Source of the DNA: Streptomyces sp. NBC_00878
GTDB lineage: Bacteria; Actinomycetota; Actinomycetes; Streptomycetales; Streptomycetaceae
NCBI RefSeq assembly: GCF_026341515.1
Contig: NZ_JAPEOK010000001.1
Coordinates: 7,316,001-7,380,000 of the forward strand
Direction of reading: 5' to 3'
DNA length: 64,000 nucleotides
This document shows, piece by piece, positions 1 to 64,000 of the stretch. Every line of letters begins with the position of its first letter. Positions within the stretch are counted from its first letter, which is position 1. The notes under the pieces are model-generated. The model was not told the DNA's origin. It ran no database searches and saw only the letters and a program-made list of their open reading frames with translations. A program made the translations under genes and the position numbers.

Positions 1-629
1 GCGCGCCCCTGCCCACCGAGGCCGAACTGATGGAGTCCCTCGGCGTCAGCCGCAACTCCGTCCGCGAGGCCCTCAAGGCACTCCAGGCCCTCGACATCGT
101 GGAGATCAGACACGGCTACGGCACCTACGTCGGTGAGGCGTCACTGACCCCGCTCGTCAACGGCCTGACCTTCCGCACGCTGGCCCAACAGGGCGACGAC
201 ACGGGCGCGTTGGCCGAGATACTCCAGATCCGGGAGGTCCTGGAGGAGGGGCTCGTCCGGCGGGTCGTGGGCAGGCTCTCGGACGCGGAGCTGGCTCGGC
301 TGGAGGCCGTGGTGGAACGGATGGAGGAGGCGGGTGCGGCGGGACATCCGTTCCCCGAACTCGACCGGGAATTCCACGAGTTGCTGTACGCGCCACTCGG
401 AAACGCCCTGGTGCCCCAGCTGTTGGGCGCCTTCTGGGCCGTGTTCCGGCGGGTGGCAGGCGTGCGGGGCTGGACGGACGATCCGACGCCCCATGTCACG
501 GTCCGCCGGCATCGTGACATCGTGGTCGCCCTGAGGGCGGGAGACGTGGAGGGGGCGCAGAAGGCGATGGCGGATCATTTCCGGGGGATCGAGGCGAGGG
601 CCGCGCAGGAGTCACGGGGGGTCGGATGA
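1..629 (+). CDS. GntR-family (FadR/FCD) transcriptional regulator, 5' end cut by window
   Basis: The frame is open from base 3 and reads PLPTEAELMESLGVSRNSVR, the core of a GntR winged-helix domain, so the true start lies upstream of the window and the ATG at 30 is internal. The C-terminal two thirds look like an all-helical FCD effector domain: DREFHELL, RRHRDIVVALRAGD and MADHF sit where the family keeps its Asp and His metal/ligand residues. FCD regulators usually sense carboxylates or sugar acids and repress adjacent catabolic genes. The target is not visible because the upstream side is missing. The stop overlaps the start of the next gene (ATGA at 626-629), so the two are probably co-translated. 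Confidence 0.88.
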   Translation, partial: APLPTEAELMESLGVSRNSVREALKALQALDIVEIRHGYGTYVGEASLTPLVNGLTFRTLAQQGDDTGALAEILQIREVLEEGLVRRVVGRLSDAELARLEAVVERMEEAGAAGHPFPELDREFHELLYAPLGNALVPQLLGAFWAVFRRVAGVRGWTDDPTPHVTVRRHRDIVVALRAGDVEGAQKAMADHFRGIEARAAQESRGVG

Positions 630-654
630 CGGGGGACGACGGGGGTCGGATGAC
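617..654 (+). repeat. 24-bp-period duplication of the stop/start junction
   Basis: The 14-mer GGGGGTCGGATGAC occurs at 617-630 and again at 641-654. The first copy contains the overlapping ATGA that ends the GntR gene and starts the next one. The second copy supplies a further in-frame ATG at 650, so the downstream gene has two start codons 24 bases apart in the same sequence context. Confidence 0.85.
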
Positions 655-1108
655 CGACGGCTGGGACGAGCGGGCGGCCGGTGTGCTGCGGCTGCCGTCC
701 GGGCGGCTGGTACGGGGCCGGGGGCTGCGGCACGGGCTCGACCCCTCGGCGGTCCGGCCGACGTACGGCGTCTATCTCCTCGGCAAGCGACCGCCCGAAG
801 TCCCTTGGGAGACACGGTGGTTGAGGTGGCCGGACTTCTGGCTGCCCCGGGACAGGGCGGACGCGCGGAAGGTCCTGACGGAGACCTGGGAGCGGGCCGC
901 GGATCCCGACGAGCGCGTCGAGGTCGCCTGCGGAGGCGGCCGGGGCCGGACCGGCACGGCACTGGCGTGCCTCGCCGTCCTGGACGGCGTACCGCCGGAC
1001 GAGGCCGTGGAGTTCGTACGACGGAACTACGACCGCCACGCCGTCGAGACGCCGTGGCAGCGGACATACGTACGCCGGTTCGAGGGGGGAGCGGGGCCCG
1101 GTTCGTGA
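626..1108 (+). CDS. Small protein-tyrosine/dual-specificity phosphatase-like protein
   Basis: 160 residues. The segment VACGGGRGRTGTALACLA contains the CX5R phosphate-binding loop of cysteine-dependent phosphatases (Cys followed five residues later by Arg, then TGT), and a downstream DEAVEFVR helix resembles the region following the P-loop in that superfamily. The usual His before the catalytic Cys is replaced by Ala (VAC rather than VHC). It may act on phosphotyrosine or another phosphomonoester; the substrate is unknown. The ATG at 626 overlaps the stop of the GntR regulator, and an alternative ATG at 650 lies in the duplicated junction. No signal peptide, so probably cytoplasmic. Confidence 0.72.
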   Translation: MTGDDGGRMTDGWDERAAGVLRLPSGRLVRGRGLRHGLDPSAVRPTYGVYLLGKRPPEVPWETRWLRWPDFWLPRDRADARKVLTETWERAADPDERVEVACGGGRGRTGTALACLAVLDGVPPDEAVEFVRRNYDRHAVETPWQRTYVRRFEGGAGPGS

Positions 1109-1221
1109 CGTAGCCGGTCCCCTTGGCGAGCCCTTCCGGCGCCCGCCGCTCATCCCTTGGTCGGGGTGCCGTAGACCATCGGCCGACAGCCGGAACTGCC
1201 CCGGGTCGACAGACTGACGGC

Positions 1222-2457
1222 ATGGAGAACACGGGGCGGAACCAGGGGCGGAACACAGCGAAGAACCAGGGGCAGAGCGCCGGGATCAGCAGGGCGCGGT
1301 TCATGGCGGCGGCGGTCGCCGGGGTCGGTGCGGCGGCGGGTCTGCCGGCCGGAGGGGCGTCGGCGTCCCCGGCTCAGCCCTCGTCCCAGCCGCCGTCCCC
1401 GTCCCCGTCCGGGTCGCTTCGAAGTGCGGCCGGAACCCCGCGCGGGCTCACCCACCGCGGTGTCGTCTACACCATCGGGGCCGGGGAGACGCCGGGCACG
1501 GCGTGGAGCGAGCGGCGGATGCGGGGCGACATCCGGGCGATCGCGGACGACCTGCACGCCGACACCGTCGAGGTCACCGGGGACGGGGTCGAGCGGCTGA
1601 ACGCCACGGCGAGCGAGGTCGCCGAGCGCGGGCTGCACGTCTGGCTGCAGCCGACGCTGGGGGACGTGCCGGAGCGGGAGATCCTGGAGCATCTGGTGGA
1701 GGCGGGGCGGCACGGGGAGCGGCTCCGGAAGCAGGGCGCCAAGGTCACCCTCGCCGTGGGCTGCGAGTTCTGGCTGTTCGTGCCGGGGATCGTGCCCGGG
1801 GCCGACGTCTCCGAGCGGATCGACAACCTGCAGAAGGGCAACTTCGATGTCGTGGAGATGCAGAAGAGGCTGGCCAGGTTCACCGCGAAGGCGGCGGCGG
1901 TCGGGCGGTCCGTGTTCCGCGGCAAGCTGAGCTACGCAGCCATGCAGGACCCGACCTTCGAGAACGTCGACTGGAACCTCTTCGACATCGTGGGCATCGA
2001 CTACTACTCGTACTTCCCCCAACGGGCCGACTACGTCCGTGAGTTGAGGAAGTTCCTGCGCTGGGGCAAGCCGCTCGCGATCACCGAGTTCGGCACCTGC
2101 ACGTTCGTCGGTGCCCCGGAACAGGGCGGGATGGGCTGGAGCATCGTCGACTATGACAAGACACCGCCGGAGATCAAGGGAAACGTGGTGCGCAGCGAAC
2201 GCGTACAGGCGGCGTACCTCACCGATCTCCTCGACGTCTTCGAGTCGATGAACCTGTACGGGGCGATGGCGTTCGAGTTCATCACCGCCGACGCTCCGCA
2301 CCGCCCCGACAACCCGCGGTATGACCTGGACATGGCGTCCTACGCCGTCGTCAAGCCCATCAAGGACCGCCCCGACGATCCGGAATCGGACTGGCACTGG
2401 GAGCCGAAGGAGGCCTACCACGCGGTGGCCCGGCACTACGGCCGGGCGCGCTGCTGA
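1222..2457 (+). CDS. Secreted TIM-barrel, glycosidase-like protein
   Basis: From the ATG at 1222 the protein is about 411 residues (the frame is open 33 codons further upstream without a better start). The N-terminus has a hydrophilic stretch, a hydrophobic Ala-rich segment (FMAAAVAGVGAAAGLPAG) and an ASAS-type cleavage region followed by a Pro/Ser-rich linker, consistent with export. The body reads like a TIM-barrel glycoside hydrolase: HVWLQPTLGDVPE, FDIVGIDYYSYFP and KPLAITEFGTCTF, the last with a Glu where clan-A hydrolases place the nucleophile. No family is certain. From memory, similar streptomycete proteins carry the automatic label 'abortive phage infection protein', which nothing visible here supports. 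It converges on the methyltransferase gene. Confidence 0.65.
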   Translation: MENTGRNQGRNTAKNQGQSAGISRARFMAAAVAGVGAAAGLPAGGASASPAQPSSQPPSPSPSGSLRSAAGTPRGLTHRGVVYTIGAGETPGTAWSERRMRGDIRAIADDLHADTVEVTGDGVERLNATASEVAERGLHVWLQPTLGDVPEREILEHLVEAGRHGERLRKQGAKVTLAVGCEFWLFVPGIVPGADVSERIDNLQKGNFDVVEMQKRLARFTAKAAAVGRSVFRGKLSYAAMQDPTFENVDWNLFDIVGIDYYSYFPQRADYVRELRKFLRWGKPLAITEFGTCTFVGAPEQGGMGWSIVDYDKTPPEIKGNVVRSERVQAAYLTDLLDVFESMNLYGAMAFEFITADAPHRPDNPRYDLDMASYAVVKPIKDRPDDPESDWHWEPKEAYHAVARHYGRARC

Positions 2458-2503
2458 GCCGTCGGTTTCACTGGCGGATTCACCGTCAGGTCAAGCAGCG
2501 GGA

Positions 2504-3076
2504 TCAGCTGCGGGTGGCGCGGAAGCGGACGGCGCCGGACTCGGGGTGCCGGTCCACCGACACGTCCGTGAAGCCCGCCTTCGCCAGACGCTCCGGCAGA
2601 CCGACCGGATCCACCGTGTTCATCGTGTCCCTGAAGTGCAGCAACCGGAACCGGAGACTCGGCTGGCTGTCGCACCCGGCGAAGACGCCGCCGGGGCGCA
2701 GCACCCGGTGGGCCTCCGCGAAGATCCGGTCCTGCTGGGCGGACGTCGGCACATGGTGGAGCATCACGAAGCAGACGACGGAGGAGAAGCTCTCGTCCGG
2801 CAACGGCATCGCGGCTCCGTCGGCGTGCAGGATCGTGGCCCGGTCGCCCCACTTCCGCTCCAGCAGGGCGGCCGTGCCCTCGTCGACCTCGACGGCCGTG
2901 ACACGGGGGACCTGCTCGATCAGTACGCGCAGATTCGCACCGTAGCCCGGACCGATCTCCAGTACGTCGTCGCCGAGGTGGACGTCCGCCAGGGTCCAGG
3001 GAAGGATGTGGTCCCTGGTCGTCCGGGCCCACTCCTCGGAGCTGCACAGCTTGCGGTGTGCTCGGTTCATCGGCAT
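2504..3076 (-). CDS. Class I SAM-dependent methyltransferase
   Basis: About 190 residues from the ATG at 3074-3076 (a second ATG follows at 3068-3070). Motif I is visible as DDVLEIGPGYGANLR, the acidic end of beta 2 as VTAVEVDEG, motif II as LHADGAAMPLPDESF, and the post-motif II helix as HRVLRPGGVFAGC. This is the layout of small Methyltransf_11-type enzymes that methylate small molecules in the cytoplasm. The reading frame continues upstream through the 15-bp repeat array, but that extension is translated repeat and is not needed by the fold. The gene is divergent from the AraC-type regulator starting at 3132, which may control it. Confidence 0.85.
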   Translation of the reverse strand: MPMNRAHRKLCSSEEWARTTRDHILPWTLADVHLGDDVLEIGPGYGANLRVLIEQVPRVTAVEVDEGTAALLERKWGDRATILHADGAAMPLPDESFSSVVCFVMLHHVPTSAQQDRIFAEAHRVLRPGGVFAGCDSQPSLRFRLLHFRDTMNTVDPVGLPERLAKAGFTDVSVDRHPESGAVRFRATRS

Positions 3077-3131
3077 GAGACGACGGTACGAGCGGGGCGA
3101 CGGTGTCCGATACGGGCTACGCTGCCGATCC

Positions 3132-4037
3132 ATGTCGCCAAACGGACAGTCGCCAAATGGGCGGTCGCCAAATGGGCGGTCGCCAAATGGGCGGTCGCCA
3201 AATGGGCGGTCGCCAAATGGGCGGTCGCCAAATGGGCGGTCGCCAAATGGGCGGTCGCCAAATGGGCGGTCGGCGAGCGGTCCCTCGGCGAGCGGACCCT
3301 CGGCCGCCACCGCGATCTTCATCGGCCACTTCGCGATGCCGAGGGGCACCGCGTTCGGCAGTCACTGGCACACGTTCCACCAACTCGCCTGGGCCGCAAA
3401 GGGGTTGCTCCGGGTGACCAGCGAGCACGGCACCTGGCTCCTGCCGCCGTCGCTGGCACTGTGGATCCCCGCCCGGGTGGCCCATACGACGCAGGCGGAG
3501 GGTGACGCCGTCATGCGCAGCCCGTACGTGAACCCGGCGGCGTGCCCGGAGATCACCTGGACCGAGCCCACGGTGGTGGCCGTGGACCCCCTGCTCCGGG
3601 CCCTCATCGACCACCTCGTACGCGAGGACCTCGCCCCCGAGGCCCGGTCGCGCGCGGAAGCCGTACTCCTGGACGTACTGCGTCCCGTCCCGGTCACCAG
3701 TGTCTCGGTGACCGAACCCCACGACCCGCGGGCCGTCAGGGTGGCCAGGGCCCTCGCCGCCGACCCCGCGGACGGGCGCCCCCTGGCGTCCTGGGGCGTC
3801 GAAGTCGGCGCGAGCGCCCGTACGTTGGCCCGGCTCTTCGTCGCCGAGACGGGTCTCGCCTTCGGCCAGTGGCGGGAGCGGTTGCGCATGCGGTCGGCGA
3901 TGCCGTACCTCGCCGAGGGGCTGCCGATCGAGTCCGTGGCCCGCCGCGTGGGCTATGCCTCCGCCAGTTCCTTCGTCGCCGCGTTCCACCGAGTGGTGGG
4001 CCTGACGCCCAGGCAGTACTTCCCGGTCCGTGACTGA
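3132..4037 (+). CDS. AraC-family regulator with N-terminal SPNGR repeats
   Basis: From ATG 3132 the protein is about 301 residues. Residues 2-46 are SPNGQ followed by eight exact SPNGR pentapeptides, then two SASGP units. A cupin-type sensor domain follows (FGSHWHTFHQLAWAAKG, ALWIPARVAH), then a two-helix-turn-helix AraC domain (ASARTLARLFVAETGLAFGQW and IESVARRVGYASASSFVAAF). The domain order matches the cupin-AraC regulators of efflux or catabolic genes. No in-frame start exists inside the repeats, so if 3132 is the start the repeats are translated. The gene is divergent from the methyltransferase, its likely target. A later start just before the cupin is possible if a rare codon is used. 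Confidence 0.82.
   Translation: MSPNGQSPNGRSPNGRSPNGRSPNGRSPNGRSPNGRSPNGRSPNGRSASGPSASGPSAATAIFIGHFAMPRGTAFGSHWHTFHQLAWAAKGLLRVTSEHGTWLLPPSLALWIPARVAHTTQAEGDAVMRSPYVNPAACPEITWTEPTVVAVDPLLRALIDHLVREDLAPEARSRAEAVLLDVLRPVPVTSVSVTEPHDPRAVRVARALAADPADGRPLASWGVEVGASARTLARLFVAETGLAFGQWRERLRMRSAMPYLAEGLPIESVARRVGYASASSFVAAFHRVVGLTPRQYFPVRD
3135..3299 (+). repeat. 15-bp tandem repeat array, eight perfect copies
   Basis: The unit TCGCCAAATGGGCGG is present as eight identical copies at 3150-3269, preceded by one variant copy (3135-3149) and followed by two diverged units TCGGCGAGCGG(T/A)CCC (3270-3299). Because 15 is a multiple of three, copy-number change would add or remove SPNGR pentapeptides without shifting frame; all six frames stay open across it. 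It occupies the start of the AraC gene, in the divergent region with the methyltransferase. Confidence 0.95.
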
Positions 4038-4069
4038 GGGGTCCCCGTCAGCGCGGGGGCAGCGAGGGG

Positions 4070-5560
4070 TCAGTACGAGGTCGGCCCCGGCCACACCGAC
4101 GAGGCGTCGTCGCGGTCGGGGTCCGGGAGCCGGATCGGGCGGACCGGGACGGTGTAGGCGCGGCCATCGGTGGTGGCGGTCCAGGGGGAGGGGTGGCCGG
4201 AGTAGCTCAGGGTCGTCAGGGCGAAGACGTTGTCGGCGTAGATCTCGACGTACTCGCCGATGGTGAGGATGCGCAGGGTGGCGGCGGGCTCGGTGAGCAC
4301 CGTCTCGCCGAGTCGTGCGCCGTCGGGGCCGGTGACCCAGAGGTCCTTGCCGTCGCAGCCCACGGTGAGGGCGGGGCGCCCGGCGCCCGGGGCGTCCGTG
4401 CGAACGGTGACCTCGACGGGACGGCCGAAGACGCCGATGTCGCCGACCGCGTGGGGGGCGGGGTCGTCCGTCGCCTCGTCGAGCCAGGCGTTCAGGCCGC
4501 TCCACCATTCCAGCCTGGGTGCTGAACCAGCCTTCACCACAAGGGACTTGGGCTGCGCGAGCATGCCCCGGCAGCGCTCCCCGGTGTCGGTGAGGCCGAC
4601 CCGGCGGGGCGTGGTGTGCAGCACTACCCGGGATCCGTCGGGGGCGGCGATGACGCGAGGGGCGTACGAGCCGGTAGGGCCGAGCGGGCCGCGGCGGGTC
4701 CAGGGGCCGCGCAGGCGAGGGGCGGTCCACGCCTCGAAGCCGCGGGTGGCACCGACCGAGCCGAGCAGCAGCCAACTGCCGTCGTCGAGACGTTCCAGAA
4801 CCGGGCACTCCAACTCGTCCACGTCACCTGGTGAGATGAGCGGCGGCTGTACGGTCCAGTGCTCCAGGTCGTCCGAAGTCGCCCAGCCGACACAGCCGCT
4901 GACCTCGACGGGCAGGGAGGCATCGGCGGCACAGACCACCATCACCCAGCCCCCGCCCCCGCCCCCGCCTTCGCCCCCGCCCCCGCCCCCACCACCGCTC
5001 TCGCCTCCACCACCGCTCTCGCCCTCACCATCGCTCTCGCCTTCGTCGTCGCGTACGACGAACGGGTCGCGCCAGCCCATGTGTTCACCGGTGCGGTACC
5101 AGCGCGGGTCCGCCTCGACGACCGGCCCGGTGCCGTGGCGCCGCCAGCCGGTGCCGTCGGTGCGGTCGGAGTACGCGAGGCCGACGGCCTGGAGCGGCCA
5201 GCCGTCCGGCGTCAGTCCGCTCACCCCTGTGTAGAACATCGCCATTCCGGTGCCGTGCCGGAAGGGGTGCATGGTCCACACGGCCTGCTCGTCGAAGCGG
5301 CCGGGCAGCCCGTTGCCGAAGGCGGTGCCCTGGCACTGCCAGCCGACCAGGTCGGCGGAGGTCGCCCGCCCGTAGGAGGTCTCCATCCGCAGGTGGTCGA
5401 ACTCCGCTGTCCAGGGCCCTTGTAGATGCAGCACCGCGTACGTGCCGTCCTCGTCGCGAAGGAGGGCGAAGTCGTTCACGCACAGGCCGGGCGGGGCGTA
5501 TCGCATGCGCAGTTCCTGTCGGCTCACAGCGCCCAAACGCATGCGCTGACCATTGATCAC
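4070..5560 (-). CDS. GH32-like glycosidase (beta-fructosidase superfamily) with glycine-rich insert
   Basis: About 496 residues from a GTG at 5560; an ATG at 5542 is a plausible alternative. The five-bladed propeller signature of GH32/GH68 enzymes is recognisable: LCVNDF for the nucleophile Asp, WRDPFVV for the RDP motif, and ELECPVLERL for the EC(P) acid/base Glu. The C-terminal part resembles the beta-sandwich of GH32 enzymes. No signal peptide, so it may hydrolyse imported oligosaccharide, such as a sucrose- or fructan-type sugar, in the cytoplasm. A low-complexity Gly/Glu/Ser stretch is inserted directly after the RDP motif, which is unusual. The gene is divergent from a LacI regulator and a sugar ABC operon; a LacI-type palindrome lies at 5599-5612. 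Confidence 0.78.
   Translation of the reverse strand: MINGQRMRLGAVSRQELRMRYAPPGLCVNDFALLRDEDGTYAVLHLQGPWTAEFDHLRMETSYGRATSADLVGWQCQGTAFGNGLPGRFDEQAVWTMHPFRHGTGMAMFYTGVSGLTPDGWPLQAVGLAYSDRTDGTGWRRHGTGPVVEADPRWYRTGEHMGWRDPFVVRDDEGESDGEGESGGGGESGGGGGGGGEGGGGGGGWVMVVCAADASLPVEVSGCVGWATSDDLEHWTVQPPLISPGDVDELECPVLERLDDGSWLLLGSVGATRGFEAWTAPRLRGPWTRRGPLGPTGSYAPRVIAAPDGSRVVLHTTPRRVGLTDTGERCRGMLAQPKSLVVKAGSAPRLEWWSGLNAWLDEATDDPAPHAVGDIGVFGRPVEVTVRTDAPGAGRPALTVGCDGKDLWVTGPDGARLGETVLTEPAATLRILTIGEYVEIYADNVFALTTLSYSGHPSPWTATTDGRAYTVPVRPIRLPDPDRDDASSVWPGPTSY
4949..5049 (-). repeat. Low-complexity G-rich insert inside the GH32-like gene
   Basis: On the coding strand this stretch is repeated GGTGGTGGAGGCGAGAGC-like units followed by runs of GGGGGC. 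It encodes roughly 30 residues that are almost only Gly, Glu, Ser and Asp, between the RDP motif strand and the following hydrophobic strand (WVMVVCAAD). Six or more runs of four to five guanines, each separated by a single C or short spacer, could form a G-quadruplex in the coding strand or the mRNA. Confidence 0.8.
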
Positions 5561-5598
5561 ATCGGTATCACTTGAGATTCAGCCCCAGTAGATATGAA

Positions 5599-5612
5599 CG
5601 CAAACGCTTGCG
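5599..5612. promoter_or_regulatory. LacI-family operator candidate
   Basis: CGCAAACGCTTGCG is palindromic except at two positions (CGCAA-CG-TTGCG), with the central CG typical of LacI/GalR operators. It lies about 40 bases upstream of the GH32-like gene start and about 190 bases upstream of the LacI gene, in their divergent region, so it is probably bound by that LacI protein. Confidence 0.7.
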
Positions 5613-5665
5613 CAACAACGAAGGCAGGTCTACGGTCGCGTCACCCACAGATCACACCGACGTGA

Positions 5666-5785
5666 AATCAGACGCGCAGTCAGAGGCTCAGCCATAGACG
5701 CAATCAGACGCACAGTCAGACATGTAGCCAGAGGCGCAATCAGAGGCGCAGTCAGACGCGCAATCAGACGCGAAACCAGCGGGAG
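5666..5785 (+). repeat. 12-bp imperfect tandem repeats in the lacI leader
   Basis: Nine consecutive 12-bp units of the form A(A/G)(T/C)CA(G/T)A(C/G)(G/A)NNN, for example AATCAGACGCGC (5666-5677), AGTCAGAGGCTC (5678-5689) and AATCAGACGCAC (5702-5713), with a tenth diverged unit running into the ribosome-binding site GGGAGGA. They fill the space between the operator and the LacI start. Confidence 0.85.
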
Positions 5786-5795
5786 GAACTGAGCC

Positions 5796-6815
5796 GTGAC
5801 GGTCAGCATCAACGACGTCGCCCGTGCCGCCGGCGTCTCCGCGTCCACCGTGTCCCGCGCCCTGCGCGGCCGGACGGGCGTCTCCGACGAGGTGCGGGAC
5901 CGGATCGCGGCCGTCGCCGCACAGCTCGGCTACACCGCTTCCCGCTCCGCCTCCAGCCTGGCCAGCGGCCGCACTTACACGATCGGGGTCGTCGTCCCGT
6001 ACGTGGGCCGCTGGTTCTTCGGCACCGTGCTCGACGCGGCGGAGCAGGTGTTCAGCGCCGCCGGGTACGACGTCCTGCTGTACAACCTGGGCGCGCCCGA
6101 GTCACGCAAGCGTTTCTTCACCAAGCTGCCGGTCCGCAAGCGGGTGGACGCGGTGCTGTCGCTGCTCATACCCGACGAGGAGGAGTCCACGGCGCTGCGT
6201 TCCCTGGGCGTGCCACTGGCCAGCACGGTCGGCGGCGCCCGGCCCGGCTTCACCGTGGTCGGCATCGACGACCGGGCGGGCGCGGAGAGCGCCGTACGGC
6301 ATCTGGTGAACCTCGGCCACCGCCGGATCGGCATGATCAGCGGATCCAGCGGGCCGCTGCACTGGACCACGCCCGTCGAGCGCCGCCGGGGCTATCTCGA
6401 CGTCCTGGCCGAGGCCGGGATCGAGCACGACCCGGCCCTGGAGGCGGACGGCTACTACACCGTCGAGGGCGGCGAGCGGGCGATGACCGAGCTGTTGGCC
6501 GCCGCCCGGCCGCCGACCGCCGTGTTCGCGCAGTCCGACGAGATGGCGATGGGCGCGTTGCGTGCCCTGCGGCGGCATCGGCTGAGGGTGCCGGACGACG
6601 TGTCGGTCGTCGGCTTCGACGATCACGAACTCGCCGACGTGGTCGGCCTGACGACCGTCGCCCAGCCGGTCGCGGGCCAGGGCGCCGAGGCCGCCCGGCT
6701 GCTGCTGCGGCAGCTCGACGAGCCGGACGCCGAACACCCCGGCCATGTGCAGATGCCCATCCACTTCGTGCTGCGCGAGACCACGGCCCCGCCGCGCCCG
6801 CGCGGACCGCAGTGA
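5796..6815 (+). CDS. LacI-family transcriptional regulator of the sugar locus
   Basis: 339 residues from a GTG at 5796 preceded by GGGAGGA. The N-terminal helix-turn-helix and hinge are canonical: SINDVARAAGVSASTVSRAL, then YTASRSASSLASGRTYTIGV. The core is a periplasmic-binding-protein-like sugar domain (VVGIDDRAGAESAVRHL, GHRRIGMISG, AVFAQSDEMAMGALRAL, VSVVGFDDHELADVV). It most likely represses the divergent GH32-like gene and the downstream ABC operon until its sugar ligand is present. The leader contains a 12-bp tandem repeat array and, further upstream, a LacI-type palindrome. Confidence 0.93.
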   Translation: MTVSINDVARAAGVSASTVSRALRGRTGVSDEVRDRIAAVAAQLGYTASRSASSLASGRTYTIGVVVPYVGRWFFGTVLDAAEQVFSAAGYDVLLYNLGAPESRKRFFTKLPVRKRVDAVLSLLIPDEEESTALRSLGVPLASTVGGARPGFTVVGIDDRAGAESAVRHLVNLGHRRIGMISGSSGPLHWTTPVERRRGYLDVLAEAGIEHDPALEADGYYTVEGGERAMTELLAAARPPTAVFAQSDEMAMGALRALRRHRLRVPDDVSVVGFDDHELADVVGLTTVAQPVAGQGAEAARLLLRQLDEPDAEHPGHVQMPIHFVLRETTAPPRPRGPQ

Positions 6816-6930
6816 CCGTCCCAGCCCCACACCCTCACGCCCTCACACCCCCACCCCCTCACGCCTGGAAGCACACCAGCGCAGAAGCACTTCGCACCTC
6901 GAACCCTCGCCACAGCACGGAGGCAAGCCC

Positions 6931-8325
6931 ATGAGTTCAAGGACGAGTTCAAGGACCGGCAGGCACGGTCACACCATCCGCGCCACCCGCGCCAACCGCG
7001 CCATCCACACGACCCTGGCCCTCGCCCTGCCCCTGGCCGCGCTGGCGGCCTGCGGCGGAGGCAGCGGCACCGAAACCTCCGCCGAGGAGGGCAGCGGCAA
7101 GGGAACGATCAGCGTCTGGGCCCACCAGGGGCAGAAGAGTGAGGCCACCGCGCTCCAGAACGCGGTGAAGTCCTTCAACTCCTCGCAGAGCGCGATCAAG
7201 GTCGACCTGAAGCTGATACCCGAGAACGACTACACGAAGACCATCACCGCCACCGACGCCTCCAAGCTGCCGGACGTGATGGAGTTCGACGGCCCGACGA
7301 TGGCGAACTTCGTCTACAACAAGAAGCTCGCCCCGATCGACACGTACGTCTCCGCCAAGACCATGGACAACGCCACCCCGGCGAGCAAGGCGCAGGGCGA
7401 GATAGACGGCAAGCACTACGGGCTGGGCATGTTCGACTCAGGGCTCGGGGTCTACGGCAACAAGAAGCTGCTGGACGCGGCCGGGGTGAAGTACCCCACG
7501 GGTCTGTCCGACGACTGGACGGCGGCCGAGTTCACCGCCGCGCTCAAGACACTCAAGGCCAACGCCAACTCCAAGGACTCCGACGGAAAGGTCCTCGACC
7601 TCCAGGAGACCGGCGGTTACGCCAACGAGTGGGGCACGTACGGCTTCGCCCCGATCGTCTGGTCGGCGGGGGGCTCCCTCCTCAAGGATGGCAAGGCGGA
7701 AGGTGCTCTCGACACCCCTGCCGTGGTCTCCGCCCTGAAGACCTTCCAGTCCTGGAAGACGTACGTCGACCCCAACACCGACGGCAACGCCTTCGCCAAG
7801 GGCCGGGTCGCGCTGAGCTGGGTCGGCCACTGGATGTACCCCGCCTACAGCGAGGCCCTCGGCGACGACCTCGTGGTGATGCCGCTGCCCGACTTCGGCA
7901 ACGGCCCCAAGACCGGCCAGGGTTCCTGGGCGTGGGGCATCGGCGCGGACACGAAGAACGCCAAGGCGGCGGGCGCGTTCCTCGACACCCTGCTGAACGA
8001 CACCAACATCAAGGCGATGACGACGGCCAACGGCGCCGTGCCCGCCACCCAATCCTCGCTCGCCGCAAGCGAGTTGTACCAGCAGGGCGGTCCGCTCCAG
8101 CTCTTCGCCGACCAGCTCGCCAAGCCCTGCGGCGACAGCGACATCACCAAGTCGTGTGTCGCGGTCACCCGCCCGGTGACCGCCGGATACCCGGTCATCA
8201 CCGCCAAGTTCAGCGAGGCCCTGAACTCGGTCTACGGCGGCGCCGACCCCAAGAGCGCCCTGGAGAAGGCGGCCCGCGCCATCGACCGGGACTACTCGGA
8301 CAACGCCGGCTACGAGATCCCGTAA
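6931..8325 (+). CDS. Sugar ABC transporter substrate-binding lipoprotein
   Basis: 464 residues from ATG 6931, with GGAGGCAAG upstream. The signal peptide ends in a lipobox LAALAACGGG, so the mature protein should be a lipid-anchored extracellular binding protein. The body is a family 1 solute-binding protein: ISVWAHQGQKSEATALQ, an N-terminal substrate contact region PDVMEFDGPTMANFV, WGTYGFAPIVWSAGG and ALSWVGHWMYPAYSEAL. It belongs to the carbohydrate uptake (CUT1) type and feeds the two permeases that follow at once. No ATPase gene is in the operon; streptomycetes normally energise such systems with the shared ATPase MsiK. The first codons contain a 12-bp duplication (MSSRTSSRT). Confidence 0.93.
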   Translation: MSSRTSSRTGRHGHTIRATRANRAIHTTLALALPLAALAACGGGSGTETSAEEGSGKGTISVWAHQGQKSEATALQNAVKSFNSSQSAIKVDLKLIPENDYTKTITATDASKLPDVMEFDGPTMANFVYNKKLAPIDTYVSAKTMDNATPASKAQGEIDGKHYGLGMFDSGLGVYGNKKLLDAAGVKYPTGLSDDWTAAEFTAALKTLKANANSKDSDGKVLDLQETGGYANEWGTYGFAPIVWSAGGSLLKDGKAEGALDTPAVVSALKTFQSWKTYVDPNTDGNAFAKGRVALSWVGHWMYPAYSEALGDDLVVMPLPDFGNGPKTGQGSWAWGIGADTKNAKAAGAFLDTLLNDTNIKAMTTANGAVPATQSSLAASELYQQGGPLQLFADQLAKPCGDSDITKSCVAVTRPVTAGYPVITAKFSEALNSVYGGADPKSALEKAARAIDRDYSDNAGYEIP

Positions 8326-8329
8326 GCCC

Positions 8330-9355
8330 ATGACGTCGGCCAAGCCTGCCAAGCCCGTGAACTCCGCCAAGTCGGTGTCCCCCGTCAAGCGCGAGACCTC
8401 CGACAAGTCCGCGCCACCCGCATCCCGGCCGCCGCGCTCGCCGCGCTCCTCGCGCAGCAACCGCGACTGGCTGCACGGGCTGCTGATGTCCGCGCCCGCC
8501 CTCGCCGGACTCATCGCGTTCGTCGGCATCCCGTTCGGCTACGCGGTCGTCCTCTCCTTCTACAACGTGCGCCTCGGCTCCCCGCTGGAGCCCACCTTCT
8601 TCGGCCTGGAGCAGTACCGGCGCCTGTTCACCGACCCCGACCTGTCGGGCCCGTTCCTGCGGGCCCTGCTGAACAACCTGACCTTCGCAGTGGTCGTCGT
8701 ACCACTCCAGACGGGTCTGGCCCTCGCGCTGGCCATCCTGCTGAACCGCAAGCTCAAGGCGATCGGCCTGTTCCGGTCCTTCTTCTTCATGCCGGTCGTC
8801 TTCCCCATGGCGCTGGTCGCCGTGATCTGGCGGCTGATCCTGGCCCGCAGCGACCAGGGCATGCTCAACTCCGCGCTGGACGCGGTGAGTTTCGGCAACT
8901 GGGGCGCCTTCGACTGGCTCGGCGACGGCGCCACCGCGATGGCCTCGATCATCGTGCTGTCCGTGTGGCAGGGCGTCGGCTTTCAAATGGTCATCCTGCT
9001 CGCGGGCCTCCAGCAGATCCCGGGCGAGCTCTACGAGGCCGCCGAGCTCGACCGCGCGTCCCGCTGGCAGCAGTTCCGCCACGTCACGCTGCCGGGCATC
9101 CGCGGCACGCTCGTCTTCGTCGCGATGCTGACGTCCGTACTGTCCTTCCGGGTCTTCGACCAGGTGTACGTCCTCATCCGCGGCGGCGGCCTGGACGAGG
9201 ACGCGACCCGCACGGTGATGTACCAGGCCGTCACGACCGCCTTCGACCAGAACAACATCGGCCAGGCGTCCGCGATCACGGTCGTCTTCTTCCTGATCGT
9301 CGTGATCCTGACCCTCGTCCAGCGCCGAGTCGTACGCCCCGGAAACGAGGACTGA
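8330..9355 (+). CDS. Sugar ABC transporter permease (MalF-type)
   Basis: 341 residues, starting four bases after the binding-protein stop. A Lys/Ser/Pro-rich cytoplasmic N-terminus of about 45 residues precedes six predicted membrane segments. The EAA loop that contacts the ATPase reads ELYEAAELDRASRWQQFRHV, and the loop is followed by LPGIRGTLVF. Order and motifs match the MalF-type half of CUT1 importers. It pairs with the next gene. Confidence 0.92.
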   Translation: MTSAKPAKPVNSAKSVSPVKRETSDKSAPPASRPPRSPRSSRSNRDWLHGLLMSAPALAGLIAFVGIPFGYAVVLSFYNVRLGSPLEPTFFGLEQYRRLFTDPDLSGPFLRALLNNLTFAVVVVPLQTGLALALAILLNRKLKAIGLFRSFFFMPVVFPMALVAVIWRLILARSDQGMLNSALDAVSFGNWGAFDWLGDGATAMASIIVLSVWQGVGFQMVILLAGLQQIPGELYEAAELDRASRWQQFRHVTLPGIRGTLVFVAMLTSVLSFRVFDQVYVLIRGGGLDEDATRTVMYQAVTTAFDQNNIGQASAITVVFFLIVVILTLVQRRVVRPGNED

Positions 9356-9356
9356 C

Positions 9357-10259
9357 ATGAGTACGAGCATGAGTACGCGCGGGAGTTCGGGCGGGAGTTC
9401 GGGCGTGAGTACGAGGCCGGGCCCGGTCAGCAGGCCGTTGCGCCGCTTCATCGACTACGCCGTCCTGAGCGTGCTGGCGTTCGTCTTCGTACTCCCCGTC
9501 CTCTATCTCTTCCTCGGCAGCCTCAAGCCGTCCGACGACGTCCTGAACGGCCTGTCCGGCTTCCTCCCCACCAACCTCTCCTTCGACAACTACACCGCGG
9601 TCCTCGACAGCCTCAACTCCGACAGCACCGGCTACTTCTGGCGCTTCATGGGCGTCTCGCTGCTGTTGGCGTTCGTGGTCGTGACAGGCGGCCTGTTCGT
9701 CAACTCGATGGCGGCGTACGGACTTTCGCGGCTGAAGTGGCGAGGCAGGGAAGCGGTGTTCACGCTGGTCCTGCTGCTGATGCTGGTCCCGTTCGAGTCG
9801 GTCGCCGTCCCGCTCTTCTACATGTTCAACGACCAGCGGAACACCCTCTACATCCAGGCGCTCCCCTTCATCGCCAACGCCTTCTCCGTCTACCAGTTCC
9901 ACACGTTCTTCCGCTCGATCCCGCCGAGCATCGAGGAGGCGGCCAAACTGGACGGGGCGGGACCCTGGCGCACGTTCTTCGCGATCATTGTCCCGATGTC
10001 GAAACCGGCGTTCGCGTCGGTCGCGATCCTCACGTTCCTCACGCAGTGGGGCTCGTTCCTCTGGCCGGTCCTGATGGTCTCCGACCCGTCGGTCCGCCCG
10101 CTCCCCCTGGAGATCAGCGTCTTCCAGGGCCAACAGCCCCCCGACTGGGGCCAGATCCTCGCCTTCGGCGTGCTCCTGGTCCTGCCGGTCCTGGTGATCT
10201 TCGCCTTCTTCCAGCGCTGGTTCGTCCAGGGCGTGGCCAGCTCGGCCGTGAAGGGCTGA
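9357..10259 (+). CDS. Sugar ABC transporter permease (MalG-type)
   Basis: 300 residues; the ATG at 9357 follows the previous stop by one base. The first 20 residues are repetitive (MSTSMSTRGSSGGSSG, from 9-11-bp DNA repeats) and then the MalG-type membrane domain begins at LRRFIDYAVLSVLAF. The EAA motif is IEEAAKLDGAGPWRTFFAII followed by VPMSKPAF. With the preceding gene it forms the membrane channel of the importer. Last gene of the operon; it converges with the HxlR regulator. Confidence 0.92.
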   Translation: MSTSMSTRGSSGGSSGVSTRPGPVSRPLRRFIDYAVLSVLAFVFVLPVLYLFLGSLKPSDDVLNGLSGFLPTNLSFDNYTAVLDSLNSDSTGYFWRFMGVSLLLAFVVVTGGLFVNSMAAYGLSRLKWRGREAVFTLVLLLMLVPFESVAVPLFYMFNDQRNTLYIQALPFIANAFSVYQFHTFFRSIPPSIEEAAKLDGAGPWRTFFAIIVPMSKPAFASVAILTFLTQWGSFLWPVLMVSDPSVRPLPLEISVFQGQQPPDWGQILAFGVLLVLPVLVIFAFFQRWFVQGVASSAVKG

Positions 10260-10280
10260 GCGACGACCGGCTCGGCCGGG

Positions 10281-10661
10281 TCAGCCGCCGAAGCGGCTGC
10301 GGGAGCTCTCGATGTCGCCGAGGTACCGATGGGTCCAGTCGCACATGCTGTCGACCGTCGCCCGGAGCCCCTGACCCGGCTCGGTGAGGGTGTACTCGAC
10401 GCGCGGCGGCACGGTCGGGTGCACCTTCCGCTCGACCAGGCCGTTGCGCTCCAGCATGCGCAGGTTCTGGGTGAGCATCTTGTGGCTGACGCCCTCGACC
10501 TCGTTCCGCAGCTCGCTGAAACGAAGAGTGCGCTCACCGAGGGCCTCGATGATCAGAAACGCCCACTTGTTGGCGATGTCCGAGAAGATCTCCCGCGCCA
10601 GAGAGTCCGCGCGCCGCAGGTCCGCCTCGTCGGGCGAGCCGCTGAACTGCTTGGTCACCAT
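10281..10661 (-). CDS. HxlR-family winged-helix regulator
   Basis: 126 residues. The HxlR signature is clear: DIANKWAFLIIEALGERTLRF, then SELRNEVEGVSHKMLTQNLR, and LERNGLVERKVHPTVPPRVE for the wing with its charged tip. These small dimeric regulators lack a separate ligand domain and often respond to electrophiles or redox stress. The divergently transcribed RidA-family gene at 10916 is the natural candidate target; a 254-bp region separates the two starts. Confidence 0.92.
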   Translation of the reverse strand: MVTKQFSGSPDEADLRRADSLAREIFSDIANKWAFLIIEALGERTLRFSELRNEVEGVSHKMLTQNLRMLERNGLVERKVHPTVPPRVEYTLTEPGQGLRATVDSMCDWTHRYLGDIESSRSRFGG

Positions 10662-10915
10662 CAGGTTCCCCAGTCACCGAAAAGTGCGTTCTTCCATGTC
10701 AACGACCACTCTCCTACGGTTCCTGAGTAACCACAAGAGAGTACGAGTGGGGCTTCGAGGTTGTGCGGTGCCTCCCGCAGGGGGATTGGAAGGTTTGGGA
10801 CACGCGTGACCTCGGCGGGCCTGGGCGCGGGCGCGGGGAGCTGTCCCATTTCTTCCAATCACCAAATCCGGGAGACCCCGCTCAACCTCGAAGACCCGAC
10901 AAGGAGGCACAGAGC

Positions 10916-11323
10916 ATGGCCATCACCCTGGTAAACCCGAGCGGACTGCCGGAGATCCCGGTGTACAAGCATGTGGCGATCGCGACCGGCTCGAAGACGA
11001 TCTACGTCGCCGGGCAGGTCTCCTGGGACGCCGACGGGGTCACGATCGGCGAAGGCGACCTCGTCACTCAGGTCGAGACGTGCTACCTCAACGCCGGCAG
11101 GGCCCTGGCCGAGGTCGGCGCGTCCTTCGACGACGTGGTAAGGCTGACCGTCTACGCCGTCGACTGGACCGCGGACAAGATGCCCCTGTTCCTGGAGGGC
11201 CTCGCGCGGGCCTCCAAGAAGCTGGGGACCACCCCGATGGCACCGGGCACGCTGATCGGCGTGGCGACACTGGACATCCCCGACCACCTGGTCGAGGTCG
11301 AAGTCACCGCGGTCATCGACTGA
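10916..11323 (+). CDS. RidA/YjgF-family protein
   Basis: 135 residues from ATG 10916 with a strong AAGGAGG ribosome-binding site at about 10900. The fold segments are recognisable: IYVAGQVSWDADG, LVTQVETCYLNAGRALAEVG, and DHLVEVEVTAVID at the C-terminus. Canonical RidA proteins deaminate reactive 2-aminoacrylate and use a conserved Arg late in the chain; here the corresponding region reads LIGVATLDIPDHLVEVE without that Arg, so this is probably a RidA-like subgroup of another function. Divergent from the HxlR regulator. Confidence 0.88.
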   Translation: MAITLVNPSGLPEIPVYKHVAIATGSKTIYVAGQVSWDADGVTIGEGDLVTQVETCYLNAGRALAEVGASFDDVVRLTVYAVDWTADKMPLFLEGLARASKKLGTTPMAPGTLIGVATLDIPDHLVEVEVTAVID

Positions 11324-11585
11324 GCGGAATGAACGCGGCCCAGGCCGCGGCACCGATCAGGAGCACGGGCCCGTCCGGGACTTTACTGTCCCGGACGGGG
11401 ACGGTGCCGGGGACTCCGTCGGCTACCTCGACGCAGCTACCCCCGTTGCCGTCGCTGTAGGTGCTCTTGTGCCAGCGGGCGGCGCCGATGAAGTCGTAGG
11501 CGACCTCGACGCAGTCCTCCCCGCCGTCACCGCCGCTGTAGGTGCTCTTGCGCCAGCGGGCATTGGTCAGGTCGAACTCGTGCAT
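11313..11585 (-). CDS. DUF397 protein with a duplicated core motif
   Basis: 90 residues. DUF397 proteins are small actinobacterial partners of XRE regulators with a core like WRKSTYSGGDGGEDCVEVA. Here the core occurs twice: RWRKSTYS...DCVEVA and RWHKSTYSDGNGGSCVEVAD, then the usual VPVRDSKVPDGPVL tail. Its start overlaps the 3' end of the XRE gene by 19 bases, so the two are co-translated. Its 3' end overlaps the convergent RidA gene by 11 bases. Partners of this kind in Streptomyces modulate development or antibiotic regulators, but no specific role can be read here. Confidence 0.9.
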   Translation of the reverse strand: MHEFDLTNARWRKSTYSGGDGGEDCVEVAYDFIGAARWHKSTYSDGNGGSCVEVADGVPGTVPVRDSKVPDGPVLLIGAAAWAAFIPLSR

Positions 11586-12400
11586 CGTCTGTGGTCCTCC
11601 GCCGCCGACTCGATCAAGGCCAGGGACGCCTCGGGTGACAACGCGGCGGCCCTGATCAGATCGTAGGACGACTGGGTCCGTCTCACCACAGCCGGTTCGT
11701 CCAGCAGATTCCCTGAAAACACGCCTTCTGTATAGACGGTTGGTGGGGCGTCCTCGAACTCCATGAGCTTCATCATCTTGCCCATCGCAGGGTGTGCCCC
11801 CGTCGTGAACGGGAGCACCTGCAACAGAGCCTTGCGCTCCCGCACCAGCGCCGCGATGTGGTCCAGCTGTTGGGCCATGACGGCTGGACCGCCGACCTGG
11901 ACTCGCAGGACCGTCTCATGGAGGACCACCCAATACACGGGCCTTGTGGCGTCCTTGAGGAGTCGCGTGCGGTCCATGCGTCCCTTGAGCAGTTCCTCGA
12001 TGTACTCGTTGGTGGCGAGTGGGTTGCCCGCCAGGAAGACCGCCTGTGCGTACTCCCGCGTCTGAAGAAGCCCGGGTACCACCGTTGGCGCGTACTCGCA
12101 GATCTCTGTGGCCAGCCGCTCCAGCTCCACCACGTGTGCGAAGTACTCCGTATACGGCTGGTCCATGATGAGCTTTCGCCACAGCCGCTCGAAAAAACCA
12201 CCGGTTTGTAGGACCTCATCGATCCTCTTCGCCACATCCAACTGCGGCTTCCGAATGGCCTGTTCGAATTGCCCAATATAGCCGCCCGACACAAAAACGC
12301 GAGAACCCAACTCCGTCTGAGTTAACCCGGCCTCCTCCCTGCGTCTCTTCAGCTCCGTTCCGAAGAACTCCCAAGCAGCCTGTCGTGAACCGTTGGCCAT
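11567..12400 (-). CDS. XRE helix-turn-helix regulator with DUF5753 (Scr1-like) domain
   Basis: About 277 residues from the ATG at 12398-12400. The N-terminal XRE domain reads LKRRREEAGLTQTELGSRVF and SGGYIGQFEQAIRKP. The long C-terminal part is the DUF5753 effector-like domain (YAPTVVPGLLQTREYAQAVF, ERKALLQVLPFTTGAHPAM). It is followed in overlap by the DUF397 gene, the standard actinobacterial pair. An upstream in-frame extension exists only because the 10-bp repeats ahead of the ATG are open; those repeats are more likely a regulatory site. Confidence 0.93.
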   Translation of the reverse strand: MANGSRQAAWEFFGTELKRRREEAGLTQTELGSRVFVSGGYIGQFEQAIRKPQLDVAKRIDEVLQTGGFFERLWRKLIMDQPYTEYFAHVVELERLATEICEYAPTVVPGLLQTREYAQAVFLAGNPLATNEYIEELLKGRMDRTRLLKDATRPVYWVVLHETVLRVQVGGPAVMAQQLDHIAALVRERKALLQVLPFTTGAHPAMGKMMKLMEFEDAPPTVYTEGVFSGNLLDEPAVVRRTQSSYDLIRAAALSPEASLALIESAAEDHRRCTSST

Positions 12401-12410
12401 GGCCAAGCCC

Positions 12411-12450
12411 CCTTGTACGGCCTTGTGCGGCCTTGTAGTGCCTTGCACTG
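12411..12450 (-). repeat. Four 10-bp tandem repeats immediately upstream of the XRE start
   Basis: On the + strand the units are CCTTGTACGG, CCTTGTGCGG, CCTTGTAGTG and CCTTGCACTG, end to end. The exact 10-bp period, close to one DNA helical turn, puts each CCTTG(T/C) on the same face of the DNA, 10-50 bases before the XRE ATG. This fits an iterated binding site, perhaps for the XRE protein itself. Confidence 0.85.
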
Positions 12451-12547
12451 CACCACCGTTGCTGAGCGTAGAGGTCTTCCAAAGTCTAGGCGGCGCGCGT
12501 CACCGTAGAGACGAAAAGCGTGAAACCCAAAAGGAAAGGGGAACACC

Positions 12548-12775
12548 GTGAAGGCTGACGGGATCGACCACGGCGCACAGCACTCGGCGACGTGTGTCGA
12601 ACAAGCGGAGGAAACGGTGAAGGAATTGCGCGCTGCGCTGGCAACGGCAGGAATTACGTTGCCGTCACTCGGGATCGACCCGGCAAGTTTGGCGCGAGAG
12701 GTCCCTCGGCCGCTCGTGGAATTGGGCCGGTGTTCCGTCGAGACGGCGGCCCGGCTCGCGGCGGTGCTCGGATGA
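12548..12775 (+). CDS. Small hypothetical protein next to XRE/DUF397 pair
   Basis: 75 residues, ATG 12548 (GGAAAGGGG upstream). Acidic, largely helical, with EQAEETVKELRAALATAGI and VELGRCSVETAARLAAVLG. I do not recognise a family, but small proteins of this style are common beside XRE/DUF397 pairs in streptomycetes. Its stop overlaps the ATG of the following gene (ATGA), indicating a two-gene operon divergent from the XRE regulator. Confidence 0.7.
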   Translation: MKADGIDHGAQHSATCVEQAEETVKELRAALATAGITLPSLGIDPASLAREVPRPLVELGRCSVETAARLAAVLG

Positions 12776-12987
12776 AGCCGACGGTCGGGACGTACGTCGT
12801 CGACACGAGAACGGGAAGGGTGGGCGTGGTGATGGGACACGTGGGGCCGTACGTACAGCTCAGACCGTACGGCGGCGGCAAGGAGTGGGACTGCGCACCG
12901 GACTCCGTCCGGGGAGCCACGGCTGCGGAACGCCTCAGCGCGGCGACCGCGTACGCCAACGCACGCAGCCGGGGCGAGGTCCCTTGA
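12772..12987 (+). CDS. Small hypothetical beta-rich protein
   Basis: 71 residues from ATG 12772, translationally coupled to the preceding gene. The pattern VGTYVVDTRTGRVGVVMGHV...YVQLRPYGGGKEWDC suggests a small SH3-like beta barrel, as in other short streptomycete proteins that follow regulatory genes. Function unknown. The longer frame upstream of 12772 is a shadow of the previous gene. Confidence 0.7.
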   Translation: MKPTVGTYVVDTRTGRVGVVMGHVGPYVQLRPYGGGKEWDCAPDSVRGATAAERLSAATAYANARSRGEVP

Positions 12988-13054
12988 AGGGACCACGTGA
13001 CGGGGAGGGGCGCCCTGGATGGCCGAAGAGCGGCTTGACATAGGGTGCGGAGCC

Positions 13055-13711
13055 ATGGCTATGGCGATATGGAGACGTCGCAGGCAGAAGGCCGCGCGCA
13101 AGTACCCCGTGCCGCTCACCGCGCACCAGCTGTGGATGGTGTCGCTCAGCGCGCCGGTGAACCGTGACCGGGACGCCTCGCGGACGACCCTGTACCCGTT
13201 CACCCGCATCGACGACGACAAGGCCCGGCGCTGGCTGGCCGACCAGTGGGAGATCACCTCGCGTGACCAACTGGCCGGCCGGCTCGACGGCCTCGCACGT
13301 ACTGGTTACCGCGCCCGCGCCCGGCTACGGCTCGGCGTCGAACCCCTGGCGTGGGACGCCGCTCTGTACGTGGACATCTCCCGCAGGGGCTTCGCGTGCG
13401 GGATGCTCAGCGAGGCCGACGCGTGGACCGCGCTCAAGAACATCGTCCCGGCGGTGGTGCGTTCGTACACCTCCTGGAACGAGTACGCCGAGCACTACCT
13501 GCTCGGCAGGATGGTCTGGCGGGACAACCTCCAGGGCGCGCGGGACGGCGCCCGGAACGGCACCCGGGAGGGCGCCCGGGACGCTTCCTTCCCCGCCCCG
13601 CAGGCCGTCTCCGATGCCCACGTGAAGTCCCTCCTGGACCCCGCGAACCGGGCCAGCCCCTGGAACATGGCGCCCTGGGACGCGATCAGCCACCCCGACC
13701 ACACCCGCTGA
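13055..13711 (+). CDS. DUF1266-like protein
   Basis: About 218 residues from ATG 13055 (an in-frame ATG at 13019 would add 12). After a basic N-terminus the segment AHQLWMVSLSAPVN begins the domain; ARRWLADQWEITSRDQLAGR, WDAALYVDISRRGFACGML and SWNEYAEHYLLGRMVWRDN match the WD...R..Y..GYL and YLLGR pattern of DUF1266. A Gly/Arg-rich repetitive linker (GARDGARNGTREGARD) follows. Function unknown; DUF1266 proteins are sometimes found with toxin or YbeY-like systems, but nothing here points to one. It sits just upstream of recO. Confidence 0.68.
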   Translation: MAMAIWRRRRQKAARKYPVPLTAHQLWMVSLSAPVNRDRDASRTTLYPFTRIDDDKARRWLADQWEITSRDQLAGRLDGLARTGYRARARLRLGVEPLAWDAALYVDISRRGFACGMLSEADAWTALKNIVPAVVRSYTSWNEYAEHYLLGRMVWRDNLQGARDGARNGTREGARDASFPAPQAVSDAHVKSLLDPANRASPWNMAPWDAISHPDHTR

Positions 13712-13733
13712 CTCCGTACGCGAGAATGGGCCC

Positions 13734-14480
13734 ATGAGTCTGTTCCGCGACGACGGCATCGTGCTGCGCACCCAGAAGCTGGGTGAGGCGGACCGGATCA
13801 TTACCCTGCTCACTCGCGGTCACGGGCGCGTACGCGCTGTCGCCCGGGGTGTCCGGCGGACCAAGTCCAAGTTCGGGGCGCGGCTCGAACCCTTCTCCCA
13901 CGTCGACGTGCAGTTCTTCGCGCGGGGGAGCGAGCTGATCGGGCGCGGGCTGCCGCTCTGCACACAGAGCGAGACGATCGCTCCGTACGGTGGCGGGATC
14001 GTCGCCGACTACGCGCGGTACACCGCCGGGACGGCCATGCTGGAGACCGCCGAGCGGTTCACCGATCACGAGGGCGAGCCGGCCGTGCAGCAGTATCTGC
14101 TGCTGGTCGGCGGGCTGCGCACGCTCGCCCAGGGCGAGCACGAGCCGCATCTGATCCTCGACGCCTTTCTCCTACGCTCCCTCGCCGTGAACGGCTACGC
14201 GCCGAGCTTCGGCGACTGTGCGAAATGCGGCATGGCCGGACCGAATCGGTTCTTCTCGGTCGCCGCGGGGGGTTCGGTCTGCGTCGACTGCCGGGTGCCC
14301 GGCAGCGTCGTACCCTCGGCGGGGGCCCTCGAACTGCTCGGCGCGCTGCTGACGGGAGACTGGGCGACCGCGGACGCGTGCGAGCCGCGGTATGTCAGGG
14401 AGGGCAGCGGTCTGGTGTCGGCCTACCTGCACTGGCACCTGGAGCGCGGACTGCGCTCGCTGCGTTACGTAGAGAAGTGA
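13734..14480 (+). CDS. recO: DNA repair protein RecO
   Basis: 248 residues. The N-terminal OB fold reads LFRDDGIVLRTQKLGEADRI and VRAVARGVRRTKSKFGARLE; the C-terminal zinc site has the two cysteine pairs CAKCG and CVDC at about residues 162-183. RecO acts with RecF and RecR to load RecA on gapped DNA and anneals single strands. It is followed after 66 bases by uppS, the standard actinobacterial order. The last codons are part of a 10-bp repeat series in which the stop codon itself is repeated. Confidence 0.97.
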   Translation: MSLFRDDGIVLRTQKLGEADRIITLLTRGHGRVRAVARGVRRTKSKFGARLEPFSHVDVQFFARGSELIGRGLPLCTQSETIAPYGGGIVADYARYTAGTAMLETAERFTDHEGEPAVQQYLLLVGGLRTLAQGEHEPHLILDAFLLRSLAVNGYAPSFGDCAKCGMAGPNRFFSVAAGGSVCVDCRVPGSVVPSAGALELLGALLTGDWATADACEPRYVREGSGLVSAYLHWHLERGLRSLRYVEK

Positions 14481-14510
14481 CAAGAAGTAAGAAGAAGTAA
14501 GAAGAAGCAA
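14471..14510 (+). repeat. Four 10-bp repeats carrying the recO stop codon
   Basis: Consecutive decamers AGAGAAGTGA, CAAGAAGTAA, GAAGAAGTAA and GAAGAAGCAA. The first ends in the recO TGA stop (14478-14480), the second and third end in TAA, and the fourth in CAA. The array fills part of the recO-uppS gap. Confidence 0.9.
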
Positions 14511-14546
14511 GCGACCGGGCAGAGATCAGAGGGAGACGAGAAGCAG

Positions 14547-15395
14547 ATGGTGGTACGCGGGATTCTGGGGCGCCAGCGCCGCGAGTACAAGACGCCGGAG
14601 CCGCACCCGTCCGGCGCCCGCTCGCCCAAGCTCCCCGGCGAGCTGATCCCGAACCACGTGGCGTGCGTGATGGACGGGAACGGCCGCTGGGCCAAGGAGC
14701 GCGGTCTCCCGCGCACCGAGGGGCACCGGGTCGGCGAGGGCGTCGTCATGGACGTCCTCAAGGGCTGCCTGGAGCTGGGCGTCAAGAACCTCTCGCTGTA
14801 CGCCTTCTCGACGGAGAACTGGAAGCGGTCGCCCGAGGAGGTCCGCTTCCTGATGAACTTCAACAAGGACGTCATCCGGCGCCGCCGCGATGAGATGGAC
14901 GACCTCGGCATCCGGATCCGCTGGGTCGGCCGCATGCCCAAGCTGTGGAAGTCCGTCGTCCAGGAACTCCAGATCGCCCAGGAGCAGACACAGAAGAACG
15001 ACGCGCTGACCCTGTACTTCTGCGTCAACTACGGCGGTCGCGCCGAACTCGCCGACGCCGCGAAGGCGTTGGCCGCCGACGTCGCCGCCGGGAAGCTCGA
15101 CCCCGCCAGGGTCACCGAGAAGACCATCCAGAAGTACCTCTACTACCCGGACATGCCGGACGTGGACCTGTTCCTGCGCCCGAGCGGCGAGCAGCGCACG
15201 TCCAACTACCTGATCTGGCAGTCCAGTTACGCGGAGATGGTCTTCCAGGACGTCCTGTGGCCCGACTTCGACCGCCGTGACCTGTGGCGTGCGTGTGTCG
15301 AGTACGCCTCCCGCGACCGCCGCTTCGGCGGAGCGGTCCCGAACGAGCAACTGCTGGAGATGGAACGGGACATGAAGGGCAACACCGAGGTCTGA
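14547..15395 (+). CDS. uppS: Isoprenyl transferase (undecaprenyl diphosphate synthase type)
   Basis: 282 residues. The cis-prenyltransferase signature VMDGNGRWAKERG (catalytic Asp43, Arg47, Trp48), the FSTENWKRSPEEV motif and the C-terminal DLFLRPSGEQRTSNYLIWQS are all present. The enzyme condenses isopentenyl diphosphate units in the cis configuration to make the polyprenyl carrier lipid for cell wall synthesis. The first 30 residues (RRREYKTPEPHPSG) are an actinobacterial extension. A long hairpin follows the gene at 15418-15453. Confidence 0.97.
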   Translation: MVVRGILGRQRREYKTPEPHPSGARSPKLPGELIPNHVACVMDGNGRWAKERGLPRTEGHRVGEGVVMDVLKGCLELGVKNLSLYAFSTENWKRSPEEVRFLMNFNKDVIRRRRDEMDDLGIRIRWVGRMPKLWKSVVQELQIAQEQTQKNDALTLYFCVNYGGRAELADAAKALAADVAAGKLDPARVTEKTIQKYLYYPDMPDVDLFLRPSGEQRTSNYLIWQSSYAEMVFQDVLWPDFDRRDLWRACVEYASRDRRFGGAVPNEQLLEMERDMKGNTEV

Positions 15396-15417
15396 GGGCA
15401 GCCCGTCCGAGGCAGCA

Positions 15418-15453
15418 CAGCGGCACCCGGCGTTCCCACGCCGGGTGCCGCTG
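15418..15453. terminator. Bidirectional hairpin between uppS and the M4 protease
   Basis: CGGCACCCGGCGT / ACGCCGGGTGCCG pair perfectly around a TCCC loop, and three more outer pairs extend the stem to 16 bp. It lies between the two convergent genes, so it can end transcripts from both sides. Confidence 0.88.
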
Positions 15454-15468
15454 CAGTACCGGGAGGGA

Positions 15469-17904
15469 TCAGCTGGTTGTCACCGCCGTGTCGTCGATCA
15501 CGAAGCTCGTCTGGAGCGAGGAGTCCTCGACACCGGTGAACTTCAGCGCGACGGTCGTTCCGGCGTAGGCCGACAGGCTCAGCGACTTGGCGACATACCC
15601 GCTGGCCGCGTTCAGGTTCGAGTAGGTGGCCAGAGTCGTCGACCCGGCGGTCACCGTCAGCTTGTCGTACTGCGTGCTGGTGGTGGTCTCCGCCGTGTCG
15701 ACGTGCAGGTAGAACGTGAACGTGGTGCCCGTGCAGCCGCTCGGGATCGTCACCGACTGGGACAGCGTGTCGGTGTGCGTCGAGCCGTAGCCGTCCAGCC
15801 ATGCCTTGTACGAGCCGGTCCGGGCCGCCTGGTCGGTGTCACTGGTGATGACGCCGCTGGTGGCGGTCCAGGTGGTGTTCCCGGACTCGAAGCCGGCGTT
15901 GCCGAGCAGCTGGGCCGAGGTGCAGGAGCCGCCGGTCGCGCTGACCGTCCAGGTGAAGGACGCCGTGCCGGTGGCGCCCGTGCTGTCGGTCACCGTGACC
16001 GTGGTGCTGTAGGTGCCCGCCGTGGTCGGGGTGCCGGAGATGGTGCCCGTGGAGCTGCTGATCGACAGGCCGGTGGGCAGACCGGTCGCGGCGTACGTCA
16101 GCGTGCCGCTGTTGGTGCTGCTGGCCGTGATCGCCAGGCTCACCGCCGTGCCGACCGTGGACGACTGGCTGCCCGGGTTGGTGACCGTGACACCCGTGGT
16201 CGGCACGGTGATGTGGCTGCCGACGTTGATACCGGCGAAGGCGTTGCCGACCCCGGCATACTGGGTGGAACTGCTGCCGTAGAGCGCCGCGGCGGCGTTC
16301 AGCGCGGCGGTGCGGGCCTGGGCGTACGTGGTGCTGGACGTCATGTACGTCGTCAGCGCCTTGTACCAGATCTGCAGGGCGGCGGCCCGGCCGATGCCCG
16401 CGACGGCGACACCGTCGGAGGTCGGGCTGTTGTAGGTCACGCCGTTGATGGTCTTGGAGCCGCTGCCCTCGGAGAGCAGGTAGAACATGTGGTTCGCCGG
16501 GCCCGAGGAGTAGTGGACGTCCGCACTCCCGATGCCGGAGTACCAACTGTCGTAGGAGGAGCCGTCCTTGTCGGGCTCGTCCATGTAACGCAGCGGCGTG
16601 CCGTCGCCGTTGATGTCGATCTTCTCGCCGATGAGGTAGTCGCCGACGTCGGTGCTGTTGTTGGCGTAGAACTCCACACCGGTACCGAAGATGTCGGAGG
16701 TCGCCTCGTTCAACCCGCCGGACTCACCGGTGTAGTTGAGGCCCGCCGTGTTGGAGGTGACGCCGTGCGTCATCTCGTGCCCGGCCACGTCCAGCGAGGT
16801 GAGCGCGTGGGTGCTGCTCGTGCCGTCGCCGTACGTCATGCAGAAGCAGTCGTCGTCCCAGAACGCGTTGACGTACGCGGTGCTGTAGTGCACGCGCGAG
16901 TAGGCCGCCACCCCGTCGTTCTTGATGCCGCTGCGCCCGAAGGTGTTCTTGTAGAAGTCCCACGTCGTCTGCGCGCCGAAGTGGGCGTCGACACCGGCGG
17001 TCTGGGTGTTGGAGCCGGAGCCGGTGCCCCAGGTGTCGTCGGCGTCCGTCATCAGGGTGCCGGTGCCGGACGTGCCGTTGTTCAGGCTGTACGTCTTGTG
17101 GGTGCCGCGCGTGGTGTCGTTCAGCTGGTACGTCGAACCGGACAGCGTGGTGCCGATGGTGACCGTTCCGCTGTACTGGCTGTTGCCGGTACCGGTCTTG
17201 ATGCCCTGGTACTGGTAGAGCTTCGCGCCGGTGGTGGCGTCGGTGATGACGTGCAGCCTGCTGGGCGTGCCGTCGTCCTGGAGACCGCCGATCACCGTCT
17301 CCCAGGCGAGCTTCGGGGTGCCGCTGCCGGCCCAGATCACCTTGCGGGCGCTGTCGGTGGTGGCCTTCTCGGCGTCCAGGGCCTTGGCCGCGCCGAGTGC
17401 CTTGGTCTCGGCGGACGCCTTGCTGAAGGTCGGGGTGACGGAATCGACCTTGATGGTCTGCTTGGTGTTGAAGGTGCTGCTCACCGTGCCCGAGGCCTGT
17501 GAGGCGGGCGGGGTGTGCACCACGACGTCGCCGCCGAGCACCGGCAGCCCGGACCAGGTGCGCTCGTAACGGGTGTGCAGCGTGCCGTCGTTGTCCTTGA
17601 CGACATCCCTGACGACCAGCTTCTCCTTGGCGCCGAGGCCGAGCGTGGTGGCGGTCTGTGTGGTCTTCTGCGTCGCGCTCTTGATCAGCGCGGTGCGCTG
17701 GGTGGGCGTGAGCTTCGCTTCCTGGGCCCCGGGGCGCAGGGGACTGGGGCTCGGCGGCGTGGGCTTGGCGGCGGCCGGGACCGTCTGGACGCCGAGGGCA
17801 AGGAGGGCGGCGGTGGCGACCAGTGCGCCGGCCGCGGTGGCTCTGCGGGAGGGTCTCGCGGATCTGGCGGATCTGTGGGGGACGTTGCCGGTGGATCGTC
17901 TCAC
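15469..17904 (-). CDS. Secreted M4 (thermolysin-type) metalloprotease with Ig-like and C-terminal domains
   Basis: 811 residues. A signal peptide (basic N-terminus, hydrophobic run, VPAAA) is followed by an FTP/PepSY-type propeptide (about 60-235, with TRYERTWSGLPVLGGDVVVH). The catalytic part carries HEMTH at 376-380, the third zinc ligand Glu400 in GGLNEATSD twenty residues later, and the transition-state His464 in DVHYSSGPANH, all as in thermolysin. The catalytic domain ends near 560. A putative Ig-like domain (TGLPTGLSISSSTGTISGTP) and a C-terminal beta-sandwich of about 170 residues follow, likely for substrate or cell-wall binding. It is presumably an exoprotease. It lies between uppS and zur, which I recall as neighbours in other streptomycetes. 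Confidence 0.93.
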   Translation of the reverse strand: MRRSTGNVPHRSARSARPSRRATAAGALVATAALLALGVQTVPAAAKPTPPSPSPLRPGAQEAKLTPTQRTALIKSATQKTTQTATTLGLGAKEKLVVRDVVKDNDGTLHTRYERTWSGLPVLGGDVVVHTPPASQASGTVSSTFNTKQTIKVDSVTPTFSKASAETKALGAAKALDAEKATTDSARKVIWAGSGTPKLAWETVIGGLQDDGTPSRLHVITDATTGAKLYQYQGIKTGTGNSQYSGTVTIGTTLSGSTYQLNDTTRGTHKTYSLNNGTSGTGTLMTDADDTWGTGSGSNTQTAGVDAHFGAQTTWDFYKNTFGRSGIKNDGVAAYSRVHYSTAYVNAFWDDDCFCMTYGDGTSSTHALTSLDVAGHEMTHGVTSNTAGLNYTGESGGLNEATSDIFGTGVEFYANNSTDVGDYLIGEKIDINGDGTPLRYMDEPDKDGSSYDSWYSGIGSADVHYSSGPANHMFYLLSEGSGSKTINGVTYNSPTSDGVAVAGIGRAAALQIWYKALTTYMTSSTTYAQARTAALNAAAALYGSSSTQYAGVGNAFAGINVGSHITVPTTGVTVTNPGSQSSTVGTAVSLAITASSTNSGTLTYAATGLPTGLSISSSTGTISGTPTTAGTYSTTVTVTDSTGATGTASFTWTVSATGGSCTSAQLLGNAGFESGNTTWTATSGVITSDTDQAARTGSYKAWLDGYGSTHTDTLSQSVTIPSGCTGTTFTFYLHVDTAETTTSTQYDKLTVTAGSTTLATYSNLNAASGYVAKSLSLSAYAGTTVALKFTGVEDSSLQTSFVIDDTAVTTS

Positions 17905-18097
17905 TCGGGACTCCTATGAGGGGCGGGGTGCGCGAGACGTGGGGGATGGCTGGGGGAAGACTGGCACTTTGATGAGGTCATGTCATTAGGGCCTGGAGAG
18001 GTCAAGGGTTATCCCTCTGTGACGGGACGTTACTTTACGTTGCCTTGGTGAGGGCTTGGCGTCCCTGAAACATGACCGAGCGCAGCTGGACATCACT

Positions 18098-18138
18098 CAG
18101 CCGGTCGACATCATGGATGTCGACCGGCTGCTTTGCTT
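18098..18138. terminator. Perfect 14-bp stem-loop downstream of zur
   Basis: CAGCCGGTCGACAT and ATGTCGACCGGCTG pair around a five-base loop, followed on the + strand by CTTTGCTTT. It lies about 100 bases beyond the zur stop and about 190 bases upstream of the M4 protease start, so it would stop zur-znu transcripts before they enter the protease. The whole gene-free stretch 17905-18231 holds the protease promoter region, this hairpin and the dispersed repeat at 18137-18213. Confidence 0.75.
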
Positions 18139-18213
18139 TAGGGGCGCGGGGAACGGCGCAGTCTTTTAGGGGCGCGAGGAACTGCGCGACAAGCCCCCAC
18201 CGGCCCGCACCCG
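18137..18213 (+). repeat. Dispersed intergenic repeat element, two tandem copies
   Basis: Copy one TTTAGGGGCGCGGGGAACGG... (18137-18162) and copy two TTTTAGGGGCGCGAGGAACT... (18164-18213) share the core GGGGCGCG(G/A)GGAAC(T/G)GCGC. Copy two continues into a CCCCCACCGGCCCGCACC tail. A third example lies at 43362-43410. From memory, the same core is scattered through Streptomyces genomes after gene ends. The core can fold through GCGC/GCGC and GGGGC/GCCCC pairing. Confidence 0.8.
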
Positions 18214-18231
18214 AAAACGACCCGCAGACCC

Positions 18232-18651
18232 CTACCCCTTGGCGCGCGCAGCGCACTCCGCGCACGTGCCGAAGATCTCCACCGTGTGGGCGACGTTCAC
18301 ATAGCCGTGCTCGGCCGCGATCGCCTCCGCCCACTTCTCCACGGCGGGCCCCTCCACCTCCACGGCCTTGCCGCACACCCGGCACACGAGGTGGTGATGG
18401 TGATCGCCACTGGCACAGCGGCGGTACACCGACTCGCCGTCCGACGTGCGCAGCACGTCCACCTCACCGGCGTCGGCAAGGGACTGCAGCGTGCGGTACA
18501 CCGTGGTCAGCCCGACGGAGTCGCCCTTGTGCTTGAGCATGTCGTGCAGGTCCTGGGCGCTGCGGAACTCGTCGACCTCGTCGAGCGCCGCCGCCACGGC
18601 GGCGCGCTGCCGGGTGGAACGGCCCCGAACGGGCGGTCCAGCGGTCGTCAC
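18232..18651 (-). CDS. zur: Zinc uptake regulator Zur (Fur family)
   Basis: 139 residues from the GTG at 18649-18651; the longer frame would run back over the end of znuB. The winged helix is STRQRAAVAAALDEVDEFRS with LTTVYRTLQSLADAGEVDVL as recognition helix. The metal region GDHHHHLVCRVCGKAVEVEG and FGTCAECA supplies the structural zinc cysteines and the sensory His cluster. Position beside znuBCA identifies it as Zur rather than Fur or Nur. With zinc bound it represses zinc import genes and zinc-independent ribosomal protein paralogues. Confidence 0.95.
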   Translation of the reverse strand: MTTAGPPVRGRSTRQRAAVAAALDEVDEFRSAQDLHDMLKHKGDSVGLTTVYRTLQSLADAGEVDVLRTSDGESVYRRCASGDHHHHLVCRVCGKAVEVEGPAVEKWAEAIAAEHGYVNVAHTVEIFGTCAECAARAKG

Positions 18652-18710
18652 CGTTGCCTCCAAACGTCTGCGGCTTGCCGGGCCATTGTGCCAGCCCGGA
18701 CAGGGCGCGG

Positions 18711-19649
18711 TCAGACGCCGACCTTTCCGGTGGGTGGGCGCGTGGCCGGAATCGCGCACTCCGCCGGATCGACGGCCTCCTGCGCCGCGGCCTGCGCGGC
18801 GGCCCGCGCCCGGCGCCGGGCCAGTGGCGTCGCCAGCACCGTGAGCAGGATGAACATGCCGATCGTCAACAGGACAATCGTCGCACCGGGCGGCACATCC
18901 TGGTAGTACGAGGTCACCGTCCCCCCGGTGGTCACGCTCACCCCGATCGCCACCGAGATCGCGAACGTGGCGGCGAAACTACGGCTGAGCTGCTGCGCGG
19001 CGGCCACCGGGACCACCATCAGGGCCGAGACCAGCAGCAGGCCGACGACCCGCATGGCGACCGTGACGGTGACCGCCGCGGTGACCGCCGTGAGCAGGTT
19101 CAGGGCGCGCACCGGCAGCCCGGTCACCCGCGCGAACTCCTCGTCCTGGCTCACCGCGAACAGCTGCCGCCGCAGCCCGACCGTGACGAGGACGACGAAG
19201 GCCGCGAGCAGACAGATCGCCGTCACGTCCTCGTCGGAGACCGTGGAGAGCGAGCCGAAGAGGTACGAGGTCAGGTTGGCGTTGGAGCCGCCGGGCGCGA
19301 GGTTGATGAACATCACACCGCCCGCCATGCCCCCGTAGAAGAGCATCGCCAGCGCGATGTCGCCGCGCGTCTTGCCGTACCAGCGGATCAGCTCCATGAG
19401 CACCGCGCCGAGTACGGAGACGGCCGTCGCCATCCACACCGGGGACCAGGAGAGGAGGAAGCCGAGGCCGACGCCGGTCATCGCGACGTGGCCGATGCCG
19501 TCGCCCAGCAGGGCCTGGCGGCGCTGGACGAGGTAGATGCCGACGGCGGGCGCGGTGATGCCGACGAGGATGGCGGCGAGCAGGGCCCGCTGCATGAAGG
19601 CGTAGTCGAGGAATTCGAGATTCACGGCGATGTCCATGGAGATGTTCAT
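18711..19649 (-). CDS. znuB: Zinc ABC transporter permease ZnuB
   Basis: 312 residues. ABC-3 family permease with about eight hydrophobic segments: FMQRALLAAILVGITAPAVG, VQRRQALLGDGIGHVAMTGV (the conserved ATPase-contact and channel region) and VGLLLVSALMVVPVAAAQ. The start ATG lies five bases downstream of the znuC stop. The membrane component of the high-affinity Zn2+ importer, transcribed in the order znuA-znuC-znuB-zur. Confidence 0.95.
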   Translation of the reverse strand: MNISMDIAVNLEFLDYAFMQRALLAAILVGITAPAVGIYLVQRRQALLGDGIGHVAMTGVGLGFLLSWSPVWMATAVSVLGAVLMELIRWYGKTRGDIALAMLFYGGMAGGVMFINLAPGGSNANLTSYLFGSLSTVSDEDVTAICLLAAFVVLVTVGLRRQLFAVSQDEEFARVTGLPVRALNLLTAVTAAVTVTVAMRVVGLLLVSALMVVPVAAAQQLSRSFAATFAISVAIGVSVTTGGTVTSYYQDVPPGATIVLLTIGMFILLTVLATPLARRRARAAAQAAAQEAVDPAECAIPATRPPTGKVGV

Positions 19650-19654
19650 GGCGA

Positions 19655-20455
19655 TCAGCTCAGCAGTCCCGTCCGGATCGGTTCGGCGTCGTGAGCCGCG
19701 TGCGGGTGTACGTGGTCGTGACCGGGCAGGGCGTGCTGGCCGACCGCGTGCGGGGGCGGGCCGTCGTGCAGTACGCAGCCGTCGCGCAGGACGACCGCGC
19801 GGTTGATCAGCGGCTCCAGCGGGCCCAGTTCGTGCAGGACGAGCAGGACGGAGGCGCCCTGGACGACCACCTGCTCGCGCAGGGTCTCCGCGAGGACCTG
19901 CTGACTGGCCAGGTCCACCCCCGCCATCGGCTCGTCCATGATCAGCAGCTCGGGCCCTGCGGCGAGGGCGCGGGCGATGAGTACGCGCTGGTGCTGCCCG
20001 CCGGACAGCGCGTTCACCGAGTCCTTGGCACGGTCCGCGAGACCGACCAGGGCGATGGCCCGCTGGACCGCCTCGCGGTCGGCCTTGCGCAGGACGCCGA
20101 AGCGGGTGCGGGACAGCCGCCCGGAGGACACCACCTCGGTGATCGTCGCGGGCACCCCGCCGGCGGCGGTCGTGCGCTGCGGTACGTAGCCCACGCGCGA
20201 CCAGTCGCGGAAGCGGCGCCGCGGGGTGCCGAACAGCTCGATCTCGCCGCCGGTGACCGGTACTTGGCCGATGATCGTGCGGACGGCCGTCGACTTGCCG
20301 GAGCCGTTGGCGCCGAGCAGCGCGACGACCTCACCGCGCTTCACGGTGAGGTCGATACCGCGCAGGACGGGGCGCGAGCCGAGCTCGGCCGTCACGCCCC
20401 GCAGGGAAATGACGCTCGATGCGCCGGCCTCGTCCCTCATACCGCCGTCCTTCAT
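19655..20455 (-). CDS. znuC: Zinc ABC transporter ATPase ZnuC
   Basis: About 266 residues from the ATG at 20453-20455 (alternative ATG 20440). Walker A is LLGANGSGKST, the Q-loop lies in VGYVPQRTTAAGG, the signature is LSGGQHQRVLIARAL, and Walker B is ELLIMDEPMAGVD with the switch His in VLHELG. The C-terminus is His-rich (GQHALPGHDHVHPHAAHDAE), which may bind zinc. It drives import through ZnuB. Confidence 0.95.
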   Translation of the reverse strand: MKDGGMRDEAGASSVISLRGVTAELGSRPVLRGIDLTVKRGEVVALLGANGSGKSTAVRTIIGQVPVTGGEIELFGTPRRRFRDWSRVGYVPQRTTAAGGVPATITEVVSSGRLSRTRFGVLRKADREAVQRAIALVGLADRAKDSVNALSGGQHQRVLIARALAAGPELLIMDEPMAGVDLASQQVLAETLREQVVVQGASVLLVLHELGPLEPLINRAVVLRDGCVLHDGPPPHAVGQHALPGHDHVHPHAAHDAEPIRTGLLS

Positions 20456-20477
20456 GCCGCCACCCTCCGGGGTTCGG

Positions 20478-21440
20478 TCACTTCGCGCCCAGTGCCGACT
20501 GCAGCGCCTTGAGGTTGGACTCCATGACCTGGAAGTAGTCGTCGCCGCGGGACTTCTCGGTGATGCCCTCGATCGGGTCGAGCACATCCGTCTTGAGGTT
20601 CGCGTCCGCGGCGATGGTCTTCGCGGTCTTGTCGCTGACGAGAGTCTCGTAGAAGACCGTGGAGACGCCGTCGGCCTTGGCCATCTTCTCAAGGTCCTTG
20701 ACGCGGCCCGCGCTGGGCTCGCTCTCCGGGTCCAGGCCGTTGATGGCCTCCTCGGTGAGGCCGTAGCGCTCGGCGAGATAGCCGAAGGCGGCGTGCGTGG
20801 TGATGAAGACCTTCGTCCTCGTGTTCTTGAGGCCGTCCTCGAACTGCGTGCCGAGGGCGTCCAGTTGCTTGACCAGGGCCGCGGTGTTCTTCTTGTAGTC
20901 CGCCGCGTTGTCCGGGTCGGCCTTCTCGAAGGCCTTGCCCACACCCTCGGCGACCTCGGCGTACTTCACGGGGTCGAGCCAGATGTGCGGGTCCTCGCCG
21001 GAGCCTTCCTCGCCCTCGTGGCCGTCGTGCTCGGCCGCGTGGCCGCCGACCTCGTTGCCGTGCTTCTCCAGGCTGGTGAGGGTCGCCGCGTCGATCTTCG
21101 TCCCGATCTCGGACTGGCCGATCGCCTCGTCGACGGAGGGCTGGAGATTCTTGAGATAGAGGGCCACGTCCGACTCCTGGAGCTGCGCGGTCTGCTTGGC
21201 GCTGATCTCCAGGTCGTGCGGCTCCTGGCCGGGCTCGGTGAGTGTGGTCACTGCGACGTGGTTCGCGCCTATTCGCTCGGCGAGGAACTGCAACGGGTAG
21301 AACGACGCCACGACGTCGAGCTTCCCGCTGGTGCCGTCGGCCGCGGTGGACGCGGACGTGCAGGCGGAGAGCAGCCCGAGACCCAAGGCGGTGGCCGCGG
21401 CGACCGCGGTGCCGGATAGAAGACGTCGTCGTACGTTCAT
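20478..21440 (-). CDS. znuA: Zinc-binding lipoprotein ZnuA
   Basis: About 320 residues from the ATG at 21438-21440; ATG 21449 is also in frame. The signal peptide ends in LGLLSACTS, a lipobox. Cluster A-1 metal-binding protein features: DVVASFYPLQFLAERI, EPGQEPHDLEISAKQ with the first His, an acidic His-rich loop (EHDGHEGEEGSGEDPHIWLD) before the second His, and FITTHAAFGYLAERYG with the third. It captures Zn2+ outside the membrane for ZnuBC. First gene of the operon, preceded by a Zur-box-like palindrome. Confidence 0.95.
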   Translation of the reverse strand: MNVRRRLLSGTAVAAATALGLGLLSACTSASTAADGTSGKLDVVASFYPLQFLAERIGANHVAVTTLTEPGQEPHDLEISAKQTAQLQESDVALYLKNLQPSVDEAIGQSEIGTKIDAATLTSLEKHGNEVGGHAAEHDGHEGEEGSGEDPHIWLDPVKYAEVAEGVGKAFEKADPDNAADYKKNTAALVKQLDALGTQFEDGLKNTRTKVFITTHAAFGYLAERYGLTEEAINGLDPESEPSAGRVKDLEKMAKADGVSTVFYETLVSDKTAKTIAADANLKTDVLDPIEGITEKSRGDDYFQVMESNLKALQSALGAK

Positions 21441-21461
21441 GACACCCATTTTCAACAACCT

Positions 21462-21476
21462 TGGAAACGGTTGTCA
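21462..21476. promoter_or_regulatory. Zur box candidate upstream of znuA
   Basis: TGGAAACGGTTGTCA is a 7-1-7 imperfect palindrome matching the TGaaAatgatTttCA-type actinobacterial Zur box at its TG...AA...TT...CA positions. It sits 21-36 bases upstream of the znuA ATG. A second, weaker match, TGACACCCATTTTCA (21440-21454), overlaps the start codon. The gene-free stretch 21441-21777 also holds a stem-loop near 21696 and the glyS promoter region. Confidence 0.55.
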
Positions 21477-21695
21477 ATAAGCCGCCTTGTGATCTGGACT
21501 TCATCCCGGTATGGGACGGGTGAAGGACAGGTCTAGGGGCAGGCGCGGCGACGAGCGGGCGAGGCCTGTGCGGTCCGGACCCCAACCGATTTGATCCGAG
21601 GGCAGGGACCGCCGGTAATCTGAAGCATTCGCTCTGAAGCAACCGCTGTGAAGCAACCGCCCGCCCGTCTCCCGACCACCACCCCCATCGAGGCT

Positions 21696-21719
21696 CCCCC
21701 AGAGCTGAACGCCTGGGGG
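21696..21719. other. CCCCCAG...CTGGGGG stem-loop upstream of glyS
   Basis: CCCCCAG (21696-21702) and CTGGGGG (21713-21719) form a 7-bp stem around a 10-base loop. A GC-rich stem of this form between genes is frequent in streptomycetes. Its location 60 bases before the glyS start would place it in the glyS leader if transcription begins upstream; it lacks T-box features. Confidence 0.55.
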
Positions 21720-21777
21720 CACCCCCATCGCACCGCAGCAGTCAAATTTCGCCCGTCGTCGTAATGAAGAGAGCACC

Positions 21778-23160
21778 GTGGCCGCCGACAAGATCGACAC
21801 CATCGTCAGCCTGAGCAAGCGCCGTGGCTTCGTCTACCCGTGCAGTGAGATCTACGGCGGCCAGCGAGCCGCCTGGGACTACGGGCCGCTGGGTGTCGAG
21901 CTCAAGGAGAACATCAAGCGTCAGTGGTGGCGCTACATGGTGACGTCGCGCGAGGACGTGGTCGGTATCGACTCGTCCGTGATCCTTGCGACGGAGGTCT
22001 GGGTGGCCTCCGGTCACGTCGCCACTTTCACCGACCCGCTCACCGAGTGCACCTCGTGTCACAAGCGCTTCCGCGCCGACCACCTTGAAGAGGCGTACGA
22101 GGCCAAGCACGGCAAGCAGCCCGAGAACGGCCTCGCGGACGTCAACTGCCCGCACTGCGGCAACAAGGGCCAGTTCACCGAGCCCAAGCAGTTCTCCGGC
22201 CTGCTCTCCACGCACCTCGGCCCGACCCAGGACAGCGGCTCCGTCGCCTACCTGCGCCCCGAGACCGCGCAGGGTATTTTCACCAACTTCGCCCAGGTCC
22301 AGCAGACTTCGCGCCGCAAGCCGCCGTTCGGCATCGCGCAGATGGGCAAGTCCTTCCGCAACGAGATCACGCCCGGCAACTTCATCTTCCGTACCCGCGA
22401 GTTCGAGCAGATGGAGATGGAGTTCTTCGTCAAGCCGGGCGAGGACGAGAAGTGGCAGGAGTTCTGGATGCAGGAGCGCTGGAACTGGTACACCGGCCTG
22501 GGCCTGCGCGAGGAGAACATGCGCTGGTACGACCACCCGGCCGAGAAGCTCTCCCACTACTCCAAGCGCACCGCCGACATCGAGTACCGCTTCCAGTTCG
22601 GCGGCAACGAGTGGGGTGAGCTGGAGGGCGTCGCCAACCGCACGGACTACGACCTCTCCGCCCACTCCAAGGCCTCCGGCCAGGACCTCTCCTACTTCGA
22701 CCAGGAGGCCGGCGAGCGCTGGACTCCGTACGTCATCGAGCCGGCGGCCGGTGTGGGGCGCGCGATGCTCGCGTTCCTCCTTGACGCGTACGTCGAGGAC
22801 GAGGCGCCCAACGCCAAGGGCAAGATGGAGAAGCGGACCGTTCTGCGCCTCGACCCGCGTCTCTCGCCGGTGAAGGTCGCGGTGCTTCCGCTGTCGCGCA
22901 ACCCGGAGCTGTCGCCGAAGGCGAAGGGGCTCGCCTCGGCGCTGCGCCAGCACTGGAACATCGACTTCGACGACGCCGGTGCCATCGGCCGCCGCTACCG
23001 CCGTCAGGACGAGATCGGTACGCCGTTCTGCGTGACGGTGGACTTCGACACGCTCGACGACAACGCGGTGACGGTGCGCGAGCGCGACTCGATGAAGCAG
23101 GAGCGGGTGTCTCTCGACCAGATCGAGGGCTACCTGGCCAGCCGCCTCATCGGCTGCTGA
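21778..23160 (+). CDS. glyS: Glycyl-tRNA synthetase (dimeric, eukaryote-like type)
   Basis: 460 residues from a GTG at 21778. Single-chain alpha2-type Gly[22 protein letters not shown], the class II motif 2 region [20 protein letters not shown], the inserted zinc-ribbon-like stretch CTSCHKRF...[28 protein letters not shown], and motif 3 [14 protein letters not shown]. The C-terminal anticodon-binding domain starts at [13 protein letters not shown]. It charges tRNA-Gly with glycine. A strong terminator follows. Confidence 0.97.
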
Positions 23161-23174
23161 CTGGTCGCACACAA

Positions 23175-23215
23175 GCGAAAGTGCCTTCCCGTCGCGGGAA
23201 GGCACTTTCGCTTTT
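23175..23215. terminator. glyS terminator
   Basis: GCGAAAGTGCCTTCCCG and CGGGAAGGCACTTTCGC form a perfect 17-bp stem around TCG, followed by TTTTC. Located 14 bases after the glyS stop, between glyS and the convergent MBL hydrolase. Confidence 0.95.
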
Positions 23216-23259
23216 CTGGCGGTGGCGAGGCTGAAGTCGAGCGCCGGGGTGTTGACTCC

Positions 23260-24162
23260 TTACTGCCGCCAGGCCGCGACGAGGTTCTGTACGGGGTCGC
23301 CGCCTTCGCGTGCGAGGTAGAGGGCGTGGGAGCTGACCCAGAGAACGGTCGGGCCGATGTGGTCGGGGTAGCGGTCGAGCATCGCCCGGAAGAACGCCTC
23401 CGGGGTGTCGTGCGCGGCCAGCGCGGCCTCGGCGTCGTCGAGGTACCGGCGGGTCTCGGCGAGGAGACGCGCGGCGTCGTCGTCGAGGTTCTTGTTCTGG
23501 TGGCTGGCCACGATGTGGCGCGGTGCCGGCGCGGCCACGGTGTCGATGGCCTTGCGCCAGGGGCCGAAGTCGCCGTCGGCGGACTCGCCGAGGTAGACGT
23601 GGACGCCGTTGTAGATGGCGTCGCCGGCCACCACGAGGTCCAGGTCCGGCACGTGCACGACCGCGCTGTCGTCGCTGTCCGCGTGCCCCACCTCCACGAG
23701 GTGGACGTCGTGGCCTTCGAGGGTGAGGCGGTTGCCGGGAGCCGCGACGGCCGTGACGGGGGACGGGGGGATCTGGCCCGGCCACAGGACGTCCCAGAGG
23801 ACCTCCCGGGCGCCCACGTTGTTGTGCATCTGCGCGATGGCACCCGCGGTGGCGACCACCTGGGCGCCGAAGCGCTCGGCCAGCACCCCGGCGGTGAACC
23901 AGTGGTCACCGTGCCCATGGGTGACGACGATGTGCGTCAGCCGTTTCCCGCTCGCCCCGACCCGGTCGCCGACCGCCCGCGCCTGGTCGAGGGTGAGCGG
24001 CGGATCGACGAGTACGGCGTCCTGTGTGCCGTGGATCAGGGTGACCGCGATGGGCTGGAAGGCGCGGGGTGCTCCGTTCGGGAGCGGTCCGGGGCCGGCC
24101 ATGGGCAGCGGGTCCGCGACGAACACGTCATAACCGAGGCCGGAGTTGGCGTTGGTGGACAT
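23260..24162 (-). CDS. MBL-fold metallo-hydrolase
   Basis: 300 residues. The beta-lactamase-fold metal motif is THGHGDHW (HxHxDH), with later ligands in VEVGHADSDDSAV (His) and LVVAGDAIYNGVHV (Asp), and ASHQNKNLDD. The acidic VDPPLTLDQARAV strand is typical of the superfamily. Enzymes of this type hydrolyse lactones, thioesters or related substrates; the substrate is not readable. It lies upstream of nothing in its own direction except the glyS terminator and may form a unit with the alpha/beta hydrolase gene 120 bases upstream. Confidence 0.9.
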   Translation of the reverse strand: MSTNANSGLGYDVFVADPLPMAGPGPLPNGAPRAFQPIAVTLIHGTQDAVLVDPPLTLDQARAVGDRVGASGKRLTHIVVTHGHGDHWFTAGVLAERFGAQVVATAGAIAQMHNNVGAREVLWDVLWPGQIPPSPVTAVAAPGNRLTLEGHDVHLVEVGHADSDDSAVVHVPDLDLVVAGDAIYNGVHVYLGESADGDFGPWRKAIDTVAAPAPRHIVASHQNKNLDDDAARLLAETRRYLDDAEAALAAHDTPEAFFRAMLDRYPDHIGPTVLWVSSHALYLAREGGDPVQNLVAAWRQ

Positions 24163-24223
24163 GACTTCTCCTGTGAATCAGTGCATGTGGTGGGTTAGCT
24201 GGTGTTGTCGTCGGGTTGTTCAC

Positions 24224-24304
24224 GCGCGGTCGAGGAGCTGCTCATGCGCGGTCGAGGAGCTGCTCATGCGCGGTCGAGGAGCTGCTCATGCGCGGTCGAG
24301 GAAC
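24224..24304 (-). repeat. 22-bp tandem repeat spanning the alpha/beta hydrolase stop
   Basis: The unit GCGCGGTCGAGGAGCTGCTCAT occurs three times perfectly (24224-24245, 24246-24267, 24268-24289) and a partial fourth copy (24290-24304) is the 3' end of the hydrolase coding sequence. Read on the coding strand each copy repeats the last codons CTC GAC CGC GCA and the TGA stop, so the gene end is copied three more times downstream. Confidence 0.92.
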
Positions 24305-25164
24305 TCCGTGACGTCACCCGCGAACTCCTCGTGGTGCTGGAAGAGGAAGCCGTGTGCCGCGTCCGGGTAGATCTTGATCTCCGCGTCGGGGATGAGCCCG
24401 GCGAGCAGGTGGGAGTAGCGGGGCAGGACCATCGGGTCGCTGTCGCCGTTCGCGACGAACACGGGTGCCTGGATCGCGCTCACCCGCTCCAGGAGCGCGA
24501 TGTCGGGGATGCCCCAGGCGGTGATCGCGTCGTACTGCGCCTGGCGCGTCTGCCAGCTGGTGGGTGCGTCGAACTCGGCCCGGGTGAACATGCGTTGCAT
24601 GGCCTTCTCGCCGGTGGACCGGCTCTCGGCCGAGCGGGTGTAGAAGACGTCGAGCACGAGTGACGGGACGACCTCGGGCTCGCCCACCGCGTCGATGACC
24701 CACTTCGCCCACCCGTGCATACCGGGGGCGCCCTGGGGTGCTGCCGAGGCGAGCACGAGGCGCCGTACCAGCGAGGGCCGGATCAGCGCGATCTCCTGGG
24801 CCACGAAGGAGCCCAGGGAGAAGCCGAGGATGTCGGCCCGCGCCAGCTCCAGGGCGTCGAGGAAGGCGATGGCGTCCAGCGCCATCTGCGCCACCGTGCT
24901 GGGCGTGGTGCCGCTGGATCCGCCGACGCCGGTGTTGTCGAAGGCGATGACGCGCCGGCCCTGGGCCAGGGCATCGGCCAGAGCGGGATCCCAGAAGTCG
25001 AGGTTGCCCCGGAAGTGCATGAGCAGCACCAGCGGCACCCCGCCCTGGCTGCCCCCGCTGCCCTCGCTGCCCCCGCTGCCCTCGCCGATCTCGCGGTACG
25101 CGTACTCGATGCCGTTGCCGGCGGACACCGTCTTGACGGGTGCCTCCGCGTAGAGCTGTGTCAT
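24286..25164 (-). CDS. Alpha/beta hydrolase
   Basis: 292 residues. Fold landmarks: LVLLMHFRGNLDFWD with the oxyanion region, FDNTGVGGSS, nucleophile elbow ADILGFSLGSFVAQ (Ser in G-F-S-L-G), a late Asp in FVANGDSDPMV, and catalytic His in YPDAAHGFLFQH. The pattern fits haloperoxidase-like or hydroxynitrile-type esterases of small substrates. A GSGGSEGSGGSQGG linker, encoded by 18-bp repeats, interrupts the N-terminal strands. Divergent from a TetR regulator with two matching operators between them, so it is likely repressed by that TetR. The coding end is copied downstream in a 22-bp array. Confidence 0.9.
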   Translation of the reverse strand: MTQLYAEAPVKTVSAGNGIEYAYREIGEGSGGSEGSGGSQGGVPLVLLMHFRGNLDFWDPALADALAQGRRVIAFDNTGVGGSSGTTPSTVAQMALDAIAFLDALELARADILGFSLGSFVAQEIALIRPSLVRRLVLASAAPQGAPGMHGWAKWVIDAVGEPEVVPSLVLDVFYTRSAESRSTGEKAMQRMFTRAEFDAPTSWQTRQAQYDAITAWGIPDIALLERVSAIQAPVFVANGDSDPMVLPRYSHLLAGLIPDAEIKIYPDAAHGFLFQHHEEFAGDVTEFLDRA

Positions 25165-25237
25165 CGGGCTCTCCCTTCGGGGCCGGCCCCACGGGGCCGG
25201 GATGGATGCCTGTCCGGCGGTCGATGCATGCGATGAT

Positions 25238-25255
25238 GTATAGCGATCGCTTTAC
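25238..25255. promoter_or_regulatory. TetR operator 1
   Basis: GTATAGCGATCGCTTTAC is an 18-bp palindrome with one mismatched pair, centred on AGCGATCGCT. It lies about 75 bases from the alpha/beta hydrolase start and matches the second site at 25293-25310 in reverse orientation. Confidence 0.82.
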
Positions 25256-25292
25256 TTCGATGACGCCGAAGCTACTCCCTCCCCCGGCGGAT

Positions 25293-25310
25293 GTAAAGCG
25301 GTCGCTATAC
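25293..25310. promoter_or_regulatory. TetR operator 2
   Basis: GTAAAGCGGTCGCTATAC, the inverted counterpart of the site at 25238-25255 (17 of 18 bases equal in the opposite orientation). It ends eight bases before the TetR start codon, so bound repressor would block the regulator's own promoter and start. The centres of the two sites are 55 bp apart. Confidence 0.82.
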
Positions 25311-25318
25311 TTGCGGCC

Positions 25319-25951
25319 ATGGAGACTGGGGCAACGACCACCGGAGCCGCCCGCGGCGGACGCGGCGCGCGGGAGCGCATCCTGCGGGCGGCGGGAGAGC
25401 TCTTCTATACGCGCGGTATCCACGCCACCGGCGTGGCGGCGCTCATCGAGGCCGCACACGTCTCGCCGCGGACCTTCTATGTGCACTTCCCGACCAAGAA
25501 CGCGCTGGTGGAGGAGTATCTGCGCCGGTTCGAAGGGGAGACGCCGCTCTTCGCCGAAACCGAGCTGGAGCGCACCGATCTGCCCCCGGTTCAGCGGCTG
25601 CTGGCGGTCTTCGCGCCGATCGACGGGGGCCCGGGGGCGGTCATCCGTGGCTGCCCGTTCCACAACGCGGTCGTCGAAGGTGCCGGGGCACTGCCCGAGA
25701 TCGCCCAGCTCGCGCAGCGGCACAAGCGGGCCTTCCGCGACCGCCTCGTGGCCACCGCCGCGGAGGCCGGAGCAGCCGACCCGGAGGCCCTGGGCCGGCA
25801 ACTGGCCGTGCTCTTCGAGGGCGCCAACGCGCTCGCGGCCTCCTGCGACGACGCGGAGGCATTCACGGACGCCCGGCATGCGGCGGAGGCACTGCTGGAC
25901 CTGGCGTTGGCGAGACAGGGAGGCCGGCGGGGCGCAGTCCCGTCCGAATAA
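25319..25951 (+). CDS. TetR-family regulator divergent from the alpha/beta hydrolase
   Basis: 210 residues. The DNA-binding domain is RERILRAAGELFYTRGIHAT, then GVAALIEAAHVSPRTFYVHF with the usual TFY/YxHF helix. The ligand domain contains VIRGCPFHNAVVEGAG, a Cys/His-containing segment common to a subgroup of TetR proteins that accompany hydrolase or NADPH-dependent genes. It probably represses itself and the divergent hydrolase through the two 18-bp palindromes. Confidence 0.93.
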   Translation: METGATTTGAARGGRGARERILRAAGELFYTRGIHATGVAALIEAAHVSPRTFYVHFPTKNALVEEYLRRFEGETPLFAETELERTDLPPVQRLLAVFAPIDGGPGAVIRGCPFHNAVVEGAGALPEIAQLAQRHKRAFRDRLVATAAEAGAADPEALGRQLAVLFEGANALAASCDDAEAFTDARHAAEALLDLALARQGGRRGAVPSE

Positions 25952-26078
25952 CTCGGTTCCGTCACGTACGTAACGGATGTAATGGAACCGGGGTTTTTGC
26001 AATCCGGGGGGCCGGGCGTTCCGAAGGAGGGGCAGGCGGCCCGCAGGGGGTGGGCCGGCACCTTCTACGGGGGTACGG

Positions 26079-27005
26079 ATGCGCAAGCAGGCAGTCATGG
26101 GCGTACTGGCGATGGCGGTGGCGATCGCGACCGTCGGGGCCGTCGGCGCCGGGGCGCTGGGCGGGTTGTCGGAGAACGGGGCCTCCGGGGCCGGGGTCGA
26201 GGCCAAGGGCGGCGGGGGCGGGCTGCCGGGGGCGCTCGCGCCGAGCGGGCTGCGGGCCGTCGGGCTCACCGCGGACCAGCGGCTGGTGGCGTTCCGCGTC
26301 GACCGGCCGGGAGCCGTGGTGCCGCTCGGGAAGGTCGGCGGACTCAAGGGCGACAGGACGCTGGTCGGCATCGACTACCGCGTCCAGAACAACAAGCTGT
26401 ACGCCGTCGGGGACCGGGGCGGTATCTACACGATCCGTGCGGCGGGCGCCCGCGCCACCAAGGTCTCGCAGCTCAGCGTGGCCCTCCAGGGCAAGGCCTT
26501 CGGTGTCGACTTCAACCCGGCCGCCAACCGGCTCCGCGTCATCAGCGACACCGGCCAGAACCTCCGCCACAACCTCGACGACCAGGCGGGCGCACCGGCT
26601 CCGGGCACCACCGCCGTCGACGGCACCCTCACCAACCCGCCGGTGCCGCCGAACCCGGGTGCCACCGCGCTCGGCGTGACCGGGGCCGCGTACACGAACA
26701 ACGACCTCGACGCGACGACGGCCACCACCCTCTTCGACCTCGACACCACGCTGGACCAGGTGTCGGTCCAGTCGCCCGCCAACGCCGGCAACCTCGCGCC
26801 GACGGGCAAACTGGGCGTGGACGCGCCTCTGAACTCCGGCTTCGACATCTACAGTTCGGCGCGGAACGGGACGAACACCGGGTACGCGGTGACGGGCGGC
26901 GAGTCGTTCCGGGTCAACCTGCTGACGGGGAAGCTGAGTTCGCTGGGCTCGTTCCCGCACGGGCGGCAGGTGGTGGACCTGGCGATTGGGCTGCGGCAGG
27001 GCTGA
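26079..27005 (+). CDS. Secreted DUF4394 protein
   Basis: 308 residues. The N-terminus MRKQAVMGVLAMAVAIATVG is a signal peptide, followed by a Gly-rich stretch. The DUF4394 pattern is plain: AVGLTADQRLVAFRVDRPGA, LVGIDYRVQNNKLYAVGDRG, AFGVDFNPAANRLRVISDTG, NLRHNLDD and DLDTTLDQVSVQSPANAG. It probably folds as a beta-propeller-like repeat outside the cell. Role unknown. A long bidirectional hairpin follows. Confidence 0.9.
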   Translation: MRKQAVMGVLAMAVAIATVGAVGAGALGGLSENGASGAGVEAKGGGGGLPGALAPSGLRAVGLTADQRLVAFRVDRPGAVVPLGKVGGLKGDRTLVGIDYRVQNNKLYAVGDRGGIYTIRAAGARATKVSQLSVALQGKAFGVDFNPAANRLRVISDTGQNLRHNLDDQAGAPAPGTTAVDGTLTNPPVPPNPGATALGVTGAAYTNNDLDATTATTLFDLDTTLDQVSVQSPANAGNLAPTGKLGVDAPLNSGFDIYSSARNGTNTGYAVTGGESFRVNLLTGKLSSLGSFPHGRQVVDLAIGLRQG

Positions 27006-27017
27006 GCCGGGTCGGTC

Positions 27018-27075
27018 GCGTGAAGGGTGAGGGGCACCCGCCCTCGGCTTGGCGGGTGCCCCTCACCCTTCACGC
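27018..27075. terminator. 25-bp-stem bidirectional terminator
   Basis: A perfect inverted repeat (27018-27042 with 27051-27075, core GTGAAGGGTGAGGGGCACCC) around the loop CTCGGCTT. It separates the convergent DUF4394 and chitinase genes, ending nine bases before the chitinase stop. Confidence 0.95.
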
Positions 27076-27083
27076 AGTTGTTC

Positions 27084-28136
27084 TCAACGGCCTTGCAGCG
27101 CCTTGACGTTGTCGCCGAACGTCCAGTTCTTCGAGCCGTCCCAGTTGATGGACCAGGTCATCAGGCCCTTGAGGGAGGTGCCGTAGTTCCGCCATGCCTG
27201 GGAGACGAGGCTCGGGGCCATGTAGCCGCCACCGGCGCCCGACTGGGCCGGGAGACCGGGGACCTGCTTGTCGTACGGCACCCTGATGGTGGTGCCCTGG
27301 ACGACAAGTCCCCTGTTCAGGCAGTCGGTCTGGGCGGTGAAGCCCTGGACGGTGCCCGCGGAGTACGAGTCGGCGGAGCAGCCGTACATGCTGCCGTTGT
27401 AGTACTGCATGTTCAGCCACCACAGGCGCCCGTTGTCCGCGTACTTCTTCACGATCGGCAGGTACGAGCCCCAGATCGAGCCGTACGCGACGCTGCCGCC
27501 GGTGACGTAGGCGGTCTCGGGGGCCATGGTGAGCCCGAAGTTCGACGGCATCTGGGCCAGCACGCCGTCGATGATGCGGATCAGGTTGGCCTGCGAGGCG
27601 GAGAGCGTGTTGATGTTGCCGCTGCCGACCAGGCCGGTCTCGATGTCGATGTCGATACCGTCGAAGTTGTACTGCTTGAGGATCGGCACGATCGTCGCCA
27701 CGAACCTGTCGGCGACCGTGGAGGAACTGAGGTCGATCCCGGCCGTCGCCCCGCCGATGGACAGCAGGATCGTCTGCCCGGCCGCCTTGGCCGCGCACAT
27801 CTCGGCCGGCGTCGCGACCTTCACGCCCGTGTCCATCCCGTCCTCCCACAGCGCGGTGCCGTCGGAACGGATCACCGGGAACGCCGCGTTGATCACGTTG
27901 TAGCCGTGCGCCGCGATGCGGGAGTCGGTGATCGGGGTCCAGCCGAAGGGCGGGTGAACGCCGTTGGACGAGCCGTCCCAGTTCTCCCAGTAGCCCTGGA
28001 GAACCTTGCCGGACGGGCGGGACTTCACGGCGCAGACCTCGGCCGCGGATGCCTCGGGGGCGGCGGCGATCGACAGTTGGGTGAGGCATGCCGTGGCGAG
28101 CGCGGCGGCCACCAGGCGCAACTTCCGGCGGATCAT
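27084..28136 (-). CDS. Secreted GH18 chitinase
   Basis: 350 residues from the ATG at 28134-28136; the 25-codon upstream extension is repeat sequence and lacks a ribosome-binding site. A signal peptide (RKLRLVAAALATACLTQLSI...ASAA) precedes the GH18 barrel. Key motifs: LLSIGGATAG, the catalytic FDGIDIDIETG (DxxDxDxE), LTMAPETAYV, WWLNMQYYNG and MTWSINWDG. There is no separate chitin-binding domain. It should cleave chitin or chitooligosaccharides outside the cell. A perfect inverted pair of 12-bp TGGTCCAGACCT motifs lies upstream, as expected for a chitin-responsive, DasR-controlled promoter. Confidence 0.95.
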   Translation of the reverse strand: MIRRKLRLVAAALATACLTQLSIAAAPEASAAEVCAVKSRPSGKVLQGYWENWDGSSNGVHPPFGWTPITDSRIAAHGYNVINAAFPVIRSDGTALWEDGMDTGVKVATPAEMCAAKAAGQTILLSIGGATAGIDLSSSTVADRFVATIVPILKQYNFDGIDIDIETGLVGSGNINTLSASQANLIRIIDGVLAQMPSNFGLTMAPETAYVTGGSVAYGSIWGSYLPIVKKYADNGRLWWLNMQYYNGSMYGCSADSYSAGTVQGFTAQTDCLNRGLVVQGTTIRVPYDKQVPGLPAQSGAGGGYMAPSLVSQAWRNYGTSLKGLMTWSINWDGSKNWTFGDNVKALQGR

Positions 28137-28168
28137 GCGGGGCCTCCTGAGGTGGGGGACACGGGAGG

Positions 28169-28214
28169 TGTCATAGGCATGGGTGTCATAGACGTGGGGT
28201 GTCGTAGACATGAC
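28169..28214 (+). repeat. Three 15-bp repeats in the chitinase leader
   Basis: TGTCATAGGCATGGG (28169-28183), TGTCATAGACGTGGG (28184-28198) and, after one base, TGTCGTAGACATGAC (28200-28214). They lie between the chitinase start and its candidate operator. Confidence 0.75.
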
Positions 28215-28222
28215 AGTGCGCT

Positions 28223-28255
28223 TGGTCCAGACCTTTAGTCAAGAGGTCTGGACCA
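28223..28255. promoter_or_regulatory. DasR-like / chitinase 12-bp inverted repeat
   Basis: TGGTCCAGACCT (28223-28234) and its exact reverse complement AGGTCTGGACCA (28244-28255) flank a nine-base spacer. Each half contains the near-palindrome GGTC-(C/T)AGACC known from streptomycete chitinase promoters and from dre sites bound by the GlcNAc-responsive GntR regulator DasR. Spacing of about 90 bases to the chitinase ATG suits a promoter-overlapping site. Confidence 0.8.
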
Positions 28256-28274
28256 AATGCGATGCCCGGGAGTG

Positions 28275-28481
28275 CTACCCCTCCGTCGGATCCACCGTCG
28301 CCTGATGCGCCTCCGTCAGGTGTTCCTCCGCCTTCAGCCAAGGCAGGAACTGCGCCGCCTGGCGCCACCCGCACGTCTCGCAACTGATCGTGCGCTGTAC
28401 GCCGGTTCGCTGGACGTGTACGACGTGTTCGCGGCCGTGCTGATCCCAGCGGCTTACCTTGCTCGTGTTGATCTGGGGCAT
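28275..28481 (-). CDS. Small putative zinc-finger protein
   Basis: 68 residues. CETCGWRQAAQFLPWLKAEE followed by HLTEAH gives a C-x2-C...H-x4-H arrangement, like a C2H2-type zinc finger, with a basic N-terminal half (SRWDQHGREHVVHVQRTG). Such short single-finger proteins occur singly in streptomycetes; function unknown. It reads toward the chitinase promoter region. The 240 bases beyond it, up to the MFS gene, show no other gene. Confidence 0.7.
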   Translation of the reverse strand: MPQINTSKVSRWDQHGREHVVHVQRTGVQRTISCETCGWRQAAQFLPWLKAEEHLTEAHQATVDPTEG

Positions 28482-28724
28482 GCCACCTCCTGGCGGTCGC
28501 GCTCCGCTTGCGCGCGGTAAGGAGTGTGCAGCAAGAACAACATCAACAGGGAGTCAAGTGTGGTGAGTTGTGTGCGAATTCCGCGTACTGCGGGCTGCGC
28601 AACTGGTGCGCCAAGGCGTATAGGGGACATTCGGGGGCCGCTGCGGGAGTGGTCCGAAGACCGGGTGCGCCAATCGGATCGACGAACTCGCCTAGCACCG
28701 GCCGGACAGGCCCTAGACCTTGCC

Positions 28725-30152
28725 CTAGACCACGGTTCGCGGCAGTCGCAGGCTCAGGCCCGTCGTCAGTGCCACGATCGTCAGCTGGACCAGGAGCGTC
28801 GTCACCAGCGCGTACTGCATTCCGTGGCCCGGGACGAGGGACAGGAAGAGGGAACCCAGGGTGGCCACGCCCAGGGCGAGGGCCGACTGCTGGGTGGTGA
28901 CCATGACGCCGCTGCCGACACCGGCCCGGGCGGGCGGGACCTCGGAGAGGACGATCCGGAAGAGGACGGGGAGTTGGAGGGCCTGGCCCGCACCCGCGAC
29001 CGCCGCGCCCGGCGCCAGTTCCCAGATACTCAGGTCCGGCCAGGACCGCCACGCGGCCAGCGCCATCAGAGCCACACCCACGCCCTGGATCAGCCCGCCG
29101 GCGGTGACGACCCGGGTGCCGAAACGCGCGATCAGCCGCGGGCCGCACAGCGAGACGGCGAAGAAGACCAGCGCCATCGGTGCGAGGGCCAGCCCCGCCC
29201 GGACCGGACCGAGCCCGGCACCCTCCTGCAACGCCACCGCGATCACGAACATGAACCCGCTGAAGCCGATCGAGAACGGCACCATCATCACCAGGCCGCG
29301 GCGCAACGACTTCAGCGCGAACAGACTCGGCGGGACCAGCGGCGTACGGCCGTGACGGTCCTCCCGGCGTTCGACGAAGTAGAACGCGGCCACCGCGAGC
29401 GGGAACAGGGCGAGCGACAGCCAGGTCCACAGCGGCCAGCCCGCCGCCCTGCCCTCCGTCAGCGGGGCCAGCAGCGCGAGCAGCGCCACGGCGAGCAGCA
29501 CCGTGCCGGGGCCGTCGACCGGCTCCGGGTGCTGCGAGCGCGTCTCGGGGACGGCACGCGCGGCCAGGATCAGGCCGACGATCACCACGGGCACGTTCAC
29601 GAGGAACACCGAGCGCCAGCCGGTACCCGCGACGTCGGCGGCGACGAGTACGCCGCCGAGGATCTGCCCGGCCACCATGGAGAGCCCCGCCGTGGCGCCG
29701 TACAGGCTCATCGCCTTGGCGCGGCGCGGACCGGCGGTCGCCGACTGGATCGTGGCGAGCACCTGCGGCAGCATCGCCGCCGACGCCGCGCCCTGCGCGA
29801 CGCGCGCCGCCACCAGCGTCCAGGCGCTCGGCGCGAGCCCGCACGCCAGCGAGGCCAGGCCGAAGGCCGCCATACCGCCGAGGAAGAGCCGCCGCCGGCC
29901 GAAGAGGTCGCCGAGTCGGCCACCGAGGACGAGGAGGACGGCGTACGAGACTCCGTACCCGGCGATGACGAGTTCGAGGACGGACTCGCTCGCGTGCAGG
30001 TCCTGGCCCATGGTCGGCAGGGCCACGTTCACGATGAAGAAGTCGATGAGGGGCAGGGCCGCGCCGAGCAGCACGGTGAACAGTCCGAGCCCGCCGAGCA
30101 CGGGTGGGACGACGGGCGAACGGGCAGTACGGGAAGCCAGGGTTTCGGTCAC
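28725..30152 (-). CDS. MFS drug/metabolite exporter (DHA2, 14-TM type)
   Basis: 475 residues from the GTG at 30150-30152. Motif A lies between TM2 and TM3 (GGRLGDLFGRRRLFLGG), motif B-like VAARVAQGAASAAML follows, and motif C-like GQILGGVLV with VFLVNVPVVIVGL is typical of the DHA2 (EmrB/QacA) group. First helices contain PLIDFFIVNVALPTMG, the usual D-x-N-VALP signature. It probably exports a toxic small molecule using the proton gradient. Divergent from the XRE regulator at 30254, whose candidate operator lies between them. Confidence 0.92.
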   Translation of the reverse strand: MTETLASRTARSPVVPPVLGGLGLFTVLLGAALPLIDFFIVNVALPTMGQDLHASESVLELVIAGYGVSYAVLLVLGGRLGDLFGRRRLFLGGMAAFGLASLACGLAPSAWTLVAARVAQGAASAAMLPQVLATIQSATAGPRRAKAMSLYGATAGLSMVAGQILGGVLVAADVAGTGWRSVFLVNVPVVIVGLILAARAVPETRSQHPEPVDGPGTVLLAVALLALLAPLTEGRAAGWPLWTWLSLALFPLAVAAFYFVERREDRHGRTPLVPPSLFALKSLRRGLVMMVPFSIGFSGFMFVIAVALQEGAGLGPVRAGLALAPMALVFFAVSLCGPRLIARFGTRVVTAGGLIQGVGVALMALAAWRSWPDLSIWELAPGAAVAGAGQALQLPVLFRIVLSEVPPARAGVGSGVMVTTQQSALALGVATLGSLFLSLVPGHGMQYALVTTLLVQLTIVALTTGLSLRLPRTVV

Positions 30153-30179
30153 GCAGTCGAGAGTGCTCCCCCTCTCAGG

Positions 30180-30218
30180 CTGGTACCAGAGTCTCCTTAT
30201 CCTGGTAGAAGGACTACC
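30180..30218. promoter_or_regulatory. Palindromic operator candidates between MFS and XRE genes
   Basis: CTGGTACCAG (30180-30189) is a perfect 10-bp palindrome. Fourteen bases on, TGGTAG-AAGGA-CTACC (30203-30218) repeats the same GGTA/TACC half-sites with a five-base spacer. Both lie between the divergent starts at 30152 and 30254, a plausible target for the XRE regulator. Confidence 0.55.
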
Positions 30219-30253
30219 TGGCAACAGGGTCGGGGCGGCGGCAGGCTGGAGGC

Positions 30254-31366
30254 ATGACGACCATGGCCGAGGAGACCGCGACAGCAGTACGGGAGACGGC
30301 GACAGCGGTTCGGGAGACGGCGACAGCGGTTCGGGAGACGGTGGTGTCGGAGGCGGGGGTACCGGAGACGGCCGTACGGGAGGACGGGGCCACCGGCGTA
30401 CATGGGGCCACCGGCGTACATGGGGCCACCGGCGTACATGGGGCCACCGGTGTGCACGGGGCCACCGGCGAGCGGACGCCGGGGGCGGAGAGCCAGACCT
30501 CGCCGGAGCCGGAGAGCCTGACCTCGCGGGAGTCCGACATCCGGCGGCACGAACTCGCCGCCTTCCTTCGGCACCGTCGCGAGCACCTCACCCCCGAGCA
30601 GGTGGGCCTGCCCCGCGGCCGGCGCCGGCGCACGCCTGGACTGCGCCGGGAAGAGGTCGCGCACCTCTCCTCGGTGGGCGTCACCTGGTACACGTGGCTC
30701 GAACAGGCCCGGGACATCCAGGTCTCCGTCCAGGTCCTCGACGCCCTCGCCCGCACGCTGATGCTCGACTCGAACGAGCGCGCCCACCTCTTCCAGCTCG
30801 CCGGTGCCGTCGACCCCACCCCGGCCTCGCGCTGCGCGACGATCACTCCGGCGCTGTTGCAGATGCTGGAGCAACTGGAGCCGCTCCCGGCCTGCATCCA
30901 GAACAGCCGGTACGACATCCTCGCGTTCAACCGCACGTACGGCCGTCTGCTCTGCGACCTCGACGAGGTGCCGGCCGAGGACCGCAACTGCATGGTCCTC
31001 ATCACGACGAACGAGCAGTGGCGTTCGTCGATCGTGCTGCTCGGCGAGACGATGCGGCTGATGGCCGCCAAGTTCCGCGGGTCGATGGCCGGGCATCTCG
31101 CCGACCCCGCCTGGAAGATGCTGCTCAAGCGGCTGCGCGCGGAGTCGGAGGAGTTCCGCGAGGTCTGGGAGCGGCACGAGGTGGTCGGCTCGCGCAACAA
31201 GACCAAGATCTTCGACAACCGGTACGTGGGGCGGGTGAGCCTGGTCCACACGGACCTGTGGCTCGGCCCGGCCGAGGGGCCGCGCATGGTCACGTACGTG
31301 CCCGCCGACGACGAGTCGCGCGAGCGGCTGGAGAAGCTCCTTGCGATCGCTGTGGAGCGTGGGTGA
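30254..31366 (+). CDS. XRE regulator with MmyB-like ligand domain and N-terminal repeats
   Basis: 370 residues. Residues 7-27 are three ETATAVR heptads and about 45-74 are five GATGVH-type hexads, so the first 90 residues are low-complexity. The XRE domain follows (LAAFLRHRREHLTPEQVGLP, RRRTPGLRREEVAHLSSVGV, TWYTWLEQARDI). The C-terminal MmyB-like domain, a PAS-like small-molecule pocket, runs from ALLQMLEQLEPLPACIQNSR to LVHTDLWLGPAEGPRMVTYV. Proteins of this type usually control an adjacent divergent transporter or oxidoreductase, here the MFS pump. The 3' end is part of an 8-bp repeat. Confidence 0.9.
   Translation: MTTMAEETATAVRETATAVRETATAVRETVVSEAGVPETAVREDGATGVHGATGVHGATGVHGATGVHGATGERTPGAESQTSPEPESLTSRESDIRRHELAAFLRHRREHLTPEQVGLPRGRRRRTPGLRREEVAHLSSVGVTWYTWLEQARDIQVSVQVLDALARTLMLDSNERAHLFQLAGAVDPTPASRCATITPALLQMLEQLEPLPACIQNSRYDILAFNRTYGRLLCDLDEVPAEDRNCMVLITTNEQWRSSIVLLGETMRLMAAKFRGSMAGHLADPAWKMLLKRLRAESEEFREVWERHEVVGSRNKTKIFDNRYVGRVSLVHTDLWLGPAEGPRMVTYVPADDESRERLEKLLAIAVERG
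30272..30334 (+). repeat. Three 21-bp in-frame repeats (ETATAVR)
   Basis: Units at 30272-30292, 30293-30313 and 30314-30334, of the form GAGAC(C/G)GCGACAGC(A/G)GT. Each codes for ETATAVR; a truncated fourth unit (ETV) follows. Confidence 0.88.
30386..30475 (+). repeat. Five 18-bp in-frame repeats (GATGVH)
   Basis: GGGGCCACCGGCGTACAT is perfect at 30386-30403, 30404-30421 and 30422-30439. A fourth copy (30440-30457) has two changes and a fifth (30458-30475) diverges at its end. Each codes for GATGVH within the N-terminus of the XRE regulator. Confidence 0.92.
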
Positions 31367-31388
31367 GTGGGTGAGTGGGTGAGTGGGT
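31361..31388 (+). repeat. 8-bp repeats containing the XRE gene stop
   Basis: GGGTGAGT is repeated at 31361-31368, 31369-31376 and 31377-31384 with a partial fourth. The first copy contains the TGA stop (31364-31366). The same 8-bp period appears at the end of the convergent glycosyltransferase gene. Confidence 0.85.
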
Positions 31389-31412
31389 TCGAGGAGGTCG
31401 GTCGCTGATCGG

Positions 31413-31484
31413 CTCACGGACTCACGGGCTCACGGACTCACGGGCTCACGGGCTCACGGGCTCACGGGCTCACGGGCTCACGGG
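31413..31484 (-). repeat. Nine 8-bp repeats containing the glycosyltransferase stop
   Basis: CTCACGG(G/A) is repeated nine times without interruption (31413-31484). On the minus strand it reads CCCGTGAG; the last codons PVSP and the TGA stop (31470-31472) of the glycosyltransferase lie inside it. Because eight is not a multiple of three, copy-number change upstream of the stop would alter the last few residues. Confidence 0.92.
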
Positions 31485-33035
31485 CCTGGAGCAGGCAGCG
31501 TCGTCGCGGACGTAGACGGTGATACGCGCCCCGGTGACACGCGTTGTTCCGCACTCTCGGAAATAGCGCTTCAAGGTCGTCGTTTTCGCCTCGTCCCGCG
31601 GGTTCGTTTCCGAGTGCGCGCCCTCGGGATCGCGGACCGCGACGATCCGGCCGAATGTCGGAATGCGTGCAGATATGTCGTGGGCGGGAAGCTCGATTCC
31701 GGCGAGCGTGTTCGAGGAAGCGGGGTCCTGCGCCAGGGCCAGATCCGTCAGGAAACGCGTGTCTTCGGGGGTGGCTTCCGTCCAGACTCGGTGGCGGCCG
31801 GAGAGAAAGAGCAGTCCGTCGCCGGGACGACCCGCATTCCGTACGGCGTTGCCGATGGCGATGACGTCATCGTGCCGACTCTCGGGAGTCCTCAGGTAAA
31901 GGCTCGGTGGGAGGAGTGCGGTCAGTACCGCGAGGGCCGCGATCCACGAAGTCCGGGAGGACGGCTGCCGTCGGGAGAAATGATCGATCCCGGCGCCCAG
32001 CAGCAAGGCGAAGCCGATGGTGCCGTAGAGCACGTACCGGTCGACGAAAAGGGGCTTGACCGGTGAGAAGAGGAGCAGCAGGAGCCCGGGAAGTACGAGA
32101 ATCGGCAGGGCCAGGGCGGGCAATGGTATTGGTCCCCTGACCTTCAGGGGATATCGGGCACAGCCGATGCCCACGACGGCCATCGCCAGGAACCCCAGAA
32201 ACTGCACCGGATCGGGCCAGGTGATCCAGGACACCTGTCCCGACTGCCCCGAACTGCGGATGATCAGCGGCGACAGCCCGGCCACGACGCACGCGGCGGT
32301 CACGCTCCACGCTCTCAGCACCGGGCGTGGAACGCCGGAGACGAGCAACGTGACGCCGTGCGCGGCGAGGGCGAGGACGGCGAACTCATGGAGCAGCCCG
32401 GCGATCAGCAGGGTGGAGCCATAGGCCGTCCATTGCCATTGCCATTGCCATTGGCATTGCCACCGTCTGTGCTGCGGGACGCGCGTGACGAGTACGACGA
32501 GCGCATAGGTCGCCCAGGTGACGAGGGCACACACCATGGCGTAGGAACGGCCTTCTTGCGTGTACCGCTGGACCTGGGGAATCAGGGGAAATACCAGTCC
32601 GGCCAGGAGTCCGGCACGAGGGCCCGCGAGGCGTAGCCCCAAAAGGCCGACGCCTGCCGCCGCCGCGGACATCGCCAGCACCGACGGCAGTCGCAAGGTC
32701 AGCAGACCGCCGCCGAAAAGGCCGTAGAGCTCGTGCATCACGGCGTAGTAGAAGGCGTGGACCAGATCGACTTCCTGGGTGGTACGCCATATCCGGGACA
32801 GATCGCGGTGCGCGAGCTGATAGGTGACGGACTCGTCGCCCCACATGCTGTTCTGCCTGCGGATTCCCCAGAGTCCAAGAGCGAGCGTCAATATCATGGG
32901 CGCGATCGCGACACATGCCTTGATGCGGAATGGGGAGAGGCCGCCGGAGAAGACGCCTGAGAAGCCGCCGAAGAAGTCGGCGAACGAGGCGGTCTTTTCC
33001 GGCTTCGGTGCTTGTTGACGGACCGTACTGGGCAT
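31470..33035 (-). CDS. Polytopic membrane glycosyltransferase-like protein (GT39/ArnT-like)
   Basis: 521 residues with 10-12 hydrophobic segments. The first loop carries WGDESVTYQLAHRDLSRIWR, the acidic DES/DE motif characteristic of polyprenyl-phosphate-sugar transferases of the GT-C fold, and the second a LVHAFYYAVMHELYGLFGGG segment. The extracytoplasmic C-terminal domain begins near RTPESRHDDVIAIGN. It likely transfers a sugar from a polyprenyl-phosphate donor to a cell-envelope acceptor. A QCQWQWQWQW tract, encoded by a 6-bp microsatellite near 32432-32462, lies in a loop. The C-terminus runs into an 8-bp repeat array. Confidence 0.8.
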   Translation of the reverse strand: MPSTVRQQAPKPEKTASFADFFGGFSGVFSGGLSPFRIKACVAIAPMILTLALGLWGIRRQNSMWGDESVTYQLAHRDLSRIWRTTQEVDLVHAFYYAVMHELYGLFGGGLLTLRLPSVLAMSAAAAGVGLLGLRLAGPRAGLLAGLVFPLIPQVQRYTQEGRSYAMVCALVTWATYALVVLVTRVPQHRRWQCQWQWQWQWTAYGSTLLIAGLLHEFAVLALAAHGVTLLVSGVPRPVLRAWSVTAACVVAGLSPLIIRSSGQSGQVSWITWPDPVQFLGFLAMAVVGIGCARYPLKVRGPIPLPALALPILVLPGLLLLLFSPVKPLFVDRYVLYGTIGFALLLGAGIDHFSRRQPSSRTSWIAALAVLTALLPPSLYLRTPESRHDDVIAIGNAVRNAGRPGDGLLFLSGRHRVWTEATPEDTRFLTDLALAQDPASSNTLAGIELPAHDISARIPTFGRIVAVRDPEGAHSETNPRDEAKTTTLKRYFRECGTTRVTGARITVYVRDDAACSRPVSP

Positions 33036-33161
33036 CGGCGGCTGGGCCTTTCCAAGGCGACGAAAGCGCCGTCAGCGTGCCTGGCCCCTGCTGACCGGAT
33101 GCTGACCCAACCTGATCACGGCGTCAGGAAGCCGTGCGGGGACTGTGCGACGCTGCACGTC

Positions 33162-33842
33162 ATGCGCATCCTGGTGATCGAAGACGAGGTGGACCTCGCT
33201 CAGACCCTGCACACCGGGCTGACCGCCGAGGGCTACAGCGTCGATCTCGCTCACGACGGCCGACAGGGCCTGTGGATGGCCCGTACCGGGGAATACGCGC
33301 TTGTCGTCCTGGACTTGATGCTGCCCGGACTCAACGGCTACAAGGTGTGCGCCCAGTTGCGCCGCGAGGGCAACGCGACTCCCATCCTGGTGCTCACCGC
33401 GAAGGACGGCGAGTGGGACCAGGCCGAGGCCCTGGACACCGGCGCCGACGACTACCTGGCCAAACCCTTCTCGTACGTGGTGCTCGTCGCGCGCCTGCGG
33501 GCTCTGGTGCGACGGGGTTCCGCGACCACACCGCCCGTCCTTGCCGTGGGCGACCTGTCGGTGGATGTCGCCACCCGCATCTGTCGCCGTGCCGGTACCC
33601 GGGTGGACCTCACGCCCCGGGAGTTCGCGGTGCTGGAACTGCTGGTCCGCCGGGCGGGACAGGCGGTCTCGAAAGCGGACCTGCTGCATCACGCGTGGCC
33701 CGACGAGGCATGGGATCCCAACCTGGTGGAGGCACGCGTCAGCGCTCTCCGCAAGAAGGTGGACGCCGCGTTCGACCGGCGGTCCCTGCAGACGGTGCGG
33801 GGTACCGGCTACCGGCTGGTGGACGACCGTGAACGCGACTGA
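33162..33842 (+). CDS. OmpR-family response regulator
   Basis: 226 residues from ATG 33162; the longer frame upstream lacks a start signal. The receiver has the acidic pair in VIEDEVDLA, phosphoacceptor Asp51 in VVLDLMLPG, Thr in VLTAKDG and Lys in YLAKPFSY. The winged helix contains VDLTPREFAVLELLVRRAGQ and LVEARVSALRKKVD, ending TVRGTGYRLVDD. It overlaps the start of the histidine kinase by 14 bases and is its partner. Targets may include the divergent membrane glycosyltransferase gene. Confidence 0.95.
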   Translation: MRILVIEDEVDLAQTLHTGLTAEGYSVDLAHDGRQGLWMARTGEYALVVLDLMLPGLNGYKVCAQLRREGNATPILVLTAKDGEWDQAEALDTGADDYLAKPFSYVVLVARLRALVRRGSATTPPVLAVGDLSVDVATRICRRAGTRVDLTPREFAVLELLVRRAGQAVSKADLLHHAWPDEAWDPNLVEARVSALRKKVDAAFDRRSLQTVRGTGYRLVDDRERD

Positions 33843-35415
33843 GCCGGGGCTCCGTTGGCGGCTGCCGCTCAGGGCGGGGCGCCGTTGGTGGCGGCGGCGC
33901 AGGCCGGGGCAGCGCCGCTGGTCTGGGCACGGGCCGCGGCGCCGCTGGTGGCCGCGTTCCGTACGGGCCCGCTCGGCGCTGGCCGCCGCCTCGGCCGCCG
34001 CCGTGGTCCTGGTCGGCATCGGCTGGTGGGTCCACCGGGACGTCTACCGCCAGAGCATGGACACCACCGAAGTACAGGCCCAGGAACAGCTCTGGGCTCT
34101 CTACGGCCAGCTGGATCAGGGGGTCGCTCCTGGCAGCAGAAGTGCCCTGCCCTACGAGATCGTCGCCGACGGCCGACGCTCTTCGGTAGCCCGCAGCTCC
34201 GACATCGGTGGCTTCGGTTCCGAGACGCGACACGTGCTGCCTGCTCCGCCGGCAGCCGGGCCGTTCGAGCCGTATGCCTTCCGCACCGTCCGTATGCCCA
34301 CGCGGCACGACGGCAGTTACGGGAGTGACGACCTGGCCGGCCGGACCTTCCGGGCACTGACCGTGGACATCAAGGCCCGCGAATTCGGCCACGCCAAGGC
34401 CGCCGCCCTGGGCATCGCCGATGACGCCAGGCTACGGGTCTATGTCGTCCTGGCCCCGCAGGCCGCCGAGGCGGTCGTCACGACCACCGACGGCCTGCTG
34501 CTGCGCGCCGGGCTCGCCGGTCTCGTCCTGATCGCCGCCGTCGCCTACACCGCCACCCGGCTCGCCCTGCGGCCGGTCGAGGCCATCCGCGCCCGCACCG
34601 CCTCGGTCACCGCGGCCGACCCGCGCGAACGTGTCGACGTACCCGACACGGGAGACGAGATCGCCGCCCTGGCCACCACCATCAACGCCACCCTTCAGCG
34701 CCTCGACGACGCCGCCGCCCAGCAGCGGCGCTTCGTCGCGGACGCCGCCCACGAACTGCGCAGTCCCCTCACCACGTTGCTGGCCAGCCTGGAAGTCGCG
34801 CTCGCCTATCCCGAGCGCACCGACTGGCCCGCCGCGGCCACCACCGCCGCACGACAGACCCGCCGCCTGCAGGCGCTCGCCGAGGATCTCCTGCTGCTCG
34901 CGCGTCTTGACGCCCGCGCCCCGGTGGCCAGGCCCGCGACCGTCGACCTGGCGGCTCTCGCCTCCCGGCTGACCGAGCAATACCCGCTCGCCGAGCGGAA
35001 GTTGTCCCTCGCCTGTGACAGCACCGGCCCCGCCCTCGTGCACGGCAACCGGAACGAACTGGAGCGGCTGCTGCGCAACCTCGTCGACAACGCCGTCCGC
35101 CATGCCGCACGCGATATCCGGATCACTGTCGGCAATCAGGACGGCTGGGTCGTCACCACGGTGCGCGACGACGGACCGGGCGTGCCCGCCGCGGACGCCG
35201 AGCGGATCTTCGAACGCTTCACCCGCCTCGACGACGCCCGCTCACGCGATGCCGGCGGCACCGGCCTGGGCCTCGCCATCGCCCGCGACATCGCCCGCCT
35301 GCACCACGGCACCCTCGCCCTCACGGAGGACACCCCCGGCGCGTGCTTTCTGCTGCGCCTGCCTCAGGCTGCCGCTGCCGCCGCGGATACGGACAAGCCG
35401 CACACCCAGCCATAG
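33829..35415 (+). CDS. Sensor histidine kinase
   Basis: About 528 residues from a GTG at 33829. An Arg/Trp-rich cytoplasmic N-terminus (RRWWRRRRPGQRRWSGHGPR) precedes TM1 (LAAASAAAVVLVGIGWWVH). An extracytoplasmic sensor of about 130 residues and TM2 (LAGLVLIAAVAYTATRLAL) follow, then a HAMP linker (RPVEAIRARTASVTAADPRE). H-box is FVADAAHELRSPLTTLLASL; N-box NELERLLRNLVDNAVRHA; G-boxes VRDDGPGVPAADAERIFERF and GGTGLGLAIARDIA. It phosphorylates the response regulator encoded just upstream. The signal is unknown. Confidence 0.94.
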   Translation: MNATEPGLRWRLPLRAGRRWWRRRRPGQRRWSGHGPRRRWWPRSVRARSALAAASAAAVVLVGIGWWVHRDVYRQSMDTTEVQAQEQLWALYGQLDQGVAPGSRSALPYEIVADGRRSSVARSSDIGGFGSETRHVLPAPPAAGPFEPYAFRTVRMPTRHDGSYGSDDLAGRTFRALTVDIKAREFGHAKAAALGIADDARLRVYVVLAPQAAEAVVTTTDGLLLRAGLAGLVLIAAVAYTATRLALRPVEAIRARTASVTAADPRERVDVPDTGDEIAALATTINATLQRLDDAAAQQRRFVADAAHELRSPLTTLLASLEVALAYPERTDWPAAATTAARQTRRLQALAEDLLLLARLDARAPVARPATVDLAALASRLTEQYPLAERKLSLACDSTGPALVHGNRNELERLLRNLVDNAVRHAARDIRITVGNQDGWVVTTVRDDGPGVPAADAERIFERFTRLDDARSRDAGGTGLGLAIARDIARLHHGTLALTEDTPGACFLLRLPQAAAAAADTDKPHTQP

Positions 35416-35465
35416 GAGGAGCCCCAACCGAGCACGTCCGCCAGCCCCGAGGCTGCTATATCGCG

Positions 35466-36545
35466 TCAAGCCGCTTGGTCGAGATTCTCGGAGTTCGTGA
35501 CGGCGTTCTCTCGGCCGGAATGCTCGAGGATCTTGAAGAGCTGACGGCAGATTGCTCGCTTGAGGCAGCGTTGCGCGTCGCGAGAGGTCTTCCCCTCGGC
35601 GACTCTGCGGGCGACGTACGCCTTCGTGGTCGGGTCGAGCCGCATACGGATCAGCGAGATGGTGTGCAGAGCCCGGTTGAGCTGCCGGTCGCCGCTGCGG
35701 TTGAGCCGGTGCCGGTTGGTCAGCCCGGAGGAGGCGGGTATCGGCGATACTCCGGCGAAGGACGCGAAGGCGGCCTCGGACCTGAACCGGCCGGGATGGG
35801 ACCAGCTGACCAGGATCTGGGTCGCTGTGATCGGCCCGACGCCGAGCAGGTCCAGGAGCTCCGGCGCAACCCCGCGGACCAGGATGAGCATTTCGTTCTC
35901 GAGCTCTTTGGCCTCGGCCTGCAGGGCTTGGATGCGTTGTGCGGTGGATCGCAGGGCCCGCGCGGTCATGCGATGCTCGACGTCCTGTGCCGGGCGGTCT
36001 CGCAGCTGAGCACAGCGGGCAATCTGGACCGGCCGCTTGAGTTTCCGCAGCTCGGCGCGGAGCTCGTCCGGCGCGGACACGATCAGCGACTTGAGCTGAT
36101 TGATCGCGGCGGTGGAGGCGAGGACGGCACTGTGGCGGGTGGCGAGCAGGACGCGCAGGGCCTCGCGCCAGCCGCGGAGCCGGGGCTGGATCAGATGTTC
36201 GGTGGCCAGGGCTTCCTTGGCCGCGCGGATCGCATCGATCATGTCGGTCTTGCGCCCGCCACGGACAGCGGGGCGCTTGGGCCGGCAGACTTCCACGACC
36301 TGTTCACCGGCTTGATTGAGGAAGATGGCCAGACCGGCGCCGTAGCTGCCAATGCCTTCCAGGGCCCAGCAACGACGGCCGGGGATGTGCTGGCGGGCGA
36401 AGTCCAGCAGCCGCCGGTAGCCACGGGCGTTGGTGGGGGCATCAGTGCTGGCCAGGACGGCGCCAATGGGGCTGACGGCCGCAGCGGCGAGGGTGTCACG
36501 GTGGGTGTCGACGCCGATGACGCCGTCGACCTGTTCTGCGAGCAT
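35466..36545 (-). CDS. IS110-family transposase
   Basis: 359 residues from the ATG at 36543-36545. The N-terminal DEDD RuvC-like domain has GVDTHRDTLAAAAVS, WALEGIGSYGAGLA, and KRPAVRGGRKTDMIDAIRAA. The C-terminal transposase-20 domain has LLDLLGVGPITATQILVSW and FASFAGVSPIPASSGLTNRH with a conserved Ser. It appears intact. IS110 elements lack clear terminal inverted repeats, so the element ends cannot be fixed; they probably lie within about 35420-36840. Confidence 0.93.
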   Translation of the reverse strand: MLAEQVDGVIGVDTHRDTLAAAAVSPIGAVLASTDAPTNARGYRRLLDFARQHIPGRRCWALEGIGSYGAGLAIFLNQAGEQVVEVCRPKRPAVRGGRKTDMIDAIRAAKEALATEHLIQPRLRGWREALRVLLATRHSAVLASTAAINQLKSLIVSAPDELRAELRKLKRPVQIARCAQLRDRPAQDVEHRMTARALRSTAQRIQALQAEAKELENEMLILVRGVAPELLDLLGVGPITATQILVSWSHPGRFRSEAAFASFAGVSPIPASSGLTNRHRLNRSGDRQLNRALHTISLIRMRLDPTTKAYVARRVAEGKTSRDAQRCLKRAICRQLFKILEHSGRENAVTNSENLDQAA

Positions 36546-37051
36546 GGTCACGTGGTTGTTCTCCTTCGTGGGCGGGACGGCCGTGGTCGGCGTCGGCCTG
36601 GGTGGAGTCACCGCGTGGCAGAACTGTGATGAGTCACGTCGAAATGGCGGACAAGCTGCTGATCAAGCCAACGGGGTGGGCCAGGCCGACGCCGACGTCC
36701 AGCAGACATCTCGGGGGCACGACAAGCTCTGACGAGCCGTCAGTTACCTTGTGAGTCATGCCGGAACGTCGGCGTCGATCCTGACAGCAGCCCAACCCGG
36801 GCCGCAGCTCTACTCTCACAGTTACCTTCTAGATGGCCCCGATCTTGGGGCTCCCGGCCTTCTGGCCCGGCATGACTTTTGCCCCCTGTCGACCATGACC
36901 CGGGGGGTGGTGTCACCGGGTCGGGAGGCGCCGGTAGATCGCTGATAGGGGCAGGAGCGCCGGTCCGCCGGCAACGCTCTTCGTAACGTGGTTGCCGGAT
37001 GTCGGCGCCGTGCCTTGGCCGGGAAGACAAGACCCTCCCAGGAGGAGTGAA
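36546..37051. other. Gene-free stretch between the two IS110-type transposases
   Basis: No convincing gene. It must contain the upstream ends of both transposase elements. The decamer CAGTTACCTT is directly repeated at 36741-36750 and 36818-36827 and could mark an element junction. A ribosome-binding site GGAGGAG precedes the second transposase. Composition is a little less GC-rich than the neighbouring genes. Confidence 0.5.
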
Positions 37052-38257
37052 GTGATCGACATCCGTGACGTGGCCGTCTTCCTCGGCCTCGACGTCGGCA
37101 AGGGCGAGCACCACGCCACCGGCCTCATGCCGGACGGCAGGAGCGTTGTCGACAAGCCGCTGCCGAACAGCGAGCCGAAGATGCGGGCCATGCTCGACAA
37201 GCTCACGGCCAAGTACGGCCGGGTCCTGGTCGTCGTGGACCAGCCCGCCTCGATCGGTGCTCTGCCACTGGCCGTAGCCCGCGACGCGGGCTGCGAGGTG
37301 GCGTATCTGCCGGGCCTGACGATGCGGCGGATCGCGGACCTCTATCCCGGTGAGGGCAAGACCGACGCCCGCGACGCGGCGATCATCGCGGACGCCGCCC
37401 GCACCATGCCCCACACGCTCCGCTCGATCGAGCTGACGGACGAGACCATCGCCGAACTCCACATGATCGTCGGGTTCGACGACGACCTCGCGGGCGAGGT
37501 CACCAGGGTCGCGAACCGGCTCCGCGGCCTGCTCACCCAGATCCACCCGCACCTCGAACGGGTCCTGGGGCCACGCATCCAGCACCCGGCCGTGCTCACG
37601 CTGCTGGAACAGTTCGGCTCGCCCAAGGCGATCCGCAAGGCCGGACGACGGCGCCTGATCACGCTGCTGCGGCCGAAGGCGCCCAGGATGGCCGAGCGGC
37701 TGGTCGAGGACATCTTCACCGCACTCGACGAGCAGACCGTCGTCGTCACGGGGACCGACGCGGCCGCGGTGATCGTGCCCAAGCTCGCGAAGAACCTGGC
37801 CAGCCTGCTCGACCAGCGCAAGGAACTGGCCTCGGACATCGAGGAGTTGCTCAAGTCGCACCCTCTTTCCGAGCTCCTGACGTCGATGCCGGGGATAGGC
37901 GTCAGGACCGGAGCCAGGATCCTCATCGACGTCGGTGACGGCACCGCCTTCCCGACCGCAGGCCACCTCGCCGCCTATGCCGGGCTCGCTCCGGTGACCA
38001 GGCGGTCGGGGTCCTCGATCCGCGGCGAGAGCCCGTCCCGCAGAGGCAACAAGCACCTGAAACGGGCCTTCTTCCTCGCCGCGTTCGCCTCGCTGTCCGA
38101 CCCGGCCTCCCGGGCCTACTACGAGCGGAAGAAGGCCGAGGGCAAGCGGCACAAGCAGGCCCTGATGTGTCTCGCACGCCGCCGCGTCGACGTGCTCTTC
38201 GCGATGCTCCGCGACGGGACGTTCTTCGAACCTCAAGCCGTCCCCCAAACCGCCTGA
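37052..38257 (+). CDS. IS110-family transposase, second type
   Basis: 401 residues from a GTG at 37052 after GGAGGAG. It is only distantly similar to the first transposase. DEDD-type residues lie in FLGLDVGKGEHHATG, VVVDQPASIGALPL (Asp in place of the common Glu) and GEGKTDARDAAIIADAAR. The C-terminal domain has LTSMPGIGVRTGARILIDVG and YAGLAPVTRRSGSSIRGE with the catalytic-type Ser. The gene is intact and points toward the IS607-type element. Confidence 0.93.
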   Translation: MIDIRDVAVFLGLDVGKGEHHATGLMPDGRSVVDKPLPNSEPKMRAMLDKLTAKYGRVLVVVDQPASIGALPLAVARDAGCEVAYLPGLTMRRIADLYPGEGKTDARDAAIIADAARTMPHTLRSIELTDETIAELHMIVGFDDDLAGEVTRVANRLRGLLTQIHPHLERVLGPRIQHPAVLTLLEQFGSPKAIRKAGRRRLITLLRPKAPRMAERLVEDIFTALDEQTVVVTGTDAAAVIVPKLAKNLASLLDQRKELASDIEELLKSHPLSELLTSMPGIGVRTGARILIDVGDGTAFPTAGHLAAYAGLAPVTRRSGSSIRGESPSRRGNKHLKRAFFLAAFASLSDPASRAYYERKKAEGKRHKQALMCLARRRVDVLFAMLRDGTFFEPQAVPQTA

Positions 38258-38350
38258 AACATCACCAATCAACCGACCCGCCCCTTGACGAAAGAGATAG
38301 GGGCACCCCCCCACACACACGCACACTGCGCGTTGTTCAGACGACCGTTC

Positions 38351-38620
38351 CTAAACAGTGTCCAGGAGTGAGTCTTGGACCCACGTCCCGGAACTGCGCG
38401 CATCCCAAACGGTGTTGGATGCGCTGGTCGCCCGCGTTCTTGTTCCCTTCGTCCGGGGACGTGCATCGCGTGCACGTTCCGTGACGGGGTGGCGAGGTTC
38501 CTCGCGCCCTCGGGTACCACGGCCGGCCTGGATGGTCCGATGCCCAGCACCATCACTCTGGTGATGCTGGGGCGGTGCCGTCCGTCGCCGGATCGGGTGC
38601 CCGAGGGCGCGTCTGCCAAT
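38351..38620 (-). ncRNA. Candidate omega-RNA (TnpB guide RNA) over the tnpB 3' end
   Basis: Downstream of the last RuvC motif of tnpB the sequence is strongly structured: GCGCATCC/GGATGCGC (38398-38424), GCGAGG-TT-CCTCGC (38492-38505), GTGCA/TGCAC (38461-38475), and CCCAG plus CATCAC with GTGATG plus CTGGG around TCTG (38543-38571). TnpB guide RNAs are known to overlap the tnpB 3' end and extend through the element's right end into flanking DNA, which supplies the guide. The boundaries given are approximate. The structure is seen; the RNA is inferred. Confidence 0.5.
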
Positions 38621-39991
38621 CGCCACCGAAGCGGCGTCATGGCGAGTCATGTTGCGAGTCTTGCTGGTGAGGGGCTTGCGCCAGTGCTGGTCGCCCCACA
38701 TGGAGGTGTATGCCGGGTCCACGGCGACGATGGCGAGGCCGTGTTCGGCGGCCATGGACACGATGCGGGCCTTGAGCTTGCCGGTGGGCATGCCCGAGAT
38801 CAGCTGCCGGAACTGCTTCCTGCGGCCGTGCTTCTCGCGGGTCTTCTCGGCGGCGAAGTCCAGGTTCTCGATACCGATCGCGGTTGCGCCGGTCTGCTTG
38901 GTCCAGTGCAGGAGCCGGGTGAGGGCGTGCCGGATCTGGGCGTCGCGGTGGTCGGCCGACCCGGTCAGGTCGTAGGAGAAGCGGCGCGGGTCGCCGACCG
39001 GGTTGCCGTGCGGGTCGAGCCGGTAGGCGGCGAAGTGGTCGGCATTGGTGTCCACGCCAACCATGCCGCCTGCGCGGGCCGCATCCAGCGGCACGGTCTT
39101 GACCGCCGGCCTGGTCCACGACGCGGTGAGGTACCAGCGGCCCCGCTCAATGTCGAGGTGGATGCGGTAGGCGACAGCCCGGTTGCCGTCGATGCGATCC
39201 CGCCACTCCTGCCCACGGTGTGTGAACGCGACCTTGGAACAGAGCACGTAGCGGCCATGCCGGGCGTTCGCGTGGTGCGCGAGCGGGGCGGGCAGCTTGA
39301 TGCTGACCTCGCCGTCCGGCGTGACGCGGATCGTCTCGTTACCGAACCGCTTCCCCGGCTCTCCATCGGCGGCGAGGAACCAGCGTTCGGCCTCCCAGCG
39401 CTGCCGCCATCGGGCTTGGGTCAGATGGGCTGCTTGCAGGTTGTGCCGGTTCTTCAGCAGGCGTCGGCCGCCGCGCACCACACGGACACGGCCGGCAGAC
39501 CAGTCAGCGCGGGCTGTTTCGAGCCGGTGTTCCAGGGTGGCCAGTCGGCGGGACTTGTTGAACCACTCGCCCTTGCTGCGGTAGCCGCCCGGAGCCTGTT
39601 TCGAGCCGCGTTCGCCGATCGGCAGCGACAAGCGGTGCCGCAGCGTGCGGATACCGGCATCAAGGCTGTGGATGTGCGCGAGCAGGCACCTGCGGGCCAA
39701 GCCGTACTGGTCGTGGGTGGACTTGGTGATCGTCCCGGCGATGCGGGAGGAGGACTGCTCGGTCAGCTCTCGCTTGCGGGCCGCCCACGCGTCGTTGTCG
39801 TGGTCGTGTCCGGACTTGCAGCGTGCCTTGAGATCAGCCGAGGCCAGGCGGCCTTGGTGCTCGCCCACCAGGCGAAGAATCGTCTCGTCTTCGGGCATGA
39901 GGTGCTTGAGCCGGTCGCGTATCGCCACACCGGACGGCCCCAGGGCGACGAACGGGGCGTCGATGGTGCGGAGCTGCTTCCTGTCAGTCAT
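38351..39991 (-). CDS. tnpB: TnpB-type RNA-guided endonuclease homologue
   Basis: About 546 residues from the ATG at 39989-39991, eight bases inside tnpA. RuvC-like catalytic positions: Asp in VGVDTNADHFAAYRL, Glu in ATAIGIENLDFAAEKT, Asp in TRHDAASVAIGRRALGH. The zinc-ribbon cysteines normally found between the last two are absent; the segment reads VDPAYTSMWGDQHWRKPL. About 85 residues of Arg/Thr/Pro-rich sequence follow the last motif; these are translated from the structured candidate guide-RNA region and may not be a folded domain. In known relatives the protein cuts DNA under RNA guidance and helps retain the element. Catalytic residues look intact. Confidence 0.85.
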   Translation of the reverse strand: MTDRKQLRTIDAPFVALGPSGVAIRDRLKHLMPEDETILRLVGEHQGRLASADLKARCKSGHDHDNDAWAARKRELTEQSSSRIAGTITKSTHDQYGLARRCLLAHIHSLDAGIRTLRHRLSLPIGERGSKQAPGGYRSKGEWFNKSRRLATLEHRLETARADWSAGRVRVVRGGRRLLKNRHNLQAAHLTQARWRQRWEAERWFLAADGEPGKRFGNETIRVTPDGEVSIKLPAPLAHHANARHGRYVLCSKVAFTHRGQEWRDRIDGNRAVAYRIHLDIERGRWYLTASWTRPAVKTVPLDAARAGGMVGVDTNADHFAAYRLDPHGNPVGDPRRFSYDLTGSADHRDAQIRHALTRLLHWTKQTGATAIGIENLDFAAEKTREKHGRRKQFRQLISGMPTGKLKARIVSMAAEHGLAIVAVDPAYTSMWGDQHWRKPLTSKTRNMTRHDAASVAIGRRALGHPIRRRTAPPQHHQSDGAGHRTIQAGRGTRGREEPRHPVTERARDARPRTKGTRTRATSASNTVWDARSSGTWVQDSLLDTV

Positions 39992-40562
39992 CGGCCGCAG
40001 CCGCCTCAAGGGCCTTCCTGGCGCGGTTCTTCGCCGAGCGGCGGCCGTACAGGCGGGCGCAGAACGAGGTCAGTACTTCCACCATGTCGCGCACCAGGTC
40101 GTCTTCGACCTCGCCGTCATCGAGGACGACGAGTCGGCGGCCGGTGGCAGACAGAGCGGATTCGACGAGTTCGACGTTCATACGGCCGAGGCGGTCTTTG
40201 TGCTCCACCACCACAGTGGTCACTGCCGGATCAGCCAGCAAGCGACGTGCCTTCGTACGGGCACCGTTCATGCCAGAGGCGATCTCCGACTCCACGCGCA
40301 CTACGCGATGCCCGGCCTTCGCGGCCCACTCCGACAAGCGCGCGGTCTGCCGTTCCAAGTCGGCCTTCTGGTCGTGCGAGGAGACGCGGGCATACAGACC
40401 CACACCTCCGGTCACCGAGGATGAGGTGTTCGCGTCGATGTTCACCAGGATCGTGCGCGGCCCCACCCGCTCCGCGGGGACCGGCAACGTGCCCTCACGG
40501 AACCAGCGGTACGCAGTACGCGGGGCGATCCCCTGCGCACGCGCCCATTCCGTCAGGTTCAT
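39984..40562 (-). CDS. tnpA: IS607-family serine recombinase TnpA
   Basis: 192 residues from the ATG at 40560-40562. An N-terminal MerR-like helix-turn-helix (LTEWARAQGIAPRTAYRWFR, EGTLPVPAERVGPRTI) is fused to a resolvase catalytic domain (GLYARVSSHDQKADLERQTA with the nucleophile Ser, VVVEHKDRLGRMNVELVESA). The short C-terminus FCARLYGRRSAKNRARKALE is typical. It moves the element through a serine-recombinase reaction. It overlaps tnpB by eight bases. Confidence 0.93.
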   Translation of the reverse strand: MNLTEWARAQGIAPRTAYRWFREGTLPVPAERVGPRTILVNIDANTSSSVTGGVGLYARVSSHDQKADLERQTARLSEWAAKAGHRVVRVESEIASGMNGARTKARRLLADPAVTTVVVEHKDRLGRMNVELVESALSATGRRLVVLDDGEVEDDLVRDMVEVLTSFCARLYGRRSAKNRARKALEAAAADD

Positions 40563-40611
40563 ACACGAGAGCATACGACACTCATAACATCTAAAAGACA
40601 CTCATTGACAC

Positions 40612-42072
40612 TTATTCGAGAACAGTTCCTACCCCCGCCGCCTCCTTGATCTCCGCCGATTCCAGTCGCCGCGCCGTGCGCTCGGCCGTCCCGCGGGCCC
40701 AGCGGCCGCTCGTCAGGGCGCCCAGGATCAGGACCGCCAGACCGCAGGCGGTGATGATCCACCAGGCGGGGCGGGCCGCGGCGACGAAGGTGTCCCGGTA
40801 GGAGGAGGACCCGACCCCGGAGGCCAGGACCGCGCCGATCACGGCGACGCCCAGCGTCTGGCCGATCTGGCGGCTGGTGGAGGCGATGGCGGCGGCCACC
40901 CCGGCCTGGGCGCGGGGCATGCCGGAGACGGCGGTGTTGGTGATGGGGGCGTTCACGAAGCCGAAGCCGAGGCCGAACAGGAAGTACCCGATGACGAGGG
41001 TCACGTTCGCCGTCTCGGCCTCGAAGGCGGCGAAGAGCACACCGCTCGCGGTCATCGCCGTCCCCGCGATGAGAAGCGACAGTCGGGGGCCGCGGTTGCC
41101 GACCAGTCGGCCGGACACGGGCGCGCAGACGAAGGCCATGATCGCCATGGGGAGCATCCACATGCCCGCGTGGAGGGCGTCCAGGCCGCGTACGTTCTGG
41201 AGGTAGAGCGTCGAGAGGAAGAGGAAGCCGCCGAGTGCCGCGAACGCGCTGACCGCCACCACCGTGGCCCCGCTGAACGGAGCCGAGCGGAAGAAGCGCA
41301 GGTCGATGAGGGGTTCGTCGCGGCGAGGCTCGTAGAGGAGGAGGGCGGCGAGCGCGGCCGCCGCGATACCGCCGAAGGCGAGGGTCTGGCCGGCGGCGGA
41401 GGAGGGCGCCTCGATGATCGCGTACGTGAGGGAGCCGAGCAGCGCGATCACCAGGAACTGGCCGACCGGGTCCGGGCGGCGGGCCTTCGGGGCGCGGGAC
41501 TCGGGTACGTACCGGAGTGTGAGCAGGAGCGCGGTCAGGCCCACCGGCAGGTTGATCCAGAAGATCGAGCGCCAGCCGACCGAGTCCACGAGGAGGCCGC
41601 CGACCAGGGGGCCCGCGGCCATGGATATGCCGACCACCGCGCTCCAGACACCGATCGCGCGGGCCCGCTCGCGGGGGTTCGTGAAGGTGTTGGTGATGAT
41701 CGACATGGCGACCGGGTTGAGCATCGAGCCGCCGACCGCCTGGATCATGCGGAAGACGATGAGCGAATCGAGGCTGGGCGCGATCGAGCAGAGGACCGAG
41801 CCGATCGTGAAGACGACCAGACCGGCCATGAAGACCTTCCGGCGGCCGATGCGGTCGGCGGTCGAACCGGCGAGCATCAGCAGCGAGGCGAGGACCAGGG
41901 TGTACGCGTCGATCGTCCACTGCATGCCCGCAAGGCTCGCGTCGAGGTCCTTCTGCATGGCGGGCAGGGCGACATTGAGGATGGTGACGTCGAGGCTCAC
42001 GATCAGCAGGCTCATGCAGCAGATCGCGAGCACCAGCATGCGGCGGCGATGGCTGAGCTCGGGCATGCGCAC
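40612..42072 (-). CDS. MFS transporter (DHA2, 14-TM type)
   Basis: 486 residues. LIVSLDVTILNVALPAMQKD is the D-x-N-VALP signature of TM1, GSTADRIGRRKVFMAG is motif A, and VGISMAAGPLVGGLLVDSVG is motif C; FWINLPVGLTALLLTLRYVP follows as in EmrB/QacA-type pumps. It probably exports a drug or metabolite. The last residues (EAAGVGTVLE) and the TAA stop lie against the IS607-type element, so the native C-terminus may have been altered by the insertion. Divergent from dusB. Confidence 0.92.
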   Translation of the reverse strand: MRMPELSHRRRMLVLAICCMSLLIVSLDVTILNVALPAMQKDLDASLAGMQWTIDAYTLVLASLLMLAGSTADRIGRRKVFMAGLVVFTIGSVLCSIAPSLDSLIVFRMIQAVGGSMLNPVAMSIITNTFTNPRERARAIGVWSAVVGISMAAGPLVGGLLVDSVGWRSIFWINLPVGLTALLLTLRYVPESRAPKARRPDPVGQFLVIALLGSLTYAIIEAPSSAAGQTLAFGGIAAAALAALLLYEPRRDEPLIDLRFFRSAPFSGATVVAVSAFAALGGFLFLSTLYLQNVRGLDALHAGMWMLPMAIMAFVCAPVSGRLVGNRGPRLSLLIAGTAMTASGVLFAAFEAETANVTLVIGYFLFGLGFGFVNAPITNTAVSGMPRAQAGVAAAIASTSRQIGQTLGVAVIGAVLASGVGSSSYRDTFVAAARPAWWIITACGLAVLILGALTSGRWARGTAERTARRLESAEIKEAAGVGTVLE

Positions 42073-42154
42073 CAGAGTACGCCCACTTCGGTAGTGTGCC
42101 TAACTAATGACCGCACCTTCCTCGGCACCGGTCGGCGTGCGCGACAATGGGGGA

Positions 42155-43309
42155 ATGTCCACGCCCACATCCACGGTGAACTCCGCCCTGCGGATCGGCC
42201 CGCACACCGTCCAGCCGCCCGTCGTCCTCGCACCCATGGCGGGGATCACGAACGCGCCGTTCCGCACGCTGTGCAGGGAGTTCAGCGGGGGCAAGGGCCT
42301 GTTCGTCAGCGAGATGATCACCACGCGGGCGCTGGTCGAGCGCAACGAGAAGACGATGCAGCTGATCCACTTCGACGCGTCGGAGACCCCGCGCTCGATC
42401 CAGCTGTACGGGGTCGACCCCGCGACCGTCGGCAAGGCCGTCCGCATGATCGCGGAGGAGGGCCTGGCCGACCATATCGACCTGAACTTTGGCTGCCCGG
42501 TCCCGAAGGTCACGCGGAAGGGCGGCGGCTCGGCGCTGCCGTACAAGCGGCCCCTGCTGCGGGCGATCCTTCGCGAGGCGGTGTCCGGGGCGGGCGACCT
42601 CCCCGTCACGATGAAGATGCGCAAGGGCATCGACGACGACCACATCACGTACCTCGACGCCGGCCGCATCGCCGTCGAGGAGGGCGTGACCTCGATCGCG
42701 CTGCACGGCCGCACGGCCGCCCAGCACTACGGCGGCACCGCCGACTGGGAGGCCATCGCCCGCCTCAAGGAGCATGTGCCGGAGATCCCCGTCCTCGGCA
42801 ACGGCGACATCTGGTCGGCGGACGACGCGCTGAGGATGGTCCGGGAGACCGGCTGCGACGGTGTCGTGGTCGGGCGGGGATGCCTCGGGCGGCCGTGGCT
42901 GTTCGCCGACCTGGTGGCCGCGTTCGAGGGGCGCGGGGGTGAGTATGCGCGTCCGACGCTGCGTGAGGTCGCGGGTGTCATGGTCCGCCATGCCACCCTG
43001 CTCGGGGAGTGGATCGGTGACGAGGCGCGCGGAGTCATCGACTTCCGCAAGCACGTGGCCTGGTACCTGAAGGGTTTCGCGGTCGGTTCCGAGATGCGGA
43101 AGCGCCTTGCGATCACTTCGTCACTGGCCGAACTCTCCGAGGGGCTGGACGAGTTGGACCTCGACCAGCCCTGGCCGACCGGCGCCGACGGGCCCCGTGG
43201 CCGCACGTCCGGCAACAACAGGGTTGTCCTGCCGGACGGTTGGCTCAAGGACCCGAATGACTGCGCGGGCATCAGCGAGGACGCGGAGCTGGACACGTCC
43301 GGGGGTTGA
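42155..43309 (+). CDS. dusB: tRNA-dihydrouridine synthase (DusB type)
   Basis: 384 residues from ATG 42155 (GGGGGA upstream); ATG 42107 is in frame but has no ribosome-binding site. FMN-dependent barrel motifs: VVLAPMAGITNAPFRTLCRE, RSIQLYGVDPATVGKAVRMI, NFGCPVPKVTRKGGGSAL with the catalytic Cys114, TSIALHGRTAAQHYGG, PVLGNGDIWSADDALRM and CDGVVVGRGCLGRPWLF. It reduces specific uridines in tRNA to dihydrouridine. A complex hairpin with a dispersed repeat follows the gene. Confidence 0.96.
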   Translation: MSTPTSTVNSALRIGPHTVQPPVVLAPMAGITNAPFRTLCREFSGGKGLFVSEMITTRALVERNEKTMQLIHFDASETPRSIQLYGVDPATVGKAVRMIAEEGLADHIDLNFGCPVPKVTRKGGGSALPYKRPLLRAILREAVSGAGDLPVTMKMRKGIDDDHITYLDAGRIAVEEGVTSIALHGRTAAQHYGGTADWEAIARLKEHVPEIPVLGNGDIWSADDALRMVRETGCDGVVVGRGCLGRPWLFADLVAAFEGRGGEYARPTLREVAGVMVRHATLLGEWIGDEARGVIDFRKHVAWYLKGFAVGSEMRKRLAITSSLAELSEGLDELDLDQPWPTGADGPRGRTSGNNRVVLPDGWLKDPNDCAGISEDAELDTSGG

Positions 43310-43316
43310 GTGTTCC

Positions 43317-43410
43317 CTGCGGGTGGGTGGGGAGACGAAAGATCAGGGGCGCAGCCCCATCTTTCAGGGGCGCGGGGAACTGCGCGACCAGCCCCCACCC
43401 ACCCGCAGCC
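43317..43410. repeat. Hairpin-enclosed dispersed repeat between dusB and the next gene
   Basis: CTGCGGGTGGGTGGGG (43317-43332) pairs perfectly with CCCCACCCACCCGCAG (43393-43408). Inside lie CAGGGGCGCAGCCCC and then TTTCAGGGGCGCGGGGAACT, the element also present at 18137-18213. It starts eight bases after the dusB stop and ends 11 bases before the stop of the convergent hydrolase, so it can serve as a bidirectional terminator. Confidence 0.82.
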
Positions 43411-43421
43411 GGCAGCATGCC

Positions 43422-45356
43422 TCACGCACCCCCCACGGCGGTGAGCAACGCAAGTGGCGCCGCGGCGGACCGCGATTCGCGCACGCACGCATGCGGATAC
43501 GGCACCGGCTCCGCATGCGTGTCCCGGCCATACCCCGCAAGAACCTCCGGCAGCCGATGCCCGGCCGCCGTCGCCGCATCCACCAGTGCGTGGGCCACCG
43601 TACGGGCCTCGTCATGGAGCCCGTACCGCGCAAGGCCCAACGTGATCAGCGCGTTGTCGTGGGGCCACACCGAACCCCGGTGGTAGGACAGCGGATGGTA
43701 AGCGGGCTGGCCCGAGGCGACCGTCCGTACGCCCCAGCCGGAGAAGAAGTCCGGCTCCAGCAACCGCCGCCCCACCAGCTCCCCGTACTCCTTGTCCAGT
43801 AACCCGGACCACAACAAGTGCCCCGCGTCGGACGCGAGCGCGTCGACGTGGTTGCCGTCGCCGTCGAGGGCGAGCGCCGGGAAGGAGTGGTCCGCCATCC
43901 AGAAGTCCCGCTGGAAACGGTCACGCAGATCCCCCGCGGCCTGCTCCAGCAACGCCGCGTACACCTCGTCGTCCCATACCGTCCGGGCCAGATGCGCGGT
44001 CCGGCGCAGCGCGTCGTACGCGTACCCCTGCGCGCCCGCGGCCATCACCGGGCCGGTCGGCCGGCTGCCGTCGCCGGAGCAGATGGCGCCGGGGGAGTCC
44101 TTCCAGTTCTGGTTGGCGAGGCCGCCCTCGTCCGCGCGGTATACGAGGTATCCGCGTGAGGTCAGCCCGCCGTGGTCCAGCATCCAGCCGATCGCCGCCC
44201 GGGCGTTGGGCTCCAGGCGGCGGGCCAGCGCCACGTCCCCGGTCTGCTCCACGTACGCGCCGAGGAGGACCAGGAAGAGCGGGGTCGCGTCGACCGAGCC
44301 GTAGTAACGCCCGTACGGCACCTGCCCGAAGTGGGCCAGTTCCCCGTGCCGCATCTCGTGCACGATCTTGCCGGGCTGGGCCACCGCGCCCACGCCGACC
44401 TCGGTCGCCTGGGCCGCGGCGAGCGCGGGCAGGGTGGCGGCGGCCAGCTGGGGACGGTAGGGGAGCGCGAAGAGGGAGGTGAGGAGGGCGTCGCGGCCCA
44501 ACAGGGTCAGGAACCACGGGACTCCGGCCGCCGGGACGCGAAGTTCCTCTCCGTCGGGGCCCGTTGCGGGCACCTGGAGCACGGCCAGGTCGGACAGGCC
44601 CCGCGCACAGGCCGCGGCCAGCTCGGGCCAGCCCGTCGGGAAGGGCACGCCCTCCGCGAACTCCCCTTCCAGCGCGAGGAGTCGGGCGTTGGCTGCGGCC
44701 GGAGTGGGGGGCACCTCCGGGTGCGGCATACCGTGCGGGCGCGCCGCCACCCGGAGGGCCAGCTCGGCCGATGCGTGCGGCTGGAGTTCGAGCGTCCAGA
44801 CGAGGCGGCGCGCGCCCGTGCCGGTCTCCTCCACGCCGTCCGGCGCGGGTTCGGAGGTCACGGTCGTACAGGACCGCCACTCGCCGCGCTGGTAGGCGAA
44901 CTCCACACCGTCGTCGAGGACTTGACGGGAGCGGACCACACCGATCTTCGTGTACGTCCGGTGGTCGGAGCGCAGCTCGAACTGGTCCGTGAAGTCGGCG
45001 TCCGCGGTGACCGCGATCCGGACCGTCGTCGGCGCCGAGCGGTTGCTGGTGACGCGCAGCGACTCGACGAACGCGCCGTCCGCCACGGCCTGTTCACGGA
45101 AGATCGTGTACGCGGGCGGCTCCTGCCGGCCACCGCGCGGTACGAGTACACAGCGGGCCGTGTCGCCGTCCGCGACCGGTGTCAGTGCCTCGGGCACCGC
45201 TCCGTCGACGGTCAGCTGCCAGCGGCTCAGGTGCCGGGCGTCACGCACGAACAGCCCGTGGGGCGAACTGGCGCCGCGTACTCCGTTGATGTCCCCGCCG
45301 TCGCCCACGGCCGCGAACGTCCCACCGTGCACGAGCAGATGATGCCGGTCCGTCAT
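43422..45356 (-). CDS. Glycogen-debranching-type (alpha,alpha)6-barrel hydrolase
   Basis: 644 residues from the ATG at 45354-45356, which overlaps the previous gene's stop by four bases. The N-terminal domain matches the glycogen-debranching N-terminal family (SSPHGLFVRDARHLSRWQLT, TIFREQAVADGAFVESLRVT). The catalytic (alpha,alpha)6 barrel contains VPWFLTLLGRDALLTSLFAL, GKIVHEMRHGELAHFGQVPY, GLANQNWKDSPGAI and YHRGSVWPHDNALITLGLAR. It belongs with amylo-alpha-1,6-glucosidase-like enzymes; the substrate is probably an alpha-glucan-type oligosaccharide. No signal peptide. It works with the coupled hydrolase encoded upstream and both are divergent from the ROK regulator. Confidence 0.85.
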   Translation of the reverse strand: MTDRHHLLVHGGTFAAVGDGGDINGVRGASSPHGLFVRDARHLSRWQLTVDGAVPEALTPVADGDTARCVLVPRGGRQEPPAYTIFREQAVADGAFVESLRVTSNRSAPTTVRIAVTADADFTDQFELRSDHRTYTKIGVVRSRQVLDDGVEFAYQRGEWRSCTTVTSEPAPDGVEETGTGARRLVWTLELQPHASAELALRVAARPHGMPHPEVPPTPAAANARLLALEGEFAEGVPFPTGWPELAAACARGLSDLAVLQVPATGPDGEELRVPAAGVPWFLTLLGRDALLTSLFALPYRPQLAAATLPALAAAQATEVGVGAVAQPGKIVHEMRHGELAHFGQVPYGRYYGSVDATPLFLVLLGAYVEQTGDVALARRLEPNARAAIGWMLDHGGLTSRGYLVYRADEGGLANQNWKDSPGAICSGDGSRPTGPVMAAGAQGYAYDALRRTAHLARTVWDDEVYAALLEQAAGDLRDRFQRDFWMADHSFPALALDGDGNHVDALASDAGHLLWSGLLDKEYGELVGRRLLEPDFFSGWGVRTVASGQPAYHPLSYHRGSVWPHDNALITLGLARYGLHDEARTVAHALVDAATAAGHRLPEVLAGYGRDTHAEPVPYPHACVRESRSAAAPLALLTAVGGA

Positions 45357-46939
45357 CGCCGGTCCTCTCCCTTGGCACCCATGCCGAACTCTTCCCTTGC
45401 GCCGTGCGCCGTGTCGGACAGCTCGTGTGCGCTTCCGTGCGTCGCGTCGGACAGCTCGTATGCGCTGCCGTGCGCCGTGTCGGACGGCTCGTGCAGCAGA
45501 TCGAGCGTCAGTGCGGCGGTCCAGCTGAAACCGAGCGCTCCGCACGCCTCGCCGGTGTACGGATCCACGTACTCCGCGAACCCGGACGTGTCCGCGGTGT
45601 CCAGCAGCGCGCTCCGCAGCGACCGCGCGCGTGCGTGCTCTCCGTGCAGCCTGAGCCCGCGCTCCACCAGCCAGTTGGTGTTGAACCAGGCCGGACCGCG
45701 CCAGTACCGGTGCGGATCGAAGGCGTGCCCGGTCAGGTCGTAGCTCGGGACGAGGCGGGTCGTGTCGCCGAGCCCGAAGTGCGGCCCGCGCAGGGTCCGT
45801 ACGAGCGTGGCGGCCGTGTCGCGGGGGAGCGCGGGGAGCAGCAGCGGGACGAGGCCGGAGACGCCGCGCTCGGGGATCAGCTCGTCCGTGCGCACGTCCC
45901 GGCAGAAGAACATGCCCTCGGCCGGGTCCCACAGCCGGTCGACGAGCGCCGCGGTCAGGCGCTCCGCGCGCGCGTGCCGGGCCGTGCCCGTCGCGCCCAG
46001 CTCCCGCGCGATCCGCGCCAGCGCGTGCTCGGAGGCGATCAGAAGCGCGTTGAAGGCAGGGTCCTCCACCGCGAAGCCCGCAGTGCTGTCGGTGCCGTCG
46101 GCGTACCCGCCGTCCCGGTAGTCCGTCGCCAGCCGCACGTACCGTCCGTAGTCCAGGTCCGTCGGCCGGTCCTCCGCGGCGCCGTGGTCGAGGTCAGCGC
46201 GGCGGAAGGAGCGGGCCGGGGCGGGCGTCACGCGGGAGAGCGGGGCGTCCCAGCTCGGCGCGTTGTCCATGCCCTGCTCCCACGGGTGGACCACCGAGGC
46301 GAGGCCCCCGCCGCCCAGGTCCCGGCGGTGCAGCAGATAGCGGTGCCAGGCCGCCAGGCGCGGGTAGATCCGGGACAGGAAGGACCGCGCCCGGGACAGA
46401 CCGGGGTCGGAGACGTGTACCAGCCAGGCGGCGAGCGCGTGCACCGGGGGCTGCACGATGCCCGACGTCTGTACGGTGCGCGGGGCGCCCGCGGCGTCGC
46501 CCGCGGTCGAGGAGCGCCAGAAGTCGGGGCTCGGGAAGTACGCGTCGAGCGGGACGGAGGGGTTGAACACGATGTGCGGGATCCGGCCGTCGCCCCACTG
46601 CGCGTCGAGCAGCGTCTCCAGCTCGACCTGCGCCCGCAGCGGCGACAGATGGCGCAGACCGATCGCGATGAACGCGGAGTCCCAGGACCACTGGTGGGGG
46701 TACAGACCGTGCGAGGGCACCGTCGACGAACCGGTCCAGTTGCCCTGCAGCACCTCGGCAGCCCTGAGATGCAGCGATCCCGCCGGGAGACGCAGCGATC
46801 CGTCGCATCGGGCCGGATCGTATACGGCCACCCCGGAAGGGTCGATCTCACCATGGCCGGAAAACGGCGGTGAGGTCGCGGTGCGTACGGGATCCACGTT
46901 CCCCGTGCGACGGGCGGTGAGCTGGGTTGTGCGGTCCAC
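45353..46939 (-). CDS. Trehalase/GH63-like (alpha,alpha)6-barrel glycosidase
   Basis: 528 residues. YPHQWSWDSAFIAIGLRHLS, DAQWGDGRIPHIVFNP, the catalytic-acid region VVHPWEQGMDNAPSWDAPLS, YRGPAWFNTNWLVERGLRLH (seen as RYWRGPAWFNTNWL) and FAEYVDPYTGEACGALGFSW are the landmarks of the GH37/GH63/mannosylglycerate-hydrolase superfamily. No signal peptide. The C-terminus ends in three 11-residue repeats (SDTAHGSAYEL-like). The stop overlaps the start of the debranching-type gene (ATGA). Probable joint role in cytoplasmic breakdown of an oligosaccharide under ROK control. Confidence 0.83.
   Translation of the reverse strand: MDRTTQLTARRTGNVDPVRTATSPPFSGHGEIDPSGVAVYDPARCDGSLRLPAGSLHLRAAEVLQGNWTGSSTVPSHGLYPHQWSWDSAFIAIGLRHLSPLRAQVELETLLDAQWGDGRIPHIVFNPSVPLDAYFPSPDFWRSSTAGDAAGAPRTVQTSGIVQPPVHALAAWLVHVSDPGLSRARSFLSRIYPRLAAWHRYLLHRRDLGGGGLASVVHPWEQGMDNAPSWDAPLSRVTPAPARSFRRADLDHGAAEDRPTDLDYGRYVRLATDYRDGGYADGTDSTAGFAVEDPAFNALLIASEHALARIARELGATGTARHARAERLTAALVDRLWDPAEGMFFCRDVRTDELIPERGVSGLVPLLLPALPRDTAATLVRTLRGPHFGLGDTTRLVPSYDLTGHAFDPHRYWRGPAWFNTNWLVERGLRLHGEHARARSLRSALLDTADTSGFAEYVDPYTGEACGALGFSWTAALTLDLLHEPSDTAHGSAYELSDATHGSAHELSDTAHGAREEFGMGAKGEDRR
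45404..45496 (-). repeat. 33-bp in-frame repeats at the glycosidase C-terminus
   Basis: Units at 45404-45436, 45437-45469 and a partial 45470-45496 share GTGCG(C/T)CG(T/C)GTCGGAC. They encode SDTAHGSAYEL, SDATHGSAHEL and SDTAHGAREEF, just ahead of the stop codon. Confidence 0.85.
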
Positions 46940-47084
46940 TCAGGTCTCCCCGAAGACATGCGGCCGACCAGTTCGGCAGTAGCTACCGTAGGGTTACGTC
47001 TATTTAACACGCAAAACTCAATATGTAATGCAGAGTTGGTGAGCGCAAGGGGTCCGCGTGACCGGAACCACAGGGAGGAGCGGG

Positions 47085-48311
47085 ATGGCGACAAGGGCCG
47101 GGAGGACCGGGCGAACCGGGAGCCAGGCGAGCTCCGGCGACCTGCTGGAGCTGGTCCGCAGCGGGCGCGCGACGACGCGCGGGGCCTTGCAGCAGGTCAC
47201 TGGGCTGTCGCGGGCCACCGTCGGACAGCGCCTCGACCGCCTCTTCCGGGCCGGCTGGCTGCGTGAGGGCGCCGCGGGCCCGGTGGACTCGCCGCTCGGC
47301 GGCCGTCCCTCGGTCCGCCTGGAGTTCGACGACGCCCACGCCGTCGTCCTCGCCGCCGACCTCGACACCCGGCACGCCCGCGCCGCCGTGCTGTCCCTGA
47401 CCGGCGAGCTGCTGGCCGAGCACACGGGAGCACTGCTGATCGAGGAGGGCCCGGACGCGGTCCTCGGCGAGCTGGGCCGCTGGTTCGCGGAGCTGCTTGA
47501 GAAAGCCGGGCACCGGGCGGACGAGGTGTGCGGCATCGGGCTCGCCGTGCCGGGGCCCGTCGACAGCGACACCGGCCGGGTCGTCCAGCCGCCGATCATG
47601 CCCGGCTGGGACGGCTACGACATAAGGGGCCGCCTCACCCGCGCCTTCGCCGAGCACACCGGCGCCGAGGCCGTCCCGGTGCTCGTCGACAACGACGCCA
47701 ACCTCATGGCGTACGGGGAACAGCGCACGGGCCACCCCGACTGCTCGGCCTTCGTACTGGTGAAGGTCTCCACCGGTATCGGGGCCGGTGTGGTCGTCGG
47801 CGGCTCGATCTACCGGGGCATCGACGGCGGCGCCGGGGACATCGGGCACATCCGGGTCCCGGAGGGCGCCGACGCGCTGTGCAGATGCGGGTCGTACGGG
47901 TGCCTCGCCGCCGTCGCGAGCGGTGGCGCTGTCGCGCGCAGGCTTGCGGAGAAGGGCGTTCCGGCGGCGTCGGGCTCAGATGTGCGCGATCTGCTGGCCT
48001 CCGGGCACCCCGGCGCCGCCGCGCTCGCCCGCGAGGCCGGGCGGCACGTCGGTGACGTACTGGCGACCGTGGTGACGCTGCTCAACCCCGGCGTCCTGAT
48101 GATCGCCGGGGACCTGGCCGGAACACCGTTCCTCACGGGCGTCCGCGAACTGCTCTACCAGCGGGCCCTGCCCCGCTCCACCGCCCGCCTGGACGTGGTC
48201 ACGTCACGGCTCGGCGAGCGGGCGGGCCTGGTCGGGGCGGGTGCCCTGGTCGTGGAGCATCTGTACGCGCCCGAACGGGTCGAGGAGCGGCTGCGCGCCA
48301 TGGGCGTGTGA
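47085..48311 (+). CDS. ROK-family transcriptional repressor
   Basis: About 408 residues from ATG 47085 behind an ideal AGGGAGGAG; an upstream GTG at 47058 is in frame. N-terminal winged helix SSGDLLELVRSGRATTRGAL, LQQVTGLSRATVGQRLDRLF. The ROK sugar-kinase-like domain has VLAADLDTRHARAAVLSLTG, VCGIGLAVPGPVDSDTG, VLVDNDANLMAYGE, GTGIGAG-type STGIGAGVVVGGSIYRG and the zinc motif CRCGSYGCLAAVASG. It is probably a sugar-responsive repressor of the two divergent glycosidase genes. The intervening region around 46990-47040 is unusually AT-rich (CTATTTAACACGCAAAACTC), a likely promoter/operator. The gene end is copied downstream as a 24-bp repeat. Confidence 0.92.
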   Translation: MATRAGRTGRTGSQASSGDLLELVRSGRATTRGALQQVTGLSRATVGQRLDRLFRAGWLREGAAGPVDSPLGGRPSVRLEFDDAHAVVLAADLDTRHARAAVLSLTGELLAEHTGALLIEEGPDAVLGELGRWFAELLEKAGHRADEVCGIGLAVPGPVDSDTGRVVQPPIMPGWDGYDIRGRLTRAFAEHTGAEAVPVLVDNDANLMAYGEQRTGHPDCSAFVLVKVSTGIGAGVVVGGSIYRGIDGGAGDIGHIRVPEGADALCRCGSYGCLAAVASGGAVARRLAEKGVPAASGSDVRDLLASGHPGAAALAREAGRHVGDVLATVVTLLNPGVLMIAGDLAGTPFLTGVRELLYQRALPRSTARLDVVTSRLGERAGLVGAGALVVEHLYAPERVEERLRAMGV

Positions 48312-48365
48312 TGGTCACGCGCCATGAGTGTGTGATGGTCACGCGCCATGGGTGTGTGACGGTCA
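48294..48365 (+). repeat. Three 24-bp repeats carrying the ROK gene stop
   Basis: Units at 48294-48317, 48318-48341 and 48342-48365 share CGCGCCATG(G/A)G(C/T)GTGTGA. The first holds the last codons (RAMGV) and the TGA stop at 48309-48311; the next two repeat the same codons and stop. Two or three substitutions separate the copies. Confidence 0.93.
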
Positions 48366-48488
48366 CGTTTCCTTCTGTGTACCGGTCCGTATGGTGAAAT
48401 CCGGGCGCCGAAAACTGCGTGATTCTCACCACGCCTGATCGAGGTTTCGCTCAGATGAGCGGATCTTGAGCGACCGCACTTCTCTAAA

Positions 48489-48506
48489 GAGTGGCACTCA
48501 GTGCCA
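48489..48506. promoter_or_regulatory. Overlapping palindromes upstream of ppdK
   Basis: GAGTGGCACTC (48489-48499) and TGGCACTCAGTGCCA (48492-48506) are perfect odd palindromes that share bases. They lie about 270 bases before ppdK in the 454-bp region after the ROK gene. That region also holds the 24-bp repeats, a TTGACA-like stretch near 48593 and a short reading frame at 48607; no full-size gene is visible. A regulator binding site is likely but unidentified. Confidence 0.5.
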
Positions 48507-48606
48507 TCGATTGATCATTTATGACGTGAACTCAGACGTGTCGATAGCCGCTCAAGTGAGCAAGTAGAGGGGATCTATGCGCGTTGACACGTTCAAGAGG
48601 TGAACG

Positions 48607-48708
48607 ATGTCCGGCCACCCGCCTTACCTTCCCTTGACTTTCGATCTGCTGGCGGACGAGTGGTTACGACCGTATGACGCGCAAGTGGACGTACCCAGGC
48701 GCCTTTGA
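48607..48708 (+). CDS. Possible 33-residue leader peptide with a TTA codon
   Basis: ATG 48607 is preceded by AAGAGGTG and opens a 33-codon frame (MSGHPPYLPLTFDLLADEWL and onward, ending VPRRL) that stops at 48706-48708, 58 bases before ppdK. Codon 20 is TTA, the rare leucine codon read by the developmentally regulated bldA tRNA in Streptomyces. It could be a chance frame; the ribosome-binding site and rare codon make it worth listing. Confidence 0.3.
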   Translation: MSGHPPYLPLTFDLLADEWLRPYDAQVDVPRRL

Positions 48709-48765
48709 TCTGGGTATGTTCCCCGTCGTCAGGGCAGCCACCGCGTCCTCGAGGAGTCGAGACCC

Positions 48766-51525
48766 GTGTCGGAAAACAAAGATCCCCACGTAGCTGAGAG
48801 CGGCGACAGCGGCGACAGTGGCGTCGACGGAGCGAAGTTCGTCTACGACTTCACCGAGGGCAACAAGGACCTCAAGGACCTCCTTGGTGGCAAGGGTGCC
48901 AACCTCGCCGAGATGACCAACCTCGGCCTCCCCGTCCCTCCCGGCTTCACCATCACCACCGAGGCCTGCAAGACCTACCTCGACAGTGGCGACGAGCCGG
49001 CGGCACTGCGTGACGAGGTGAGCGCGCATCTCGTCGCCCTCGAAGCGAAGATGGGCAAGAAGCTCGGCCAGGCCGACGACCCCCTCCTCGTCTCGGTCCG
49101 TTCCGGGGCGAAGTTCTCCATGCCGGGCATGATGGACACCGTCCTGAACATCGGCCTCTCGGACAAGTCCGTACTGGGTCTCGCCCAGCAGGCCGGTGAC
49201 GACCGCTTCGCGTGGGACTCGTACCGCAGGCTGATCCAGATGTTCGGCAAGACGGTCCTCGGCGTGGAGGGCGAGCTCTTCGAGGACGCGCTGGAGGCGG
49301 CCAAGGCCGCCAAGAAGGTCACCGTCGACACGGACCTCGAAGCGGCCGACCTCAAGAAGCTCGTCACCAAGTTCAAGAAGATCGTCAAGACCGAGGCCGG
49401 GCGGGACTTCCCGCAGGACCCGCGCGAACAGATGGACCTCGCCATCCATGCGGTCTTCGACTCCTGGAACACCGACCGGGCGAAGCTCTACCGCCGCCAG
49501 GAGCGCATCCCGGGCGACCTCGGCACGGCGGTCAACGTCTGCTCGATGGTCTTCGGCAACCTGGGCCCCGACTCGGGCACGGGAGTCGCGTTCACCCGCG
49601 ACCCGGCCTCAGGCCACCGGGGCGTCTACGGCGACTACCTCCAGAACGCGCAGGGCGAGGACGTCGTCGCGGGCATCCGCAACACGGTCCCGCTCGCCGA
49701 ACTGGAGCAGATCGACAAGAAGTCGTACGACCAGCTGATGCAGATCATGGGGACCCTGGAGAACCACTACAAGGACCTCTGCGACATCGAGTTCACCATC
49801 GAGCGCGGGCAGCTGTGGATGCTCCAGACGCGGGTGGGCAAGCGGACGGCGGGCGCCGCCTTCCGGATCGCCACGCAGCTGGTCGACCAGGGCCTGATCG
49901 ACGAGGCCGAGGCACTCCAGCGCGTCACGGGTGCCCAGCTGGCCCAGCTGATGTTCCCGCGCTTCGACGACGAGGCGAAGGTGTCGCAGGTCGGCCGGGG
50001 CATCGCCGCCTCGCCGGGCGCGGCGGTCGGCAAGGCGGTCTTCGACTCGTACACGGCCGTGAAGTGGTCGCGTTCGGGCGAGAAGGTCATCCTGGTCCGC
50101 CGTGAGACGAACCCCGACGACCTGGACGGCATGATCGCCGCCGAGGGCATCCTCACCTCCCGCGGCGGCAAGACCTCCCACGCGGCTGTCGTCGCGCGCG
50201 GCATGGGCAAGACGTGTGTGTGCGGCGCGGAGGAGCTGGAGGTCGACACCAAGCGACGCCGGATGACGGTGCCGGGCGGACACGTCGTCGAGGAGGGCGA
50301 CGTGATCTCCATCGACGGCTCCAGCGGCAAGGTGTACCTGGGCGAGGTCCCGGTCGTGCCGTCCCCCGTCGTGGAGTACTTCGAGGGCCGGATGCACGCG
50401 GGCGCCCACGACGCCGACGAACTGGTCGAGGCCGTGCACCGGATCATGGCGTTCGCCGACCGCAAGCGCCGCCTGCGGGTGCGCGCCAACGCGGACAACG
50501 CCGAGGACGCCATGCGCGCCCGCCGCTTCGGCGCCCAGGGCATCGGTCTGTGCCGTACGGAGCACATGTTCCTCGGCGACCGTCGTGAGCTGGTCGAGCG
50601 CCTGATCCTCGCGGACACGGACGCCGAGCGCGAGGAGTCGCTGAAGGCGCTCCTTCCGCTCCAGAAGCAGGACTTCGTGGAGCTGTTCTCGGCGATGGAC
50701 GGCCTCCCGGTCACGGTCCGTCTCCTGGACCCGCCGCTGCACGAGTTCCTGCCGGACATCACGGAGCTGTCGGTCCGGGTCGCGCTCGCCGAGTCCCGAA
50801 GGGACGCCAACGAGAACGATCTGCGGCTCCTCCAGGCGGTGCACCGCCTGCACGAGCAGAACCCGATGCTCGGCCTGCGCGGCGTACGCCTCGGCCTGGT
50901 GATCCCCGGTCTCTTCACCATGCAGGTACGGGCGATCGCCGAGGCCGCCGCCGAACGGAAGGCCGCCAAGGGCGACCCGCGGGCGGAGGTCATGATTCCG
51001 CTGGTGGGCACGGTCCAGGAACTGGAGATCGTGCGCGAGGAGGCCGACCAGGTCATCGCGGAGGTCCAGGCGGCGACGGGCACGGACCTGAAGCTGGCCA
51101 TCGGCACGATGATCGAGCTGCCGCGAGCCGCCCTGACGGCGGGCCAGATCGCGGAGGCGGCGGAGTTCTTCTCCTTCGGCACGAACGACCTGACCCAGAC
51201 GGTGTGGGGCTTCAGCCGGGACGACGTGGAGGCCTCGTTCTTCACGGCGTACCTGGAGAAGGGCATCTTCGGCGTCAGCCCCTTCGAGACGATCGACCGG
51301 GACGGCGTGGGCTCGCTGGTCGAGCTGGCGGTGAAGGCGGGCCGCGCGACCCGCCCCGACCTGAAGCTCGGCGTCTGCGGCGAACACGGCGGCGACCCGG
51401 AGTCGGTCCACTTCTTCCACGAGGTGGGCCTCGACTACGTCTCCTGCTCCCCGTTCCGCATCCCGGTGGCCCGCCTGGAGGCGGGCCGGGCGGCGTCTTC
51501 GGCACGGGGGAGCGACCACCGGTAG
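48766..51525 (+). CDS. ppdK: Pyruvate, phosphate dikinase
   Basis: 919 residues from a GTG at 48766. The ATP-grasp domain has FTEGNKDLKDLLGGKGANLA, VSVRSGAKFSMPGMMDTVLN and GVAFTRDPASGHRGVYGDYL. The swivelling domain carries the phospho-His472 in SRGGKTSHAAVVARGMG, and the PEP/pyruvate barrel has GIGLCRTEHMF, FSFGTNDLTQTVWGFSRDD and the acid Cys871 in KLGVCGEHGGDPES. It interconverts ATP, phosphate and pyruvate with AMP, diphosphate and phosphoenolpyruvate. The N-terminus has an added acidic GDSGDSGVDG stretch. Preceded by a long leader with a possible TTA-containing short frame; followed by degenerate repeats around the stop. Confidence 0.97.
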   Translation: MSENKDPHVAESGDSGDSGVDGAKFVYDFTEGNKDLKDLLGGKGANLAEMTNLGLPVPPGFTITTEACKTYLDSGDEPAALRDEVSAHLVALEAKMGKKLGQADDPLLVSVRSGAKFSMPGMMDTVLNIGLSDKSVLGLAQQAGDDRFAWDSYRRLIQMFGKTVLGVEGELFEDALEAAKAAKKVTVDTDLEAADLKKLVTKFKKIVKTEAGRDFPQDPREQMDLAIHAVFDSWNTDRAKLYRRQERIPGDLGTAVNVCSMVFGNLGPDSGTGVAFTRDPASGHRGVYGDYLQNAQGEDVVAGIRNTVPLAELEQIDKKSYDQLMQIMGTLENHYKDLCDIEFTIERGQLWMLQTRVGKRTAGAAFRIATQLVDQGLIDEAEALQRVTGAQLAQLMFPRFDDEAKVSQVGRGIAASPGAAVGKAVFDSYTAVKWSRSGEKVILVRRETNPDDLDGMIAAEGILTSRGGKTSHAAVVARGMGKTCVCGAEELEVDTKRRRMTVPGGHVVEEGDVISIDGSSGKVYLGEVPVVPSPVVEYFEGRMHAGAHDADELVEAVHRIMAFADRKRRLRVRANADNAEDAMRARRFGAQGIGLCRTEHMFLGDRRELVERLILADTDAEREESLKALLPLQKQDFVELFSAMDGLPVTVRLLDPPLHEFLPDITELSVRVALAESRRDANENDLRLLQAVHRLHEQNPMLGLRGVRLGLVIPGLFTMQVRAIAEAAAERKAAKGDPRAEVMIPLVGTVQELEIVREEADQVIAEVQAATGTDLKLAIGTMIELPRAALTAGQIAEAAEFFSFGTNDLTQTVWGFSRDDVEASFFTAYLEKGIFGVSPFETIDRDGVGSLVELAVKAGRATRPDLKLGVCGEHGGDPESVHFFHEVGLDYVSCSPFRIPVARLEAGRAASSARGSDHR

Positions 51526-51635
51526 GCGCGCCGGGCTCGCATGGCCTGACTTACCTGTAGGCGGGCCCGCAGGACCTGGCCACTGGTTGGCCGGGCCGCA
51601 GGACCTGACTGCAGGTAGCGGGCGCCCGCAGGACC
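51520..51635 (+). repeat. Degenerate ~30-bp repeats from the ppdK stop onward
   Basis: Four related segments follow each other: CCGGTAGGCGCGCCGGG (51520 on, containing the TAG stop), CCTGTAGGCGGGCCCGCAGG, GGTTGGCCGGGCCGCAGG and CAGGTAGCGGGCGCCCGCAG. Each is followed by a GGACCTG-like end. Period drifts between about 28 and 34 bases. Confidence 0.65.
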
Positions 51636-51699
51636 CCGGGGTCGTGATCCGTCATCCCACCCTCACCGGCGGATCGCGGCTCCGGTGCACGAAAGCGAA

Positions 51700-51730
51700 G
51701 GGGCGGCACCTTGTGCGGAGGTGCCGCCCC
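51700..51730. terminator. Terminator between ppdK and a small minus-strand gene
   Basis: GGGGCGGCACCT and AGGTGCCGCCCC form a perfect 12-bp stem around a seven-base loop, 15 bases after the end of the minus-strand gene ending at 51745. Confidence 0.88.
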
Positions 51731-51744
51731 GTCGTGCCCGCTTC

Positions 51745-51960
51745 CTAGTTCTTCCACGGACCGCCCATATCGCGCCATGCGTCGTACAGGGCGTCGGCCG
51801 TTTCGCAGTAGCCCTCCCGGCACGTCTGGCAACTGGTGCCGTGCTCCAAGAGCGCCGCGTACGCCTGCCGCACCACGCTGAACGTGCTGGAGTCGGCGGC
51901 TACTTGCATGGGTCCGGAGCCGTAGCCTCCGTCGTGCTGCTCCCACCGGACACCGCTCAC
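51745..51960 (-). CDS. Small hypothetical protein with paired cysteines
   Basis: 71 residues. Contains VRQAYAALLEHGTSCQTCRE and YCETADALYDAWRDM, so a C-x2-C pair plus a third Cys could bind a metal. I do not recognise the family; short Cys-containing proteins like this are common beside XRE/DUF6879 clusters in Streptomyces. Its start overlaps the upstream gene's stop by four bases, so the two are co-translated and divergent from the DUF6879/XRE cluster. Confidence 0.68.
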   Translation of the reverse strand: MSGVRWEQHDGGYGSGPMQVAADSSTFSVVRQAYAALLEHGTSCQTCREGYCETADALYDAWRDMGGPWKN

Positions 51961-52145
51961 TTCCGGTCCCCGTGGGGGTGGTTGCGGATCTCGACGTTGC
52001 AGTCCGAGACCTTGGACAGGTCGAGCTTGCGCCGAGCGTCTTCCCGCTGTCTGCCCAATGCTTCGCAGACTCCGCAGCCTTCTTCGGGTACGGGCTCGGG
52101 GCGGGGGATGCCCAGATGTACGGCCGCTGCCATCGTCGTCTCCAT
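51957..52145 (-). CDS. Small hypothetical protein, first of a two-gene unit
   Basis: 62 residues. The segment PEEGCGVCEALGRQREDARR has a C-x2-C pair, then a charged helix and a DLSKVSDCNVEIRNHPHGD end. The CGVCxALxxQRxxA pattern recurs in short streptomycete proteins paired with the downstream type. Function unknown. Four-base overlap with the following gene. Confidence 0.68.
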   Translation of the reverse strand: METTMAAAVHLGIPRPEPVPEEGCGVCEALGRQREDARRKLDLSKVSDCNVEIRNHPHGDRK

Positions 52146-52295
52146 GCGACGAAGCTAGACACGGCGCTGCTCAGCTCTCCACGGTCTTGCATGAGCTTGC
52201 ACGCCAACTTTCCTGGCAGGTCCCACCGTTGACGGCAAGTAGGCATTGCAGGACGCTTGTGCAAGTCTGAGCAAGTCATCGACAGGGGAGACGTC

Positions 52296-52709
52296 ATGTC
52301 CGTTGAGTTCATCGGCATCGATCCCGACACCGATCGCGATCACTGCCCGACCGTGTGGGCCGACACGGAAGCCCGGGAACTGTTGTTGCAGGGTTGGAAG
52401 CCTGACGAGCAGACGCACGCCGAGTGCGAGGCGACTAGTCCGGCGAACGGACCGGTCCCCGATAGCGAAGCGATCGTCCGGATTCCGGCCCGGATGATTC
52501 CGATGATCCGGGAGGCGTGCCCAGCTTCGCTGAGCTGCTGGGTGCCTGCCAGCACTCCGCCGTACACCTGGAGATACGCGACTCGTACGCGCCGACGCCA
52601 CGCTTCGAGGCGTGGCAGCGGGGCGAACGCGTCAACTGGCAGGACCGGGCGTCGTGGTGGCATCCGTACGACCAGCTCATCTCGGACACGGTGGCGCGTG
52701 GAGTGGTGA
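52296..52709 (+). CDS. Small protein preceding DUF6879, with an out-of-frame C-terminal extension
   Basis: 137 residues from ATG 52296 (GGGGAG upstream); a TTG at 52257 is also in frame. Residues 1-75 (FIGIDPDTDRDHCPTVWADT, LLLQGWKPDEQTHAECEA, SEAIVRIPARMIPMIREAC) look like a genuine conserved small protein of XRE/DUF6879 clusters. After REAC the frame runs on for about 64 Arg/Ser/Thr-rich residues that overlap the DUF6879 gene in another frame. From memory, relatives end near this point, so a lost stop is likely. Confidence 0.65.
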   Translation: MSVEFIGIDPDTDRDHCPTVWADTEARELLLQGWKPDEQTHAECEATSPANGPVPDSEAIVRIPARMIPMIREACPASLSCWVPASTPPYTWRYATRTRRRHASRRGSGANASTGRTGRRGGIRTTSSSRTRWRVEW

Positions 52710-53020
52710 TCCGGCGTGCCCGCATCGTCTCCGAGCCGGTCTCGGAGTACATCCGCTGGGAGCACTACGTCACGCACGCCAACGTCACGGCAGGGGAGCA
52801 GGTGCGTTGGCTGCCCCGACGGCAGGCAACCGGCCTCGCTCTCCCGGGCAATGACTTCTGGGCCTTCGACGAGACGCTGTTGCGGGTGCACCACTTCTCA
52901 GGTGACGGAGCCGTCGTGGAGGACGAGATCACGGACGATCCCGCCCTCGTGAAGCTCTCTGTCACCGCATTCGAGAGCGTGTGGGAGCGAGCCGTACCGC
53001 ACGCGGACTACCAGATCTGA
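52517..53020 (+). CDS. DUF6879 family protein
   Basis: 167 residues from a GTG at 52517. Landmarks: FAELLGACQHSAVHLEIRDS, WWHPYDQLISDTVARGVVIR, RARIVSEPVSEYIRWEHYVT, QVRWLPRRQATGLALPGNDF and VTAFESVWERAVPHADY. This family is fixed in actinobacterial XRE clusters, immediately before a DUF5753-type XRE regulator as here. Its biochemical role is unknown. The first 193 bases overlap the preceding reading frame. Confidence 0.88.
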   Translation: MPSFAELLGACQHSAVHLEIRDSYAPTPRFEAWQRGERVNWQDRASWWHPYDQLISDTVARGVVIRRARIVSEPVSEYIRWEHYVTHANVTAGEQVRWLPRRQATGLALPGNDFWAFDETLLRVHHFSGDGAVVEDEITDDPALVKLSVTAFESVWERAVPHADYQI

Positions 53021-53034
53021 GGAACGGCCGGCTC

Positions 53035-53886
53035 ATGTCTTCGCACCCCTCGTCCGCAGTCCAACAGGCACGCGAAGCGCTCGCCGCTCGCTTGCGGGAC
53101 ATCCGTTTGGACGCGGGGATCACGAAGCGTGAGCTGGCTGCCCGATGCGGGTGGCACGAGGCGAAGTCCTCGCGGATCGAGAACGCCCGTACGCCACCGT
53201 CGGACGCGGACATCCGGGCATGGTGCGCAGCGTGCGGCGCGGACGACCAGGCCCCGGACCTGACCGCGGCCAACCGGCAATCCACGGAGATGCACGTCGA
53301 GTGGCGCCGTCTTCAGCGCAGCGGGCTGCGGCAGTTGCAGGAGTCCGGGGCGACGCTGTATGAGCGCACAAGGCAGTTCCGGGTGTACTGCTCCGACGTC
53401 GTACCCGGCTTTCTTCAGACGCCCGGGTACGCCTCGGCGCTGCTGTCCTCGATCGCCGCGTTCCGGGGGACACCCGATGACGTGAGCCGGGCCGTCGAGG
53501 CGAGGATGAGGCGAAACAGCGTTGTACACGAGGGTGACCACCGCTTTGCCCTCGTCATCGAGGAGTCCGTCCTGCGGCACAGGATGGGCGACGCCGACAC
53601 GATGGCCGGACAGCTTGGGCATCTGCTGTCGTCGATGACCCTGCCGAGCGTCGCCCTGGGCGTGATCCCGTTCGCTTTGCAGCGCACGGTGTGGCCGATG
53701 GCGACGTTCACCGTCTTCGACGACGAGCGCGTCCACGCCGACTCCCTGGACGCTGCCACGACCCTGACACAGCCGAGTCAGATAGCGCTGTACGTCAAGG
53801 CGTTCGACGGCCTCGCGCAGAACGCGGTGTACGGAGCCGCTGCCCGTGCACTGATCACAAGTGCCCTGACGACTCTCGATGCGTGA
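53035..53886 (+). CDS. XRE regulator with DUF5753 (Scr1-like) domain
   Basis: 283 residues from ATG 53035. XRE domain: ARLRDIRLDAGITKRELAAR, CGWHEAKSSRIENARTPPSD. DUF5753: YCSDVVPGFLQTPGYASALL, FALVIEESVLRHRMGDADTM, LPSVALGVIPFALQRTVWPM and SQIALYVKAFDGLAQNAVYG. Same class as the regulator at 11567-12400, but linked to DUF6879 rather than DUF397. A very long hairpin terminator follows. Confidence 0.92.
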   Translation: MSSHPSSAVQQAREALAARLRDIRLDAGITKRELAARCGWHEAKSSRIENARTPPSDADIRAWCAACGADDQAPDLTAANRQSTEMHVEWRRLQRSGLRQLQESGATLYERTRQFRVYCSDVVPGFLQTPGYASALLSSIAAFRGTPDDVSRAVEARMRRNSVVHEGDHRFALVIEESVLRHRMGDADTMAGQLGHLLSSMTLPSVALGVIPFALQRTVWPMATFTVFDDERVHADSLDAATTLTQPSQIALYVKAFDGLAQNAVYGAAARALITSALTTLDA

Positions 53887-53954
53887 GCGCGCTGGGCGGC
53901 ACCGAGTTCTGCCCTCCGGCCATGCGAACTGAGTGCTTCACTCGGTTGTGACCG

Positions 53955-54002
53955 TTCTCCGGGCTGCGGGTCCCGGAGCTCCGGGACCCGCAGCCCGGAG
54001 AA
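53955..54002. terminator. 48-base perfect palindrome, bidirectional terminator
   Basis: A 22-bp perfect stem (53955-53976 with 53981-54002) around AGCT, which is itself self-complementary, so the whole segment is one palindrome. It lies between the convergent XRE and SDR genes. Confidence 0.92.
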
Positions 54003-54014
54003 CCCGCCGGACGC

Positions 54015-54737
54015 CTACCGGCCGAAGCTGCCCACCAGTGCCTCCGGCCTGTCGCGCCTGCTGTACAGCTCCCAGAACTTTTCCGCGAACACGTCCGGGT
54101 GGATGACCTCGGGCTCGAAGTCCAGCGGGCCCGGCGCCGACGTGATCGCCCGGTGCGGCACGCTGCCCTCGATCAGTGCGCCGACGTTGACCGCGCCGAC
54201 GTACACGCCCTTGTCCGCGAGCGCACTGTTGAGGTTGTGGAAGTAGTTGCGCAGCGCCGCCTGGGCCATGCCCGCGTTGCCGAGGAAGGGCATGGGGTGG
54301 ATGCCGGACTGCCCCGCCGTGAACAGGATCGCACCGTCGGCGCGTTCGGTCATGGCCGGCAGTACGGCCCGCACCAGGGCGACGCCCGACAGCAGGAAGC
54401 GGTCGAGGATCAGCTGGAGGTTGTCCGGGGTCACGTCCAGTACGGACGCGATGCCCTCGCCCATGTTGCCGCCGCCGGGGCTGAACTCCACGGCGTCGAT
54501 CTGGCCGTACTCCTTGGTGATGGCCGCGACGGCGGCCGCGATCTGCTCCCCGTCGTAGACGTCGGCGGTGAAACCGGCCGCCTCGATGCCGTCGCCCGCG
54601 AGCTCGGTGACGAGCTTGTCCAGGTTTTCCCGGGTCCGGGCGACGAGGGCGACACGGAAGCCTTCCCGCCCGAAGCGGCGGGCGAGGGACAGCCCGAGGA
54701 CGGGGCCGGCACCGAAGATGGCAAGGGTTTTGGGCAT
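54015..54737 (-). CDS. Atypical SDR-family protein lacking the YxxxK motif
   Basis: 240 residues from the ATG at 54735-54737. The Rossmann start LAIFGAGPVLGLSLARRFGR gives the Gly-rich cofactor loop, and VALVARTRENLDKLVTEL the following helix. Where classical short-chain dehydrogenases have Tyr-x3-Lys, this protein reads ILFTAGQSGIHPMPFLGNAG then MAQAALRNYFHNLN, so the catalytic Tyr and Lys are missing. It may bind NAD(P)H without the usual catalysis. Divergent from a TetR regulator with two strong inverted repeats between them, a typical repressed-enzyme arrangement. Confidence 0.85.
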   Translation of the reverse strand: MPKTLAIFGAGPVLGLSLARRFGREGFRVALVARTRENLDKLVTELAGDGIEAAGFTADVYDGEQIAAAVAAITKEYGQIDAVEFSPGGGNMGEGIASVLDVTPDNLQLILDRFLLSGVALVRAVLPAMTERADGAILFTAGQSGIHPMPFLGNAGMAQAALRNYFHNLNSALADKGVYVGAVNVGALIEGSVPHRAITSAPGPLDFEPEVIHPDVFAEKFWELYSRRDRPEALVGSFGR

Positions 54738-54765
54738 GCGAGCGTCAGCTCCTTCATGGATCCCA

Positions 54766-54789
54766 TAAGTTGAGGTGCTCCTCAACTTA
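54766..54789. promoter_or_regulatory. TetR operator A
   Basis: TAAGTTGAGG-TGCT-CCTCAACTTA, a perfect 10-bp inverted repeat with a four-base spacer, 29 bases from the SDR start. Same half-site as operator B. Confidence 0.85.
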
Positions 54790-54805
54790 CGGAGGAGCGT
54801 ACGCA

Positions 54806-54829
54806 CAAGTTGAGGGCTTCTTCAACTTG
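54806..54829. promoter_or_regulatory. TetR operator B
   Basis: CAAGTTGA and TCAACTTG are perfect 8-bp arms separated by eight bases; it ends 14 bases before the TetR start. The centres of the two operators are 40 bp apart, four helical turns. Confidence 0.85.
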
Positions 54830-54843
54830 GATAGGGTGCTGCC

Positions 54844-55482
54844 ATGCCCCCTCGCGCCAAGCCGCTCCGCAGAGACGCCCAGCGCAATCGCGACCAGTTG
54901 GTTCAAGCCGCCCGGCAGCTGTTCGCGGTACACGGGCTCGACGTCGCCCTCGACGAGATCGCCCGCACGGCCGGGGTGAGCATCGGCACGCTGTACAACC
55001 GCTTCCCCAACCGCGCGGACCTGGTGAGCGCCGTGTTCGCCGACCGGGCCGAGACGGTCGTGCGGATCGCCGAGCACGCCCTGTCGATCCCCGACCCATG
55101 GGTGGGCCTGGTGCACTTCCTGGAGCGGATCTGCGAGTTGCAGGCCGCCGACCGCGGTTACAACGAACTGGTCTCCCGGCACCTGCCGCAGACCACCCCG
55201 ACCGAGGGCCATCTGCGCGGGTACGAGTTGATGACGCAGATCGTCGAGCGGGCCAAGCAGGGGAGCGCGCTGCGGGCCGACTTCACCCTGGAGGACATGG
55301 CGTTCGTGACCTGGGGGACCGCCCGCACGGTCGAGGCGACCGCGGGCGTCCGGCCCGAGGTGTGGCGGCGCCACCTCGCCATGATGCTCGACGGGATGCG
55401 CGCCTCAGCAGCCCATCCGCTGCCCGAACCGCCCATGCAGCCCGAGGAGTTGGCCCGCGTCATGGGGGCGGCCTGCGACTGA
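54844..55482 (+). CDS. TetR-family regulator divergent from the SDR
   Basis: 212 residues. DNA-binding domain: QRNRDQLVQAARQLFAVHGL, VALDEIARTAGVSIGTLYNR, FPNRADLVSAVF. The C-terminal helices (VGLVHFLERICELQAADRGY) form the ligand domain. It probably represses the SDR gene and itself through the two AAGTTGA inverted repeats. Confidence 0.94.
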   Translation: MPPRAKPLRRDAQRNRDQLVQAARQLFAVHGLDVALDEIARTAGVSIGTLYNRFPNRADLVSAVFADRAETVVRIAEHALSIPDPWVGLVHFLERICELQAADRGYNELVSRHLPQTTPTEGHLRGYELMTQIVERAKQGSALRADFTLEDMAFVTWGTARTVEATAGVRPEVWRRHLAMMLDGMRASAAHPLPEPPMQPEELARVMGAACD

Positions 55483-55681
55483 GATCCGCCTGCGGCCGAC
55501 TCCGCCGACGATCGGCAAGTACGCCCTTCGTGTCCAACTCAACGCAGATCCAAGGGACTTGAGCATGGTCGGTCCATCGTCGGTAATTGGGGGTTCTCCC
55601 CCCATGCGCCCCCACCGCTCCGTTCCTAGGGTCGATCACGGCAAGACCAGCCCGTGTTCATCAGGGGGAAGAGGAGGAGCA

Positions 55682-56305
55682 TTGAAGACCTCAATGCGCA
55701 GAGCGGTACAGGCCGGCGTGACGACCGTGGTTCTCGGCGCGGCGACGGTGCTGTCGGCCGGACAGGCGCACGCGGCGACCGGTGTGAGTGTGAGCACCGT
55801 TCGCATCTTCGTCACCGCCGTGGCGGGGAAGGCGAACGATCTTTCCATCACCCGGTCCCTCGACACCGTCACCATCAGCGACTCGGGCGACACCGTCAAC
55901 GCGGGATCCGGCTGCACCCAGGTGGACGTCGACACGGTCCGCTGCCCGTACGGCGGCCGCACCCTCACCCTCGAAAGCGGGGACCTGGGTGACATAGTCA
56001 CCGTGACGGGCGGAGTGCCCGCCATCATCAACGGCGGCACGGGCAACGACATCATCTCGATCGACTTCGCCGCCACCGCGGGGACCACCCTGAACGGTCA
56101 GGGCGGGCACGACACGATCTTCGGCGGTGGAGGGGTCGACGCGATCACCGGTGGCGCCGGAGACGACGTCATGTTCGGCAGAAACGGCAACGACCGCCTG
56201 GACGCCCTCGACTCCACGCAGGCCAACGACCGCTCCTTCGGGGACGCCGGTACGGACACCTGCACGAGTGACCTCAACGACCTGAAGGACAGCTGCGAGA
56301 GCTGA
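55682..56305 (+). CDS. Secreted calcium-binding-repeat (RTX-like) protein
   Basis: About 207 residues from a TTG at 55682 behind GAGGAG; ATG 55694 is the alternative. The signal peptide (RRAVQAGVTTVVLGAATVLS, AGQAHA) is followed by beta-rich sequence. Then come glycine/aspartate nonapeptides NGGTGNDIISID, NGQGGHDTIFGGGGVDAITG and GAGDDVMFGRNGNDRLDALD, the hemolysin-type GGxGxDxUx repeats that bind Ca2+ in a beta-roll. Four late Cys (CTQVDVDTVRC, CTSDLNDLKDSC) may form disulfides. Role unknown, extracellular. Confidence 0.85.
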   Translation: MKTSMRRAVQAGVTTVVLGAATVLSAGQAHAATGVSVSTVRIFVTAVAGKANDLSITRSLDTVTISDSGDTVNAGSGCTQVDVDTVRCPYGGRTLTLESGDLGDIVTVTGGVPAIINGGTGNDIISIDFAATAGTTLNGQGGHDTIFGGGGVDAITGGAGDDVMFGRNGNDRLDALDSTQANDRSFGDAGTDTCTSDLNDLKDSCES

Positions 56306-56326
56306 GCCCTTCGCGCCTCGGTCATG

Positions 56327-56363
56327 GACGCGGCGGGGACCTGTGGAGGGTCCCCGCCGCGTC
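56327..56363. terminator. Terminator between two convergent secreted-protein genes
   Basis: GACGCGGCGGGGACC and GGTCCCCGCCGCGTC form a perfect 15-bp stem around a seven-base loop, between the RTX-like gene and the excalibur gene. Confidence 0.9.
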
Positions 56364-56430
56364 ATCTGTGTCCATCGACGTGCCCGCCGAAGGGTTCGTC
56401 GAAGTGTTCGCCGACGTATCAGCGGGCGTG

Positions 56431-56865
56431 TCAGCGGGCGTCGCGGCGCTTGCGCACCGTGAACAGCACCCCGCCTCCGGCGAGCAGGACGACCGCGCCG
56501 CCGGCCGCGATGTACGGGGTGGCGCCGCTGCCTCCGGTCTTCGCCAGGTCGGTTGCCTTCTGTCCCGTGTCCTGCCCCTCGTCGTCCGAGGAGGTGTCCT
56601 CGGTGCCCCCGTCGCCCGTGCCCTGGTCCTCCGCGGGGACGAAGTCCGCCGGTGGCTGGTCGCAGCCGATGCCGTCCTGGTCGCGGTCCAGGTCGTCGGC
56701 GTAGTGCTCGTCACCCTTGGAGATGTCGGAGTACCCGTTCTCGTACGCCTCGGTGCAGTTCTTGAACGGGTGTTCGCCGTCGTGGGCCTGGGCGGTGGTG
56801 GCCGACAGGGCGGTGAGCGCCAGCGCGGCGACGGCCACGGCGGCGGGCTTGCGGAGCAACTTCAC
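56431..56865 (-). CDS. Excalibur-domain protein with a sortase LAxTG anchor
   Basis: 144 residues. Signal peptide (LRKPAAVAVAALALTALSAT, TAQA), then an excalibur calcium-binding domain: FKNCTEAYENGYSDIS and DLDRDQDGIGCDQP with the DxDxDGxxC loop. A Thr/Glu/Asp-rich linker leads to LAKTG followed by a hydrophobic helix (YIAAGGAVVLLAGGGVLF) and a RKRR tail. That is the cell-wall sorting signal for a class E-type sortase, common in Streptomyces. Surface-anchored, Ca2+-binding; partner unknown. Confidence 0.9.
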   Translation of the reverse strand: MKLLRKPAAVAVAALALTALSATTAQAHDGEHPFKNCTEAYENGYSDISKGDEHYADDLDRDQDGIGCDQPPADFVPAEDQGTGDGGTEDTSSDDEGQDTGQKATDLAKTGGSGATPYIAAGGAVVLLAGGGVLFTVRKRRDAR

Positions 56866-57056
56866 GGGAGCACCTCAGATTTGGGTCGATATCCGTATGC
56901 ATCCGTATGCATGATCACGGAGGGCGATCAGTCGGATTTGAGGTGATGAAGGTATTAGGGGGCCGGTGGTGCGGTGGCGGAATGACGGACCCGTGATGCG
57001 AACGTTACGTGATCGGATGGTAGCTCTCCGCTCATGGGTCCGTCGTCGACGGGCCG

Positions 57057-58217
57057 TTACGAGCGGAACGGGCCCCTCACCTCGTACGTGATCCCACCGG
57101 ACGAACTGCCGCTGGTGCCGCGCTGGCTGGAGAAGTAGAGGCGGGTTCCGTCGGGGGAGAAGGCGGGGCCGGTGATCTCCGAGCCGGACTGGCCGTCGAT
57201 GCGCAGGAACGGGGCGATCACGTCGTTCGGCGTGATCACGCAGATCTCCATGTTGCCGCCGTCCTCCGCGACGAACAGGTCGCCCGAAGCGCTGCCGGTG
57301 ATGTTGTCGACGCCGGTCAGCGGGGCCGTACCGGAGGTCACGAGCGAGTCGTCGTACGCCAACTCGTATGTGTTGCTTGCCAGGTTGAGCTGCCAGACGC
57401 GGTTGTCGCCCTTGGTGGTGAACCAGACCGTGTCGTCGGCGTAGTGGCAGCCCTCGCCGCCGTTGAACTTCTTCGAGCCGGAGACCTGCGTACGGGTCGT
57501 AGTGGGGGAGCCGTCCGGGTCGGGCACGTTCGCCCAGGTGAAAGAGCCGGAGGTGGCCGTCCCGGCGACCATGACCTGAAGGGTGCCGGCGGACAGGTTG
57601 CCCCAGGTGGTGGGGACGAAGCGGTAGAGGCAGCCGTTGGTCTCGTCCTCCGTCAGGTACACCACCCGGCGCACCGGGTCGGCGGCCGCCGCCTCGTGTT
57701 TGAAGCGGCCCATCGCGTCCCGGCGCACGGCCGCGTTCACACCCCACGGGTCCGTCTCGTACACGTACCCGAGGGACACCTCCTCGCAGGACAGCCAGGT
57801 GTTCCACGGCGTCTTCCCGCCCGCGCAGTTCTGCCGGGTGCCGGACAGGATGCGGTACGCGCCCGTGATGGCGCCCGCCGACGAGAACTTCACCGCGCTC
57901 GCGCCGCCGGAGGGGTTGATCTCCGAGTTGGATACGTAGATCCAGCCGGCGCCATCCGCGTAACAGGCCCCGCCATCAGGGGCGTTGTGCCAGGTGTAGG
58001 ACGTGCCGGTGACCGTCTGGCCGGACCGGGCTATCACCCGGCTGGTGAAACCGCTCGGCAGCCTGACGCCGTTCGCGTCCGCCGCGCCGAGTGCCCCGTA
58101 CGGGCCGGTGCCGGGCTGGGCGGGTGCGGCGTACGCGGCGCCGCGCCACAGGGTTCCACCGAAGACGGCGGACGAACCGCCGAGGACGGCCGCACGCAGG
58201 AGAGTACGACGTTCCAC
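57057..58217 (-). CDS. Secreted PhoX/DUF839-like protein
   Basis: About 386 residues from the GTG at 58215-58217. The start ERRTLLRAAVLGGSSAVFGG resembles a twin-arginine signal. The body has PSGFTSRVIARSGQTVTGTS, WHNAPDGGACYADGAGWIYV, SNSEINPSGGASAVKFSSAG, NCAGGKTPWNTWLSCEEVS, GRFKHEAAAADPVRRVVYLT and FNGGEGCHYADDTVWFTTKG. This is the beta-propeller of PhoX-type phosphatases and DUF839 proteins, including the conserved CEE region. It may be a Ca2+/Fe3+-dependent phosphatase; only the fold and family are supported. Confidence 0.82.
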   Translation of the reverse strand: MERRTLLRAAVLGGSSAVFGGTLWRGAAYAAPAQPGTGPYGALGAADANGVRLPSGFTSRVIARSGQTVTGTSYTWHNAPDGGACYADGAGWIYVSNSEINPSGGASAVKFSSAGAITGAYRILSGTRQNCAGGKTPWNTWLSCEEVSLGYVYETDPWGVNAAVRRDAMGRFKHEAAAADPVRRVVYLTEDETNGCLYRFVPTTWGNLSAGTLQVMVAGTATSGSFTWANVPDPDGSPTTTRTQVSGSKKFNGGEGCHYADDTVWFTTKGDNRVWQLNLASNTYELAYDDSLVTSGTAPLTGVDNITGSASGDLFVAEDGGNMEICVITPNDVIAPFLRIDGQSGSEITGPAFSPDGTRLYFSSQRGTSGSSSGGITYEVRGPFRS

Positions 58218-58386
58218 TGTCGCTCCAAGGGGGTGCCGTGACCGCCCCGTCCGCCGGTCGGCGACGGGGTCGCGCACCGCCGGAGCCTAGGAGTGCGGGG
58301 TGGACGCGCCATGGCCGGGCGGTGACGTGTACGCATCACTGGCTGGCCGGGTGCCCCGTACGCGCATACGCGCATACGCCCTTGCG

Positions 58387-59337
58387 TCATGCCTTCAGGG
58401 CGTCGTACGCGATGCCCGTCAGCCGCTCCGACTCCTCCCAAAGTCGTTGCCCCGCCGTGTCGTTGAGGGTCCACTTGGCGCGCCACGACTTCGCGGGGGA
58501 GCCGCGCCAGGCAAGGATGGAAGGGCCGGTGAAGGAGTCCGGGCCCGCTTCGGGGGCGGTCGCCGCGTACAGGCTGGGGAGGGCGCCCGCCTCCGCGGAC
58601 TGGGCGAAGAGTCGGTTGCCGATCTCCATGAACCGTACGGAGGCCTTGCGGCCCTGCATCTTCGGGGCCGCGGTCTGGAGGTTGGTGGCGGCGTAGCCGG
58701 GGTGCGCGGCAGCCGCCACGACATCGGAGCCGATGGCGGCGAGCCGGCGCGCCAACTCGTGGACGAACAGCAGGTTCGCCGTCTTCGAGCGCGCGTACGC
58801 GGTCCAACGCCCGTACTTGCGCTCGCTGTTGAGGTCGTTGATGTCGATGTTGGCCTGCGCGTGCATGAAGCTGGACACGCTCACCACACGGGCGCCGGGC
58901 GCCCCGGACGCACCGGACGTGGCGAGCAGCGTCGGCAGGAGCAGCCCGGTGAGCGCGAAGTGGCCGAGGTGGTTGACCCCGAACTGCGTCTCGAAGCCGT
59001 CCGCCGTGCGGCCCTGCGGCAGCGCCATCACGCCCGCGTTGTTGACGAGCAGGTCGAGACGGTCGTACCGCCGCGCGTACGCCGCCGCGAACTCCCGTAC
59101 GGAGTCCAGGTCCCCGAGATCCAGCCGTACGAACTCCGCGTCCGCGTCGGGGACTTCGATGGCCAGGCGGTCGGCCGCCTCGGTGCCGCGCGCCTCACTG
59201 CGACAGGCGAGGACGACGCGCGCCCCGCGCCGGGCCAGTTCGCGGGCGGTGACGTACCCGATCCCGCTGTTCGCCCCGGTGACGACGGCCGTACGGCCGC
59301 TCTGGTCGGGGATGTCCTGCGCAGTCCAGCCGCTCAT
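58387..59337 (-). CDS. SDR-family oxidoreductase
   Basis: 316 residues. Canonical short-chain dehydrogenase motifs: TAVVTGANSGIGYVTARELA (TGxxxGIG), LLVNNAGVMALPQG (NNAG), VVSVSSFMHAQ (catalytic Ser), and TAYARSKTANLLFVHELARR (YxxxK). The length and HPGYAATNLQT segment match the retinol-dehydrogenase/WW-domain oxidoreductase-like group often annotated simply as SDR. NAD(P)-dependent; substrate unknown. Gene stands alone. Confidence 0.93.
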   Translation of the reverse strand: MSGWTAQDIPDQSGRTAVVTGANSGIGYVTARELARRGARVVLACRSEARGTEAADRLAIEVPDADAEFVRLDLGDLDSVREFAAAYARRYDRLDLLVNNAGVMALPQGRTADGFETQFGVNHLGHFALTGLLLPTLLATSGASGAPGARVVSVSSFMHAQANIDINDLNSERKYGRWTAYARSKTANLLFVHELARRLAAIGSDVVAAAAHPGYAATNLQTAAPKMQGRKASVRFMEIGNRLFAQSAEAGALPSLYAATAPEAGPDSFTGPSILAWRGSPAKSWRAKWTLNDTAGQRLWEESERLTGIAYDALKA

Positions 59338-59675
59338 GGCTTGACTCCCTCTGCGTAGTCACATGTCCGGCTGTGCATCCATCCCGACAAGGGGCTGGCA
59401 AGGGGCAGAGTCTACCGCTCCGATGGCCCGTTGGGCCATCCTGTGGGGCTGACGAACATGCAGGTCAGACTGGATGTGGCAGGCGTTTCGGACACATGTC
59501 GCGGAGGGCAACGACACGGCCGGACCGCTGGGATGACAGCACCCCTCGGGACGGGTGTCGAGCTCTCGCGCAACACCCGCCCCTCACAGCGGAGTTCAGG
59601 ACGTGGGGTAGCAGGACTCCGTGATGCCGGGCGGCGAGTCGGTGCCGAACGCCGCCGTCGTGCACGGTGGTCCGG
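59338..59675. other. Gene-free stretch with a short stem-loop
   Basis: No supported gene. GATGGCCC-GTT-GGGCCATC (59422-59440) forms an 8-bp stem about 80 bases upstream of the SDR start. The rest presumably holds the SDR promoter and the 3' region of the beta-helix gene. Confidence 0.5.
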
Positions 59676-61475
<1,800 letters not shown>

Positions 61476-61705
61476 GGGGGCGACTCTCCTGGTTCAGGAA
61501 ATGAACGGTGGGGGGTTTTGGGAGCGCTCTCTCGCCGATGAATGCTTCATCTGCGCGAGCCACACGTCAAGAGTTGTGACCGGAGTCCGTACTTGTTGTT
61601 GCTGAGTGAACATCAACTGATCTCGCTGGGCGGCTTCGGCTTCATCCGCTGGTGTGTGCCCTCGCGAACACCGGCGAGGCCGTGGCCGGCCGACCGCGGC
61701 CCCGC

Positions 61706-63595
61706 TCACCGGGAGGCGTACTCCTCGGGTACGGGCCGCGTGTCGAGGTAGAACCACTCGGCGGTGGGCCCGGGCCCCCGCGTCGGGCCCGTGGTCGTGG
61801 GTGCGTACGGGTGCCTGGGGAGCGCGGCCCCGGTCGGGTGCGCCTGCTCACCGACAGCCGGGTCCGCCACGGACGCCGGCTTTGCCGGACCCGGCATCAG
61901 CAACTCCACCCGCAGGCCGAGCCCCCGCTGCTGGGCGACGAACTCCTCCACCTGGTTGCGACAGGCGTGATCGAGGTGGGTCACACCGGTCAGGTCGAGC
62001 CGGATGCGCGGCTTGCCCGCCTCGGCGGCGGCCTCCAGGGCCTCGATCAGCTGGGGCAGCCGCAGGAACGTGGCGTTGCCCGCCATGACGACCTTGGCGG
62101 TGTCCTCCTCCAGGTGCTGCTTGATGACGGTCTGCGACATGCGAAGGGCCGCGAGGACGATGCCGGCGGCCAGGCCGAAGAGGACGCCTTCGAGGAGCGC
62201 GGTCGCCACGATGACCAGCGTGGTGAGGGTCATCACCGCGAACTCGCCCCGGTCCTGGCGCCACATCTTCGGGAACTCCTCGGGGGCGAAGAGCTTCCAG
62301 CCGCTGTGGACGAGGACGCCCGCGAGGACGGCGATCGGGATCAGGGCGAGGACCTGGGGCAGGAGCAGCGCGAAGGCCAGCAGCCACAGGCCGTGCAGCG
62401 TACGGGACAGGCGGGTCTTGGCGCCCGCCTGGACGTTCGCGGAACTGCGGGCCACGACCGCAGTGATGGGCAGCGCGCCGAGGAGGCCCGCCACGGTGTT
62501 TCCGGCGCCCTGGGCGATGAGTTCGGGGTTGTAGCGGGTGCGCGGGCCGCTGTGCATACGGTCCACTGCGGCGGCCGTGAACAGGCTCTCCGCCGAGGCG
62601 ATCACCGTGAAGGTGAGGATGGCGGTGATGATCCCGACGTCGGCGAGTCCCGCGAACTCGGCCGGGCCGGGGACGTCCACGGACGCGAGCAGATTGCCCA
62701 CCTGGAGCGTCTTCACGTCCACGCCCGGCAGCGAGGCGACCGCGATACCGATCCCGACGGCCACGAGCGCGGCCGGGACCTTCTTCACCGGGCCCGGCAT
62801 CTTCTTCCACAGGAAGCTGAGCGCGATGGTGGCGATGCCGAGTCCTGCGGCGATCAGCGCCTGGGGGTTGGCGGAGGTGTCGGCGATCAGACCGGGGAGG
62901 CCCGCCATGTTCTCGATCGGCGTGCCCGGGGCCTTGGAGTCGGACATCGGGTACAACTGGCTGAACATCAGCGGCAGTCCGATGCCCGCGAGCATGCCCT
63001 GGACGACGGCCAGCGAGATCGCCTGGAAGATCCGGCCGAGGCGGACCAGGCCCAGGACGATCTGCAGGATGCCCGAGCCGAGGACGATCACGCCGAGCAT
63101 GGCGACGCCGTACTCGACGACGGTCTCCGCCACGAGGGCCGCCAACCCGGCCGCCGGACCGCTGACTTGGAGGGTGCTGCCGCGCGCGGCGCCGACCACC
63201 AGGCCGCCGATGACACCGGAGATGATGCCCAACTCGGCGGGGACACCGGAGGCGACGGCCACGCCGATGCACAGGGGGAGCGCGACGAGGAAGACGACGA
63301 GGGAGGCGGTGATCTCGGTCGCGAGGTCGGCCTTCGGCCCCTTGGTGCTCTTGCTGGTTCCGGCGGTCTTGTTCGTCCTTGCGGTCCTTGCGGTCCTGGC
63401 GGTCTTGGTCGGCGGGGTGGCGCCCGTCGAAGTGGCTGCCGATGTGGCTGCCGAAGTGGGGGCCGAAGTGGGGGCCGGCGGGGAGATGTCCGGGGCGTAG
63501 GCGGGTGCGGTCGGGGCGGGGAAGTCCGGGACCGGCGGGGCGTCCGGCATCCTGGCGTGCGCCGGTACGCGTCCGCGTGCGTGCAGCCCGCTCAT
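61706..63595 (-). CDS. SulP-family anion/bicarbonate transporter with STAS domain
   Basis: 629 residues from the ATG at 63593-63595, which overlaps the carbonic anhydrase stop. A repetitive Ala/Thr/Ser N-terminus (APTSAATSAATSTG, TARTARTARTNKTA) precedes the SulP core: LATEITASLVVFLVALPLCI, GSTLQVSGPAAGLAALVAET, SLAVVQGMLAGIGLPLMFSQ, AESLFTAAAVDRMHSGPRTR. A C-terminal STAS domain follows (RIRLDLTGVTHLDHACRNQV). Overlap with a beta-carbonic anhydrase suggests bicarbonate uptake (BicA-like) rather than sulfate. Confidence 0.92.
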   Translation of the reverse strand: MSGLHARGRVPAHARMPDAPPVPDFPAPTAPAYAPDISPPAPTSAPTSAATSAATSTGATPPTKTARTARTARTNKTAGTSKSTKGPKADLATEITASLVVFLVALPLCIGVAVASGVPAELGIISGVIGGLVVGAARGSTLQVSGPAAGLAALVAETVVEYGVAMLGVIVLGSGILQIVLGLVRLGRIFQAISLAVVQGMLAGIGLPLMFSQLYPMSDSKAPGTPIENMAGLPGLIADTSANPQALIAAGLGIATIALSFLWKKMPGPVKKVPAALVAVGIGIAVASLPGVDVKTLQVGNLLASVDVPGPAEFAGLADVGIITAILTFTVIASAESLFTAAAVDRMHSGPRTRYNPELIAQGAGNTVAGLLGALPITAVVARSSANVQAGAKTRLSRTLHGLWLLAFALLLPQVLALIPIAVLAGVLVHSGWKLFAPEEFPKMWRQDRGEFAVMTLTTLVIVATALLEGVLFGLAAGIVLAALRMSQTVIKQHLEEDTAKVVMAGNATFLRLPQLIEALEAAAEAGKPRIRLDLTGVTHLDHACRNQVEEFVAQQRGLGLRVELLMPGPAKPASVADPAVGEQAHPTGAALPRHPYAPTTTGPTRGPGPTAEWFYLDTRPVPEEYASR

Positions 63596-64000
63596 GCGGC
63601 GTGCACCCGGAAGCTGCCGTCCTCGTCCAACTCGTGGACCTGGCCGGTGTCGACCTCGTAGTACCAGCCGTGCAGCCGCAGCCGTCCCGCGTCGAGCCGT
63701 GGCTTGGTCACCGGGTAACTCCGCAGAGCCGCAAGCTGGTTGACGACGTTGAGCTGGGCCACGGCGGGCATCGACGGGTCCTCGAATGCTCCGTCGAGCA
63801 ACGGCGCGAGCTCCGGGCGGGCCAGGTCCAGCCAGGCGTCCACACCGGGCAGCGCGGACAGGTCGTCGCCGGACTTCAGAGCGCCCATCGCGCCGCAGTG
63901 GGAATGGCCGCACACGACGATGTCCTGAACGCCGAGCACCTCCAGTGCGTACTCGATGGTGGCGGCCTCGCCGGAGGCGCCCTGCCGCCCGTGCGGTGGA
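63592..64000 (-). CDS. Beta-carbonic anhydrase, N-terminus beyond window
   Basis: About 136 residues are visible; the frame continues past base 64000. IEYALEVLGVQDIVVCGHSH followed by CGAMGAL holds the zinc-binding His and Cys (H-x2-C) of the beta class. The end is YYEVDTGQVHELDEDGSFRV. It interconverts CO2 and bicarbonate. The stop (TGA 63592-63594) overlaps the SulP start, so enzyme and transporter are translationally coupled. The first zinc Cys and Asp/Arg dyad lie outside the window. Confidence 0.93.
   Translation of the reverse strand, partial: PPHGRQGASGEAATIEYALEVLGVQDIVVCGHSHCGAMGALKSGDDLSALPGVDAWLDLARPELAPLLDGAFEDPSMPAVAQLNVVNQLAALRSYPVTKPRLDAGRLRLHGWYYEVDTGQVHELDEDGSFRVHAA

What the first reader, a model, noticed from the sequence alone, without database searches (positions are those of the whole stretch)
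14471..48365. Stop codons of several unrelated genes sit inside short tandem repeats that copy the gene end downstream
At least six genes in 64 kb end in a tandem array that repeats their last codons with the stop: recO (10 bp x4), alpha/beta hydrolase (22 bp x3.7), XRE/MmyB regulator (8 bp x3.5), glycosyltransferase (8 bp x9), ROK regulator (24 bp x3) and the GntR/phosphatase junction (24-bp period x2). ppdK shows a degenerate version. The units differ in sequence and length, so this is a process and not one element. Possible causes are local replication slippage tolerated only beyond the stop, or selection for back-up stops. I know of no named system with this behaviour.
Basis: partly seen in the sequence, partly recalled or inferred. 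Interest (0 to 1): 0.72.

Follow-up and report, generated by a model that had tools for sequence, protein, structure and literature searches.

The report
Gene-tail tandem repeats, tolerated not targeted
Several genes in this Streptomyces-type window do end inside short tandem repeats, but the repeats look like ordinary local duplications that persist because the protein still ends at its old stop codon and the DNA behind genes is almost free to change.

Summary
The GntR/phosphatase "array" is one 14-base word repeated once at 24-base spacing, outside the stated range; ppdK shows nothing convincing. In a contiguous 864-kb block 36 arrays overlap a stop (680 called genes); four other genomes give 2.7-5.2 per 100 genes; 300 kb of E. 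coli gives 0 for 259.

The stop codon is not the target. Coverage by frame-breaking arrays rises from almost none in coding DNA to a plateau behind the stop, without a peak at the stop. Stop-spanning arrays are as frequent per permitted site as arrays starting 0-50 bp downstream (ratios 0.81-1.24, all intervals include 1). In the closest relative found, 10 of 10 alignable orthologs stop at the same codon and 1 of 10 has an array. Downstream copies do not preserve the stop triplet better than other triplets.

Best reading: recurrent local tandem duplication, silent when the first unit includes the stop, gained and lost quickly in weakly constrained 3' flanks. Known kind; low interest.

The parts
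13734..14480 (+). recO; ends TGA at 14478-14480
   Evidence: Pfam RecO_N/RecO_C
14473..14511 (+). 10-bp array x3.9, first unit carries the recO stop
   Evidence: TRF score 57; no array at the ortholog end in G140, G121, G013
24286..25164 (-). alpha/beta hydrolase gene
   Evidence: Pfam Abhydrolase_1
24220..24302 (-). 22-bp array x3.8 over the hydrolase stop; last copy has GTGA instead of ATGA
   Evidence: TRF score 159
30254..31366 (+). MmyB-like XRE regulator
   Evidence: Pfam MLTR_LBD, HTH_31
31359..31388 (+). 8-bp array x3.8 over the XRE stop
   Evidence: TRF score 60; by eye not present behind the first stop after the match in 17 relatives printed, of 80 loci fetched
31470..33035 (-).
31411..31485 (-). 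8-bp array x9.4 over the stop of that ORF; two units lie inside the frame
   Evidence: TRF score 136
47085..48311 (+). ROK-family gene
   Evidence: Pfam ROK
48294..48367 (+). 24-bp array x3.1 over the ROK stop; G140 has two diverged copies by eye
   Evidence: TRF score 127
56431..56865 (-).
   Evidence: Pfam Excalibur
56415..56441 (-). 12-bp array x2.2 over that stop; single copy in G140 and G121
617..653 (+). weak 24-base-spaced pair of a 14-base word at the GntR/phosphatase overlap; spacing is a multiple of three and the second copy lies in the next gene

Best explanation
These are ordinary minisatellite-like tandem duplications. Local duplication of roughly 8-40 bp happens recurrently in this lineage, probably by replication slippage between short direct repeats (inferred). 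Frame-breaking arrays are nearly absent inside genes (shown), presumably because selection removes them (inferred). A duplication whose first unit includes the stop leaves the protein unchanged, because translation still ends at the first copy, so the permitted zone begins one unit before the stop and runs through the 3' flank. That flank is weakly constrained in these bacteria (shown by comparison with relatives), so arrays arise, expand, decay and vanish quickly. The apparent attachment to stop codons is the edge of a tolerance zone, not a mechanism aimed at stops.
For: Coverage by frame-breaking arrays (TRF 45 or more) is at most 0.5% in coding DNA until about 20 bp before the stop, rises through the stop and stays at 5-8% from 10 to 150 bp downstream, without a peak at the stop. 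Local test over 946 stops with at least 110 bp behind them, five genomes: stop-spanning arrays per permitted site divided by arrays starting 0-50 bp downstream is 1.04, 0.90, 0.81 (all periods, scores 40/50/60) and 1.24, 1.19, 1.22 (frame-breaking); all bootstrap intervals include 1. Relocation in convergent regions, frame-breaking: 23 seen/22.8 expected, 20/18.6, 17/15.7; all periods 35/39.4, 29/33.2, 24/28.9 (scores 40, 50, 60). At score 50, 53 of 62 stop-overlapping arrays reach into the gene by no more than one unit plus 2 bases. Orthologs: G140 keeps the stop at the same codon in 10 of 10 alignable array genes (168 of 186 genes without array) and has an array in 1 of 10; G121 7 of 9 and 0 of 9; G013 5 of 6 and 1 of 6. 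Identity to G140 is 0.52-0.56 in the first 15 bp after stops against 0.83-0.86 in the 15 bp before starts; convergent regions 0.425 (shuffled 0.337), divergent 0.758 (shuffled 0.453). Perfect two-copy duplications with units of 20 bp or more: 12, mean 8.3 bp of extra homology against 0.81 for random duplications.
Against: Relocation over all contexts leaves an excess of frame-breaking stop-overlapping arrays: 50 seen/35.9 expected, 41/29.5, 35/24.2 (scores 40, 50, 60; 1, 4 and 0 of 300 simulations reach it), smaller for all periods (78/66.6, 62/55.2, 51/46.6). It comes nearly all from co-directional regions (21/11.2 at score 50; 16/9.2 after barring 60 bp before starts). I ascribe it to constraint before starts, because the local co-directional ratio of frame-breaking arrays, 1.49-1.71, has intervals of 0.6-3.2, but a modest real excess is not excluded. 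9 of 62 arrays reach deeper into the gene than one unit plus 2 bases, so the silent-first-unit rule does not cover them. The slippage step rests on 12 duplications, several with extra homology near a full unit, which later expansion would also give. Only 13 of 299 simple indels of 6 bp or more between G000 and G140 look like tandem duplications (shuffled control 4), and 0 of 96 in convergent regions, so tandem duplication is at most a small visible part of 3'-flank turnover. In one search, with another matching rule, 1 of 8 arrays is seen at the ortholog stop in G140 and 1 of 8 in G121.
Confidence: 0.86

Rival explanations
1. Selection for back-up stop codons: repeating the gene end with its stop protects against readthrough or frameshift, so arrays are kept.
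For: Arrays do place further stops downstream; 68 of 98 downstream copies still read as some stop. Periods that are multiples of three, which keep the frame, are somewhat over a third: 32 of 78.
Against: The stop triplet itself is kept in 64 of 98 copies (0.65), between the other triplets of the coding part (497 of 719, 0.69) and of the non-coding part (285 of 475, 0.60). Arrays are mostly not kept in relatives. Stop usage is similar with and without arrays (TGA 28 of 35 and 453 of 645).
Confidence: 0.03
2. A stop-linked mutational hotspot: termination of translation or transcription, or head-on replication at convergent ends, stimulates duplication near gene ends.
For: Frame-breaking array density is highest in convergent regions: 1.2 per kb against 0.66 co-directional and 0.34 divergent in G000 at score 50, and convergent is highest in each of the five genomes. 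Relocation excess at stops in co-directional regions.
Against: Much of that order is expected from constraint alone, since 5' flanks are far more conserved than 3' flanks. Nothing significant distinguishes the stop from the next 50 bp, and the plateau runs to about 150 bp.
Confidence: 0.07
3. The arrays are functional 3' elements such as terminators or RNA-stability elements.
For: Some lie between convergent genes where terminators are expected (general knowledge).
Against: The 60 nt after the stop fold no better in array genes (mean -20.3 kcal/mol, n=32) than in others (-22.2, n=403; Mann-Whitney p=0.31). Units differ and are mostly absent in relatives.
Confidence: 0.03
4. Assembly or sequencing artefact.
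For: Tandem repeats are prone to assembly error (general knowledge).
Against: Copies have diverged by point changes (for example the last hydrolase copy), and similar frequencies occur in five genomes.
Confidence: 0.01

Closest known systems
Tandem repeats of Borg elements (PMC9879509; passages seen)
   Same: Arise independently, turn over fast, flanked by partial repeats, units inside genes divisible by three; [quoted passage not shown]
   Different: Borg units are perfect and A-rich on an archaeal element; here units are mostly G+C-rich, partly diverged and chromosomal.
TAACTGA direct repeats of Beggiatoaceae (PMC4679880; passages seen)
   Same: Repeats that contain stops overlap the ends of upstream genes, because they can lie only at the end of a frame.
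   Different: One fixed heptamer with a proposed regulatory role towards start codons; here every unit differs.
De novo tandem duplications at short direct repeats in beta-lactamase genes (PMC4169377; passages seen)
   Same: Duplication bounded by short direct repeats, ascribed to replication slippage for part of the cases.
   Different: Selected changes inside a gene; here apparently near-neutral at gene ends.
Mycobacterial interspersed repetitive units, MIRU (review PMC12548453, passage seen)
   Same: Repeat units at gene junctions in an actinobacterium with little effect on the neighbouring gene.
   Different: MIRUs are described there as mobile and inserted at start codons; here no shared element is seen.
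Variable repeats between rnc and fpg1 of M. tuberculosis (PMC2734929; passages seen)
   Same: Lineage-specific tandem repeats behind a gene, absent in related species.
   Different: They begin 40 bp behind the stop and were linked to expression of the next gene.

Membership tests
Locally born minisatellites (tandem duplications) | Head-to-tail copies of a unit more frequent than in shuffled sequence | tested here: met
Locally born minisatellites (tandem duplications) | Unit derived from local sequence; relatives hold a single copy or no array | tested here: met
   array at the ortholog stop in 1 of 10 (G140), 0 of 9 (G121), 1 of 6 (G013); by another rule 1 of 8 and 1 of 8. ROK in G140 shows two diverged copies by eye, counted as none by TRF
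Locally born minisatellites (tandem duplications) | Short direct repeats at the duplication edges (slippage) | tested here: inconclusive
   12 cases, mean 8.3 bp extra homology against 0.81; small sample, partial third copies not separable
Locally born minisatellites (tandem duplications) | Copy number varies between strains of one species | not testable with these tools
   One genome per species is held
MIRU-type mobile repeat element | One shared sequence family inserted at many sites | tested here: not met
   Units of the 35 G000 cases printed differ in sequence and length (read by eye)
Back-up stop system | Stop triplet conserved above the rest of the unit in downstream copies | tested here: not met
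   64 of 98 against 497 of 719 and 285 of 475

The most novel reading that the evidence does not exclude
Where a gene is followed by a co-directional neighbour, duplications spanning the stop arise or persist more often than duplications just behind it, as if translation termination marked a site of duplication or stop-bearing copies gave a small benefit.
Probability: 0.08. Interest if true: 0.55.

Novelty: new member of a known kind. Interest (0 to 1): 0.22.

Why it matters
Mainly as a caution: a striking pattern at stop codons can follow from tolerance geometry alone, because a duplication that includes the stop is silent for the protein. It also shows how little sequence is held behind genes in Streptomyces-type genomes, so such arrays could serve as fast strain markers and should not be read as regulatory by default. 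The high array density goes with a genome in which no MutS_V match and one NucS match were found; NucS repair is reported unable to correct indels (PMC8228993, abstract and passages). A causal link is untested here.

Tried and rejected
Back-up stops, better folding behind stops and a shared mobile element (by eye) were tested and rejected. A first chance value for microhomology printed (0.39) was too low, and the score threshold favoured it for short units, so repeats it with units of 20 bp or more and a sampled null. Attributing 3'-flank turnover to tandem duplication failed: 13 of 299 simple indels (G140, shuffled control 4) and 7 of 304 (G121, control 4) look like tandem duplications. Counting multiples of three in downstream arrays (172 of 313) was not used because genes missed by my caller inflate it.

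Rows left out before counts: relocation tests used periods 6-60 and left out arrays running into a start (13 at score 50 over five genomes); the local test left out stops with less than 110 bp behind them and arrays reaching more than one unit plus 2 bases into the gene, and used the mean period of frame-breaking arrays throughout; ortholog counts left out ends that did not align within 15 bases.

Print: eight searches listed no paper on this pattern in Streptomyces by title or start of abstract; most listed papers were not opened, and only the held library was covered.

Limits: genes were called by a codon-usage script of mine, in E. coli too, although annotation was shown; the G000 block is 864 kb of 11.1 Mb; relatives are 400 kb each; E. 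coli is six 50-kb stretches.
Full report
WHAT IS THERE. TRF and direct reading confirm five arrays that run over a gene's stop codon: recO, an alpha/beta hydrolase, an MmyB-like XRE regulator, the - strand ORF at 31470-33035, and a ROK protein. A sixth weaker one lies at 56415-56441. The GntR/phosphatase junction holds one 14-base word repeated at 24-base spacing at 617-653, outside the finding's range, and ppdK shows no convincing array. In the window 6 arrays of TRF score 40 or more overlap a stop of 56 called genes; rotating the 50 arrays gives 1.9 on average, and 25 of 2000 rotations reach 6. The window is somewhat richer than its surroundings (binomial p = 0.07 against a rate of 36 per 680).

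HOW GENERAL. The window is G000:C1:7316001-7380000 in an 11.1-Mb genome. I joined the window with 400 kb on each side and took 400 kb from each of G140, G121, G013 (same genus) and G020 (another family of the order). Arrays of score 40 or more that overlap a stop number 36 for 680 called genes in G000, 9 for 330 in G140, 12 for 332 in G121, 13 for 322 in G013 and 15 for 289 in G020; arrays over a start but no stop number 8, 4, 6, 4 and 0 in the same order. In 300 kb of E. coli K-12 there are 17 arrays in all and none overlaps a stop of 259 called genes. Markov-shuffled intergenic DNA yields few frame-breaking arrays (0-0.06 per kb at score 50 against 0.2-1.7 in the real regions).

IS THE STOP SPECIAL. 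The coverage profile of G000 says no. Arrays with frame-breaking periods (score 45 or more) cover 0-0.5% of coding positions until about 20 bp before the stop, 1-2.4% of the last 20 bp, 4.9% of the ten positions that begin at the last stop base, and 5.4-7.8% from 10 to 150 bp behind it: a ramp to a plateau. A duplication whose first unit includes the stop does not alter the protein, so the permitted zone reaches one unit into the gene; 53 of 62 stop-overlapping arrays of score 50 or more stay within one unit plus 2 bases, 9 go deeper. Placing arrays at random in that zone predicts the overlaps in convergent regions: 23 seen/22.8 expected, 20/18.6, 17/15.7 for frame-breaking arrays and 35/39.4, 29/33.2, 24/28.9 for all periods at scores 40, 50, 60. 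Pooled over contexts there is an excess of frame-breaking arrays, 50/35.9, 41/29.5, 35/24.2, reached by 1, 4 and 0 of 300 simulations. It comes nearly all from co-directional regions, 21/11.2 at score 50, or 16/9.2 when 60 bp before starts are barred. A local test that does not depend on the distant start finds stop-spanning arrays per permitted site about equal to arrays starting 0-50 bp behind the stop: ratios 0.81-1.24 over 946 stops, all intervals including 1. By context the ratios run from 0.60 (convergent, all periods) to 1.71 (co-directional, frame-breaking), again with all intervals including 1. A moderate co-directional excess is therefore possible and not shown.

ORIGIN. In most orthologs the gene end is kept and the array is missing. 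G140 is the closest relative found among 392 genus members drawn evenly from a larger group, judged at recO, with median identity 92.9% over 190 orthologous genes. In it 10 of 10 array genes with an alignable end stop at the same codon (168 of 186 genes without array) and 1 of 10 has an array there; G121 7 of 9 and 0 of 9; G013 5 of 6 and 1 of 6. With a different matching rule one search finds an array at 1 of 8 ortholog stops in G140 and 1 of 8 in G121. TRF misses diverged pairs: the G140 ROK gene shows two copies by eye, so some arrays are older than these counts suggest. At the XRE gene 17 relatives, of 80 loci fetched, were printed and none shows the 8-bp array behind the first stop after the match. 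Perfect two-copy duplications with units of 20 bp or more carry on average 8.3 bp of extra homology at the edges (12 cases) against 0.81 for random duplications, as expected for slippage between short direct repeats, though later partial expansion would look the same.

WHY 3' ENDS. Identity to G140 over the 100 bp behind stops is 0.40-0.60 in 5-bp bins (102 genes), against 0.62-0.86 before starts (126 genes); for G121 0.34-0.47 (82) against 0.59-0.83 (102). Whole convergent regions have 0.425 identity to G140 (shuffled 0.337, 24 regions), co-directional 0.701 (shuffled 0.447, 74), divergent 0.758 (shuffled 0.453, 27). Frame-breaking array density follows the inverse order in G000: convergent 1.20, co-directional 0.66, divergent 0.34 per kb at score 50; convergent is highest in each of the five genomes, while co-directional and divergent change places in G121. 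The 3' flank is where such changes survive. What rewrites it is not mainly visible tandem duplication: 13 of 299 simple indels of 6 bp or more look like one, and 0 of 96 in convergent regions.

FUNCTION TESTS. The stop triplet is kept in 64 of 98 downstream copies, against 497 of 719 and 285 of 475 for other triplets, so back-up stops do not appear to be selected. The 60 nt behind stops fold no better in 32 array genes than in 403 others.

RELATION TO KNOWN WORK. [quoted passage not shown] Beggiatoaceae TAACTGA repeats overlap stops for a similar permissive reason (PMC4679880, passages). De novo duplications at short direct repeats are documented (PMC4169377, passages). S. coelicolor is listed with 38 satellites, 4.2 per Mb, in a survey of prokaryotes (PMC6749651, passages). 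G000 has no MutS_V match and one NucS match; NucS is reported unable to correct indels (PMC8228993, abstract and passages), and in a Streptomyces its loss did not considerably affect the indel rate, 9 and 19 indels (PMC11109965, passages). Whether this matters for 8-40-bp loops is untested.

VERDICT. A real pattern with an ordinary cause: recurrent tandem duplication seen through a sharp tolerance edge at the stop codon. On recheck the confidence in this reading was lowered from 0.87 to 0.86 and the stop-linked rival raised slightly, because 9 of 62 arrays reach deeper than one unit and the pooled relocation excess holds at all three scores.

Noticed in passing
G000 convergent intergenic regions compared with G140: 3' flanks are close to unalignable right behind the stop although orthologous genes are about 93% identical; tandem duplications explain only a small part of the simple indels (none of 96 in convergent regions), so what rewrites these flanks is open.
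   Followed up: partly
window 35466-40562: Two IS110-family transposases and a resolvase-domain gene within about 5 kb, a mobile-element-rich stretch.
   Followed up: no
window 3134-3272: A near-perfect 15-bp array of 9.3 copies (score 257), the highest-scoring in the window, in a gap that my gene caller leaves between 3076 and 3336.
   Followed up: no
window 43422-46753: Two adjacent genes overlapping by 4 bases, both with MGH1-like glycoside hydrolase domains; the one at 45353-46753 carries a 33-bp array at 45401-45493.
   Followed up: no
G000:C1:7777027-7777172: An 8-bp array of about 18 copies behind a stop, with an array also found at the G140 ortholog: the only case shared with G140 by TRF.
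   Followed up: no
G000:C1:7573335-7573365 and window 31411-31485: Arrays that reach more than one unit into the gene, so they may have changed the protein's C-terminus.
   Followed up: no
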